From Timema cristinae (lineage: Eukaryota; Arthropoda; Insecta; Phasmatodea; Timematidae): a stretch of DNA of 64,000 bases. The notes beneath the pieces were generated by a model that saw only the letters and a program-made list of their open reading frames with translations, was not told where the DNA came from and ran no database searches. Location of the stretch: the NCBI GenBank assembly GCA_039000515.1, contig JBCFYV010011135.1, forward strand, positions 5,144,212-5,208,211, read 5' to 3'. Positions 1-64,000 of this stretch are shown piece by piece. Position numbers and translations under genes: made by a program. Numbering within the stretch: the first letter of the stretch is position 1; every line of letters starts with the position of its first letter.

Positions 1-1181
1 GCAAAAATAAAAATATGAACGGATATTTTTAATAAAGACTAAAACAACATGCTTAGCAATTAATCATACATTGGAAATAGTGAACTCAATAATGCCTAAG
101 AATGTTTTATTATTATTTTATTATATATCCATTATCTATTTTCACATAGAAAACAAATATATTAGATTCTTGCGATATATCAATTTCTGAGAATACATTC
201 TATTTAAAACACGAACATATTTTCGACTACATTATGTTCGTTCCCATTTTATAAAGCAGGACTACGTTTGAATATTTCAACAATCACATATTTAAAAAAA
301 TAATAAAAACTAAGTTAAAATCAATTTAAAAATAGATAATGGATAAGCAAGTCATTATTTGATTCTTAAAATACGAGATCGCTTACTAAGTGATCAGATT
401 ACCTGAATCGATTCTAAACAAACAATCGATATACGATACGTAGGCCTGTAGGGATAAATAAACTGACTGTTGACAATATTTACTTTTCATGAAACCCAAG
501 AAAATGTCTAACTTAATGATCGTATGCAATAAATTGGGGTTCTTTGCATAGTTGTAGATAATTAAAACCAGTTGGGTAGTAAGAATTAACAGTATCTTTA
601 TTTTAATCATCACTCGGGCGAGTAAACATAATATACGTCATGGCGACTGACTTTATATCGTGTGTAATGGCGGCTGACTTTGTATCATCCGTAATGTGTT
701 CTTATTTCTGTTAAAAAAAAGCCGTTATTTGTTTAATTTATTTCAAGTTTATTTGTAATTCTAATTTTGATTTTCAGTTTTTGAAGAGTTTCGATGAGTT
801 TATTAAAATATTTACAAAATTGTTCATGAGGTGAAAGTTTTAGACGAGCATGTGCCGAAACAGTCGAGTCCAAGTTTCCCATACGGCTGGGAGGTAGGGT
901 ACTAGGCACGTAAGATTTTCCACGCCTAACATTTTTTTATTTTTTACAAAAAGTTTTTATTCATGTTTATTTCTTTTGTCTGACAAAATAAATATTATGG
1001 ATTAAGTTGTGCTTTTCAAGTAGGTCTAACTAAGTAATCTTTGAATTTAACATATTACGCTTTGTTTATGAGGTGAAAGATTCGATCATCGAATCCAGTA
1101 AAACACCGAATCCTCAAATCTCTAATACTTGTCAGGATTTGGTGGATTCGAGGATTCGAAGATTCGAGTGGCCCATCTCTA
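1..1181. mobile_element. hAT-like nonautonomous element R1, right-hand part
   Basis: This is the right-hand 1.2 kb of a dispersed element that is complete at 55863-57408. It ends in CCCATCTCTA, the reverse complement of the TAGAGATGGG start of the complete copy, and is followed by GTTATAAC (1182-1189), the 8-bp target duplication also seen beside the complete copy. Other members lie at 26971-28214 and 48027-49646. The left end is outside the window. An 8-bp target duplication and a TAGAGATG-type terminus are typical of hAT elements. No transposase is visible, and short reading frames inside it are shared only because the DNA is repeated. Confidence 0.7.
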
Positions 1182-1189
1182 GTTATAAC

Positions 1190-2029
1190 ATTACATCATA
1201 AATATATCAGTTTAACACTATACTTTTTTATTTTTATGTCCAATGTTTTTGAAATTGTGTTTGACAAGTTTATTTAAATATAAATTCACAATGCTAAAGA
1301 AATTTCTCATGAAGTTATCTATATAGTAGCATTTTATTGCAGTAAATTTGTTATTACTAATTAATACACAACCATTTATGAAGAAACAGTCAAAGGTATG
1401 CTGTAGCGACCTCACAGCCGTGGCCAGCAACAATCAAAGCTTACATATCTCCCTTTTACCCTCCAACCGCTAGTCTTTTAGCAATAGTAACCAAGGATAG
1501 AGAATAAATACAATGAAATCTGCACTACCCTAAAGGACAATTACGGTAATCGGAGTAAACAATTGTTGGCTCTTAACACCAATCATTAGATCAACCAAAT
1601 AAGTTATTTGTCAATGATAAAATTGGTCTAGCGTTAGTTAATTTTGTGAAATAATTAATAAGTAGACAAAATAAACAGCTTGCAACATTTATGAGGAACT
1701 AAGGAATGAACGGTCATGTACACTCAATTTAAGCAAGGGATTACCTCTATTTCCAGTGGCAACAATGTAAAGTGTGGACTGTGTTCTTCTTTTGTTGTAA
1801 AAGTCATATTGTATTTGTCCCCTATTATCTCTTTCTATCTCTTAGTCCTGTGCCTTCTCACAAATATAAAACCATGTTGTATCTTATAAGATAGGACCAT
1901 AAGACAATCCTTCAAGGTAAGAGTGTACATCACATCAATAACAGAAAGCAGATTCTAATGCGCCAAAATGTATAAAATAGATGTGCAACTAGGCATTAAA
2001 AATATGGGCTCTAGTCACCCAAATAGGTA
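1190..2029. other. intronic or intergenic DNA, no gene seen
   Basis: AT-rich sequence without a convincing coding region. A short dispersed repeat (R2) occupies about 1725-1870. The same stretch recurs almost unchanged at about 57417-58257 as part of the large duplication. Confidence 0.5.
1725..1870. repeat. dispersed repeat R2
   Basis: A roughly 150-bp block with the phrases CAATGTAAAGTGTG and TTGTAAAAGTCATATTG. Diverged relatives are at about 9215-9340 and 45300-45415, and a near-identical copy is at about 57955-58105 inside the large duplication. It has no coding potential and its class is unknown. Confidence 0.5.
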
Positions 2030-2990
2030 CTTAGGCCGATGTATTCAGCAATGCAGTAGTTGCTTTGTAGCTGGTTTATAAGATTATCTGTGGAGCAGTC
2101 ATAGTGGCCTCTCATGGGGTATTCCATCTGTGTGAGTCTGCTGTTGAATGAGGTGGAAGGTTGGTGATTTTTGCAGGCTTTGTTGCAATGGTATAAATAT
2201 TTGGCTTTATGTTTTTTGTGCCTGGGTTGGGCAATTTAGTATGAATCAGAATGTTGCAGAGTTTAGGGGGGGGGGGCATTAGAATGTTATTCTTAGAGCA
2301 CTGTTGAGAATATTTTGTGTCAGAGGTGAGGAGGTTAGGATATTGTAGCATGTGTAGGATAAATCTGAGTTTGTATAGTCCTTAATAATACTGGGTGGTG
2401 AGTGGTATGTCATTGGAAGGGTATCCTCTGGCTGGGAAAGCCTTGAAGAGTTGTTGACATTGCTTGTTAAGGTCGTTTGGTAGCTAGGCTATAGGTTGGA
2501 AAGCGTTAATATTAACAGGATGGTTGCTTTGGAAATGGAGGTATTGTTGATGATTGGTGGTGAGGTGTTTGTTTCCCTCAATAAGGTCCCCGCATGGTGT
2601 TGCGAAATGTTCCAGGTGAATCTGAAGACACTATGGTTATTTCATCTGTACAAGAACTGTAATAAATTAGTTTCAGAATCTCTCCAAATCATTAAGATAT
2701 CAATAAATCTCATCCAGCAAAGCGGATGCAAGGCTTCGGATTGATAAAAAGTGCGTCTCTAGTTTGCCCGTGAAGAGGTTAGCGAAGGAGGGGGCCATGC
2801 ATGTACCCATTGCCATCCCTCAGATTTGAAGGTAATGTCTGGTCAGGAAGAGTAAAATGTTCTTTTCAAGTATGAGGGGGCGGATTCCACTAGAAGGGTT
2901 TGGAACTGGGTGGTCGTTTGTCCAGAAAATATTCCATTGCATAAAGTCTTTAAGTGTGGGCTTCGTAGACGGGAACTTGCTCACCAATAT
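2030..2990 (-). pseudogene. Penelope-like retroelement reverse transcriptase fragment
   Basis: Read on the minus strand, 2740-2990 gives a decayed reverse transcriptase. FLTRHYLQI is followed by a stop, then GMAMGTCMAPSFANLFTG, which matches the Penelope-type block with G-AMGT and AP-AN-LF. Further along, in another frame, is WMRFIDILMIW, the counterpart of the W-RF/YIDDIF catalytic block with one aspartate lost. At about 2112-2351 (minus) is a stretch resembling the post-RT linker (PPKLCNILIHTKLP). Several frameshifts and stops show it is dead. No GIY-YIG endonuclease was identified. A second copy at about 58259-59190 belongs to the large duplication. Confidence 0.75.
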
Positions 2991-3049
2991 ATAACCAAAT
3001 ACAAGTAGGCCTACTCACATTAGTTAATCATTTCTATATCAAAAAATAT

Positions 3050-3335
3050 TAGATGACCTAGTGGTCTAGGGTTAAGGGTCGGACTTCTATGCTGGGGGTT
3101 TGGGGTTCAATCCTCGATCCCGGAACAGATTTATCTGATTGCCAAACCCTTCCTTCACCTCTGACAATATTTGTATTAATCACTACTTGTGAATGTGTTG
3201 AATGCCAGGCCTGCACCGTGGTTCGGATCCCACGTTAAACTGTAGGTCCTCCATTTCATCTCACAATCACCCTACCATTACACATTAGTGTAAGTGCATA
3301 CAACCCGAACGGGTAGTAAGACTCGGTGATGATAA
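3050..3335 (+). repeat. tRNA-headed SINE, family 1
   Basis: The head has a box-A-like stretch (TGGTCTAGGGTTAAGG) and a box B (GGTTCAATCC), as expected for an RNA polymerase III promoter derived from a tRNA. The body has the conserved phrases CCACCGTGGTTCGGATCCC.. and TTTCATCTCACAATCACCC. The 3' tail reads AACCCGAACGGGTAGTAAGAC and ends in an ATA/ATG-rich run. Other members: 15964, 26021 (minus), 30885, 37896, 51318 and 59272. Confidence 0.85.
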
Positions 3336-3339
3336 TAAT

Positions 3340-4207
3340 AACAACAAACATATTATGCTAATGTGATAAAAATAATGAAGTTGGAATCTGGAGTTGGAAG
3401 TGTAGCGACATTGTCATGGAGGGTAAGGGAAAAACCCCAGATAAAAAACCTCAATAGACCTGAACAACATTCAATCTCTGATTTCCTTGTCATCAGCATT
3501 CCATTTTATTGCGGGAGGTACTCCTTAAACCACACAGCCACCGAAGTATGCTCACAGCCAATTTACATTGCTGATGATCACGAGATACTTTAGTAGATTT
3601 CAGGGAGGGAAATTGGATCTGTTGTGAGACAGAATGTTTTCATAATTTCTAAAAACTTTGTTCTACTTCACATGATGTCAAAAAACCAAATTTAAAATTT
3701 GCCTTTTCCAAAGAAGTTAAACTTTAATCCTCATGCAATGGCATGTTGTTTCAGAAGAAAATATATACCATAGAGAGAGGAAAGGACAAAGCCAAAGCCA
3801 TTATTTATAAACTAGGCAAAAACAAATCGGTGACGCAATTATAGGCACAATAAAATTAATATATTTTACTCATTATAACATGAAATGGATACATATCTCA
3901 ACTGACTATATTTTACGATCAAGGAACAGAAAAGGCAAATAAGCAAAATTTTCTCTCTCGCATGTGTTTGATAATGTTTCAGCTCTTAAATCACACTATA
4001 ATACACAAATTACCTCGTACTTTTTTCATGTTTATCAAGTTCAAAACTGTTACTGCCAATTTTATAAAAATGTCGAGACAGATCATGAATAGTTGCTTCT
4101 TGAAAAGACTGCTAGTAATTGTACCCTCAGATTAAGCATTAAACTTTCCTTTTAAAACCAGTGCATACACATTTACTCATTATATTACTGTATTTGTAGT
4201 TGATCAA
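3340..4207. other. intronic DNA, no gene seen
   Basis: AT-rich unique-looking sequence. A 76-codon frame at 3363-3593 has no recognisable domain, and its persistence in the second copy (59583-59813) reflects only the near-identity of the duplication. Confidence 0.5.
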
Positions 4208-4215
4208 ATTAATAA

Positions 4216-5932
4216 TAGGGGTCTGCGAGCTTGGGTTTTTTCATTAGAGTTGAACTCGAGTCAAGTATTTCTAAAAGCTCCCGAGTTCGAGTCGAGTTTG
4301 AAAAATGTATATTCATAATTTTAAAATATTAAAATGTATATTAAAACACACGTTCTTAAAATATGAATGACACTCATGTTTATAAATAATAAATAGTATT
4401 AAAAAAAAAAGTTAAACAATGAAATTTCTGTTTTTAAATTAGAAATAACACTTACAAAACATAGTTTAAAAATAAGAACACTCAAATAAAGATCTAATAA
4501 AAACATAATAAAATCGTTTCAACACTCATATCTTGAAGGACATTAAACTTACACTAACAATTATAGAAAAAGTTAATAAAATTGATAATTGCATGATGGC
4601 TTGGAAATGTATAACACAATAGTGTAGAAACACTGTACAGTGATGTAAAGTAAGTGATAGTGAAGGAAGCCAACATGAAAGGATAGTTAGATTAGGCCTA
4701 GAAAGAAACAAGCACACTTCTCCATGTCTTCTAACACTTTTCCACTTTTTCAAACTTCCACAGTTGCACATTAGTTTGAATTTTCAGGAATATTATTTTT
4801 TCATTAAAGTCTGCTCATATGAAAAATAAATATTTTCGAAAATTCAAAACCATGAGCAATTGTGGAAGTTTGAAGAAGTGGGAAGTGTAAAAGTTTAGAA
4901 AGAAAATAGAGAAGTGTGTTTGTTTATATCTAGGCCTAACCTAACTATCCTTTCAGGTTGGCTTCCTTCACTATAATTTTACATTATTGTGGAGTGTTTT
5001 ATACACTGCCTTTTAAAATGTTAGTAAAATTGATGTTTTAATAAGCTAATATTTCTACAAAATATGTTTCAGTAACTTAATTTACCCTATAAGAAAACAT
5101 AAGAATCATAAACAATTAGAAATTTGAAGTGTTTTGTATTTTGTTTATTATTCCTTAGTATAATCGTGCATGATCGCGTCTTTTGTTCCTTTTCAACTCT
5201 TCTATGTGCAGTTGCACATGCACATTGTACAGGCTCTCAGTAAACATTATTTTACTGAGAAATTTATTTCAATTCAATTCTTAATGCTTATGTAAGTTGA
5301 TGCTGATACTTTTAAATTAAAAATAATATGACTAAAATATTTCTAGCAAACAATATGGAATAGTAAATGCTTTTTTAATTTAAATGTAAGTTTGGTAAAT
5401 AAAGTATGTATTGCAATAAATAAGATCAACATTGATTTTAACAGGTTAACCAACATAACTAAACTAGATATAGTTTTGTAGCTAAATGTATTAATTAATA
5501 CTGGTTTTAAATATCTTAGGTTTGATAACATTTAATATAACGATATATTCTTGAGATTACATTTGTAAATAACCATAAATTATTGTTTTAGAATGGGACA
5601 AGTTAAAAACAGTAAAAAGAATCATTCATCTATTTTGTAATATTCTTAGCTATTTTTATTTTCATTGTTTTGTCTCGGCAATACAAGTAAACAACTTCAA
5701 TCAACTATAATTCAAAATGGATGAAAATATTGAATAAATTTACCTGTTGAAAGTGGTTTTAAAGTTCTATTACGTTAATAATGTGAAAATTGAAATTAAT
5801 TTTTAACAATTTGTTAAGTAACCGAATTATTATTAAGTACATCAAGTGGAAGCTTGAAAATGACGAGTCTACAAAACTTTCTATCTCAAGCTTAAGCGAT
5901 GAGCTCGTAATACAAGCACTCGCAGAGCCCTA
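4216..5932. mobile_element. hAT-like nonautonomous element E2 (1.7 kb)
   Basis: The left end TAGGGGTCTGCGAGC and the reverse complement of the right end (TAGGGCTCTGCGAG) form an imperfect terminal inverted repeat. It is flanked by ATTAATAA (4208-4215) and ATGAATAA (5933-5940), an 8-bp target duplication with one mismatch. Subterminal runs of ACTCGAGTC-like and CGAGTTCGAG motifs follow the left end. A long internal hairpin lies at 4620-5005. No transposase is seen. A fragment of the same family is at 8866-9030 (inverted), and the duplicate copy is 60436-62150. Confidence 0.7.
4620..5005. repeat. long imperfect hairpin inside E2
   Basis: Two arms of about 150 bp (roughly 4620-4770 and 4852-5005) are inverted copies of each other, separated by about 80 bp. 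Shared arm phrases include AGTGAAGGAAGCCAAC, GAAAGGATAGTTAG and TTAGGCCTAGA. The arms differ at a number of positions, so this is an aged structure rather than a copying error of the assembly. Confidence 0.75.
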
Positions 5933-6193
5933 ATGAATAATAAAAGGAAATGAGGGAACATTTCGTACGTTTTCGTCAAGCAAAGCTAAACCAGGCAACA
6001 GCTCTTAGTTCTTTCGTGCCTTCTTTTGAGCTTTATTTAAGTTTGAGTGAAAACCTTTACTTTTTATGTTTCTCTCTTAAATGGTTGATTCTATAACTGG
6101 ATAATTTCTTAAGTAAATTATTTATTACATTTTCTGAGAATCCGCCATATATATTTTGTCTTGTGTAACTATAGATACTAATATTGTTTATAG

Positions 6194-6383
6194 GCTACGA
6201 GTGTGCAGCGGCTGCAGCCGAAGAAGTGGACAAAGAGGTTCAGAAACTTCACAAACAAATCATGGAAATCACAGAGGGGAGGATGAAAGCTGCTCAGAAA
6301 AAACTTGATGTCGTCAATAAAAAGATTGACAAGACTCGACAAGACGCCACGCGACTCAAGGTCGCCATTAAGACAGCAGACAG
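6194..6383 (+). CDS. SMC4: SMC4 exon C, first copy (C-terminal coiled coil)
   Basis: SMC4 pairs with SMC2 in condensin, which uses ATP to compact mitotic chromosomes. This exon follows an AG acceptor at 6192-6193 and ends at a GT donor at 6384. It starts with the last two bases of a codon and ends two bases into the next. The 62 full codons begin YECAAAAAEEVDKEV and end KVAIKTAD. The KxAIKTADR motif is a highly conserved landmark of the SMC4 C-terminal coiled coil. Its 5' phase fits exon B at 53439-53565 and its 3' phase fits exon D at 11368. An apparently identical copy is at 62412-62601. No exon that could precede it lies to its left within this window. Confidence 0.93.
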
Positions 6384-6634
6384 GTAGAATTCATATTTTA
6401 TGTGCTTGGCTGAAATCACATCCAAACTTCATACACTTAAGACAAATTATCTATCGTTTCACAATCAAAACTTCAACGGCATTAAGTCATATGGGCTGTC
6501 CAAGAGTTTCTCATTATCACCAAACTACTAAGACTACTAATCTTTTACTTAACAGCAAGTAAGACTTGTCTCTAGAGTTGGATTGAATTCACTATTTTAC
6601 GAATCTTAATCTCCAATGTATTTTCTTTTAGTGT

Positions 6635-6830
6635 TAGACTAGGCTTCTGAAGACGGGAAGATGAGGTTCAAATCTTGGTTGAGTGTATTAAGAATGTTTT
6701 TTTTTTTTTCAAAAAATCGTTTAGGGGAAAATTATTTTAAATTGTTTCCCATCCCGTTCTTGCGGGAAATTGTTACTTCCCGCCCCGCCCGAAAATTTCC
6801 CGCAGTAAAGATGTAATTCCCGCACATGAC
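6635..6830. repeat. SINE-head-like remnant and CCCGC-rich block
   Basis: Positions 6640-6700 contain a box-B-like GAGGTTCAAATCTTGG followed by a T run, resembling a truncated tRNA-headed SINE. From 6747 to 6805 there is a short cluster of CCCGC and GCGGG motifs in both orientations. The class is uncertain. Confidence 0.35.
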
Positions 6831-6855
6831 TAATTCTTAATTTAATCCAATCATT

Positions 6856-7092
6856 AACCGCTTAGGTGGTCTCATGGTCATATCACAATAGACTAGACTG
6901 CCAGTGACGAGAATATCAGGGTTTGAATCTCAGTTGGGTGTACTGAGTTTTTCCAAAATAGTTTTCCACTATCCCTCCACACTAAGGTGAGTACACTTCT
7001 TCTAAATCAAACCTTAAACATCGCTAACCCATTAGCATCATTAGTACACAGATTTATATCCCAAATGGGTAGTAAGATGTGGTGCTAAAGAC
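6856..7092 (+). repeat. tRNA-headed SINE, family 3
   Basis: A tRNA-like head (box-A-like CTTAGGTGGTCTCATGG, box-B-like GGGTTTGAATCTC) is followed by a body with TTTTCCACTATCCCTCCA and a tail ending GGGTAGTAAGATGTGGTGCTAA. The tail is a diverged version of the family 1 tail, although head and body differ. Related copies: 11148-11317 (minus, tailless), 23947-24212 and the duplicate at 63061. Confidence 0.7.
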
Positions 7093-7139
7093 ACTCATCC
7101 TATTGAAACAATTGGCTTATTTTATCAACAACCTATTGG

Positions 7140-8570
7140 TGAAAATATAGCCAAAGTGATTGATGGCCAACATTCATGAGATAACAACAGAGGAATGACA
7201 TCGACAAAACTTATAAATAGGATATACGGAACAGGAAAAATGGCCCAGGGACTTTCTCTACGTAACCATGTTGGTTCTAAAGAAAGAGAAACAATCCAAG
7301 TAATGCAGTGACCACAGGATCATCAGCCTCGTCTCTCATGTTGGAAGGATTGTGGCAAGAATATTCAACAGGCGAATGGAACAGGAAATAGAAAACATAA
7401 TGGGAAAAGACAAATTTAGATTCATAAAAGGAAAAGGAACCACAGATGCCGTCAGGATGCAAAGAATAATTCCAGAATTAGTGCTGAAAGTCAATGAAGA
7501 GGTATACATTGACTGTCAAAAGGTGTTCAATAGAGTGTCATGGAAGAAACTAATGGGAATACTCAATAAGATTGGTATCAACTGGAGGGAGAGAAGGTTG
7601 ATTGCAATCCTGTACCTGGGACAGCGAGTGAAGGAGAGTCTGAATGATGGAGGGAGAGAAGGTTGATTGCAATCCTGTACCTGGGACAGCGAGTGAAGGA
7701 GAGTCTGAATGATGGAGGGAGAGAAGGTTGATTGCAATCCTGTACCTGAGACAGCGAGTGAAGGAGAGTCTGAATGATGGAGGGAGAGAAGGTTGATTGC
7801 AATCCTGTACCTGAGACAGCGAGTGAAGGAGAGTCTGAATGATGGAGGGAGAGAAGGTTGATTGCAATCCTGTACCTGAGACAGCGAGTGAAGGAGAGTC
7901 TGAATGATGGAGGGAGAGAAGGTTGATTGCAATCCTGTACCTGAGACAGCGAGTGAAGGAGAGTCTGAATGATGGAGGGAGAGAAGGTTGATTGCAATCC
8001 TGTACCTGAGACAGCGAGTGAAGGAGAGTCTGAATGATGGAGGGAGAGAAGGTTGATTGCAATCCTGTACCTGAGACAGCAAGTGAAGGAGAGTCTGAAT
8101 GATGGAGGGAGAGAAGGTTGATTGCAATCCTGTACCTGAGACAGCGAGTGAAGGAGAGTCTGAATGATGGAGGGAGAGAAGGTTGATTGCAATCCTGTAC
8201 CTGAGACAGCAAGTGAAGGAGAGTCTGAATGATGGAGGGAGAGAAGGTTGATTGCAATCCTGTACCTGAGACAGCGAGTGAAGGAGAGTCTGAATGATGG
8301 AGGACAACAGTGTAGAGATAGAAAGAGGAGTGAGGCAGAGATGATGTTTGTCACTCAATCTGTTCAACTTATATAAAGAGTCGCTAATCAGTGAAGCCCT
8401 GGATGGACCTGGCAATTTCAGGATAGGAAGACACGTCATCAACACAATAAAATATGTAGCTGGTCTAGCATTGCTAGACAAAAATAAAGAAGAGTTGCAG
8501 GAAATGATGGACTGGCTGGTGGAGATAGGGAGAAGATATGACATGGCGTGACACCCCGGTCTGCAGCGCC
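7140..8570 (+). pseudogene. non-LTR retrotransposon reverse transcriptase, dead, with internal tandem expansion
   Basis: From 7322 on, one frame reads ISLVSHVGRIVARIFNRRME and continues through KFRFIKGKGTTDAVRMQRI and VSWKKLMGILNKIGINWRER, which are the finger and palm blocks of a LINE reverse transcriptase. The coding sequence then enters a 65-bp tandem array (7584-8298). It resumes with EIERGVRQR, a stop, CLSLNLFNLY (from the GVRQGC-LSP-LFNLY block) and YVAGLALLDKNKEEL. In a working enzyme this last block would hold the FADD catalytic aspartates; here they are replaced by VAGL. Upstream, 7240-7320 retains a shifted remnant (WPRDFLYVTMLVLKK). The element is clearly inactive. A second copy starts near 63345 and is cut by the window end. 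Confidence 0.85.
7584..8298. repeat. 65-bp tandem repeat, 11 units, inside the reverse transcriptase
   Basis: Unit boundaries fall every 65 bp from 7584 (7649, 7714, 7779 and so on) with no length change, giving exactly 11 units in 715 bp. The unit comes from the RT codons for WRERRLIAILYLGQRVKESL. Units differ only at single sites: the first two have CTGGG where the others have CTGAG, and the eighth and tenth have AGCAAGTG instead of AGCGAGTG. Because 65 is not a multiple of three, the array runs through all frames and produces long spurious open frames on the minus strand. Confidence 0.97.
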
Positions 8571-8865
8571 GGCAATGCAGGGGTCAGTGATATAAGGCTA
8601 TAAAGAAAGATAACTTATGTCTTGATTATTTGACAGTTAACAATTAAGATAGTTGAATATGTTTATCATAAAGTTGTAATGATATTGGTTTGGATCAATC
8701 TAAAATATATAAAAAGTCATGGATGAAGGTAATTTTTCTCTATTAGATTTTTATTTTAGTGTTATGCTTATTTTTAAATTATGTATTATAAGTTTTATTT
8801 ATAATTTAAAAACTGATATTTCCATCATTTAACCTTTTTTTTTTTTTTTTTTCAAAATTATTAAG

Positions 8866-9030
8866 TATTTATAAACATGAGTGTCATTCATATCTTAAGA
8901 ACATGTATTTTAATATACATTTTAATATTTTAAAATTATGAATATACAATACTCGAACTCGGGAGCTTTTAGAATTACTCGACTCGAGTTTGGCTCGAAT
9001 GAAAAAACTAAAGCTCGCAAACCCTTACTG
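8866..9030 (-). mobile_element. E2 hAT-like element end, inverted fragment
   Basis: The reverse complement of this stretch matches the left 180 bp of element E2 at 4216-4395 closely, including CTAAAAGCTCCCGAGTTCGAG and TATGAATGACACTCATG. It is in the opposite orientation. No second terminus was found nearby. Confidence 0.75.
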
Positions 9031-9089
9031 TTTGTATTTTCTATTTGTTATATTTATATTTCCTCTTAGGTTCATAATTATTCCCAGAT

Positions 9090-9340
9090 TCAGATTCAAG
9101 CTGTAGGCTTAGAGGGTAAATTGTAGATTCAGATTCAAAAAATAGTGGATTCAACCCAACTCTAAATAAAACCTTGGTTAGGGAACTAGGCAGTAATGTT
9201 AAATTTTCTTAAAGAGGCAGCCATTACATCTTTGTCCATTGGCAGCAGTGTAAAGTGTGAAATGTGCTGTTCTTTTCATTGTAAAAGCCATTTCATGTGT
9301 TCGTCCCTTTACCTTCTTCCAAATATAATGAAATTACCTC
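9090..9340. repeat. remnants of repeats E1 and R2
   Basis: Positions 9090-9170 contain the E1 terminal phrase AATAGTGGATTCAACCCAA and related ATTCAGATTCAA runs. Positions 9215-9340 match repeat R2 (CAGTGTAAAGTGTGAAATG, TTGTAAAAGCCATTT). Both are partial. Confidence 0.5.
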
Positions 9341-10124
9341 AAAAAGCGATAAGAGAGATTCCTTAATGTATTATTTGTAAAAGGTAAGAATTGACTTTAT
9401 TAGTATAAAATAATATAAATCAGTACATACACCTTTAGGTAGTTTAATTGTTTTGAAAGTGTACCCGGTTGTCTTCTCTCCTTTATATAACTTGTTTACC
9501 AAGTTGTGATTCACAATATGGCTATTAAATAACCCACAGCACTCAGTCATTACTAGTAGAGACACTTCATCTCGTCGCTACATGCTGGAGGTGGGGAAAA
9601 GGAACTAGTTATCGAACTAGCTAAGTAAGATAAAAGCAAAATGGAAAGTTTGTAGATTTGACATCAATACATTTTGGTCTGAGTCATAATATTATGTATC
9701 AAGTAATATTTAGGTATTTTGATGGTTATTTGAAATTTCCATTAATAAAGTAATAACAAAAAAAAACCTTCTTAAAAATAAACTAAGACGGAAATTCCAG
9801 CAACCTCTTTTTCATTTGAAGCCTACCCATTGTGCGTACAAACTTGAGTAGCAACCATACACACGTATATCTGGCACCGTCACTTCAACTGGGTTCAACT
9901 CCTGGGGGAGCTAGTAAACAAATATTTCACTCAGATTCAAACACTTGAAATGAAATGAGAAATTTTTCTATCACTCAACTGTTTAATTATGTTGTTCGTT
10001 TCCAAAGATGCCATAAAGAAATAATCGAGTATGACAGGAGAGTGCTAGCCTCTTAACATTTTACATCCATTACTTTTTCTAATCTGTGGTCTGGGTCACA
10101 TTTTTTTATTTACGCGAGATATTT
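9341..10124. other. intronic DNA, no gene seen
   Basis: AT-rich sequence with no recognisable protein or repeat family. Confidence 0.45.
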
Positions 10125-10330
10125 TCCACTAGCGGCTGGCTAGGCCTGTCGTAGCTTCATATGCCTTATAGGACAGGCACAACATTCAGTCCTCAACCAT
10201 TAATTTATCAATGAGAAAGAGTAAGCCCACATATCACCAATGATACATTTTTCGGCCGTGCTGGGAATCAAACCCAAGACCCTAAGCTCAGTAGACAGAC
10301 ACGCTACCAACTGAGCTAAAGTGTCGTAGC
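10125..10330 (-). repeat. tRNA-headed SINE, family 2
   Basis: On the minus strand, 10330 to 10246 reads TTTAGCTCAGTTGGTAGCG (box A) and GGTTTGATTCCC (box B). This is a tRNA-like head followed by GAAAAATGTATCATTGGTGA and a body ending near 10125. The same head and body start occur at 22010-22200 on the plus strand. The tRNA arms do not pair well, so it is not scored as a working tRNA gene. Confidence 0.75.
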
Positions 10331-11147
10331 TACTACACATATTGAACCCTATTCATGGTACAGAAAATCAAGTCTGGTCTCTTCCCCAACAGTCTCAAGG
10401 ATGTAAAGCCCTATTAAGGAATCTGATTCTCATTTGTTCAATGCAGTTCTTAGAATAAACATGGTCAGATATTACAAGTGCCAATCCAAATATGTTCTCG
10501 CGTGAGAATGTAGCAAGTAGATTTGTGGTACATCATTGGGCTCAAGAAATCCAAATGTTTCAAAACCATAGTGCCAGGGGATGGGCACTGCTCTCAGACA
10601 TGGGAGTGGTTTTGATCGTATCACCCAGACCCTGTCCTACATCTCCCGTCTTGCGGGGCTCTAAAGTCAAATTGAAATTGACCCACTTGACATGGTAGTA
10701 TTGTTGGTTGTAATTTAAAGTCACATAAGTATTAAGAAATGCTTTGAACCCATGACTTAGTTAAGAAGGAAAAGTAATGTAAAACTAATTATGTTACTGC
10801 CAATCTAGAACTATTAATTGTTGAAACCCAAATAAATGTTGTTGTTTTTTGTGAAAATATAACATTTATCCTGGCCCCTATGCTCCTTGTTGACTCCACA
10901 AATAGTTGCACATGTGATATTAATGTGCAGTCATTAGGCTTGTTTATGTGGTTGGATATGGGAAGGGGGGTGATGTAATTTATCACACATTTTTAAGTTG
11001 AAATTATATCCAATTTTTTTTATAACCAAACAAACATTATGAGACTTTTTTTAACTAAGGTTTTTTTCTATGGTTATTATATCATATGTATGTTTTTTAT
11101 CACTGTGTCTTACTTCTTGTTCAGTCCATACACATATATGATAGTGT
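10331..11147. other. intronic DNA, no gene seen
   Basis: No recognisable coding region or repeat. A 68-codon frame at 10492-10698 has no domain. Confidence 0.45.
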
Positions 11148-11317
11148 AGGGATGAGAAATGAAGCATTTTAGAGGTAATCAACCACATTTAATTGTGAAG
11201 AAAGTGGGAAATCATTTAGGAAAATCCACCCTCAGTAGACTCGGAGGATTCAAGCTCTGATCAGCAGGCCAGTCCACGAAAGTGACACCCGAGACCATTC
11301 AGCCACTGAAGCGGGTG
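11148..11317 (-). repeat. SINE family 3 head and body, close to exon D
   Basis: On the minus strand the head (CCCGCTTCAGTGGCTGAATG, then GAGCTTGAATCCTCC as box B) begins near 11317. The body with GATTTTCCTAAATGATTTCC runs down to about 11148. The shared 3' tail is missing. The head ends only about 50 bp before the acceptor of SMC4 exon D, so the insertion sits over the usual branch-point and polypyrimidine zone. Confidence 0.65.
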
Positions 11318-11367
11318 TTGTATAAATTAACTCATGTTTGACTGTCACACATCAACATAACTTGCAG

Positions 11368-11512
11368 GAATGCTAAGAAGAGTCAGGATAAGATAGCCAA
11401 TATGGAGGAGGAGATCCACACAGCAGAGACTAACATCATCTCCCTGCGGAAACAGACGGAACAAATTGAGCAAGAGACTAAGAAAATATTGGATTTGTTC
11501 AATATAGCTTGT
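11368..11512 (+). CDS. SMC4: SMC4 exon D (C-terminal coiled coil)
   Basis: The acceptor is TTGCAG (ends 11367) and the donor is GTAAGT at 11513. The first base completes an arginine codon started at the end of exon C, giving the conserved TADRN junction. The 48 full codons read NAKKSQDKIANMEEEI through TKKILDLFNIAC. This is heptad-rich, charged coiled coil matching the SMC4 segment just after the KxAIKTADRN landmark. The exon ends in phase 0, as exon E requires. An inserted SINE lies immediately upstream. Confidence 0.9.
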
Positions 11513-14500
11513 GTAAGTATTCAACATGGGTCATCATGTGCGGTTATAACTAAACTGAAGTGGTTTTGTTTAATTTAATTTCTTAGGGGAATAAAAAGTA
11601 AACTTTTTTTATCTGGAATTAACTCAAATCCCATTTTGGTAAAATCCCTTAATATTGTACACCTTTCAGGATTAAAAAAATGTTACTTACTTGAGAAATA
11701 TATATTTTTATTATTATTATTTAAAATCAGACTGCTTGAACACAATTTAATCCAGACAAAATTATACACTTGTAATATTAACTACAACAATCAGTGCAGT
11801 GTTACATACAAGATAATTACTACCAATGAATAATGTTGTTACAATGCACTTAACAAAACACCAATGAAATGAAACTTAAAGTGGAGTGGAAGAGAATGTA
11901 AGAAAAGGCCACGGTTTTTGCAGTTTTTATAACAAAGCATTTTTTTGGCACAAATAAATAAAATATTGGTCCAGTAGAAACAAAGTTTAATTTTCTTCGC
12001 ATGATGGGATCGAAAGTTCATGAGTATCTGTCAAGGGTTTTATAGAATTTGATGGCAACTTTTCCCTCTTCTTTTAAAAAGTTTCTCATCTAATACCGAC
12101 ATGCTCATGACAGATATTCAACAACTGTTGATATCATCATGTGAAGAAAATTAAACTCTATGTGTGTACTGGAGAAATACTTGATTTATTTTGGCTAAAA
12201 ACATTTGTTTGCTATAAAAAACTGAAACAAAACTTGCTTTTCTAGTGTATATGTACGAGCACAGACTAAACTACTGGAGCACCTCCCTGCCCCTAACTGA
12301 AGTACTATAACCATATACATAGGCTATTTTAGAAACTTTTACTAGAGAGAGAGGTCAGGACTACGCACACGTCACACTACAATATATTCCTACAGTAAAA
12401 TATTATACTAATGGACTAGTGTTTTCCATTTTTATCCGCGATTTAGATATTGTCATTTGCTGAGAATGGGTGGATATGAGTCTTTAGCAGTGTCCATTTC
12501 TGTTATCGAAAAAGTCAGGTACTGGGAAGAGCCCATGTTATTTTGTTGGGGAAATTTAACTGTCTATTACAAAGAAGAATTTGCTATTCAGTGATGTCTG
12601 TTAACAGATTTTTGAAAAACATAATAAGTTGTAGTAAGGAAACAATATTTAATCGTAATTATAATAATAGAATTCAATGTAAAGAATAGTTATAAAAGTG
12701 GAATGAAAATATGTTTTAAATGGTACTGAGTCTAAGATCAATTGAGAATTTAAGATAAAAATGCTGTCCTTAATATCTAAGAGGATATAAATATTAACAA
12801 AATTAGTCAAAATTACAATATAACAATTTAATTAATAGAATTATGATATTAATAATGATGTAAAAGCAATAATTTGAATGTAGGATTGAAAGAATGTAGT
12901 AAAAGATATTAATCTTAGATCAGATGACAATTTTAACGTTAAACCACTGTCCTTCACAATGTCTAAAAGGATATCAACATATTAAAATTGTGAGTCCAAT
13001 TCACACATAATACAAGGTAAACATATTAAAACATATGTAATAATAACACGTGAGTCAAGTAAAGTTGACTATACATTATAATGAAAAAATGATAAAGTGA
13101 AAATGTTTAAGATAGATAATTGTCAAATGGGAGAGAATAAAAATTAAATAAACGTGAATTGAAAAATTGAATTCTATTCTTATCTTAAGATTGAAATTCC
13201 CTTGTTCCTTGTGATGCTGAATGTGAATTAATCACTAATCAACATGTTTTGACGCGTCATCCTCGGGACTAAATAAGACAAAAATCAACGTAAGTTGTGG
13301 TTTAAGTAATCCAATGCTAGCCAATGTAAACACCAGAGACAAATTGCTTGAACAGGTGTTAATAAGGAAATTCAAGCAATTCTTCAATTTTCGACCCAGA
13401 AGTAAGATGTTCATATTTTGTAGCTCGCTGAGTCGAGTCGGACTGTCAGCTGGGACATTTTGCTTTCCCAGCAATATGTTTATATCTGCCACACATTATT
13501 AGACTTTATTAGTTCTTGCATTTAAACTGATAATAATGTATATTAGGTATTTTGAGTGTACGTGCTAACGAGCGTTGTAATAATTGTATCATAATATATT
13601 CTTTCTCATTTGTCCAGTCCACTCGTATTTGAAAGCATGTTTTGTAACGTAAAGTTTCTTCACATTGTTCTCTTTCATTACACCAACGGTTTCTTTACAA
13701 ATTAAGAATGTTGCTTTACCATTATATTCTATTTAAAAAAAAACTCTAAATTCCATACTACCTCAAAAACACGATACTCGTCAGTCACTTTACATTTTTT
13801 CTTCAGATACTGTTCTAAAGTGTCACAAAATAAATAAATGGTGCCAAGCCAGATGGATCTATAATAACTAACTATAATGTGTGTCAACCATTAACTGATT
13901 GACTGAACTATCATTACGGATATTGCAGTGATCATTTTGTTATTTATTTTGTTGATAATGTAAAAGGATTGAATCCACAACAGGAACGTTTGATGTTCTG
14001 GGTGGATTCCTGAACACAATTTTATATTATGTCGGTTCTTAAAAACCCTTTTCCTTATCCCACTTGCAAGCCGCATAAAGGTGAGGTCAAGGGTCGCGGG
14101 CTGTGCATGGTTGGTGTATTGAATGGCTCATAATGTTAAATAAATTCGGCCTAAGCTCTAGCTAGTCAAGTAAATTCTTTTATAAGTTAAGGTGCACAGA
14201 AAAACCAGTAAAGCTAAGTTGCAGTATTCATTACATGAGAGCCAGAAGTAAGTTTTTGCTAAGATATTCAGGCCCGATATTGTAAAACTCAGCTTGCAGG
14301 GAGTGAAATGTTGTCATACAAATGTGCGTAGTCTCTACTCTTAATATTGACACTTAATTACCTGGGCTTGTAAATAATTAAACAAAATAAATAAAAGAAT
14401 ATAGAAACTGTGAGTGTCATGGTTGTCACATCATTAAGAGATTTAAATTATAAAAATGTTTGTGACTAGCGACCCTTTGTTCATTAATTTTATTTATCCA

Positions 14501-14643
14501 GACAGTTTATATATACTATATTTGTTTGGAATATAATTTTAAAAGATCATTTTTTATCATAACAATGAAAACTTATTATGTTTATGTATATTATTTAAGT
14601 TATATAATTTTAATTAGGTGCATAATTGTTTAGTATCTATTAT
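11513..14643. other. SMC4 intron D-E, first part
   Basis: AT-rich intron. Positions 12640-13170 hold two loosely similar halves (phrases such as CTGTCCTTAATATCTAAGAGG and CTGTCCTTCACAATGTCTAA), suggesting an old internal duplication. A Penelope-like terminal region is at about 13200-13500. No other gene is seen. Confidence 0.5.
13200..13500 (-). mobile_element. possible Penelope-like element terminal region
   Basis: On the minus strand this encodes a short frame ending FSPEDDASKHVD and contains CCGAGGA, the palindrome TGACGCGTCA (13250-13259) and AAAACATGTTG. That arrangement (GA-GA, short stem, AAAC, ATG) resembles the conserved, partly hammerhead-like segment seen near the ends of Penelope-like elements. 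The assignment rests on this motif alone. Confidence 0.35.
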
Positions 14644-15017
14644 TAGAATTTGGTTGAATCCACTATCTTACAAATCTGAATCTCCATTTAACCTTCAAAT
14701 CTTGGGAAAAACTATGAACCTCGGAGGAAATATAAATATGATGGAATAGTAGAAAACAGAAATAGTTACTAAATTTGTTATTATCCTTATAATCCATTCA
14801 TTATTGTAATCAGTTAAGTATTAAATTACTGGTCTGGAAACTGGTTGTTGAGTTTGTTATATAATTAGGTTTTTTCTGAACCACCAATATTCATCATTAG
14901 AGCTTTAAAAAATATTTCAATTGAAAGGTTGAAAAACCATTATTATCTCGAATCCAATATTTTCTTTAATCCTCGAATATCCTTAAGGGTTCGAGGAACT
15001 TGAGGGTTCCATCCCTA
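14644..15017 (+). mobile_element. dispersed element E1, uninterrupted copy
   Basis: It begins TAGAATTTGGTTGAATCCAC and ends near GGGTTCCATCCCTA, with internal runs of ATTCGAA-type motifs near both ends. The same family is at about 47140-47500 (minus) and at 50083-52075, where a 1.56-kb element has inserted in it. Here the corresponding site (AAATTACTGGTCTGG, about 14823-14837) is empty. No coding capacity. Confidence 0.6.
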
Positions 15018-15435
15018 GTTATATTTAATCTATATATTTCTTTGACATAACTGTACATTTAAATTGTTGCCTCCTCTTTTGTGGGGTTGACCAACCACAT
15101 ACATAATAATGTAGTGAGCTAATTAGTTATATAGAACAAGCTTGTTACTAAATGAGAGAAAGTCCTAGCTTCAACAAGCACAATCCACACGCTGCTGCTA
15201 CTGGCTCTTAAAGTTAGTGATATAACTACCCACTTTCTAGTTGGCAATGAATAAGATAGCATCCTGGTCAAAACAAGTGTAGTAGCTTTATTGAGGTGAG
15301 TGTAATATTTTATCCACGCTTTGTTTTAGGGGTAACTTTTAGTAAATACGTCTGGCACTGGTCTCCAATGGGCTCTATATTTGTTTTATTTAAAAACTAT
15401 TGAAATTTTCTTACTTGAAAATGTGTTGTTTACAG
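15018..15435. other. SMC4 intron D-E, last part
   Basis: No recognisable feature apart from the splice acceptor of exon E at its end. Confidence 0.45.
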
Positions 15436-15609
15436 GACAAGATAAAGGAGCACAACGCAAAGCAAATGGATCTAAAGACTAAGTTAGACAAGTTAGATCA
15501 GGAAGAGGGCAAGATAAAGCTGGAGAAACTGGAGTTTGATCACAAGTTGGAAGCTCTTGAGACACACATCAAAGGAATTAAGTCAAAACAAACCAACTTA
15601 AAGAAGTCG
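15436..15609 (+). CDS. SMC4: SMC4 exon E (C-terminal coiled coil)
   Basis: The acceptor TTTACAG ends at 15435 and the donor GTAAGC begins at 15610. The exon is 58 codons, phase 0 at both ends: DKIKEHNAKQMDLKTKL through SKQTNLKKS. It is lysine- and glutamate-rich coiled coil with leucines in heptad spacing, and it lies at the expected place in SMC4 between exon D and the I-P-E/LT-LD segment in exon F. On its own it would be hard to assign; phase and position support it. Confidence 0.85.
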
Positions 15610-15814
15610 GTAAGCTGATAGCTATGTGCTAATTATTTTCCCAGTCACTTATTGCATCACGGCAGCTAGATCATAGCAGCCAATGCTTGTTCATTATTAA
15701 CTTTATACCACTTATAATACAATAAGAGTAGCTATAGACATATAGCCATATTGATTTCTAAAAATGTCTTCTAAGGCCAAGTATTTTTGTTTTTGTCAAG
15801 TGTGTGTACGTACA

Positions 15815-16815
15815 TATAAAAGGTCTGTCCAAAAAGTTCCCGAACTTTTTAAATAGCACAACAATGCACTGTCATAGCTCTGTGCGGAATGCGTCTTTGC
15901 TTCGCAGCAAACCTAGCAAATAATATTCCGTTATCTAGTCATTTTATTGTAATTAGTTAGTGCAGATTTATCTGGTTGCTAAACCCTTCCTTCACCTCTG
16001 ACAAGACAACTTGTGAATGTGGGGAAAGCCAGGCCTCCACCGTGGTTCGGATCCCACGTTAAACTGTAGGTCCTCCATTTCATCTCACAATCACCCTACC
16101 ATTACACATTAGTATAAGTTCGTATAACCTGAATGGTTAGTAAGACACGGTGCTAATAATAATAATAATAATCATCATTGGGGGTATATCGATGCGGGTA
16201 CCGATGAACCGTTATCGGGTGATTATTAGTGCTTCGGCAATTGAGTACAATTTAAAGTAAAATTTTCTATATGTGAGTTAAATGATAAAAAAAACATAAT
16301 ATACACTCTGCATCTGAATTGTGGGCTATGCAAATATTACACAATCAGATAAAGAATTATAAGTTTATATCGTTGATAAAACTAACAATATATTTTCAAC
16401 TTTTGCCAGTTAGACGATGATTAATCAAAAATTAAGATTATCAAATGTTTGTTTTTAAATAAAATATTTTTTATGTCAGCTACTGTTATCTTTCTCCTAA
16501 GCATATTTCCCAATAGTTATTAATAAATAATCAGAACTAATTGGGGTATATAATCTCAGCATTAACAATTATTATCTTAAACAATTGGGTAATTGGTTTT
16601 ACTGAGTCGGTACACCTCAAGTAAACATTATTGTAACTAGTCTTTGGGTTGCATTTTTTGAGATGACTTAAGTTTCACAAGCAGTCTATCAACATCAAAA
16701 TTAATGTTGTGCCAAACTTGGGGAAAACTTTACTGAGACTTAAGAAATGATGAAACAAGTTTGTGATGAACAGTACTTAGGCCATACACAGTGCTATGAA
16801 TGGTTTGAGCCAAGG
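15815..16815 (+). pseudogene. mariner-like element remnant
   Basis: Positions 15817-15850 carry a mariner-type terminal phrase (GGTCTGTCCAAAAAGTTCCC). At 16676-16815 are fragments of the N-terminal transposase region: SINIKINVVPNLGKTL in one frame and VCDEQYLGHTQCYEWFE in another. The latter is the mariner block normally reading Y-GD--LS-TQ-FEWF. A SINE (15964-16185) has inserted between the terminus and the coding remnant. There is no catalytic domain. Confidence 0.6.
15964..16185 (+). repeat. SINE family 1, 5'-truncated
   Basis: It starts within the body at GCAGATTTATCTGG, lacks the tRNA-like head and continues through CCACCGTGGTTCGGATCCC to the tail GTAAGACACGGTGCTAATAA with an (ATA)n run. 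Confidence 0.85.
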
Positions 16816-17388
16816 ATTAGCGCCCCCCATTAGTTTCTAATAAATTATGTTTTATGTTAAAAAACTACAGTATGGAGGGGCATAAAAACATTGTAAAATC
16901 TGTTTTATAGCTTATAATGCAAAGTTAAATGTATCTTAAGAAACTTAGGTGACAGAAATTTTTAATAACATATTTGAGTTCAGCACATCAATCTTAGTAG
17001 AATTTATGTATGTTGTACGGCCCCTGTAGCCACTGATTGAGTATCCGCGGTTCCAGTTATTTGCGGCTTACCGCTGCCCAATTTTATTTATTTTTAAATA
17101 GAGGAAAAAATGGTTTATAGCCTTATAGGTCACAATGCCTACACCATCACCCCACTTCATCTCCTCCTGGGCATTGTACCCTCACCATCATCAGCATCAT
17201 CATCAGTCACCATCGCAACAAGAAGAATGCAGAATAAAATAGTGGGTACACTGTAGTGTACAGTACACATTACTAAGTACTTTATTTAATGTTAGTAATG
17301 CCTTGCTGTGAATTATTTATCAATTAAACCTTACCGTATTTATGTATGTTAAATGAATACCATGTTATAAAATATTGGGGACGCGGCA

Positions 17389-17568
17389 GTTGGCCTAAAA
17401 GGCATTTGGCCTAAAGGCATTTGGCCTAAAAATGAAACCAAAAGTCATTTGGCCTAAAAGGCATTTGGCCTAAAAGGCGTTTGGCCTAAAGGCGTTTGGC
17501 CTAAAAGGCGTTTGGCCTAAAGGCATTTGGCCTAAAAGGCAGTTGGCCTAAAGTCATTTGGCCTAAAA
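17389..17568. repeat. GGCCTAAA tandem array, left
   Basis: About 11 units of 15-16 bp, alternating between ATTTGGCCTAAAAGGC and ATTTGGCCTAAAGGC with A/G variation at the first base, all in one orientation. Positions 17426-17445 hold a short non-repeat interruption. Confidence 0.95.
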
Positions 17569-18627
17569 TGTAAATTTAAAACCTTCGGTTATCTTCGGAA
17601 AGTAAAAGGTACTGTTAGTTGTTTCATCTGAATATAGATAGCACAACTGATGCAAGGTAGTTACAATATTTCTAAAAACATTGACAATATCCTACATACA
17701 AATAGATCAGTAGTTCACAAAACACTATATCACCTTTTTTATATATAGATTTCCGATATTGTTTCCTTGTTAATATATCTCACGGTCATAAAGTTAACGA
17801 AAAACAATAAGAAAATTCCATTCTCAGCATCGTTTACGCTCGGTAAAATTATATGCGTACATTCAAATTATGGGGACTTTTGACAACTTATTCCGAAAGG
17901 CAAAATGAAAGTGGAAACCAATATTCAACCCACCCACTTTAAATTTGTCTGAAGTGACGCCCGATTTTCGTTTAGCGCTACTGAGATATATATGAACATA
18001 TTTTTTTTATCTATTGTATTAATAATTAATATATAATTAATAGTGACGCATTAAATAAATTTTGACAGTAAATATTACAATGGTCATATATATATAAACT
18101 TAAATTATGGTTTTGACTAGATCCTTAACTCTATTATTATTATTATTATTATTGTTAGAATTATTATAACTATTATTATATAAAATTAGTACAGTTATTT
18201 TTTTTCAAACAGTGTAACTATTTTTATTACGGTGATATTATTAACAACATGGGCTATGTTAACACAATAGGTCCTTTGTTTAAAAACTATATACTAATTT
18301 CCCTCATAGTAATTTGCAAAGCATTCTCAGGAATTATTTCAACTTGTGAAAAAAATACAAAAGATTTTATGGATTTGTCGTTGGTCTTTTTTTAAGTCTT
18401 CATAAAACGTAAAAATACAAAATGTGGTAGCCTTTACAGGATGATAACTTCCTAGGGCAAGAAAAACGTACGATGTAAGCAAGTGGACCTCCGAAATGCC
18501 AATGGCTGCAGCAGAGGCCAGAGGGATAAATCTGACGAGCTTTGGTTGGTAAAAATATCTCACCGCTAGGATCGCCTGTGTTCTCCCATTCCAAAAAGTG
18601 ACACTCTTATAGCCTAGATGCAAACAG

Positions 18628-19640
18628 ACGTGACTCAAGTTAGCCCACCACATTGCCGAAAAAAAATCTTTTTTTTGTCTAATCGTTTGTGCTCTATTTA
18701 TGCTCATATGTGCCCGAACATGAACATTTGTGCTGTTAAACTGGCCATTTTAGAAAATAGTTAATGTGGTGGGCCAACTTGAGCTCAAGCTAGCCCGCTA
18801 CATATTGAAAAACACAACATAACCAAATTTATTTAAGTCAATCCATTGTGTTCCATTTGTGCTCATATGTGCCCGAAAATGAACATTTGTGCTTTAAAAT
18901 TAGAAAATCTAGAGAACATTTAATGTGGCGGGCTAACTTGAACCTTCCCTATATCATAAACTGTAGAAAAATATAGTTCAAACTGGCCAGCCACATTTTT
19001 AAATATCAATGTAACAAAATTCTGTATTCACCATTCGTTTGTTCTTAGTTTTTGCTCATATGTGCCCGAAAATTAACGTTAGGTCTGTGAATCTAGGCCT
19101 TTTAGATAACATTTAATGAAGGCGATCCAACTAGAGCTCAAGCTAGCCCACCACATTAACTGTTTTCTAGATTTTCTAATTATAGAGCACAAATACTCAT
19201 TTTTGGGCACATATGAGCACAAACGAAAAACAAACGAATGGTGAATACAGAATTTTGTTACATTGATATTTAAAAATGTGGCGGGCCTGCTTGAATTCAA
19301 TTTTTCTACAGGTTATGGTATAAGGAAGACTCAAGTTAGCCCGCCACATTAATTGTTCTTTAGATTTTATAATTTTAAAGCACAAATGTTCATTTTCGGG
19401 CACATATGAGCACAAATGGAGCACAATGGATTGACTTTAATAAATTTTGTTATGTTGCGTTTTTCAATATGTGGTGGGCTAGCTTGAGCTCAAGTTGGCC
19501 CACCACATTAAATATTTTCTAAATTGGCCAGTTTCACAGCACAAATGTTCATGTTTGGGCACATATGAGCACAAATAGAGCACAAACGATTAGACAAAAA
19601 TTGTTTTTTCAGCAATGTGGCGGGCCAACTTGAGTTACGT
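18628..19640. repeat. nested inverted array of six palindromic units
   Basis: Three units of about 150-165 bp (from 18634, 18784 and about 18977) are followed by their mirror images (from 19136, about 19329 and 19488). The centre is the palindrome GAGCTC at 19133-19138. Each unit has its own inverted ends of the form CTCAAGTTAGCCCRCCACATT..AATGTGGYGGGCYAACTTGAG and a core GCTCATATGTGCCCGAA. The structure is therefore palindromes inside a palindrome. Open frames across it (for example 18339-18707 minus) have no protein similarity. Confidence 0.9.
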
Positions 19641-20025
19641 GGCAAACAGGCAAAATCTTCTCTTTCTCTCTTCTCCGTCGAACTCTACAAGAGACTTTGA
19701 AGGGTGGGATTAGGCAGCAGTCCTTTCCTCACTCCATTCCTAATAATAGCAAACTACCTTGAAGTAAACCATAACAAAAATTCATTGTTCCCCGGCAACT
19801 TTCCTTTGGTTCTTTTTCAAACCCACTAACATAATTTGTTTTGAGTTTCACAAGTTGTTGGCGGGTACCTCTGTCTTGCTTCATCCTTTGCTTTATATAG
19901 ATTAAATAATGTATTGATTTGTATATTTTTGTGTAAAGTTTAGTGATATCTAATTTTTTTAAATATGTATTTCATCTTCATTTTTGAAAGAAAGATTTTT
20001 ACTATAAAATAATGAATCGAGGACA

Positions 20026-20925
20026 AAAATGTGCATACCGCGCCTGCTCAATTACACGATGTACTTAAGGTAATTTTTCCTAAATGGTTTCCCGTTTTTC
20101 CACGCAAACGAGGGTACTTCTCATAATTCTATCTTCCTCATACCTACCTTCTAATTGCTATTAAATGTGGAAAGCATTGACTGGCGTGAAGATACAATGA
20201 AAAAACAACACTACTAGAGCTTACTCTATTTACTTGAAAAACATATTTTAGACAGTGAAAATACATCATATTCAAATATAACAAATGTACATTTTTGTAT
20301 AATTATAATTACATTTAAACTTTATTTAACATTTTTAAGATAAATACTATACTTACTATGTTGACTTAATAATATAAAATGAGAGACTCCTTTAACACAC
20401 TGGCTCAAAAAGTATTCATTATTAACTCTCTCTCTCTCTCTCTCTATATATTTTATATATATATATATAGAGAAGAGAAGTATAATAATGAATATATATA
20501 TATATTAAAGGAGAGAGAGAGAGAGTTAATAATGAATTACTTTTTGAGCCAGTGTGTTAAAGGAGTCTCTCATTTTATTTTAAAGTCAACATAGTAAGTA
20601 ATAGTATTTATTTTAAAAATGTTAAATAAAGTTTAAATGTAATTATAATTATACAAAAATGTACATTTGTTATATTTGAATATGATGTATTTTCACTGTC
20701 TAAAATATGTTTTTCAAGTAAATAGAGTAAGCTCTAGTAGTGTTGTTTTTTCATTGTATCTTCACGCCAGTCAATGCTTTCCACATTTAATAGCAATTAG
20801 AAGGTAGGTATGAGGAAGATAGAATTATGAGAAGTACCCTCGTTTGCGTGGAAAAACGGGAAACCATTTAGGAAAAATTACCTTAAGTACATCGTGTAAT
20901 TGAGCAGGCGCGGTATGCACATTTT
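20026..20925. repeat. 0.9-kb near-perfect palindrome
   Basis: The left arm (about 20026-20445) starts AAAATGTGCATACCGCGCC and the right arm (about 20506-20925) ends with its exact complement. The arms are about 420 bp and highly similar, differing by a few substitutions and small indels, for example within 20338-20380. The 60-bp centre is CT-rich, then AT-rich, then GA-rich. It is not preceded by a clear target duplication. Confidence 0.93.
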
Positions 20926-20929
20926 ATAT

Positions 20930-22009
20930 ATATATATATAATATAATTTTATATATATATATAATCTAAACCTTTATTAAAGGGTTTTGAACTAAAGTTT
21001 GGTACCCTTTAATTAAATAAAAGCTAATGGATATACTTTTGATTTTTTCATTTGACGAGAAAAAGGGGCATTATAAGTTCATAAAAACCATTTTAATAGC
21101 TATCATATTTTATAAATTAATTATATCTATGATAAAATGACCTCTAACTAAGCGTTTACTTAGAACCAGTGGCGCACTCATTGGGGTGGAGTAAACGGGG
21201 CACCTTCCCCCATAACCCCTAATAATTTCAATACAAACATTAATTATTTAATTTATAACTAAAACATTAGACACAGAAGATGAGTCGTATACATAGGCTC
21301 CTTTTGAAGACTTGGTTTAAGACTTTATATTCAAAACACACACATATTAAAAGTGCCACTTATATTCTCATTTGAAAAAAGCACAACCATAGTAGCTTCC
21401 ATACATTGTATACAAGAAAATGTATATAACTAGTAGCCACCATTCTGGTAATTAAGTTCGTTTTAGTTTTTAAGTTTCTTAACACAAGATATGGGTTATT
21501 ACACCGAGGACCTCGCTTATATAGAGACTTCAGAATCACTCGCACCCCACCCAATTTCGGTTAAAATTAATACTAAAGTACTTCGAACTGACAAAGCTAC
21601 CAGAGCGTGTTATTCAACACATTAACATATATTGACTTAGACCAGGGGTTCTCACATTTTAGACCGAAGGAGCCTTTGTACCAGAAAAAATGAATGGCCG
21701 AACTCTCATAAAAATATTTACACTAGTATTATGATCATTCAATAAATACATTTAAATCTCACAAGTCTTTTATAATTTAATACTTGAATGAATATAAAAG
21801 AAGAACTACACTACACCCCGACCTCCGCGTCACTCAAAAACAAGTTATATTTTGAGTGCGATGACTTATGAGATCAGGTAGTTTATAGCGTTAATACCAA
21901 CGTACCAGTTTTTTATTTGTGTACAGAGGTGTAATTTTTTTTATCACGTAATATAGAATTATTTTGATAACACATAAACCGTACTAAACGTTGATTTCAA
22001 TACACAGTC
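20930..22009. other. intronic DNA with a possible hAT terminus
   Basis: Starts with (TA)n runs at 20924-20965. At 21644, CAGGGGTTCTCACATTTT resembles the terminus of a hAT-type MITE, but no matching second end was found. No gene. Confidence 0.4.
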
Positions 22010-22200
22010 CGACACTTTATCTCAGTTGGTAGCGTGTTTGTATACTGAGCTAAAGGTCCCGGGTTCGATTCCCGGAATGTCCGAAAAACGTATCATTGGT
22101 TGACTGTGCTTTTCCCCTTTCACAATTATGAATTAACTGTCAGGGGGCTGGATGTTGTATTTGTTCTAGATTTAAGTTAGTTTGTCAGACTCTGAGGAAA
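22010..22200 (+). repeat. tRNA-headed SINE, family 2
   Basis: The box A is TTATCTCAGTTGGTAGCG and the box B is GGTTCGATTCCCGG, followed by GAAAAACGTATCATTGGTTG as in the minus-strand copy at 10125-10330. The T arm pairs well (CCGGG/CCCGG), but the D and acceptor arms are poor, which argues for a SINE head rather than a functional tRNA gene. Confidence 0.75.
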
Positions 22201-23630
22201 TAATCTACATTCTACGGTGTGTCTGTCACTAGTTTTATATCGAGTGTCACTCATTGAGCGTGAACTGGGAAAGAGGGAAGAGTTGATAGGGTGGGGTATT
22301 ACCAAATTTTTCTCCCCCCATCGAAATGTGCCTCCCTCCATTTTGTTAAACTTCCCTCTGATATACTTGAATTTGAAGCTGAAAGATGGTTTGCATCAAA
22401 CTTCAAAAAGATTATATAACAATCTATTATTATTTTTAAATGCTTAAGGAACACCCCAAATAGCTTTTAGTGGCATTCCATTTTCAAATATTTTCCACTG
22501 GCTTGGAGTCAAGCATCTAAAAACTCCTTAAAAATAGTGTTTTTACAAACTACCTTGCCCAACACTAATAAGCTTCGCCGATACTCTTGATAGTCATCAC
22601 AATAGGTTTTTTTTCATTGTGACTTACTACCCGTTTGAGTTGTACACATACATCAATTTACCCTAATGAACCAGGAATGAGGAATGTTACATTTTAGATT
22701 GAATGTACCTACATTTGCGTATATTGAGAGTGGGGTACCATTTTAGGGAAAAATACCCTTGTTACACACGGCTTGGATTTGAATTTCAATCTTAGAGGAC
22801 AACTTTATTTCCAACTGAGGAGGGGCGGGTGGGGGATATAGGTGGAGGACACACATATTATCTACAACTTTGATGGGGGCATATATTATTACCAACTTAT
22901 ATAACACAAATGTAGCTGAATCTAATATTACCCTTTAAATATATAGTTTGACACACTCAGTTGAACATTAATATAAATTCAAGATTTTCACTATACTACA
23001 AATTGGTTTATGAATAGGCCTACTTACAAGAGGGTTATTAAATTTATATTGAAAAGTTAACACATAATTTAAGTGAACATTTACGTCACCAAATACCTTA
23101 ATGCTTTCATTAACTTGCGTACTATATACATTTGTTCATGTACTACAATAAACTATGTTCTTGTAAAAAAACATTCATGTGTGTCATACAGCCACGTGAT
23201 TTATTAAATTTAGAAATAATGTTTCCTAAGTATGTTTTAAGATGGCACGGATAACATAAAACTATATCCACCTTGCATGGGGAGATTTTTCTTACAGACT
23301 ACTGTCCACATTAATGAAGCAAGATCGATTTGTTTAATAAGGTTATAAAATGCATATGTGAAATTTTGCAGTTAAGTAAACTATTTAAACAAATCATTAA
23401 ATTCACTATAGAAGGGGACTTTTCCATAAAGTAAAACTATTGGGGGTGATATGTTTACACGCCATGAAACCACTTACTATTTGTTTCGTAAATCTAATAC
23501 AATGCCTAGATTCATGGGTGATATATTTTCCCCTTGGATAACATTTTCGGAGACATCACAAATAAGGGCGATTTTAATTTGCTTTTTTAAGGAAATTACA
23601 GCTGTTAGGACTGAAGGTCTCGTTCATATT
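22201..23630. other. intronic DNA, no gene seen
   Basis: Contains a short inverted remnant of the SINE tail at about 22617-22660. Open frames of 60-76 codons here have no recognisable domain. Confidence 0.45.
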
Positions 23631-23632
23631 CA

Positions 23633-23812
23633 TTAGGTGAAAAAATGTTCTGAGCAAATAAAATACGAATCATGACTCCATTTTCCATCTCGTTCAGAAG
23701 GGAATACATCTTCATCTGACATCAGAATCTTTAGTGAAGTCATGGTGTATAACACCATATCTCTTAGATTACTTTTATTGCATACGGCAACGATACAACG
23801 CTTACCCGGCAT
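23633..23812 (-). pseudogene. THAP-like zinc finger fragment
   Basis: From an ATG at 23812 the minus strand reads MPGKRCIVAVCNKSN, then VFPSERDGKWSHDSYF and ICSEHFFT before a stop. The C-x4-C near the start and C-x2-H at the end (CSEH) with a W between them are the zinc-binding pattern of THAP domains, which occur in P-element transposases and host chromatin proteins. At about 60 residues it is shorter than usual, and the AVPTIF-type end is missing. No downstream transposase domain is visible, so it is treated as a broken fragment. It sits inside the 17.4-26.6 kb interval. Confidence 0.5.
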
Positions 23813-23946
23813 TTTCTTAGTATCGGTATGACACTTTTCGTAACCCTTCACGCATAAATAATAAGAAAGCTTACAATAAACATACAAACATTTACTATTC
23901 ACATTGACTTTGGAAGCATACTTGACATAAATAAGAAGTTAGTAAC

Positions 23947-24212
23947 GAGCGCACCCGCCTCGGTGGCGTAGATAGCTAACGCGCTAGTCGTGTTGAGATC
24001 TACTGCTGAGGATGGGGAGATCGAGGTTTGAATCTCGATCGGGAAAACTGGGGTGGGGGTGTTTCCTCAATGGTTTTCCACTCTCCCTCCATGCAAATTC
24101 GGGTTCACTTCCACTAATTCAACCTTCCCAATTCCTAATCCATTGGCGTAATTAGTAATTAGTCGTATAACCCGAACGGGTAGTGAGACGTGGTGCTGAA
24201 TAATAATTTAAA
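23947..24212 (+). repeat. tRNA-headed SINE, family 3, full length
   Basis: The head has GGTGGCGTAGATAGCTAACG (box A) and GAGGTTTGAATCTCG (box B). The body has TGGTTTTCCACTCTCCCTCC. The tail reads CGTATAACCCGAACGGGTAG, then TGAGACGTGGTGCTGAATAA. It has the best preserved family 3 tail, and that tail is nearly the same as in family 1. Confidence 0.85.
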
Positions 24213-24399
24213 AAAAAAAGTGCTGCACTACACAGTCACATGATCTGAACAGAAGCAAGCTTGGCTAGTTCACGAGCAGACGTTACAGCAGCGCTGCGTG
24301 TTAGGGTAGAGCTGAATGCTGGCCGGTAAAGTGAACGAGCCTACCCTACAACTCTAGTAGCCTTAGTATAAGGAAGGACCCATCAAGATGACCAAATAA

Positions 24400-25110
24400 A
24401 CCTTAAAATTTGAAATTTCTCAGTGAGTTGAGTAATTGCAGGAGGAAGGGGAGCTTGGAGGTCAACATTTTCAAAAACTAATATATTTAATTACTTCTCT
24501 GTATTGTAAAGAATTTAAATTTATTAATTAGGTACGGGAAACAATACAAATAGACATTTACATAATAATAATAATTATTATTATTATTTAATATTGCATT
24601 CTGAGAAATAGTGGTGATGGAGTATAATAGAGAAAAAAACTTTTTGAGATTAGGAAAAAAATAAAATTTCGACAGATAAATAAAGATAAATCAAATCCCA
24701 GATAGCCAAAATAACATTAGACTATAAATTTCTCAAAGTGGGTTGGGGAATGGGGGGTTCAAAAGCTACAAAATTAATAGAAACTACTACATCTCAGTGC
24801 ATTGTCGTTAAAAATTGAATTTTGGCATGCCCGTAAATGCACCACTCTAAATAACTAATAAGTCGGAACATTTTAAAATGTAACTCCATGAAATCAAGGG
24901 AGGGGCGAGGGGAGTTATAAAAAAAACCTTTTATCTATAGTTGAAAATCGAAATTTGGCTGGCAGGTAGAAGAACAACTATAGATAAAGAAAGTATTCTT
25001 AAAACTATGTGTTTAAATGGGAGTTAGAGAAATTATGATTGGGGAGGAGAAGGGAAAATTTTCAAAAACCAATAGAAACAATTACTAACAGAACAATTTA
25101 TTTGATAAGC
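24400..25110. repeat. diverged repeat of G-rich then AAAA-CCAATAGAAA phrases
   Basis: Four blocks at about 24435, 24735, 24895 and 25040 each have a GGGG-rich run followed by TTCAAAAACTAATA or ACCAATAGAAACAATTACT-like words. This suggests an old tandem repeat of 150-300 bp units, now strongly diverged. No coding. Confidence 0.4.
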
Positions 25111-25385
25111 TGAGGTGCTTAGTACTAGAGTGATTCTTTCAAATTAATTCATGTTCAGTTAGTAAATTTAAACTATTTCTTTTGGTGTTCATTTCAACAA
25201 TGTATCTGCGTAAGCGAGCAAATATTGATGCAAAGACTGCATATATATATATATATAAAATAGATTATATATATATTTATAAAATAGATTTTACTTCTTA
25301 TAGGTAGTAGTTAATTTGTGGCTTCATCAAAATACAAAGTTTTCGCCTCATACGTGTCTGAAATTGTATTTTTGGTAGTTTAGAT

Positions 25386-25718
25386 CAAGGTTTCTCAAAC
25401 TGCGAGGCGCGAAGGGATTTCAGATGAGGTGTGAACCAATTTCTCACTTCTTTCGACTTGCCTAAATTATGATTGACTAAAAAATTAATATTCTGTTTGG
25501 CCTATGAAGCAATAAAATTAATTAATATCTTACAAAACTTTACTATTTTTATAAACTTCTACAAAGCTCTTATCAGAAAATAATTAAATCAATTAAATAA
25601 TAAATGTCTCATTTTTGTATTTTAACGTAAACAAATTATTTTATTCTAAGAATAAGAGTCTTAACAATTAATTTTATGTTCATATAAGGCTCAAGAGTAT
25701 AGAGTTTGAGAAAACCTG
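25386..25718. mobile_element. hAT-type MITE, 333 bp, perfect target duplication
   Basis: The ends are CAAGGTTTCTCAAACT and, reverse-complemented, CAGGTTTTCTCAAACT. GTTTAGAT flanks both sides exactly (25378-25385 and 25719-25726), an 8-bp target duplication. There is no coding capacity. Confidence 0.88.
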
Positions 25719-26020
25719 GTTTAGATGATTTGCTAAAAATAAGATAATTTACCCAACTTAAATGTGAGCGAAGCCGTGGGCAAACTCGAGTAAGTTAATA
25801 TGATTATAAAAAAATGAATAATTGATTAATTCATTTCGCAAAATTAATAAACAAATATACTTAGAAAGACTGATAAAATATACTTTGGCACTTAAAAAAA
25901 TTCAAAATTCAAAATAAAACAAAATTATTAAAATGGTGTGACCACATGTATGTGCTAATTAATAAAAAACGGTACGGGTACAAAACTTTTTATTTCTGGT
26001 ACAAAACGGTACAAAAATTA

Positions 26021-26181
26021 TTATTATTAGCACCACGTCTTACTACCCGTTCGGGTTATACGCACTTACGCTAATGTGTAATGGTAGGGTGATTGTGAGA
26101 TGAAATGAAGGACCTATAGTTTAACGTGGAATCCGAACCACGGTGGTGCCTGGCATTCCCCACATTAACAAGATGGCTTGT
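26021..26181 (-). repeat. SINE family 1, 3' half, inverted
   Basis: Read on the minus strand it gives the family 1 body and tail (CCACCGTGGTTCGGATTCC, AACCCGAACGGGTAGTAAGAC) with an (ATA)n run at its 3' end. Confidence 0.85.
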
Positions 26182-26442
26182 CAAAAATTAGTACAAAACC
26201 TTGGCAATGTAAAAAGTTCAACATACAAATGTGGTACTACAGGTTAATGGACGTGCTGCTATACCTTGGGAAGTAGTAAATTGAGAAAAGACTTATATAT
26301 TTTGAAACGGTAGTATATACTATTTAACTAAACACTACACACCTCGCCATCTATTAGCATCACTACAAATCTTAACGAATGTTTCCGGAGACAGCAAAAC
26401 ATATTTTAATAAATGGTCTAAAAATTAACTTTACAAAAAGTC

Positions 26443-26609
26443 GTTTGGCCTAAAAGGCATTTGGCCTAAAGGCATTTGGCCTAAAGTCATTTGGCCTAAA
26501 GGCATTTGGCCTAAAAGGCATTTGGCCTAAAGGCATTTGGCCTAAAAGGCATTTTGCCTAAAGGCGTTTAGCCTACACTTTAGGCCAAATGCCTTTTAGG
26601 CCAAATGAC
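26443..26609. repeat. GGCCTAAA tandem array, right, with inverted end
   Basis: About nine units of the same 15-16 bp motif as at 17389, in the same orientation. A junction at about 26575 follows, and then two to three units inverted (TTTAGGCCAAATGCC) up to 26609. Confidence 0.95.
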
Positions 26610-26970
26610 GGGTACCCAAAATATTTTGGTATTAGTTGCGATTTCGTGAAACCACGTAAGGTTGAGAGACATATTATCTGCAGATATGGGGGCCCTACAG
26701 TGTATGTAAGATACAAAATGGCTGTTGACTAGTTCATTAAGTTTTTATAAACAGAATTTTGCTTATAAAAAACCTATGTATTTATAAAATACTGGTATTA
26801 TTAAAATTTGGGAGAAAACTTTGATTTTGCATATAAATATCTTAATCTTTTTATTTTGTGAACTCAAATATATTTAATAATGATTTCTTCAAACTTGAAA
26901 TAAGTTTTAGAGCTTCCAAAATTGATTTTTCAAATTCAAAGATTTTGAACATAAGAGGAAATATAAATAT

Positions 26971-28214
26971 TAGATATGGGTCGAATCCACTATTTCTCGA
27001 ATCTGAATCTACATTTATTTTCGAATCCGAAATAAAATTGTTAGAAATTTTAATTATTTACAAATAGACCTACTTTACACAATATAGACCTAAACTGAAA
27101 ATTAAGATTTATTTCAATCATGCTTTCAATTTTAATCAACCCCAACCACTCCCAAAATACAGGTTAAAATCCAGCAAAATTAAACAATCTAGACTCATAT
27201 TATTGTTTAAAAATCAAATCAATAAAAATTTTAGTGTCATTTAGTTATTTTTAGAAGTGTTTTAGAATGAGTTAAGTTTCTAAAAAAATATGTGAAATAA
27301 ACAGATTAGGCCTAGTTATCCTTTGATCAACTTTAATCATCATTGAAGGATTATAATTTATTTTACTAATATAGCAAAAATAAAATTGCAAACAGACTTT
27401 TTTTTAATAAAGACAACATGAATAACAATTAAACATTACATTGGAAATAGGGAACTCAATAATGCCTAAGTATGTTTTATTATATATCCATTATCTATAT
27501 TTGCATAAAAAAACAAAAAATATATTTGATTCTTGCAATATATGATTTCTGAGAATACATTCTGTTTAAAACACAAACATATTTTCGACTACAATGCGTT
27601 CATTCCTATTTTATAAGGCAGAACTACGTTTGAATATTTCTGCAATTACTTCAATAACATATTTAAAAAAAATAATAAACTCTTAGTTAAAATCAATTTA
27701 AAAACAAATAATGAATAGCAAGTCATTATTTGATTCTTAACACTCGAGAACGCTTACTAAGGGATCAGATTACCTGAATAGATTTTAAACAAACAGTCAA
27801 TATATGATACATATACTGGTAGGGATAAATAAACAGTTTTATCGCTGTCTGACTGTTGACAGTATTTATTTTTCATGAAACCTAACAAAATGTCTAACTT
27901 AAGGATCGTATGCAATAAATTGTGGTTCTTTGCATAGTTGAAGGTAATTAAAACCAGTTGTGTAGTAAGAACCGACGGTATCTTTATTTTAATCATCCCT
28001 TGGTCGAGTAAACATAATATACGTCATGGCGGCCGACTTTGTATCGTGTGTAATGGTGGCTGACTTAGTATCATGCATAATGTGTTCTTATTTCTGTTAA
28101 AAAAAAACACGTAATTATTAATTTTCTGTTTTTGAAAAGTTTTAATGTGTTTATTAAAATATTTACAAGATTGTTCATGGGGGGACAGTTTTAGAAGCGA
28201 GCATGTGATGAAAC
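26971..28214. mobile_element. R1 element copy, right end lost
   Basis: Starts TAGATATGGGTCGAATCCAC and follows the R1 sequence closely until about 28214, where similarity to the other copies stops (GTCGACTGGGGGTGG). The expected CCCATCTCTA end is missing. Confidence 0.7.
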
Positions 28215-28777
28215 GGTCGACTGGGGGTGGAACTGGGGGGAGTAGCTAGGACTGACACCACTCTAAAAGGTGGGATGTCCTCTTTGGAAAGAGGAGGGGG
28301 GAATTAGTGAGAATTGTTTGCTGTGAAAGTATCTACTTTACTTTAGTCTCTTTTTCTAAAGATCTGGTTATCGTTCATTTTACATAAATTTCAAAACCCC
28401 AGCCAATATCCTAACACAATCCTTACTATCATACATACTTAGTTATAGTTGCACGCATTGAATATACATACAAATGATTTGACATTGTGTCGGTATAACC
28501 ACTTATGATAATTTGGTTGTTCTTTGATGAATTCTCTTTTGCCTATTTGGAGAAAACAAAGAAGTCTTGTGTATCAAGGGTTTCTGAAGAAGATTAGATG
28601 TGAACCTCTTGTTGCTCATTCAAAAACGGAGGCCGCAGTACAGCCTCTCGGCTCGGGGAGCATGTAACAAGTTTAACAAAATGTTCAAACTTTTCATAAA
28701 ATGTATGATTCTAGTACTGTGAAGGATTTAATGAAACCTTGTAATTTGTGTTGCCCCATTGCTTGTCTTGTTGTTAG
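28215..28777. other. SMC4 intron E-F, last part
   Basis: No recognisable gene or repeat. It ends with the exon F acceptor TTGTTAG. Confidence 0.45.
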
Positions 28778-28963
28778 CTAAACCAATTGGAGATGGAAGA
28801 GATCCCCGGTGAGACCAGTTCAATGGAGCTGTGCAAGCTGACCAAAGAACAATTGGACCAGATGGATTTTAAACAGCATCAGTACGAAACAGGCTTAAAA
28901 GAAACAGAACTAGCATCAACTGAAAAACCCAACCTTGCCGTTATAAAGGAATACAAGGAAAAG
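28778..28963 (+). CDS. SMC4: SMC4 exon F (end of C-terminal coiled coil)
   Basis: The acceptor TTGTTAG ends at 28777 and the donor GTAAAT begins at 28964. The exon is 62 codons, phase 0 at both ends. It begins LNQLEMEEIPGETSSMELC, continues LTKEQLDQMD and ends EKPNLAVIKEYKEK. Two SMC4-typical blocks are visible: the variable linker ending in an LTxEQLD-type motif (LSPEDLE in vertebrates), and KPNLxxIxEYKxK just before the head. The latter block is strongly conserved across SMC4 proteins and makes the assignment firm. Confidence 0.93.
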
Positions 28964-29562
28964 GTAAATAAGAATATCTATCTTTATATTTCAATTTCTC
29001 ACGCTAAGCATAGATCATATAAACACAATTTCTGACATTTTAGGTCATTTGCACTTCATGTTGAAGCAATATAGATACATTATAAATAGATAAATGCTTT
29101 GTATAAGTGGTTAACTTCTTCTGGTTAGTTTTTTTTAATGCATATTTTATTCACATCCATTATTAAGTAGCTACAGTAAGTAGTTATGTAAAATTATATC
29201 TCTTGATTAATTTAAAGTTTTAAAGTACATCATCCACATTCAATCAAGTGGTAATTAAACTCTGAAGTCTGGTTGATAATTTTCCTAAAATTTTATTGTA
29301 AAAAGTCACTAATCAGTCAGTAGCTTATTGTTTGATATGTATGTAATTAATATAATATGTAATAAATAAAATGATAAAATTGTAGAAAAATAAGGCTCTA
29401 ATAAAAAGACATATACAATTCAAAATGTTGATGCTTTTATTGTATCTTCCTCAAGAAGTAGTAAGATGGAAGAAACATTGCTAGCATTGAAATATTGAAG
29501 GGTGTGTAAATATGTGTTAATGCTTTTACTTTTATTTGTGATTGGTTTTTCTAAAATACTAT

Positions 29563-29593
<31 letters not shown>

Positions 29594-30208
29594 ATAATAA
29601 TATATATAGTATTTTGTTTAATGCACTTTATTTTATACACAATATTTTTACTAATTTATTGTTCTACTTAAATTTTTAATATCTGAAAAAATGAATTATT
29701 TCTTCAAATATAATTTAGTATTTATATGACCAATCCCCGTTTTTTTTTAAATATACATATAACCTAATGATGATGATGATGATGATAGTAATAAATGAAT
29801 TAATTCTTGATTAGTGAATTGGGGAGAGGTGCTTATAACATTGTGATTTTATTGTCCTTCCTTAAATTATGATAAATTCCCTTCAATTTCATATTAATGT
29901 TTATGTTTCTTGCATATAGCATGAATGAACAGTAAAACATTAATTACTTAAAGAATCTCAATGTAGCTGTTTAGCCATGCAAACACTTTGTAAGGTTTTT
30001 TAATTTAGTTACTTGTTTTAACAACTAATGTCTTCAAAGAAGCTAAATGATAATAGAGAGTAGCAATTTTTTAAACTAATTATAGATTTAATCTTATATA
30101 TTTATTTTAAGCAAACTATACTTTATCAATAAAAATGTTGAATAATCGTAAATTTAGTTAAAATTCGGCTTGATCATATATAATCTGTTGTTTATGTTGT
30201 GATGATAG
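28964..30208. other. SMC4 intron F-G
   Basis: AT-rich intron with a (TA)n run at 29568-29612 and a (GAT)n run at 29768-29786. No gene. Confidence 0.5.
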
Positions 30209-30441
30209 TCGAGTGTGTATCTGGCCCGCGTAACAGAGCTGATGAATGTAACTGCACGTCGTAATGAGGTGCGCAAGCTTCATAACTTGTGTTGCGAGAA
30301 GAGAGCTACAGAGTTTCTGGGAGGTTTCAAGATCATCACCTCTAAGCTGAAGGAGATGTACCAAATGATTACCTTAGGAGGAGACGCTGAACTTGAACTT
30401 GTGGACACACTTGACCCTTTTCATGAAGGGATTGTCTTCAG
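30209..30441 (+). CDS. SMC4: SMC4 exon G (coiled coil to C-terminal head)
   Basis: The acceptor GATGATAG ends at 30208 and the donor GTCAGT begins at 30442. It starts in phase 0 and ends after two bases of a codon. It reads SSVYLARVTELMNV, then EFLGGFKIITSKLKEMYQM, then ITLGGDAELELVDTLDPF and HEGIVF. The LGGDAELELVDxLDPFxEGI block is a hallmark of the SMC4 C-terminal head lobe. The split codon completes as serine with the first base of exon H, giving the expected SVRPPKK junction. Confidence 0.95.
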
Positions 30442-30884
30442 GTCAGTGAAACTGCCGCCTGGTTTCTCTTTTAACTATAATATACAACATGTATGTTCCA
30501 CTTTTGTTACTGTTTAGCTTCCAGTTTATAAATACTGATTAAACATCTCCTCCATTCTCAATAAACATATAATAATTTAATCTGTATTTACATAAAAATT
30601 GTTTTCTGTAAACAAGCTTTCAAAAAAAATGGTTGCTGAGCTTTTAAACTTTAAAAAAAAAATCTATATATTAGTCTTAAACTCATATTTTAAATAAAAG
30701 AAAATTTGGTCAGTAAAATATTTTTCTTTTTTAATTTTTAACGGTCGCTTATGAATATTTAACAATACTATATTTAACACCTGTATATAAATACAGGGTA
30801 TAAATTACTAGATATCATGATTGTATCTTAAATAAAGATTAATAACCATCTATATCTGCTGATGCCTAAGGATGATATCTTCAG
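30442..30884. other. SMC4 intron G-H, first part
   Basis: AT-rich with no recognisable feature. Confidence 0.45.
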
Positions 30885-31135
30885 AGGAGGCGAAGGTGAC
30901 CTGGTGGACTTCTTTGCTAGGGATCCGATGTTCAATCCTCGGTCCCGGCACAAATTTATCTTATTGCCAAACCCTTCCTTCACCTTTGACAAGACGTGTA
31001 CTAATCACTCCACCGTGGTTCGGATTCCACGTTAAACTGTAGGTCCTTCATTTCATCTCACAATCACCCTACCATTACACATTAGCGTAAGTGCGTATAA
31101 CCCGAACGGGTAGTAAGACGCGGTGCTAATAATAA
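30885..31135 (+). repeat. SINE family 1
   Basis: The head is partly preserved (box-B-like TGTTCAATCCTCGG). The body and the tail CGTATAACCCGAACGGGTAG are complete, ending in an AATAAT run. Confidence 0.85.
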
Positions 31136-31139
31136 TTCA

Positions 31140-32035
31140 GGGAGGTATGTGGGGGGGATAAGTGATAAGAGGAAATGGAAGAAGACATCATGGTGGAACA
31201 GGGGAGGGAAGAATAAAACATTCAGAAGGAGTTTAAGAATAGGAATGAAGAAACAGAGGAAGGTTCTAGGGAGAAGAAGAGAAGGGTGAAGCCTGTGGTA
31301 CAGGAAGTCAGGAAGACCTTGGATGCAATAATGGACAAAGATGCTGGAAAGGAACATGGAAGGATGTAACAAGGTATAAAGTCAGTTAAGAAATAGGAGG
31401 TAAGAGAAAAAACAAGTTAGAATTATGAATGTAGAAGGAAGAATAGTGAAGATAGGAGAAGAAAAGATGGAAATATGTAGTGGATTTTTAAGATGTTGTG
31501 CAACCTGGAAGAGAAAGGTGATTATAGCGAAGCAGTGGAACAGTAAGAAATAGCAGTAGAGGAGAAAATGAGGTGGAAGATGCATTAAAGAGGATGAAAC
31601 TGGGATAAGCACCAGTTGCGGACAAACTGACTGTGGAAATTATCAAAACTGCCAAAGAAGCAGGAATACAATGGTTGTACAGCGTGCCGAGAGTGCGAGA
31701 GTGGAAGAAGAACAGTACTGGATAAAGGGCACAGGAATAGGGGAATAATACTGATGTGCCACTATACAAAAATATATGAGAAGATAGTGAAAAATAAAAT
31801 AAGGAAGAAAATGGAAAGAGGTTGGAGAGAGGAACACCACGGATTTAGGGAACAGAAATCTTCAATAGACATCTGATGAAAAGAAGGTATTAATTTGGGA
31901 ATGATTTGGTGATGGTATTTACGGATGTAAAGTTTGTAAAGCAATGTAAGAAGCTAGAGTGGAAAGAAAAGTTGTAATGGCAGTAAAGAGTATGTATGAG
32001 GCTAATATGAGTTGTGCTTGAACAGATAAGGGGTG
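31140..32035 (+). pseudogene. LINE ORF2 fragment, heavily decayed
   Basis: Short pieces in shifting frames match the linker and first RT blocks of a non-LTR retrotransposon: VEDALKRMKLG followed by a stop, KLTVEIIKTAKEAGIQWLY, then CHYTKIYEKIVKNKIRKKME and EEHHGFREQKSSIDI. The corresponding intact blocks are the KxGKAPGxDxIPxE and EQxGFRxGRSTxD motifs. Stops and frameshifts are frequent. The minus-strand open frames across it are artefacts of its purine-rich composition. Confidence 0.7.
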
Positions 32036-32301
32036 GACTCAGGGTTCCAAATATAAAATTGGGTGAACAGTGTGACCAGATGCCTTTGGTGCAAAGGAGG
32101 ACAAATACTTCCAAAATATAGGAAATTTAAAAAGAATGTAGGACTTTATAAAATCAAAGTTTCAAATGTATTTGTACAAAATCACCTCGTATGTTTTATT
32201 GAGAACCATATTACACAATTTATGGTACATTCAAGCATATTTCTCATATAACTCATTATTTAATGCCTTGTTGGCTTACAAAGTACTTAGTAGGGGCAAT
32301 A

Positions 32302-33120
32302 CAAAAGTAATGTCTCTGAGTTATTAATTTGTTTATGTCTGGTGTTGTTGAAAATAGTATAAGGTTTGCGCCCGGTGGGCCTGGAAAATGCTTACAGACG
32401 ACCAAAAAGAAGTTTGAAAATACATCTGTATGTAACTTCTCGGACGTTCTGATAGTGAGGGAGAGGAATTTTGTCATGCCATAGTCTCAGGTGACGAAAC
32501 CTGGGATAATTATTACAACCCTGAAACAACGAGAATGTCGATAGAATGGCGTCATCTTAATTCACAGTGCAATAATAAGTTCAAACGATAGCCTTTGGTC
32601 ATTAAAATTATTGCAACAGTGTTTTGGGTGTGTTCAGGGTGCTGTGGACTTCTTGGAGAGAGACACAACGATTAACTCAGATATGTAGAAACATTGGAAA
32701 CATGGATTTGTAGTGTTAGACCTGACAAAAACCTGGATGAGGTTCTTCTTCGTGACAAGGCACTACCTCTCACAACACCTCTCACAACACCTCTCACAAC
32801 ACTGCGCATGACGGAGGCAGCTGCAAGATTGTCCTCGCCCCCTTATAGCACCCTCTGACACACCTCTATAACCAGTTGAAGGATGTACGTGTGTGCTCAA
32901 GCAAACTGTTCATGAAGACCTCAGAAGACGAAGCAAGGGTTGTTACGGGACTGGAATACAGCGTCTCACTCGGAGGGGGCAGAAGTGCATGGAAAATGAA
33001 AGTGAATTTGTGGAAATATAACAGGATGTTTAATAATGATTGAGTATTTATTACTCCATGTGAAATCCATAGCGCTAGAAATTCTATTTATTAAGAAAAA
33101 ATATTGGAGACATTACTTTG
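32302..33120 (+). pseudogene. mariner-like element, internally deleted
   Basis: The ends CAAAAGTAATGTCTC and GAGACATTACTTTG are inverted and flanked by TA on both sides (32300-32301 and 33121-33122), the mariner target duplication. Inside is transposase sequence with GDETWDNYYNPETTRMSIEW (here DETW holds the first catalytic aspartate) and later RDKALPL where HDNARPH would be, so the second aspartate region is decayed. A 12-bp phrase (CACCTCTCACAA) is repeated four times near 32765-32800. The element is 819 bp against about 1.3 kb for an intact mariner, and the N-terminal DNA-binding part is missing. Confidence 0.82.
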
Positions 33121-33339
33121 TATAAATCTCTGAACAAGTCAAATGCTTAAAATTATACTTAACAACAAATCCTTTACTGAATCTACATTCAATTCATACA
33201 TTTGAGAGAAAATACCAAAACAATTACAAAAAATATATATATACATTTTGTCAAAATGGGGAACATTTTGGGATGTTTGAAAGTTCTTACAAAAAAAAAG
33301 TGAAATATAGGACATGTCCGAGAAAAGGAGTGTGTCTAA

Positions 33340-34650
33340 TCACCCTGGTAATGAAGCAGGGTAGTGCTCTCTCATCACTGGACGTCAGGTTACTTTGGTA
33401 GTGAGGAGTGCTCTCGCTACACTTGGATGTCAGGTCACCCTGGTAGTGAGGAGTGCTCTCGCTACACTTGGATGTCAGGTCACTCTGGTTGTGAGGAGTG
33501 CTCTCTCATCACTGGACGTCAGGTCACCTTGGTAGTAAGGAGTGCTCTCTTATCACTGGACGTCAGGTCACCTTGGTAGTAAGGAGTGCTCTCTTATCAC
33601 TGGACGTCAGGTCACCTTGATAGTGAGGAGTGCTCTCTCATCACTGGGCGTCAGGTCACCATGGTAGTGAGGAGTGCCCTGTCACCACTGGATGTCAGGT
33701 CACCCTGGTAGTGAGAAATGCTCTCTCATCACTGGACATCAGGTCACCATGGTAGTGAGAAGTGCTCTCTCACCACTGGATGTCAGGTCACCCTGGTAGT
33801 AAGGTGTGCTCTCTCATCACTGGACGTCAGGTCACCCTGGTAGTGAGGAGTGCTCTCTCTACACTTGGACGTCAGGTCACCCTGGTAGTGAGGAGTGCTC
33901 TCTCACCACTGGATGTCAGGTCACCCTGGTAGTAAGGAGTGCTCTCTCATCACTGGACGTCAGGTCACCCTGGTAGTGAGGAGTGCTCTCTCTACACTTG
34001 GACGTCAGGTCACCCTGGTAGTGAGGAGTGCTCTCTCATCATTGGATGTCAGGTCACCCTGGTAGTGGGGAGTGCTCTCTCACCACTGGATGTCAGGTCA
34101 CCCTGGTAGTAAGGAGTGCTATCTCATCACTGGACGTCAGGTCACCCTGGTAGTGAGGAGTGCTCTCTCTACACTTGGACGTCAGGTCACCCTGGAAGTG
34201 AGGAGTGCTCTCTCTACACTTGGACGTCAGGTCACCCTGGTAGTGAGGAGTGCTCTCTCATCATTGGATGTCAGGTCACCCTGGTAGTGGGGAGTGCTCT
34301 CTCACCACTGGATGTCAGGTCACCCTGGTAGTAAGGAGTGCTCTCTCATCACTGGACGTCAGGTCACCCTGGTAGTGAGGAGTGCTCTCTCTACACTTGG
34401 ACGTCAGGTCACCCTGGTAGTGAGGAGTGCTCTCTCACCACTGGATGTCAGGTCACCCTGGTAGTAAGGAGTGCTCTCTCATCACTGGACGTCAGGTCAC
34501 CCTGGTAGTGAGGAGTGCTCTCTCATCATTGGATGTCAGGTCACCCTGGTAGTGGGGAGTGCTCTCTCATCACTGGACGTCAGGTCACCCTGGTAGTGAG
34601 GAGTGCTCTCTCTACACTTGGACGTCAGGTCACCCTGGAAGTGAATCAGG
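33340..34650. repeat. 44-45-bp minisatellite with higher-order structure
   Basis: About 29-30 units containing GTCAGGTCACCCTGGTAGTG and GAGTGCTCTCTC. Four variants are distinguished by their ends: a (CATCACTGGAC), b (TACACTTGGAC), c (CACCACTGGATG) and d (CATCATTGGATG). From about 33768 the order is c a b c a b d c a b b d c a b c a d a b, so blocks c-a-b or c-a-b-d have been copied as a group. Open frames across it are a by-product of the repeat. Confidence 0.95.
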
Positions 34651-35089
34651 GGCTGCATGACTTACCCTCCTATTAACCCCACCTAACTCACACCACACAT
34701 AACTGGTTCATCTTGTTTCAGAAATTTGCGGTATTATTTAAAAAAAAAAATTAAACTCTGAAGAGAAGAATTAATGCAAAGCCTACACTGATGTCTATAA
34801 TATTACTTTACCTACAAATGAAGCCTCATTTGATCAAACATTTGTAAATAAAAAGTAAATTAAACAGTATAATAAACATTAATTGAGAACACAAGTCTAT
34901 TCAAGTCACCAAATAGGATCATTAAATGAAAGTGCACTGTTTTGAATTAATTACATTAGAAAGACAATTTAAGTACTTTACTGGTAGCAACTTAAAATAC
35001 TTAAGTAGGGCTACTTGAAAATAAAAACTTTTTCTGTAATTCTTATTTGTCAAATAAAAGAGATTATCTTTGTAAAAATAGTCAACTAT
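34651..35089. other. intronic DNA, no gene seen
   Basis: AT-rich with no recognisable feature. Confidence 0.45.
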
Positions 35090-37490
35090 TCTTTCAGGTA
35101 TTTAATAATAATTGTTATTGTGCAGAAAATCTAATGTGTCTGATACCCTACTCACCCCTCAATGCAAAACTTGGACTCAACCATTTCAATCAACAAATGA
35201 TAGCTTGAAACTTTAATCTCACAATCTTAGAGATATTTATCAAGCACACTAAAAGTCTTCAAAACTAAAAAATTCATATAAACTCGAAATTAATACAATA
35301 AATGGTAGTATGGATGTTATAGCAGAAAGAAGAACACATTTCACACGTTACAAAAATATAATGTCTGCCATATCTGTTCCTACGCACGTTAGCTCGCCAG
35401 AAATTAGTGATGAAGTGTTTGGGCCACGATATATTGGACTACACTTTTCAGTTGAATTAAAATAAATAAAACTTTATTAATCTTGTCTTATTCAATGATC
35501 TAAATATAACATTAAAATTGTAAGTGATTAAGAATATAATTACAAGAGAGCGGCCATCTTAATTTGATCAAAATATCATAATTCTCAATATAACACATTG
35601 TGATATATCGATGATAGATATATATCGATAAATTATGGAAAATTGCCATCCCAAGTCTACAAATTACATATCGATTGTTTGTTTAAAATTGATTCATGTA
35701 TTCTGAAGTCTCACTTAATAAAAAGTGTGTCAAAGTTGTTAAGTTCCTACCTGTTTTTACTGTCATAATGTCAGGTCCTATTATATTCAAGACAATTTAT
35801 TTTTCATTCAGAACACCTCAAAATGTCAGGTTCGTATTATATTCGGGGCAATACGGTATATTTACAATTTGCCGGCATTCAAGTAACATGATGCACCGTC
35901 ATGCTTTCCAATTACCCTAAACTTATTATCCTATCAGTAAAAATAACTAGCAAGGTACAGAAATATTACAAAGACATAAATCAGCAGGGAAGTTTGATTT
36001 GACACACCAAGTGTAGTGCCCCAGATTTCATTATTATATGATTTAATTAAAGGTTGAATCGGGAAAAATCACTCTGTTCATATATTGGAACAAGGTAGTA
36101 AACGTAAAAAGTTATAAATAAGCTAATGTTTTACTAAAAAATATTATAATTAGCTACCAGGTATCTCTTAAATTTGCACACAGTAATATATCTTAATCTA
36201 ATCATAAATAAAACTGTCTTGGTATGAGAAATACCTATAACACAATAACATACCTAAAACATACAAATATATCTATTCAACTCTGGTATCGAATATCTGA
36301 CTAGTTATATAAAGCTCCAAAATAGTCTCTTGTAAGCTAGGGCTTGATACAACATAGTTCTGGTCTTAACCATACTGTCACTATTAAACCTAGGTATTGT
36401 TATTATCCTAGTCCCCGAAAAGTGGGAAAGACCTACCATTTACTATCTAATTAAACAAAGCCCATTATGAATATAAACAATACCTCAAGGATATGGAATA
36501 TTAAAGATAAATATACATTTCTAAGCCAACCAAAATAAAAAACATAATTAAAGTGAATCAGTCTTAAGGACTCGCAATAGATGCCAAAGTTCCAGTTCTA
36601 ATCTAAGACTTTAAAACCATTCAATGCTACAACTATCATCTTCATGAATGTTATTTCGATTGTGGGCTTCATATTGTTACAAAGCATAAATAATACATAA
36701 ATCGGATGCGGTTTCTAATCCCCAATTTTGTAAATAAACAAAAATGAAAAATTAGATTGAAATATGGTTTATAGCTAAAAACTAATCAATGGGTAAACCC
36801 TAAATAATTTTTAAAAAAACAAAAAAAAATATTATTTGAAAGATAACTCCAGCTTACGTAGTTAGTAAGCTCCTAATATTGTCCAATATCAAAGAGTACA
36901 GAATACACTGGGATTGTGGCTTTTATGCAGCTATTTCTCACTGGGGTAATAGTGTGGAGAGACACTACTTGACCCACCGTCCACGATGCGATCACCTAAC
37001 ATGAATAACACGCACCCAACTGTCTTGTGCATGTGTAGTACATCTGGTAGTTAGGGATTTCCATGAAGAGATGGGGAGGGGGGGTTAATTGGAATAGCTG
37101 TCACTTCTTCCCTTGAAGGTCGCACCTGAGCAGTGAGTATAGCGTCCAAGCATAGGTGGGGGGTTGAGAGAAAACTTTGTGGCTTGTAGTTCAGATCCCG
37201 TTGACCACTTGGTTGTAGTGCATGGTTTTGTTGATGTTGGTTAACCGGGCACATCGTCTGCTATAATGGGGTAAGTGCGCCATTGGATTTAAGTGTGAGG
37301 AGTTGTAGACATGTTGTATCATTGCAACGGTACAATGAGATAATTGATTATTACCTATTCTGAATGTTGCAATTCTGAGAGCTAATAATCGAAGTAGCGA
37401 GAATTGTAATGTTAAGATCGATTCTCGATTCTTTCGATACCAGTAAGAATCGAGGGTATTGAGGAGTCAAGTTTAACAGCCCTAGTTGGA
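35090..37490. mobile_element. dispersed repeat R3, copy 1, split by an insertion
   Basis: Positions 35090-35890 and 37330-37490 together match the contiguous copy at 40970-41815. Shared phrases include TTTAATCTCACAATCTTA, TTGCCATCCC and TCTACATATTA-like words, and TTCGGGGCAATACGGTATA. The right part has the intact sequence GTAATGTTAAGATCGATTC at about 37407-37425, which is the empty counterpart of the piggyBac target in copy 2. The middle 1.4 kb is foreign. Confidence 0.65.
35891..37329. other. 1.4-kb insertion splitting R3 copy 1
   Basis: This sequence is absent from R3 copy 2. It is AT-rich on the left and more GC-rich at 36900-37260. A 67-codon minus-strand frame at 37051-37254 has no recognised domain. 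No clear terminal repeats were found, so its class is unknown. Confidence 0.4.
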
Positions 37491-37895
37491 AAGGTAATCA
37501 AAAATAGCACAGCAAAATAAAATTCAATTATTTAAATCATTCGATTATGCCCACCAACATCCCCCCCCCCCCAATTCATTTGAGGATTTAACCATGTTGA
37601 ATACTAAAGAGTGGCAATGAGATTTTTAGTTTATAATATTGATTATTGCAATATCAATTGATACTGTGTGTATTGAGTAATCAAGTATCAATATCGGGCA
37701 ATAACTGGCTAGCTATTTTTAATGATAACATTAACATTATCTAAAAAAAAAATCCTAAAAATCCACAAAAATAACTAAATATTCTGTGATTTGTGTTATG
37801 CCTTTAAAATCCGTGAGAATGGACAAAATTTGTAATAAAGGCAGGCCTGCATTATTGTGTTGATATTAAATAAAGATCTAAATGTTCAAGACATC

Positions 37896-38051
37896 TTGTG
37901 AATGTGGGGAATGCCGGGCCTCCACCGTGGTTCGGATTCCACGTTAAACTGTAGGTCCTTCATTTCATCTCACAATCACCCTACCATTACACATTAGCGT
38001 AAGTGCGTATAACCCGAATGGGTAGTAAGACGCGGTGCTAATAATAATAAT
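37896..38051 (+). repeat. SINE family 1, 5'-truncated
   Basis: Starts in the body at about CTTGTGAATGTGGGGAATGC, continues through CCACCGTGGTTCGGATTCC and ends with the shared tail and (AAT)n. Confidence 0.88.
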
Positions 38052-38593
38052 CTAAATGTTACTTTTTGATGTAAACCAATCCTTAGTCTGAGATTTTTCG
38101 ATGACCCCTAGATTTTGAAGCTACAAATTTGGGGGGGAAATTCATCTTGGATTCAGATAAATATAGAACTTTCTCATAGTCTATATAGCAGTAAGGATTT
38201 TTTTAAATCAATCATCAGTTAACTAGGCCTATCCTAAAAAAATATTTAGAAGAAATTATATTTTTGCTACCCATATGAAACACTCTTCATGCATAATTTT
38301 GATTATAGACATTTTTTACCAATTTTAAATCCTCAAAAATCAGTTTTCAGTATACTCTAGTATGAAATTTGTTCAAAAAACAAATTTATAAAGCAATTAT
38401 CATGGAAACACTTTCTTAGCACTTGCTACTATCACACTAAACTCATATTTAGAGAAAGAAACATAGGTGATTTTTTTTAAATTGTAAAAACCTTTATGAA
38501 TATAAGTCCAAACATAGCTTATTGATAGATTGTTGTGTGGATGTGATAGCGCATTTGTTGAGAGTATAATGGGAATGTAATATTGTGTTGAAG
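38052..38593. other. SMC4 intron G-H, last part
   Basis: No recognisable gene or repeat. The acceptor before exon H is TTGAAG, with no long polypyrimidine tract. Confidence 0.45.
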
Positions 38594-38777
38594 TGTTCGT
38601 CCGCCCAAAAAGACCTGGAAGAACATTGTGAACTTGTCTGGTGGGGAGCGCACTCTCTCTTCCCTTGCACTTGTGTTTGCGCTCCACTACTACAAGCCCA
38701 CTCCTCTCTATGTTATGGATGAAATCGACGCTGCCTTGGACTTCAAGAATGTCTCCATTGTTGGCAACTACATCAAG
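38594..38777 (+). CDS. SMC4: SMC4 exon H (ABC signature and Walker B)
   Basis: The first base completes the serine codon left open by exon G, and the exon ends in phase 0 at a GTCAGT donor (38778). It reads VRPPKKTWKNIVN, then the ABC signature LSGGERTLSSLALVFALH, then YYKPTPLYVMDEIDAALDF and KNVSIVGNYIK. LSGGE is the signature motif. PLYVMDEIDAALD is Walker B plus D-loop with the catalytic glutamate present. All residues needed for the C-terminal half of the ATPase site appear intact. The acceptor (TTGAAG) is weak to the eye, but phase and protein continuity support it. Confidence 0.96.
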
Positions 38778-40043
38778 GTCAGTCTATTCTATCCTTCATA
38801 AAGTTAAGGGAATATCTTTAATACAAAATAGAGCTTCTCTACAAGTACCCAAACATTGAACAAAAAACTTTCAAGCGGCTAGGGCTTTGAATGTCGTATC
38901 ATCAGAATTTAATTAAAATCATTAAATATTAAAAAAAAGTTGGATGAATCATTTGCTGGTCAACCAAATATTTTTTAAATTGACCATCAAATGTTTATAC
39001 AAAAATACAACAATAATTTTAAGCTCTTAGAATTAAGTTTTGAATTTAAGTTTAAATATTGTTATTACTCAACCTCATATATTATCTAGAATAACACTAT
39101 CATAAGTAACTCTCAAATTGTAAGACCGGTCATGAGCTAAAATTTATATTAATAAATAATAGAAATGAGACGCTTAAGTAGAACTTTAGGCCTGCAGCCA
39201 TATTAATAATGTAAACTCACCCTTATTCCCCCAAGAATAAAGGTGGATATGCAATAAATAATTAACAGAGATAAAAAGGGAATAAATGCATAGGAGCCGA
39301 TAGGACAATCGTAAGGCAAATATACAGCACTCGGGCAGATCTGTCTTAGCCTCCCCAAAGCCCACTCTACAAAGTATAGGGCAATCATAAGGCAAATATA
39401 CAGCACTCGGGCAGATCTGTCTTAAGCCTCCCCAAAGCCCACTCTATAACGTACAAGTTAATCAAAATGTAAAAGATCGTATGACATAGGAACCTAGCAG
39501 AAGAAAAATTTGAGAGAAACATTAGAATAAGTTCAGCAATGTTTTATTTATAAATAACAGATATAATAAATTTAAAAAAAGAATAAATATATATATATAT
39601 ATATTATATATAATAAGAAAAAATATTAATGCAATAGTTAGGGGTTCTAACAATAACCTAATTTTTTTTTATAATAACAAATTATTAGTGTCAACAATGA
39701 ACTTCATAATAAACCCTCTTAATATTAATTTTAATATTCTGATGGGTGTCAATATTTGCCCATAATAAATACATTATAAGTCCGAGGTTTCCTCAAAGAA
39801 CTGAGTCTACATGCATAAAAACACTAACCAACCAGCTACCATTTATTTTAATACAATTCTATACTTTCCTTCTACACAAGTGCAGGTACATGTGTGTTTG
39901 AACTAATGGTATATTTAACTAGCTCAATATATTATTTGCCTAAATGTGTATTTTAATTACCACTATTGATATGACGATACTTACAGTAATGATACAATTG
40001 CAGCAACCAGGGAATACATGTTTATTTGTTTGTTTGTACATAG
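38778..40043. other. SMC4 intron H-I
   Basis: AT-rich intron with a 2-copy tandem duplication at 39303-39445 and a TA-rich run near 39590-39612. No gene. Confidence 0.5.
39303..39445. repeat. roughly 76-bp tandem duplication
   Basis: Two adjacent copies share TAAGGCAAATATACAGCACT, CGGGCAGATCTGTCTTA and CCTCCCCAAAGCCCACTCTA, with a few differences between them. Confidence 0.9.
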
Positions 40044-40193
40044 CAACGAACAAAAAATGCCCAGTTCATCATAATTTCCCTCCGCTCTAACATGTTTGAG
40101 CTGGCCGATCGTCTGGTGGGTATATACAAGACTCACGACTGCACCAGGTGTGCCACCATCAACCCCAAGTTGTATGGACTAGATAATCTGGAG
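40044..40193 (+). CDS. SMC4: SMC4 exon I (C-terminal end of head)
   Basis: The acceptor ACATAG ends at 40043. It is phase 0 and 50 codons long: QRTKNAQFIIISLRSNMFEL, ADRLVGIYKTHDCTRC and ATINPKLYGLDNLE. The NAQFIIISLRxNMFExxDRLxGIYKT block is the conserved end of the SMC4 head. A possible donor (GTAACG) follows at 40194. If it is not used, the frame reads three more codons (VTY) to a TAG at 40203-40205. The usual SMC4 tail after NPK is short, so either ending is plausible. The nearest AATAAA is at 40301. Confidence 0.93.
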
Positions 40194-40300
40194 GTAACGT
40201 ATTAGCTACTCTTGGCAATGCTAACTGAACAATCACTAGACATTTATTCCAGGAAGTGTCTGTAGTATCATTGTATAAAAATGTTGGTTTGTTGTTATAA

Positions 40301-40306
40301 AATAAA
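40301..40306 (+). promoter_or_regulatory. possible SMC4 polyadenylation signal
   Basis: An AATAAA hexamer about 95 bp after the in-frame TAG that would end exon I by read-through. Such hexamers are frequent by chance in DNA this AT-rich. Confidence 0.25.
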
Positions 40307-40969
40307 CAATTCCTTAAAATATCAATAAAATAGCCATCTACAACCAGCCATAATACTTAAAATGACTAGGATTCAGGTGATTGCTTACATTGCATTTAGC
40401 ACAGAATACAATAATTCATACCCAATATCTGAAATTTTGACTATTCTCACACACCTATAGTATATTCTTAACGTCACTTTACCAACACCACCCAAGATCA
40501 TACCAGGCTTACCACCTTACTTCCACCTCAAGAGTCAAACAACTTTTGTTTAAAACATTTTTGTTCCTGCAGTGCGTTTTCGAAATATTTTGATGGCAAG
40601 TTTTCAAATGAACAAGCGGTATACATCACCCAAGACTACAAACCACTTATATAACACACTGATAATTTCTTCACTAGCGTCAGTAGGAGATTAACTAACC
40701 TTTGAATAACCCAAAGCCAAGATAAACATACAATATGTGGGATCCTGAACTTCGGGAAATTGGTTGAGCAGTAAAATATACAGGAGAAATTATTTTAAAA
40801 AAAAGCTAAATGTAAGGACCATACATCAATGTCATGTTTGTACTTATTTTTCATTAAAAATATTAATTAATTAAATTGTTAAACAATGAGATGTCCCAAT
40901 GGCTAAATAATTATATAGGAAAGGAAATTTATCAAAATAAAGAAGGGAAAAATAAACTAGATTCCGATT
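40307..40969. other. DNA after the SMC4 3' end, no gene seen
   Basis: No recognisable coding region or repeat. Confidence 0.45.
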
Positions 40970-41815
40970 CTTAAGTTAACCTCGATTCTTTATTCCGATT
41001 CTTGAACATTTCCTTTTTTATTATTTTACAAAATATTATTGCACAGAAAAGCTGACATGCCTGAAACCCTACTCCCCCCTCAATATGAAACATAGACTCG
41101 ACCATTACAGCATATGTCGTTTGAAACTTTAATCTCACAATCTTATAGATAATTACTAAACACACTAAAAATTTTAAGTCATCCACCATAACTGATCCTA
41201 TGCACGTTAGTTTGTCATAAATTAGTAATGAAGTTTTGGCAACGATATATTGATAATTTAGTGAATTAAAATAAATATAACGGTTTTTTGCTTGATTTTT
41301 ATTAACGTGGTTGATTTTTGTTCTATTTTTATTAAACTTGTTTTATTCAAAGAGCTAAATAAAATATTCTAAATTGAAAAGCGACAAAGAATATAATTAC
41401 AGAAGAGCAGCAATTTTAATTTGATAGGAATATCGTAGCTTTCAATATACATGTTGTGATGTATCAATTAATGATAGATATATCAATATATTACAGAAAA
41501 TTGCCATCCCTAGTCTACATATTATATATCAATTGTTTGTTTAGAATTGATTCATATATTCTGACAGTCCCACTTAAATATTACTTTAAAAAAATCAAAA
41601 TGTTAAGTTTTTACCTCTTGTTACTGTCAAAATGTTAGGGCCATACTATATTCGGGCTATTACAGTATATTTACAATTTTCCGGCATTTAAGTGAAACGG
41701 CAACTAATCTAATATGAGAGATAATCGATTATCACCTATTTTGATGTTGGAGTTTTGTTTAGCTGCCAGTTTTATTGCGAGCTAAGAAATGAAGTAGTGA
41801 GAATCGTAATGTTAA
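40970..41815. mobile_element. dispersed repeat R3, copy 2, broken by a piggyBac insertion
   Basis: Contiguous counterpart of the split copy at 35090-37490. It ends at GTAATGTTAA, where copy 1 continues with GATCGATTCTC and this copy continues with the piggyBac terminus CCCTCGAGTAGG. The left part has several CCGATTCTT motifs. Confidence 0.65.
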
Positions 41816-42060
41816 CCCTCGAGTAGGCGTGCTGGGGTATAAAGTACCTTAATTGTGTGTGTTTTAGCACACTCAGGTGCCTGGCAGACGTGTTGCTCTG
41901 TCTAATCTTTCAATGTGACCTTGACTATTGTTTGGTGTGGTTAGGTTAGTTTTCAGTGAAATAAATTAGTGCCTCTGAAAATTGAATTTATTTGAAAGAG
42001 AGTATTACTGGGGTATTGCATACCCCACATGCCCACTCGAGTCATGTAAGTTTTTATATA

Positions 42061-44322
42061 CCGTATTGGCCCGAAAATAAGCCGCATTTTTTTCCAAGAA
42101 AAAGCTCTCATAAATCTCTAATGCGGCCTATAATCGCACTCTTAGATAATACACATCCAATTTTGTACCTATAGGATATGCACGTTGTTAAATCGATATA
42201 TCTCGCCACCGCTATTTAAAAATAAATGAACCTTGAAAGTTGACAAAATTATTAAAAAATATATGAACCATGACAGTTGGCAAAGTTATTTAAAATTAGA
42301 TGAACCATGACAGTTGGCAAAGTTATTTAAAAATAGATGAAGAATTACTATCTTATTTGTGTGGACAATATTTGAGCCATAATGGCTGCAAAATAAAATT
42401 ATTTTTTCAGCGCATTCTATCGGCATAATATCCTTTCGGTAAAGTGAGCTTTAATATTTCTAGTGAGATTTTGTTTCAGTATGTTGGTCAACATTTATTT
42501 TCATGTGAGAACAATAACTTAATGCGTGTATTAAATTCAGAACATTTATTCTATTGTGAGAACAATAATTTACTGCGTGTATTAAATTAGGAACATTTAT
42601 TCTATTTATTTTATTCTAGTGCGTGTATTAAACTCGGAAGTGCAATATGACGGATCATGTCGAGAAAAAAGCTGGTTTTAGCCAGGGAATTAGACGAAGC
42701 TATGATGCGAATTTTAAATTAGCGGTGATAAACTATGCAGAAACTACAAGTAATAGGGAAGCGGGAAGAAAATACGGAATTGATGAAAAAAACATATGTC
42801 GCTGGATTTTAGAAAAAAACAAACTTAAGAACGCCATCTCAACGCGAAAAGCCTTTCGAGGACCCAGGCATGGCCGAAATCCTGAAATTGATACGCGTGT
42901 TCTTTCTTTTGTAAAGGAAAAAAGACGTGATGGATGTCCAATAAGTCGCGATGTAATCAGATTGAAGGCACAAGAAATTGCAAGAGAGCTACAAGTGCCA
43001 CATAGGGAATTCAAGGCAAGCATTGGGTGGTGCCGAAGATTCATGCGCAGAAGTGATCTGTCACTAAGACGAAGAACTTCTCTAGCGCAAAAGTTGCCCA
43101 CTGACTACGCGGAGAAATTGGTGAAATATCAACGATTTGTAATTAGTCTCCGTAAACAAAATGACTATCTTCTTAGTCAGATTGGAAACGCCGATGAAAC
43201 ACCTGTGTATTTCGACATGCCAAGTAATACTTGCGTGGATGAAAAGGGATCCAAATCTATTGTTGTAAAGACCACTGGCAATGAAAAATTGCGCATTACA
43301 GCTATGTTGGCTGTAACTGCTGATGGTAGGAAGCTACCCCCGTATGTAATTTTAAGAAGAAAAACCCTCCCGAAAGAAACCCTGCCCAGTGGAATCATTG
43401 TCAGGTGTCAAGAGAAGGGGTGGATGACAGCAGAATTAATGTGCGATTGGCTAGCAGTGGTGTGGAATAGAAGACTTGGAGCTCTTCTAAAAAAGCGGGC
43501 AATGCTAGTGCTTGATGCATTCACAGGGCATCTTACTCCAGATGTAAAAAATAAAGTCAAGGCAACAAATTCAGATCTTGTTGTTATTCCAGGAGGTATG
43601 ACTTCACACCTACAAGTCCTTGATGTGGTTGTGAATAAACCCTTCAAGGACAACCTCCGAAGAGAGTATTCAGATTGGCTTTTGTCAGGAGATCATCCCC
43701 TAACCCCTAGTGGCAAAATTAAGAAGCCTTCGTTGAACCTGCTTTGCAAGTGGATATTAACTGCTTGGGGAAGGATATCTGCTGAATCCATTGTCCACAG
43801 ATTTAAGAAATGCTGCCTATCCAATAAGATGGATGGCACAGAAGATGATATTTTGTGGGAGGAACATCCAGAGGAGACCAATGAGAGTGAAGAAAGTGAC
43901 ACTGATGAGAGCAGTGATGAATAATTTTTAATTCCTCTCAAAGTGTCTCATTGTTGGCCTATTTTTTCAGTGATCACATTTTAAGTGTATCATTATTTTT
44001 TAATTTCCAAGTGGCCTCATTTTGAATATGAACAACTTACCTTTTTTTTCCCAAGCGATTCAATTTGAGTATGAATAACTTACTCTTTTATTTCCAAGTG
44101 ACATTATTTTAAGTGTAAATATTGTGAGTTTTTTCTATGAAAGTAATTTTATTTAAGTAACCTAATTTTAAGTATAAGCACCTACCATTAAACAATTTCT
44201 ATTTTCAAATGATTTAATACACTGATCATATTCAATTGGGAATATTGTTTTTCCTCTAAAAGTTGTCGAAAATTTGGGGTGCGGCCTATATTCGGGGGCG
44301 GCCTATTTTCGGGCCAATACGG
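42061..44322 (+). mobile_element. complete pogo/Tigger-type DNA transposon
   Basis: The left end CCGTATTGGCCCGAAAATAA and the reverse complement of the right end CCGTATTGGCCCGAAAATAG are inverted repeats extending a few bases further (GCCGC), with one mismatch. The left flank is TA, the expected target. The right flank is TG, at the start of a TG/TA microsatellite, so the target duplication is imperfect. The 2,262-bp element holds one uninterrupted transposase. Two sets of internal repeats lie upstream of the gene: about three units of roughly 48 bp at 42226-42340 and three of roughly 60 bp at 42500-42630. Confidence 0.93.
42647..43924 (+). CDS. pogo/Tigger-type transposase, intact
   Basis: An uninterrupted 425-codon frame from ATG at 42647. 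Residues about 14-60 (RRSYDANFKLAVINYAE through KNICRWILEKN) look like a Brinker/psq-type helix-turn-helix. Residues about 66-150 (FRGPRHGRNPEIDTRV to FMRRSDLSLRRRTSL) match the CENP-B-type DNA-binding helix-turn-helix. The DDE-superfamily catalytic domain follows. Aspartates are present at all three expected places: D183 in NADETPVYF, D290 in AMLVLDAFTGHL and D326 in SHLQVLDVVVNKPFK, a DDD triad. The tail is acidic (ESEESDTDESSDE). It normally cuts and pastes its own element in the nucleus. Nothing in the frame suggests it is dead; domestication is possible, but the flanking inverted repeats argue for a recent transposon. Confidence 0.95.
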   Translation: MTDHVEKKAGFSQGIRRSYDANFKLAVINYAETTSNREAGRKYGIDEKNICRWILEKNKLKNAISTRKAFRGPRHGRNPEIDTRVLSFVKEKRRDGCPISRDVIRLKAQEIARELQVPHREFKASIGWCRRFMRRSDLSLRRRTSLAQKLPTDYAEKLVKYQRFVISLRKQNDYLLSQIGNADETPVYFDMPSNTCVDEKGSKSIVVKTTGNEKLRITAMLAVTADGRKLPPYVILRRKTLPKETLPSGIIVRCQEKGWMTAELMCDWLAVVWNRRLGALLKKRAMLVLDAFTGHLTPDVKNKVKATNSDLVVIPGGMTSHLQVLDVVVNKPFKDNLRREYSDWLLSGDHPLTPSGKIKKPSLNLLCKWILTAWGRISAESIVHRFKKCCLSNKMDGTEDDILWEEHPEETNESEESDTDESSDE

Positions 44323-44462
<140 letters not shown>

Positions 44463-44730
44463 ATAATTGATAATTCATAAATGATTAAATTTCTATGCAA
44501 CCCTCATAATTATTTTTTGGGTATTTTTTATTTTTATTTTTAATAGAGTTAAGAAGCTTGTGTTATATTCCTTTCAAGGTTATAAAATATAGAGTTATTG
44601 AATTTACATCTTGTTTTGTCCTAAAAATATTTCCATTTTTATTTACTACTCTGTTATAACCAATTGGTTGTAGAAATTGAAAAATCTAGTAAGGGAAAAA
44701 AATCAAATAAATTCTTATTTATTTAGAATG

Positions 44731-45082
44731 ATGTTTCCTGAAGAAATTGCAAATTATTCCAGGAGCTGTCAGATGATGAAGAATATATTGATGATTCTGA
44801 TGAAGATGGGGAAATTTTAATTCATAGTGACCATGTTAGTGAGTCTGAACAAGATTGTGTTTCTTCAGATGAAAATAGTAAAACTACAACTAATGAAGAT
44901 TATTTTACCGGAAAAGATAGAGAATGTATTTGGAGGAAATCTGACTTTTCAAAGAAAGGAAAAATTCACACAAAAAACATAGTCAAAGTATCTCCTGGTG
45001 CCAAACTTCTTGCAATGGATATAAAAGGGGAATATCGGCATATCATAAAATTATTGATATGGTTATGTTAAATGACATTGTA
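44731..45082 (+). pseudogene. piggyBac transposase, N-terminal fragment
   Basis: An ATG at 44731 gives MFPEEIANYS. A frameshift then leads to ELSDDEEYIDDSDEDGEILI, then NEDYFTGKDRECIWRKSDFS, and finally HTKNIVKVSPGAKLLAMDIK. The acidic N-terminus, the YFxGKDxxxxWxK block and HxxNIVxxxPG are characteristic of piggyBac transposases. A second shift near 45045 leads to IIDMVMLNDIV, the start of the next conserved block, and the sequence then enters the gap. The catalytic domain is not available. Confidence 0.82.
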
Positions 45083-45182
45083 NNNNNNNNNNNNNNNNNN
45101 NNNNNNNNNNNNNNNNNNNNNNNNNNNNNNNNNNNNNNNNNNNNNNNNNNNNNNNNNNNNNNNNNNNNNNNNNNNNNNNNNN
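45083..45182. other. assembly gap, 100 N
   Basis: Exactly 100 N, the usual placeholder for a join of unknown size. Nothing on the two sides can be shown to be contiguous: the piggyBac coding sequence on the left is not continued on the right. Confidence 1.
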
Positions 45183-45955
45183 GGTAATGGTTGCCTTTTA
45201 AATTGACCGTTACTGCCCTTTCCCCTAACCTAGGTTTCATGCTATCTGAATTCATCAGGTAAAAGTGTGAAATGCGCAACACAACTTTTTAAAAGAGGAA
45301 ACCAATGCCAGAAATGTAAAGTGTTCTTTCTTTCATTGTAAAAGCCATATTGTGTTTGTTTCTATCCACCTTTCCTACACCTTCTTACAATTATAATACA
45401 ATTTATTATATTTTGGGTATTAATAATATTATTGTCAACAAGATGTGTGTTAAGTAGTATTTGTCTGAGCTAATATAAATTGCACTAGTGTTGTATTAAC
45501 AAATAATTCAAACCAGTCTAATTCGAGAGAAATTTCTGTGATAAGTATGGTAGGATTTATACCAGAATCAGTTCCACTGAAATTATGAGATGTGGGTTGA
45601 AAATTTGAATCATTTTTCTAAACATATTCAACAGTTTTATTTATTTTTGTATGTTTTGTAAGCCTACAAATAGGTTGTTTCGAAAGAATTTCTATGTTTA
45701 TTTCTGCATCCAAACTCTCACTTTTATTTACACAAAACAAACCTTCAATTTCACTGTCAATATCCGAATTGGCATTGGTAAAAAAACTGTAAGATTTCTC
45801 ATCTTCAAACAATCGTAAACCATTAAAACCAACCATTTTAACAAAACATGGACCAAACACAAAGTAAACAAACAAAAAGGAGTTCAACAAAAGAAGAATG
45901 AAAACAATGTATTTTTTGTTTTTGTTGCTAAAACATAATATCATAAGTAAATAAC
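45183..45955. other. start of second contig, no gene seen
   Basis: Repeat R2 is present at about 45300-45415. A 108-codon minus-strand frame (45618-45944) with a hydrophobic start has no recognised domain and no supporting signals. Confidence 0.4.
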
Positions 45956-47002
45956 CAGAGCTGCCACCCTTCTGGGAAAAGGGGTAATGTCAGAGAATTT
46001 GGTTTGACCTGTAAAAATCAGGAAAATGTCAGAGAATTTTTAAATTTCATAAAAATACTGGATTTAAAAGTACAAAGTCAAATTTTTAAAAGTGTTTAAC
46101 TTTTTGCTAACAAGCTATTTTTACATTACAATTACTATTACTTTTACATGTATTAATTAAATAAAATTGTGATGGTAATTTGTGAACTTACAGTGAAGGC
46201 TATTAATATATGGTGGCTTACGTAATCCAAGAACATCTTAGTATGTGTAAACATCAGCGTATGCGCCGTGGTCACCGCTATAGTTGTGGGAATGCGTAAG
46301 CACAGCCTTCGATACGGCATGTAATACACATGCGAGTCTTTGACCTTTTGTTTTCTTAATTCCGAAATAGTAACAAATCAGCAATTTATTGTTATTTTCT
46401 ATCATTTGTAACTTAATTGTTTCTTAAATAAGGTTTTAATTAATTATTATTTTATGGCGTTATAGCAAAATTGTTTATCTAACACATTGTTTAAAAATGA
46501 GGTGGCCCAATGAAGTAATCCATTGTTTGTGTTATTTGTACTCTCTTCTTCTTTGTGTTTGATAAAGGCAACAATGCCGAAATATTATTTTATTTTATTT
46601 GTTTTAAAATGTGTGTGTGACTATAAAGTGTTTTGCCTCTCAACCACCCACTATTTACAACTAGAAATAAATCTTTTGTGTAAATGGGTGGAAAGCAGTG
46701 CATCCATAGGCCTACTTCAAACACAAGATTCAAATAAACAAGTAAGATTATTTTACTTATTTATAATAGGCCCAGGCCCTGAAGTTTTTAATCTTTAATA
46801 AACCTGGTTATCATTAATATGGAGCTGTGGCATGGACTACATGCATTGCATGTAATAACAGAAAGGTTGAGGTTTGAATACTGGTTAGGTGCACTTCACA
46901 TTACTGCCACATTATATTGTGTTGTTGGAAATATTATATTTTCGTCTGGAAAGCCTGAAAATGTCAGGTAATCTCAATCTTAAAAAACTAGTGGCAAACC
47001 TG
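45956..47002. mobile_element. possible hAT-like element
   Basis: The left end CAGAGCTGCCACCCTTCT and the reverse complement of the right end CAGGTTTGCCACTAG are similar. ATAAC lies directly beside each end (45951-45955 and 47003-47007). The inner subterminal parts share AAAATGTCAG. The short direct repeat makes this tentative. Confidence 0.35.
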
Positions 47003-47139
47003 ATAACAATATTACTAGTATTAGAACAGAAAATATCATATAAGTTTGTGCTTGGTCCTTGGAACAGAAGGTTGTAAAATATACCTGTACATGCATTAAG
47101 CAGTGAATGTATCAGTACATTCATAGTAATAAAAGTGTT

Positions 47140-47500
47140 AAGGATATTTGAGGATTTGAAAAAACTTTGGATTCAAGGCTTACATCCTTAAAAAAATATT
47201 AGAGCTCTAATAGTTATAATTGATGGTTCAAAATCAATTATAATTATAGGATGAATTTAACAACCAAGTCGTAGACCAGTAATTTAACACTTAACTGGAT
47301 GTATGAATGTTATAATGAATGGATCATAAGAAATGATATTAACATTTAGTTATTATTTATATTTTCTACTATACTCTTATATTTACACTTCCTCATGTTA
47401 AAAAAAATTCGTAGGTTCAGATTTAGATTCAAGACTAGGGATTTGAAAGTAAATTGGTTATTTGGATTCGTAAAATAGTGGATTAATCCCAACTCAACTA
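47140..47500 (-). mobile_element. E1 element copy, inverted
   Basis: The reverse complement matches the copy at 14644-15017, including TTAAGTGTTAAATTACTGG at the site that is interrupted in the 50083 copy. It lies about 90 bp before the acceptor of SMC4 exon A. Confidence 0.6.
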
Positions 47501-47588
47501 TAGTCAAAATTTTAAATGTTAGAACTAAACTGAAATCTATCACTATTAAAGAAACTATTAGCAGAGTGAAATGTTTCTTGTTGAGCAG

Positions 47589-47826
47589 GTACCATGTCGG
47601 GGGTGGAAACCGTGTGTTGAAGGGCAAGATGGGCCAGCGAGTGGTGTCCCAAAGCCCTGCCTCTGTGAAGGAAGTGGAACGAATGGAGCGCAGAATAGAA
47701 ACACTCCAGCAACGCCACCAACAACTACAACAGGAACACACGGCGCTAGAGGAGCAGATATCAACACTGGCCCCACAACTACAACGAATGAACACAGACT
47801 TGAACAAATTCAACATTGACCTACAG
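47589..47826 (+). CDS. SMC4: SMC4 exon A (just after the hinge)
   Basis: The acceptor GAGCAG ends at 47588 and the donor GTCAGT begins at 47827. The first base completes a codon from an exon not in the window, and the exon ends in phase 0. It reads YHVGGGNRVLKGKMGQRVV, then KEVERMERRIETLQQRHQQL, then NTDLNKFNIDLQ. The GGGxxVxKGxMG motif marks the exit from the SMC4 hinge into the second coiled coil, so this is the earliest SMC4 exon present here. Although it lies downstream of exons C-I in the window, it precedes them in the protein. Confidence 0.94.
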
Positions 47827-48026
47827 GTCAGTAATGATGTCACACAACACAGAGGAAACAAGGGTCTCTTAATGTTGTGTCTAATAACACTTATATATAT
47901 TTATTTTTGTCAACTTTTGTTTTTATCGTATAATACTTCTTTTTGATTTTTTTCACGATGTCTAAGGATATTTATTCATAATATTTCTGTCACCCTCGGT
48001 TAAAAAGAAATTTTCAATACAAAATC

Positions 48027-49646
48027 TAGAGATTAGTCGAATCCGAATCTACATTTATTTTCGAATCTTGAATGCGAATCCTAGCAAATTGTTGGAAATT
48101 TTAATGATTTACAAATAGACCTACATTACACAATATAGGCATAAACTGTAAATTAAGATTTATTTTAATCATGCTTTCAATTTTAATCAACCCCAACCAT
48201 TCCCCACAAAATACGGGTTAAAATCCAGCCAAATTAAACAATCTAGACTCATATTATTGTTTAAAAATCAAATCAATCAAAATTTGAGTGTCCTTTAGTT
48301 ATTTTTAAAAGTGTTGTTAGAATGAGCTAAGTTTCTAAAAAAACATGTGAAATAAACAGATTAGGCCTAGTTATCCTTTGATCAACTTTAAAGTCTTTAA
48401 TCATCATTGAAAGATTATAATTTATTTTATAAGATAGCAAAAATAAAAATATGAACAGATATTTCTAATAAAGATTAAAACAACATGCTTAACACATTAA
48501 ACACACATTGGAAATAGTGAACTCAATAATGCCCAAGCATGTTTTATTATTATTTTCTTAAATATCCATTATCTACCTTCGAGTAAAAACCAAGATATAT
48601 GTTCGATTCTTGTGATATATCAATTTCTGAGAATACATTCTATTTAAAAGACGAACATATTTTCGACTACAATGCGTTCATTCCCATTTTATAAGGCAGG
48701 ACTAAGTTTGAATATTTCTACAATTACTTCAAAAACATATTTAAAAAAAATAATAAACTCTCCTCAAGTTAAAATCACTTTAAAAACAAATAATGAATTA
48801 GCAATTTGTTGTTTGATTCTTAAGACTCGAGAGCGCTTACTAAGTGATCAGATTACCTGAATTGATTTTAAACAAACAGTCAATATATGATACGTATACT
48901 GGTAGGGATAAATAAACAGTTTTATCGCTGTCTGACTGTTGACAGTATTTATTTTTCATGAAACCTAACAAAATGTCTAACTTAAGGATTGTATTCAATA
49001 AATTGAGGTTCTTTGCATAGTTGTAGATAATTAAAACCAGTTGGGTGGTAAGGATTAACAGTATTTTAATTTTAATCATCACTCGGGCGAGTAAACATAA
49101 TGGCTGCAGACTTTGTATCGTCTGTAATGGCTGCTGACTCTGTATCATGCGTAACGTGTTCTTATTTCTGTTAAAAAAAAGTCTTAATTGGTTTTATTTA
49201 CTTCGAGCTTATTTGTAATTCTAGTTTTGATTTTCAGTTTTTGAAGAGATTCGATGTGTTTATTAAAATATTTACAAGATTGTTCGGGAGGTGAAAGTTT
49301 CAGAAGTGAGCATGTGCTACAACGGTTGAGTCCAGGTTTCCCATAGAGGTGGGAGGGTAGGGTACTTGGCACGTAAGATTCTCCACACCTAACAATTATT
49401 ATTATTTTTAAAATAATGATGTTATTCATGCTAATCTCTTTTGTCCGACAAAATAAATATTACGGATTAAGTTGTGCTTTTAAAGTAGGCTTAACTAAGT
49501 TATTTTTAAATTTAAAATATAATATTTTTTTTACGAGTTCAAAGATTCAACCATCGAATCCCGTAAAACACTGAATCTTCGAATCTCGAATACGTGTCAG
49601 AATTTGGTGGATTCAAGGATTCGAAGATTCGAGTGGCCTATCTCTA
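48027..49646. mobile_element. R1 element copy (1.6 kb)
   Basis: Starts TAGAGATTAGTCGAATCC and ends GAGTGGCCTATCTCTA, matching both ends of the complete R1 copy at 55863-57408, with the same internal sequence. The flanking 8 bp do not form a clean target duplication. It lies in SMC4 intron A-B. Confidence 0.75.
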
Positions 49647-49764
49647 CAAAAAACTTTTAAATCATATTTTCATTTTAAACAGATATTACTTTATAATAGT
49701 ACATCTAGCACAGACTCTGCCTTAAAATATGAGTGAAGAATGATCCTGAACACAAAATAACTTC

Positions 49765-49840
49765 TGGATTGCTCATTGGTCAGAGCATTGGTGTACTAAG
49801 TCAAAGGTCCATAGTTTATATTACCATTTACAGGTGTAAT
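49765..49840 (+). repeat. degenerate tRNA-like sequence
   Basis: GGATTGCTCATTGGTCAGAG resembles a D arm with box A, and GTCCATAGTTTATATTACC stands where box B would be. It does not fold convincingly, so it is probably a decayed SINE head or tRNA pseudogene. Confidence 0.4.
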
Positions 49841-50425
49841 TCTTCAATTTAGAGAATATGGTATTTAGATGCGGCTTTAGCTTTGCTATTAATTAAACTA
49901 TCATGATATAGCGTCAGTCTACTACTTAATTGAACTTGTTGGCATACTATAATGGCTGTACAAGTGGGAGAGGAGAACTTTGAAAACCATCAATTTTATG
50001 GTAACTAAACGCATATCATTAGTATGGGCTCCCGTCTCCAGTACACAACAAAGACTTCTTCCATCTAGTATAATTAGAGATTGATCGAATCCACTATTAT
50101 ATGAATCTGAATCTTAAACTCAAATTCCCAATTTGCCTTCTAATCTCAAATCTCGAACCCGAATCTTGGAAAAAATTACAAACATAAAAGGAAATATAAT
50201 AGAAATAGAAATAATAACTGAATGTAAAAATAATTTTTTATAATCCATTCATTCAGACATTATAACATCCATACATTCACTTAAGTGTTAAATTATTCAG
50301 GGTGTCTACTGGGTCACGAAAGTCATCGAAGTCACAAAAAAGTTACTAATTTTCAAAAAGGTCATGAAAGTTCCTTAAAAGTCATGAGTTTTCAATATTC
50401 TAGTCACAAAGTCACGAAAAAAGTG

Positions 50426-50660
50426 TCAAGCCTAGAGACCATTTAAAAAATGTCAAGCCTTGAAAACATTTAAGCGGTTTTAAACCTAGACAACATTTAA
50501 GGGGTTTCAAACCTAGATAACATTCAATGGATGTCAAGCCTAGAGAACTTAAGGTGTGCCAAGCCTAGAGACCATTTAGAAGGTTTCTCACCTAGAAAAC
50601 ATTTAAGGGGTGTCAAGCCAGATAACATTAAAGGTGTTTAAAGCCTATATAACTTTTAAG
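50426..50660. repeat. decayed tandem repeat of about 28 bp
   Basis: Eight to nine degenerate units built on TGTCAAGCCTAGAGAACATT followed by TAAGGGG. Confidence 0.85.
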
Positions 50661-51317
50661 GGAGTATAAAGATTATAAATTGTTTAAAGGAGTTAAGAAT
50701 TAATTTTATCATTAATTACTGTTATTTTGTTTTAGTAAATTTATTGTATAATATGAAAGTGGGAGAGGTATGTAATAACATTCAATATCCCTGTGATGAA
50801 TGGAGTAAAGATGTCACTTGTAGGGTCACTTGGTGGCTTGGCAGACTGATTTGCAATAATACCTTCTGACTAAATGAGGAAAAAACACTCCTAATTTACC
50901 TATTAAGTCTTTTAAGTGCTGCATAAACTTTCAGCTGACAGTGGTATTGTTTAAGATCCAACCAAACTTTGTTTTGAGTACTAATAATCATACAAACAAA
51001 AGTAAGTATGCCTTGCATATTAGAAAATCATTACTTTAATATTCACCCCATTGTTTTACCCTTTCTAAAAATAATAATGTTTTAGATTAAAGAAATATAA
51101 TATCTACATTGAAAACATTCTCCATGCAATTAAATTAAATTAAATTAAATTTCTGTCAAAAATTAATTACAAAATTTAAAAAAATATACTTAGGTGAAAC
51201 ACATGGTTTTTAATTTGGTTCTTTTTTTTAATTAATACCAGCTCAAATAACAATGTTTTGAAGTATTTTTTTTGCATTTTGCATACTTATATATAAAACC
51301 ACATTTTCAATAGGAAG

Positions 51318-51573
51318 GGTAAGGTGTCAGACTTCTGTGCTGCCGGCCGGGTTTCAATCCTCGGTCCCGGCAAAGATTTATCTGATTTCCAAACCCTTCC
51401 TACACCTCTGACAAGACATCTTGTGAATGTGTGGAATGCCAGGCCGCCACCGTGGTTCGGATTCCACGTTAAACTGTAGGTCCTTCATTTCATCTCACAA
51501 TCACCCTACTATTACACATTAGCGTAAGTGCGTATAACCCGAACGGGTAGTAAGACGCGGTGCTAATAATAAT
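51318..51573 (+). repeat. SINE family 1, nearly complete
   Basis: Head with box-B-like GGTTTCAATCCTCGG, full body and the tail GTATAACCCGAACGGGTAGT ending in AATAAT. It is inserted inside the CAGGGTGTCTA element. Confidence 0.88.
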
Positions 51574-52127
51574 TCAATAGGAATTTACTAATTTAAATTA
51601 TTTTTATCAAAAATGTAAGAAAAATCTACTATTCGGTACTCGTTTGAAATTTTGATATTAAATTCAAAATTATTCGATTCGATAAATAATCCTATTTGCA
51701 CACTCTTACCAAGGACAAGGCTAACGTTCGCCATCCAGCTTATTGCATTATATCTATATATGCATTATATGATGTTCAACCATTTACTGAAGGAGTTTTG
51801 TGGTTAAAAAAGTTCACCAAAAATCACTAATTTGGGTTTCTCCATCTCACTAGACACCCTGTTATCGGTCTGGGGTCTGGTTAAGTTCATCCTATGATTA
51901 TAAATTGTTTTGAACTCCCATTAAGCAGTGTTAGAGCTCTAAAACAAATCTAAATTGAAAAATTGAGCAAAGCTTTATTTATTTTTTTACGAATTTGAAT
52001 GTAAAATCCTAGATTTCCTTGAATCCTGAATATCCTAAAGGATTTGATAGATTCAGGGATTCAAGGTCCTGTGTAGACAATGAACCTATAGTAGGTCATT
52101 TCACTAAACCAAATACTTATTTCTAAA

Positions 52128-52870
52128 GCAGAATTTTGCATAGTGACCAACTTTATCACAATAATTACACATCAACCTTGCTGCAGGGCATTAGTAGCGG
52201 TGCACCTGACCACAGTGAGTACATTTATATTCTCTTAAGCTTGACAACTACTGTCTTTAATAATTTACTCAGCAACTTGCACTTCTTCCTCAAAATTGAT
52301 TGAATGACCATCTTGCTCCAACCTTATCCAGAGTTCCCACAAAATATTGAATTGATAATGATACGTTTCCAGAATTTAGCTGTAACGTCTGAAGTTTGGA
52401 CAATTTCATTGATTAGACAAGCTAGACTACTTTGTCTAAAGTAATTTGATCCTCATTTAGGTGTTGTTTAATCTTATTGCACAAGAAGCCGAGACCACAA
52501 GTGAAAATATTTTTTTAACTGGAAACTTTCTCTTAAGTTACCAAATTCACCAGAAAGACTGAGATTTGTTAATACTTTGACAAAATCTGTTTTGTTTTCT
52601 TGTTGACGATGAGTGAAGAATCTATGACTTTCAGATAAAATATCGACTTTTGGTGTGGAAGATATTCATTAAGCCTGGTGATTAGCTCATTATATTTCTC
52701 ATTGTCACTAGAAGTCAGAATAACTAAATACCTCATCCAATTGGTGTAACATAAAAGCAACCTTGCGTGAATCATCTTGTATTTACAGATTGGTGGGTCA
52801 TAGAGATATGGTGAGCTAAGTTGATCAGTTATCCCAAACATATAACACATTCAGACTTTATAAGTAAATC
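52128..52870 (-). pseudogene. LTR retrotransposon gag fragment
   Basis: The minus strand from 52850 reads a 93-codon frame with NEKYNELITRLNEYLPHQKS, similar to the gag segment before the F-x-R-x-Q motif of Ty3/gypsy-type elements. At 52128-52169 is a CCHC zinc knuckle, CNYCDKVGHYAKFC (C-x2-C-x4-H-x4-C). A decayed first knuckle (CTHCGQVHRY, stop, C) is at about 52188-52222. Stops and shifts separate the parts. The pol region is absent because the neighbouring E1 element begins at 52075. Confidence 0.65.
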
Positions 52871-53438
52871 AGCTGACTTGCGCACCTAATAGTTGATTTG
52901 GTTGACTTAGTGTTGTCAAACATTTTATAGCTTGAATACTATTTGATGACTGACATGAACTGACTCCTAATAACTGCCAGTTTATACTCTTCTTGACTTC
53001 TGACACCATGCTATGTGTCTACAGGGACAACATTCACGCTACACTAAGAAATAGTACAAAAGGTAATATAGGCTCATTGTTACCAACAGTGATGCAAAAT
53101 AATTATAAAACAGAGCCAACAGCAGACATCGCAGAAGGATGACATAAAAACATAACTAACTCTGCATCAATCCTCACTTATTTTTTTGCATCCTTATGGG
53201 CAATTACAGGCTGGTAGTAGTATTAACTGTGGTAGCTCGGACTGATAATTTGTATAACATTTCTTGGCAATATACAAACTTATTGTAAATATTCATCACC
53301 GGCAGTGAAGTCTTGCTGCTGCTGAAGTGAGTCAGTGCTAGTTTATATCTTCTTTGTGTCAAAACAATATTAATTTACAAACAAAGTAAACTAAGATAAA
53401 AGTATGGACAACACAACATTATTATTATTTGTTTCCAG
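52871..53438. other. SMC4 intron A-B, last part
   Basis: No recognisable feature before the exon B acceptor. Confidence 0.45.
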
Positions 53439-53565
53439 ACACAGGAAGCTCATGAGCCTGTGTTGAAGGAACAGTTGAAGAAACAGAAGGAGAAGCTGCT
53501 GGCCGCAGCTCCAGACCCCGTACAGCTTAACAACAAGCAAGCCAACGTGGACAAGGCCAGGAGAA
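53439..53565 (+). CDS. SMC4: SMC4 exon B (C-terminal coiled coil)
   Basis: The acceptor TTTCCAG ends at 53438 and the donor GTAGGA begins at 53566. It starts in phase 0, matching exon A, and ends one base into a codon, matching the two-base start of exon C; the joined codon is serine. It reads TQEAHEPVLKEQLKKQKEKL, then LAAAPDPVQLNNKQANVDKA, then RR. The position and the AxAPD motif correspond to LATAPD in vertebrate SMC4. At 42 codons it would be easy to miss; the phases on both sides make it secure. Confidence 0.9.
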
Positions 53566-53824
53566 GTAGGAATTACAAACCTTATGTTCATATTAGAATG
53601 AGATTACATCTTTTGGTCCCATTTACTCTTTTAATCCATGAAATAAATATTCTCAAGTTTTTAATCTCTAGCCATGTTGAAATTACTATTTCATAAATTG
53701 ACATCTCAAATTTGAATTTTCACTTTACCTATGAATAACAAATCTTGAATCTAAACCTATACTTAGAAAACAAGAACCTGGTAAGCAAAAGAGGACTAAA
53801 TTTTTCAAAATTGAAAAATGATAC

Positions 53825-53893
53825 AGAATCGAACCTGGGACTTTTGGCTTAGTACTTTAATGCTCTTAACACTGAGCTATCGAGTTGTCTCAT
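53825..53893 (-). repeat. tRNA-like sequence, probable SINE head
   Basis: The minus strand reads TAGCTCAGTGTTAAGAGCA (D arm with box A) and AGGTTCGATTCT (box B). The acceptor stem is poor and there is no clear body, so a functional tRNA is unlikely. Confidence 0.5.
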
Positions 53894-54091
53894 TTTTATA
53901 TGGTTTTAATGAATAAATAAAGTAATAGGAATATTTAAAATAAATATGCATCTCTTCAACTAATCATTGCATGCAGTGAAATTGATTGAAAGATAAAAAT
54001 TGAGATATTGTCGGTGATTCACAATTCGCCTCCCTCTCTCTCACACTCAATCTGTCTCACTTACTGATTCTTTTACCACTACCCTCAAACT

Positions 54092-54118
54092 GTAACGTTG
54101 ATTTGACATCAACGTTAC
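54092..54118. repeat. perfect 11-bp-stem hairpin
   Basis: GTAACGTTGAT, a five-base loop, then ATCAACGTTAC. It is not followed by a T run. Confidence 0.85.
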
Positions 54119-55206
54119 AAGAATGAAAGATATACTAGCGAATGAACACTATTTGAACAACACCTAGAATAAACAACATTGTACTCACCAAGGAGTGCCC
54201 CGTTTCTCGGCTAGTGTGTGTCGACTCTCGTAAATCAACTTCCCTGTTCACGAGCACTTTTTCTGCACCGAGTGTGAAAACAGCCTAAACGAGTGAAAGG
54301 TGTGGAAAATTGAGCGTGAGGTCGCACGTTGCATCATGGGACTAACCTCGTGATTGACACGTGACGTTCTACGCGCCCCTCCAATGATCTGGTTGTTTCC
54401 CTTGGTAACTTACGACCCCTTCCCTCTGTTCCATGTGATTGTTCTTTGATGTTCTTTTGTTTCCCCTATGTTCCCCTCCCCTCAGAGAATAACGGCTTAT
54501 ATACGGGTTCTGTTTGTGGTGTAAGATCACTTCTTGATTCAACTGTGTCATACGACAACCACATTAGGACAGGATGATTCTAAGGTATAAATTCTATTTC
54601 GGCCTGTACACATCAAAATTATCTTTGGAACTTATATTATTCATTTAAAAGAAATCTATGCTGGTACAAATTCTATTTCGGCCGGTACATTCAAAATTAA
54701 CTTTGGGACTAGTATTATTTATTTTTGGATTACCATTATATATTATCTTTTGTAAATATGTTAGATCACGAGGAAAGGTATGCCCGGCATGGCATAAAAT
54801 ATTCTAAATATTAATGTAGGTAATATTTGTAGAATTCCTTTTTTGCCCTTCTGGATCTACAAATAATTGTGATTTATGGTGAACTTTACCTTTTGTAATG
54901 TCACTCTAAATCTACGTAAGGCGTGTTGCCTACCTAATGTGGGAATTGTTATAGCCCGTACGGCTATGTAGTTTTTGGTATTTATTGTATATTTATTGAA
55001 TCTTGGAGGATCTCTCTTTGTACTGTGGTAAACTTTGATTGCCAATAATATTTTCAAGTTAGTTAATACAACTTCGCTATTGTTGTGCGGACGGTTGGCC
55101 TGTGGTGGCTAGATGTTGTATTCATTGTATTGCGGATTGCCGCAGAGACCCTAAGGGGCCATGGATTTAACTTGGTAATAATCTTTAGGTCGTATATAAC
55201 CTTTGT

Positions 55207-55312
55207 TATGACAACGGTATTATTATGGGCATAACCTATGTTGTTACGACAACTGTATTATCATGGGCATAACCTATGTTGTTATGACAACTGTATTTTT
55301 ATGGGCATAACC
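55207..55312. repeat. 38-bp tandem repeat, just under three units
   Basis: Units contain ATGACAACTGTATTATTATG and GGCATAACCTATGTTGTT, with small differences. Confidence 0.9.
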
Positions 55313-55862
55313 CAATCTTATATATATATATATATATATATAAATATCTATTTATTCATTGTTGTTACTTACATTTGCATATATCAATTGTTATCTTTTA
55401 TAATAAACATTCTTATACTCAATGCAACCTTTTAATTTACTAATTCTAGGTAAATGAGTTATATCTTTAAACATAAGATTCTCGACCTCCTTCCCATTGC
55501 TCATAGTACCAACATGGCGGATGATAGTTAAGGAGAGTTCATGGAAGCACAATCGTTGTATAAGCCAGAGAGAAAGGCCTATTCACTTTTATGCAGTCCT
55601 ATCAGCTCCTCTGCAATTTATCATTTGTTATTGTTTATATGTTTATTTTGCTCTTGTGTAATGTGCGCCTGCCCTTATCTATTAGAGGATAAGGAGGGCG
55701 GTACACATCTCCCCATTTGTCAGAGAATGAAAGAAATTAATTAGTTTCTACTTGTGCTCACACATAGTTGTTGAAGAGTCTGAATTGTAAGCAATTTTCG
55801 AGTCAAAGTCATTAAATATAGTTCGACTTTGGCTTGAAAATAAAAACTTATAATGTTATAAC

Positions 55863-57408
55863 TAGAGATGGGTTGAATCGTTATAAATTAAATAGACCTA
55901 CTTTACACAATATAGGCCTAAACTGTGAATTAGGGTTTATTTCAATCATGCTTTCAATTTTAATCAACCCCAAACCCCCCCCCCCCCTCGCAAAATACAG
56001 GTTAAAATCCAACCAACTTAAACAATCTAGACTCATGTTATTGTTTAGAAATCAAATCAATCAAAATTTGAGTGTATTTTAGTTATTTTTAAAAGTGTTG
56101 TTAGAATGAGTTAAGTTTCTAAAAAACATGTGAAATAAACAAATTAGGCCTAGTTATCCTTTGATCAACTTTATAGTCATTATTAAAGAATATTTTATTG
56201 TATTAAGATAGCAAGAATAAAAATATGAACAAATATTTTTAATAAAGACTAAAACAACATGCTTAGCAATTAAACATACATTGGAAATAGTGAACTCAAT
56301 AATGCCTAAGAATGTTTTATTATTATTTTATTATGTATCCATTATCTATTTTCACATAGAAAACAAATATATTAGATTCTTGCGATATATCAATTTCTGA
56401 GAATACATTCTATTTAAAACACGAACATATTTTCGACTACATTATGTTCGTTCCCATTTTATAAAGCAGGACTACGTTTGAATATTTCAACAATCACATA
56501 TTTAAAAAAATAATAAAAACTAAGTTAAAATCAATTTAAAAATAGATAATGGATAAACAAGTCATTATTTGATTCTTAAAATTCGAGATCACTTACTAAG
56601 TGATCAGATTACCTGAATCGATTCTAAACAAACAATCGATATACGATACGTAGGCCGGTAGGGATAAATAAACAGTTTTATTGCTTTCTGACTGTTGACA
56701 GTATTTATTTTTCATGAAACCCAAGAAAATGTCTAACTTAATGATCATATGCAATAAATTGGGGTTCTTTGCATAGTTGTAGATAATTAAAACCAGTTGG
56801 GTAGTAAGAATTAACAGTATCTTTATTTTAATCATCACTCGGGCGAGTAAACATAATATACGTCATGGCGACTGACTTTATATTGTGTGTAATGGCGGCT
56901 GACTTTGTATCATCCGTAATGTGTTCTTATTTCTGTTAAAAAAAAGCCGTTATTTGTTTAATTTATTTCAAGTTTATTTGTAATTCTAATTTTGATTTTC
57001 AGTTTTTGAAGAGTTTCGATGAGTTTATTAAAATATTTACAAAATTGTTCATGAGGTGAAAGTTTTAGATTGAGCATGTGCCGAAACAGTCGAGTCCAAG
57101 TTTCCCATACGGCTGGGAGGTAGGGTACTAGGCACGTAAGATTTTCCACGCCTAACTTTTTTTTTTTTTTTTACAAAAAGTTTTTATTCATGTTTATTTC
57201 TTTTGTCCGACAAAATAAATTTTATGGATTAAGTTGTGCTTTTCAAGTAGGTCTAACTAAGTAATCTTTGAATTTAACATATTACGCTTTGTTTATGAGG
57301 TGAAAGATTCGATCATTGAATCCAGTAAAACACCGAATCATCAAATCTCTAATACTTGTCAGGATTTGGTGGATTCGAGGATTCGAAGATTCGAGTGGCC
57401 CATCTCTA
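55863..57408. mobile_element. complete R1 hAT-like element (1.55 kb)
   Basis: Bounded by TAGAGATGGG and CCCATCTCTA and flanked by GTTATAAC on both sides (55855-55862 and 57409-57416). This target is itself palindromic and sits within AATGTTATAAC/GTTATAACATT, so the visible inverted symmetry is longer than the true terminal repeat. It fits the nTnnnnAn preference of hAT targets. The homologous copy at 1-1181 has the same right flank, so both are the same insertion event carried in a duplicated locus. Confidence 0.78.
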
Positions 57409-58258
57409 GTTATAACATTACATCATAAATATATCAGTTTAACACTATACTTTTTTATTTTTATGTCCAATGTTTTTGAAATTGTGTTTGACAAGTTTAT
57501 TTAAATATAAATTCACAATGCTAAAGAAATTTCTCATGAAGTTATCTGTATAGTAGCATTTTATTGCAGTAAATTTGTTATTACTAATTAATACACAACC
57601 ATTTATGAAGAAACAGTCAAAGGTATGCTGTAGCGACCTCACAGCCGTGGCCAGCAACAATCAAAGCTTACATATCTCCCCTTTTACCCTCCAACCGCTA
57701 GTCTTTTAGCAATAGTAACCAAGGATAGAGAATAAATACAATGAAATCTGCACTACCCTAAAGGACAATTACGGTAATCGGAGTAAACAATTGTTGGCTC
57801 TTAACACCAATCATTAGATCAACCAAATAAGTTATTTGTCAATGATAAAATTGGTCTAGCGTTATTTAATTTCGTGAAATAATTAATAAGTAGACAAAAT
57901 AAACAGCTTGCAACATTTATGGAACTAAGGAATGAACGGTCATGTACACTCAATTTAAGCGAGGGATTACCTCTATTTCCAGTGGCAACAATGTAAAGTG
58001 TGGACTGTGTTCTTCTTTTGTTGTAAAAGTCATATTGTATTTGTCCCCTATTATCTCTTTCTATCTCTTAGTCCTGTGCCTTCTCACAAATATAAAACCA
58101 TGTTGTATCTTATAAGATAGGACCATAAGACAATCCTTCAAGGTAAGAGTGTACATCACATCAATAACAGAAAGCAGATTCTAATGCGCCAAAATGTATA
58201 AAATAGATGTGCAACTAGGCATTAAAAATATGGGCTCTAGTCACCCAAATAGGTACTT

Positions 58259-59190
58259 AGGCCGATGTATTCAGCAATGCAGTAGTTGCTTTGTAACTGG
58301 TTTATAAGATTATCTGTGCAGCAGTCATAGTGGCCTCTCATGGGGTATTCCATCTGTGTGAGTCTGCTGTTGAATGAGGTGGAAGGTTGGTGATTTTTGC
58401 AGGCTTTGTTGCAATGGTATAAATATTTGGCTTTATGTTTTTTGTGCCTGGGTTGGGCAATTTAGTATGAATCAGAATGTTGCAGAGTTTAGGGGGGGGG
58501 GGGGTCATTAGAATGTTATTCTTAGAGCACTGTTGAGAATATTTTGTGTCAGAGGTGAGGAGGTTAGGATATTGTAGCATGTGTAGGATAAATCTGAGTT
58601 TGTATAGTCCTTAATAATACTGGGTGGTGAGTGGTATGTCATTGGAAGGGTATCCTCTGGCTGGGAAAGCCTTGAAGAGTTGTTGACATTGCTTGTTAAG
58701 GTCGTTTGGTAGCTAGGCTATAGGTTGGAAAGCGTTAATATGAACAGGATGGTTGCTTTGGAAATGGAGGTATTGTTGATGATTGGTGGTGAGGTTTTTG
58801 TTTCCCTCAATAAGGTCCCCGCATGGTGTTGCGAAATGTTTCAGGTGAATCTGAAGACACTATGGTTATTTCATCTGTACAAGAACTGTAATAAATTAGT
58901 TTCCGAATCTCTCCAAATCATTAAGATATCAATAAATCTCATCCAGCAAAGCGGTTGCAAGGCTTCGGATTGAAAAAAAGTGTGTCTCTAGTTTGCCCGT
59001 GAAGAGGTTAGCGAAGGAGGGGGCCATGCATGTACCCATTGCCATCCCTCAGATTTGAAGGTCAGGAAGAGTAAAATGTTCTTTTCAAGTATGAGGGGGG
59101 CGGATTCCACTAGAAGGGTTTGGAACTGGGTGGTCGTTTGTCCAGAAAATGTTACATTGCATAAAGTCTTTAAGTGTGGGCTTCGTAGAC
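58259..59190 (-). pseudogene. Penelope-like RT fragment, duplicate copy
   Basis: Duplicate of 2030-2990 with the same stops and the G-AMGT block. It lacks the 10 bp present near 2835 and has a longer G run near 58493. Confidence 0.75.
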
Positions 59191-59271
59191 GGGAACTTGC
59201 TCACCAATATATAACCAAATACAAGTAGGCCTACTCACATTAGTTAATCATTTCTATATCAATAAAGATAT

Positions 59272-59556
59272 TAGATGACCTGGTGGTCTAGGGTTAAGGG
59301 TCGGACTTCTATGCTGGGGGTTTGGGGTTCAATCCTCGATCCCGGAACAGATTTATCTGATTGCCAAACCCTTCCGTCACCTCTGACAATATTTGTATTA
59401 ATCACAACTTGTGAATGTGTTGAATGCCAGGCCTCCACCGTGGTTCGGATTCTACGTTAAACTGTAGGTCCTTCATTTCATCTCACAATCACCCTACCAT
59501 TACACATTAGCGTAAGTGCGTATAACCCGAACGGGTAGTAAGACTCGGTGATGATA
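59272..59556 (+). repeat. SINE family 1, duplicate copy
   Basis: Duplicate of 3050-3335. Its tail (GCGTAAGTGCGTATAACCCG) is closer to the family consensus than the first copy. Confidence 0.85.
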
Positions 59557-60435
59557 ATAATAACAACAAACATTATGCTAATGTGATAAAAATAATGAAG
59601 TTGGAATCTGGAGTTGGAAGTGTAGCGACATTGTCATGGAGGGTAAGGGAAAAACCCCAGATAAAAAACCTCAATAGACCTGAACAACATTCAATCTCCG
59701 ATTTCCTTGTCATCAGCATTCCATTTTATTGCGGGAAGTACTCCTTAAACCACACAGCCACCGAAGTATGCTCACAGCCAATTTACATTGCTGATGATCA
59801 CGAGATACTTTAGTAGATTTCAGGGAGGGAAATTGGATCTGTTGTGAGACAGAATGTTTTCATAATTTCAAAAAACTTTGTTCTACTTCACATGATGTCA
59901 AAAAACCAAATTTAAAATTTGCCATTTCCAAAGAAGTTAAACTTTAATCCTCGTGCAATGGCATGTTGTTTCAGAAGAAAATATATACCATAGAGAGAGA
60001 AAAGGACAAAGCCAAAGCCATTATTTATAAACTAGGCAAAAACAAATCGGTGACACAATTATAGGCACAATAAAATTAATATATTTTACTCATTATAACA
60101 TGAAATGGATACATATCTCAACTGACTATATTTTACGATCAAGGAACAGAAAAGGCAAATAAGCAAAATTTTCTCTCTCGCATGTGTTTGATAATGTTTC
60201 AGCTCTTAAATCACACTATAATACACAAATTACCTCGTGCTTTTTTCATGTTTATCAAGTTCAAAACTGTTACTGCCAATTTTATAAAAATGTCGAGACA
60301 GATCATGAATAGTTGCTTCTTGAAAAGACTGCTAGTAATTGTACCCTCAGATTAAGCACTAAACTTTCCTTTTAAAACCAGTGCATACACATTTACTCAT
60401 TATATTACTGTATTTGTAGTTGATCAAATTAATAA

Positions 60436-62150
60436 TAGGGGTCTGCGAGCTTGGGTTTTTTCATTAGAGTTGAACTCGAGTCGAGTATTTCTAAAAGCTC
60501 CCGAGTTCGAGTCGAGTTTGAAAAATGTATATTCATAATTTTAAATATTAAAATTTATATTAAAACACACATTCTTAAAATATGAATGACACTCATGTTT
60601 ATAAATAATAAATAGTATTGAAAAAAAAAGTTAAATAATGGAAATTTCTGTTCTTAAATTAGAAATAACACTTACAAAACACAGTTTAAAAATAAGAACA
60701 CTCAAATAAAGATCTAATAAAAACAAAATAAAATCATTTCAACACTCATATCTTTAAGGACATTAAAATTACACTAACAATTATAGAAAAAGTTAATAAA
60801 ATTGATAATTGCATGATGGCTTGGAAATGTATAACACAATAGTGTAGAAACACTGTACAGTAATGTAAAGTAAGTGATAGTGAAGGAAGCCAACATGAAA
60901 GGATAGTTAGATTAGGCCTAGAAAGAAACAAGCACACTTCTCCATGTCTTCTAACACTTTTCCACTTTTTCAAACTTCCACAGTTGCACATTAGTTTGAA
61001 TTTTCAGGAATATTATTTTTTCATTAAAGTCTGCTCATATGAAAAATAAATATTTTCGAAAATTCAAAACCATGAGCAATTGTGGAAGTTTGAAGAAGTG
61101 GGAAGTGTAAAAGTTTAGAAAGAAAATAGAGAAGTGTGTTTGTTTATATCTAGGCCTAACCTAACTATCCTTTCAGGTTGGCTTCCTTCACTATAATTTT
61201 ACATTATTGTGGAGTGTTTTATACACTGCCTTTTAAAATGTTAGTAAAATTGATGTTTTAATAAGCTAATATTTCTACAAAATATATTTCAGTAACTTAA
61301 TTTACCCTATAAGAAAACATAAGAATCATAAACAATTAGAAATTTGAAGTGTTTTGTATTTTGTTTATTATTCCTTAGTATAATCGTGCATGATCGCGTC
61401 TTTTGTTCCTTTTCAACTCTTCTATGTGCAGTTGCACATGCACATTGTACAGGCTCTCAGTAAACATTATTTTACTGAGAAATTTATTTCAATTCAATTC
61501 TTAATGCTTATGTAAGTTGATGCTGATACTTTTAAATTAAAAATAATATGACTAAAATATTTCTAGCAAACAATATGGAATAGTAATTTTTTTTTAATTT
61601 AAATGTAAGTTTGGTAAATAAAGTATGTATTGCAATAAATAAGATCAACATTGATTTTAACAGGTTAACCAACATAACTAAACTAGAGATAGTTTTGTAG
61701 CTAAATGTATTAATTAATACTGGTTTTAAATATCTTAGGTTTGATAACATTTAATATAACGATATATTCTTGAGATTAAATTTGTAAATAACCATAAATT
61801 ATTGTTTTAGAATGGGACAAGTTAAAAACAGTAAAAAGAATCATTCATCTATTTTGTAATATTCTTAGCTATTTTATTTTCATTGTTTTGTCTTGGCAAT
61901 ACAAGTAAACAACTTCAATCAAGTATAATTCAAAATGGATGAAAATATTGAATAAATTTACCTGTTGAAAGTGGTTTTAAAGTTCTATTATGTTAATAAT
62001 GTGAAAATTGAAATTAATTTTTAACAATTTGTTAAGTAACCGAATTATTATTAAGTACATAAAGTGGAAGCTTGAAAATGACGAGTCTACAAAACTTTCT
62101 ATCTCAAGCTTAAGCGATGAGCTCGTAATACAAGCACTCGCAGAGCCCTA
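60436..62150. mobile_element. E2 hAT-like element, duplicate copy
   Basis: Duplicate of 4216-5932, with the same termini and flanks and the same internal hairpin at about 60840-61225. Confidence 0.7.
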
Positions 62151-62411
62151 ATGAATAATAAAAGGAAATGAGGGAACATTTCGTACGTTTCCGTCAAGCA
62201 AAGCTAAACCAGGCAACAGCTCTTAGTTCTTTCGTGCCTTCTTTTGAGCTTTATTTAAGTTTGAGTGAAAACCTTTACTTTTTATGTTTCTCTCTTAAAT
62301 GGTTGATTCTATAACTGGATAATTTCTTAAGTAAATTATTTATTACATTTTCTGAGAATCCGCCATATATATTTTGTCTTGTGTAACTATAGATACTAAT
62401 ATTGTTTATAG

Positions 62412-62601
62412 GCTACGAGTGTGCAGCGGCTGCAGCCGAAGAAGTGGACAAAGAGGTTCAGAAACTTCACAAACAAATCATGGAAATCACAGAGGGGAGG
62501 ATGAAAGCTGCTCAGAAAAAACTTGATGTCGTCAATAAAAAGATTGACAAGACTCGACAAGACGCCACGCGACTCAAGGTCGCCATTAAGACAGCAGACA
62601 G
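62412..62601 (+). CDS. SMC4: SMC4 exon C, second copy
   Basis: It appears identical to the exon at 6194-6383, with the same acceptor (TTTATAG) and donor (GTAGAA). It lies downstream of exons A (47589) and B (53439) in correct order and phase, so in this part of the window A-B-C is a normal gene order. Whether exons D-I follow beyond 64000 cannot be seen. Confidence 0.94.
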
Positions 62602-63060
62602 GTAGAATTCATATTTTATGTGCTTGGCTGAAATCACATCCAAACTTCATACACTTTTCGTTTCACAATCAAAACTTCAACTGCATTAAGTCATATGGGC
62701 TGTCCAAGAGTTTCTCATTATCACCAAACTACTAAGACTACTAATCTCTTACTTAACAGCAAGTAAGACTTGTCTCTAGAGTTGGATTGAATTCACTATT
62801 TTAGGAATCTTAATCTCCAATGTATTTTCTTTTAGTGTTAAGACTAGGCTTCTGAAGACGGGAAGATGAGGTTCAAATCTTGGTTGAGTGTATTAAGAAT
62901 GTTTTTTTTTTTTTCAAAAAATGGTTTCGGGGAAAATTATTTTAAATTTTTTCCCATCCCGTTCTCGCAGGAAATTGTTACTTCCCGCCCCGCCCGAAAA
63001 TTTCCCGCAGTAAAGATGTAATTCCCGCACATGACTAATTCTTAATTTAATCCAATCATT

Positions 63061-63295
63061 AACCGCTTAGGTGGTCTCATGGTCATATCACAATAGACTA
63101 GACTGCCAGTGACGAGAATATCAGGGTTTGAATCTCAGTTGGGTGTACTGAGTGTTTCCAAAATAGTTTTCCACTATCCCTCCACACTAAGGTGAGTACA
63201 CTTCTTCTAAATCAAACCTTAAACATCCCTAACCCATTAGCATAATTAGTACACAGATTTATATCCCAAATGGGTAGTAAGATGTGGTGCTAAAG
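63061..63295 (+). repeat. SINE family 3, duplicate copy
   Basis: Duplicate of 6856-7092 with a few substitutions. Confidence 0.7.
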
Positions 63296-63344
63296 ACACT
63301 CATCCTATTGAAACAATTGGCTTATTTTATCAAAAACCTATTGG

Positions 63345-64000
63345 TGAAAATATAGCCAAAGTGATTGATGGCCAACATTCATGAGATAACAACAGAGGAA
63401 TGACATCGACAAAACTTATAAATAGGATATACGGAACAGGAAAAATGGCCCAGGGACTTTCTCTACGTAACCATGTTGGTTCTAAAGAAAGAGAAACAAT
63501 CCAAGTAATGCAGTGACCACAGGATCATCAGCCTCGTCTCTCATGTTGGAAGGATTGTGGCAAGAATATTCAACAGGCGAATGGAACAGGAAATAGAAAA
63601 CATAATGGGAAAAGACAAATTTAGATTCATAAAAGGAAAAGGAACCACAGATGCCGTCAGGATGCAAAGAATAATTCCAGAATTAGTGCTGAAAGTCAAT
63701 GAAGAGGTATACATTGACTGTCAAAAGGTGTTCAATAGAGTGTCATGGAAGAAACTAATGGGAATACTCAATAAGATTGGTATCAACTGGAGGGAGAGAA
63801 GGTTGATTGCAATCCTGTACCTGAGACAGCGAGTGAAGGAGAGTCTGAATGATGGAGGGAGAGAAGGTTGATTGCAATCCTGTACCTGAGACAGCGAGTG
63901 AAGGAGAGTCTGAATGATGGAGGGAGAGAAGGTTGATTGCAATCCTGTACCTGAGACAGCGAGTGAAGGAGAGTCTGAATGATGGAGGGAGAGAAGGTTG
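63345..64000 (+). pseudogene. LINE reverse transcriptase, duplicate copy, cut by the window end
   Basis: Duplicate of 7140-7795 with the same RT blocks. The 65-bp array begins at 63789 and at least three units are visible. The first unit here has CTGAG where the first copy has CTGGG. The total unit number in this copy cannot be counted. Confidence 0.85.

Follow-up and report, generated by a model that had tools for sequence, protein, structure and literature searches.

The arrangement of SMC4 in the window, by which we mean the whole 64,000-base stretch analysed (C7570:5144212-5208211, in a record of 38,559,088 bases), is almost certainly a false duplication, which to judge from sequence features would have arisen in assembly from an allelic copy together with unmerged overlaps. 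It holds nothing biologically new. Points for a false duplication include contig ends flush with the homology, exon copy numbers as predicted, collinearity of SMC4 on one contig (X), divergence of the next contig (Y), and noise in Y and in an unplaced contig (C5840). SMC4 itself is most likely one ordinary gene, carried by X with its exons in the order A to I. Beyond the window, we examined C7570:5050001-5300000 (250 kb), joined with the window, and searched the assembly of 1,291,024,802 bases in 7605 contigs.

Window layout, contigs and exon copies

We recovered the nine exons of the initial annotation at the positions that it had given (Table 1), all with AG acceptors and, in exons A to H, with GT donors. 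The splice phases that it reported agree with the exon lengths, provided that exon A is given its length in X. Exon C does occur twice, in identical copies, and the duplication of 7.8 kb that joins the two ends of the window was confirmed (7821 columns, 57 gap bases), as was the gap of 100 N, the sole N run inside the window. This repeat is flush with both window edges (base 1 and base 64000), and neither of its copies ends inside the window. The two copies are offset by 56210 bases, and 64000 - 56210 leaves 7790. SMC4 looks circularly permuted because a 64-kb cut spans two adjacent copies lying about 56.2 kb apart. The circular permutation that had been described therefore stands as an arrangement of exons in the window, but it is a by-product of where the window was cut and not gene structure. 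A scan of the whole window for tRNA genes, made with the bacterial code, gave no hit.

In the 250 kb examined there are two runs of N, each of 100 N, at 5189294-5189393 (the window gap) and 5254438-5254537. These separate three contigs: X (to 5189293), which is without any N from 5050001 onwards, Y (5189394-5254437; 65,044 bp) and Z (from 5254538). All three are in the + orientation and are ordered as their ends run along the locus. The homologous stretch shared by X and Y covers about 58 kb of X, not 7.8 kb. The first base of Y aligns with X 5131005, inside the X homology, and its last base falls inside sequence homologous to Z. In fact, at each of the two gaps both flanking contig ends (the end of X and the start of Y, the end of Y and the start of Z) lie within homology with 0 unaligned bases, so that the limits of the copies are contig ends in 4 of 4 cases, as a false duplication predicts. 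Both junctions between copies are 100-N gaps on one scaffold, and we found no contiguous sequence crossing a junction between copies in these 250 kb.

Table 1. Features of the window. Positions are those of the window unless prefixed by C7570 or described as lying beyond it; X, Y and Z are the three contigs.
Feature	Position	Strand	Remark
SMC4 exon A, copy Y	47589..47826	+	one G fewer than the X copy: frameshift
SMC4 exon B, copy Y	53439..53565	+	
SMC4 exon C, copy Y	62412..62601	+	
SMC4 exon C, copy X	6194..6383	+	
SMC4 exon D, copy X	11368..11512	+	
SMC4 exon E, copy X	15436..15609	+	
SMC4 exon F, copy X	28778..28963	+	
SMC4 exon G, copy X	30209..30441	+	
SMC4 exon H, copy X	38594..38777	+	
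SMC4 exon I, copy X	40044..40205	+	last coding exon found; in-frame stop at its end
End of contig X, with exons C-I	1..45082		earlier SMC4 exons left of the window; ends at C7570:5189293
Scaffold gap between X and Y, 100 N	45083..45182		second gap beyond the window, 5254438-5254537
First 18.8 kb of contig Y	45183..64000		Y = C7570:5189394-5254437
X part with a Y homologue also in the window	1..7795		98.1%; 92 mismatches, 16 indel events
Y part matching X	56211..64000		homology extends beyond base 64000 as far as about 5242768, interrupted by large indels
7.0 kb of X that Y lacks where its noisy stretch begins	16347..23378		X/Y comparison
1.6 kb in Y, absent from X	54091..55709		X/Y comparison
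Last 17.8 kb of X = first 17.8 kb of Z (C7570:5254538-5272357)	27238..45082		99.64%
X stretch covered by C5840 nearly end to end	28934..41850		95.2%

To count the copies of each exon, we used the 250 kb, with exons B, D, E and F located by DNA comparison. Matches up to residue 752 occurred once, exons A-E twice (X and Y) and exons F-I three times (X, Y and Z). These numbers fit the contig limits because Y starts before exon A and Z starts before exon F. Exons A and B, which the initial annotation had proposed to look for left of base 1, are indeed present there, in X; exons D-I, which it had proposed to look for beyond base 64000, are present there in Y, and F-I recur further right, in Z. Three exons of Y differ from the other copies. 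Exon A lacks one G from a run present in X, exon F has one extra base and one substitution, and exon G has three extra bases, being in frame on balance and shifted in between. All other exon copies agree exactly among the three contigs. The total of five one-base indels against one substitution looks like sequencing error and not like the evolution of a duplicate.

The SMC4 gene on contig X

Joined in protein order, the window exons match SMC4 (PDB 9f5w_B) with an E value of 9.6e-125, as against 1.8e-32 for the best SMC1, 1.3e-17 for the best SMC2 and 3.7e-15 for the best SMC3. They cover only residues 767-1298 of this chain, which is the part after the hinge. To trace the rest of the gene, we used a human SMC4 sequence as query. 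Collinear matches to this query begin on X with residue 65 at 5079611 and reach residue 1280 at 5184380; the stop codon of exon I follows at 5184416, so that the gene spans about 105 kb. At first no convincing match on X covered residues about 303-542; a closer search matched residues 424-500 at 5109271 (E 3e-11) and gave weak collinear matches in the coiled coil for residues 384-425 at 5104697 (E 0.019) and 498-543 at 5111601 (E 0.53). No match to residues 1-64 was found on X. The order on X is an N-terminal head with Walker A, the exon of which was checked separately, then coiled coil, hinge and C-terminal head. In place of the two broken gene models that had been expected from this scaffold, one gene can be traced in full order on X, accompanied by spurious, 5'-truncated copies.

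We also searched the whole assembly for SMC_N, obtaining at least 9 matches with 13 of 23 candidates scored, so that the copy number elsewhere is a lower bound. Among the matches listed, exon H, which would encode the signature motif of the ATPase head together with its Walker B side, occurs at three places on this scaffold and at one on C5840. Three off-scaffold matches (L006, L007 and L008) aligned weakly with the human SMC4 query (E 6e-4 to 5e-8), as would be given by other SMC-like genes.

Contig Y and the overlapping contigs

Contig Y is a mosaic. Between its left part (5189394-5221754) and X there are 214 mismatches over 24,546 X bases (0.87%; six alignment blocks, minisatellite tracts left out), 106 of them transitions. 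In addition, an insertion of 3.8 kb, which has inverted ends and a target duplication of 6 bp, is confined to X, Y has the 1.6-kb stretch of Table 1, and two minisatellites differ between X and Y, with 11 versus 38 copies of a 65-bp unit and 1 versus 35 copies of a 95-bp unit. Substitutions and insertion differences of this kind are divergence at the level of haplotypes, and we infer that these left 32 kb fit a second allele rather than a paralogue.

The middle of Y (about 5221740-5227500, about 5.7 kb) is of another quality, with 540 mismatches and 352 gap bases against X in 5883 columns (15%). Transitions make up 197 of the 549 mismatches in a slightly longer stretch, near the one third expected at random. 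Where the noisy stretch is covered by all three contigs, the comparison of X with Z gives 1 mismatch and 4 gap columns in 1852 columns, that of X with Y 150 mismatches and 77 gap columns in 1912 columns. Since X and Z agree there, Y is the faulty copy, and the stretch most likely represents unpolished reads. The 7.0 kb of X that are absent from Y at the start of this stretch contain one open frame of at least 90 codons (136 codons).

Further right (about 5227760-5241750), Y has 1 mismatch and 65 gap columns against X in 14,023 columns, the gap columns including 13 of overhang at the slice ends. Near its end Y departs from X again, with 10 mismatches in the last 1.0 kb before an LTR element of 9.1 kb (535-bp LTRs at 99.4%), which is absent from X and Z. 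This counts against Y as a clean haplotig, given that this stretch of it is near-identical to X and yet the contig carries an element that X and Z lack.

In the 17,856 columns of the overlap of X and Z there are 20 mismatches, of which 15 are transitions, and 25 indel events, of which 18 fall in homopolymers; the BLAST count was 18 mismatches. From these figures, X and Z would represent one haplotype that retains some errors, or else two haplotypes with hardly any difference in this region. In part of the overlap, X is closer to Y (1 mismatch in 14,023 columns) than to Z (20 in 17,856). Three to four copies of one locus in a diploid mean that at least one haplotype is repeated, unless the duplication is real. 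The fourth copy is the unplaced contig C5840 (13,112 bp), of which bases 1-13,106 align to X 5173145-5186061 with 241 mismatches and 395 gap bases in 13,209 columns. Its exons G, H and I are 99.1%, 98.4% and 87.2% identical, and its errors are patchy, from 0 to nearly 10% mismatches per 500 bases. Transitions (56 of 241) are below one third, which is a point against the explanation by assembly error. Being short, rich in errors and contained entirely in X, C5840 would most simply consist of under-collapsed reads of the same locus.

Origin of the copies and published false duplications

The most likely course of events begins with a heterozygous diploid animal, in which a long-read assembler would have left the locus as the overlapping contigs X, Y, Z and C5840. 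In this scheme X would carry SMC4 in full order, the left part of Y would be the other allele, Z would be a continuation sharing 17.8 kb with the end of X, and C5840 would be a small noisy contig inside the span of X. A scaffolder, presumably using long-range data such as Hi-C, would then have strung X, Y and Z together across gaps of 100 N and left the overlaps unmerged.

A genuine and very recent triplication in tandem that took in only part of SMC4, its 3' half, and whose junctions coincide with the breaks or gaps of the assembly, would also place exons F-I three times in the same orientation on one scaffold. Duplications do in general cause contig breaks, so the gaps alone do not exclude one. 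But every copy boundary here is a contig end to the base, and no contig in the 250 kb crosses a copy junction. X and Z agree where Y is unpolished, 14 kb of Y can hardly be told from X, and the unplaced 13-kb contig holds a noisy fourth copy. We consider the triplication very unlikely, and with it the tandem SMC4 duplication that the initial annotation had offered as an alternative. Real copies would amount to a partial triplication of a condensin gene, which would be unusual.

That Y is purely a haplotig of the second allele, with nothing else wrong, has hardly any probability. The divergence of about 0.9% and the insertion differences in its left 32 kb would suit such a reading, but its right part is almost identical to X, its middle is rich in errors, and Z and C5840 exceed two alleles. 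The haplotig alternative of the initial annotation fits the left part of Y, and unmerged overlaps (Z, C5840) must be added to it. The reading that the initial annotation preferred, in which the contigs are misordered, the one after the gap belongs before the other and the two overlap by 7.8 kb, would restore the exon order within the window alone (A-B-C, then C-I) but is practically excluded, since exons A, B and those upstream already lie in X left of the window with no N in 5050001-5189293, Y goes on rightward with D-I, and the overlap is about 58 kb. A swapped contig order was rejected for the reason that X itself carries A and B.

The false duplication calls for caution in two respects. 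Gene predictors could report spurious partial, frameshifted SMC4 copies from this scaffold, and a window cut across adjacent false copies mimics circular permutation.

The gene on X is collinear with that of SMC4, a condensin subunit, with 9f5w_B as the nearest solved chain, and apart from its span of about 105 kb it shows no notable difference in sequence or exon order. For the assembly errors, the passages of PMC8081667 (2021) that concern false duplications describe a heterotype, a homotype that arises at contig boundaries and yields scaffolded tandem copies with a gap between them, and under-collapsed sequences; its Extended Data Fig. 6c legend gives a combined heterotype and homotype case. 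The traits named in the relevant part of PMC9516828 (2022) are a gap that separates the copies on one scaffold and a depth that is halved or very low. For such a depth, the error-rich stretches of Y and C5840 would be indirect evidence. According to the pertinent section of PMC7203741 (2020), overlaps are kept among primary contigs when heterozygosity is high, which is the case in most insects and marine animals, and to its authors' knowledge linked-read or Hi-C scaffolders do not handle heterozygous overlaps.

Compared with the heterotype as these passages of PMC8081667 and PMC9516828 present it, the locus is alike in having an allelic contig beside its partner on the same scaffold, across a gap; it differs in that second-allele behaviour is confined to the left part of Y. 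The homotype, as in the Extended Data Fig. 5b legend of PMC8081667, is resembled in the dovetailing of the X end with the Z start, in tandem copies with a gap, in the differing consensus quality of the copies (Y being noisy where X and Z agree) and in C5840, which is like under-collapsed sequence. Here, however, a third contig, Y, stands between the two ends of the overlap, which measures 17.8 kb. In the sequence-level features compared, the locus fits the descriptions of false duplications given in these parts of the published work.

Sequence present in only one contig

X, Y and Z, three contigs of scaffold C7570 that overlap at SMC4, differ in their mobile and repeated sequence. Over its first 2.4 kb, the 3.8-kb element restricted to X has no open frame reaching 90 codons. 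The 7.0-kb stretch of X, flanked by a short imperfect direct repeat, drops out at the start of the error-rich stretch of Y; an insertion, a deletion or a misjoin within Y may account for the difference. The LTR element lies in a TA repeat whose counterpart in X is window 44333-44458. Its LTRs (535 bp each) are 99.4% alike, and the 7.2 kb examined hold one frame of 906 codons, in which domains of a reverse transcriptase, an RNase H and an integrase are recognised. SMC4 exons G-I were also found on C5840, a separate contig.

Repeats and contig-specific features around SMC4
Feature	Location	Strand	Remarks
Unplaced contig	C5840:1-13112		Error-rich; duplicates X 5173145-5186061
3.8-kb element	C7570:5137581-5141355		X only; short terminal inverted repeats, 6-bp target duplication
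7.0-kb stretch	window 16347-23378		In X, absent from Y
Ty3/gypsy-like LTR element, 9.1 kb	C7570:5242768-5251856		Y only; right of window
Dispersed repeat, 1.2-1.5 kb	window 1-1200, 26997-28220, 48037-49666, 55890-57427		4 copies
65-bp minisatellite	window 7583-8303 (X); from 63788 on (Y)		
44-bp minisatellite	window 33363-34644		29 copies; in the intron that separates SMC4 exon G from exon H
DDE transposase open frame, 430 codons	window 42632-43924	+	Domain matches

Dispersed and tandem repeats

Except for those common to X and Y, copies of the dispersed repeat, which contains 27-bp repeats, are 80-86% alike. The 65-bp minisatellite has 11 copies in X versus 38 in Y, and a nearby 95-bp unit occurs once in X and 35 times in Y (C7570:5211625-5214949).

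A transposase frame 3' of SMC4

SMC4 lies a short way 5' of the transposase frame. Full-length matches to the DNA of this frame carry 0 mismatches in X, 6 in Y and 4 in Z. The frame matched DDE_1 (E value 1e-34), HTH_Tnp_Tc5 and a Brinker-type DNA-binding domain, and we take it to be pogo/Tigger-like.
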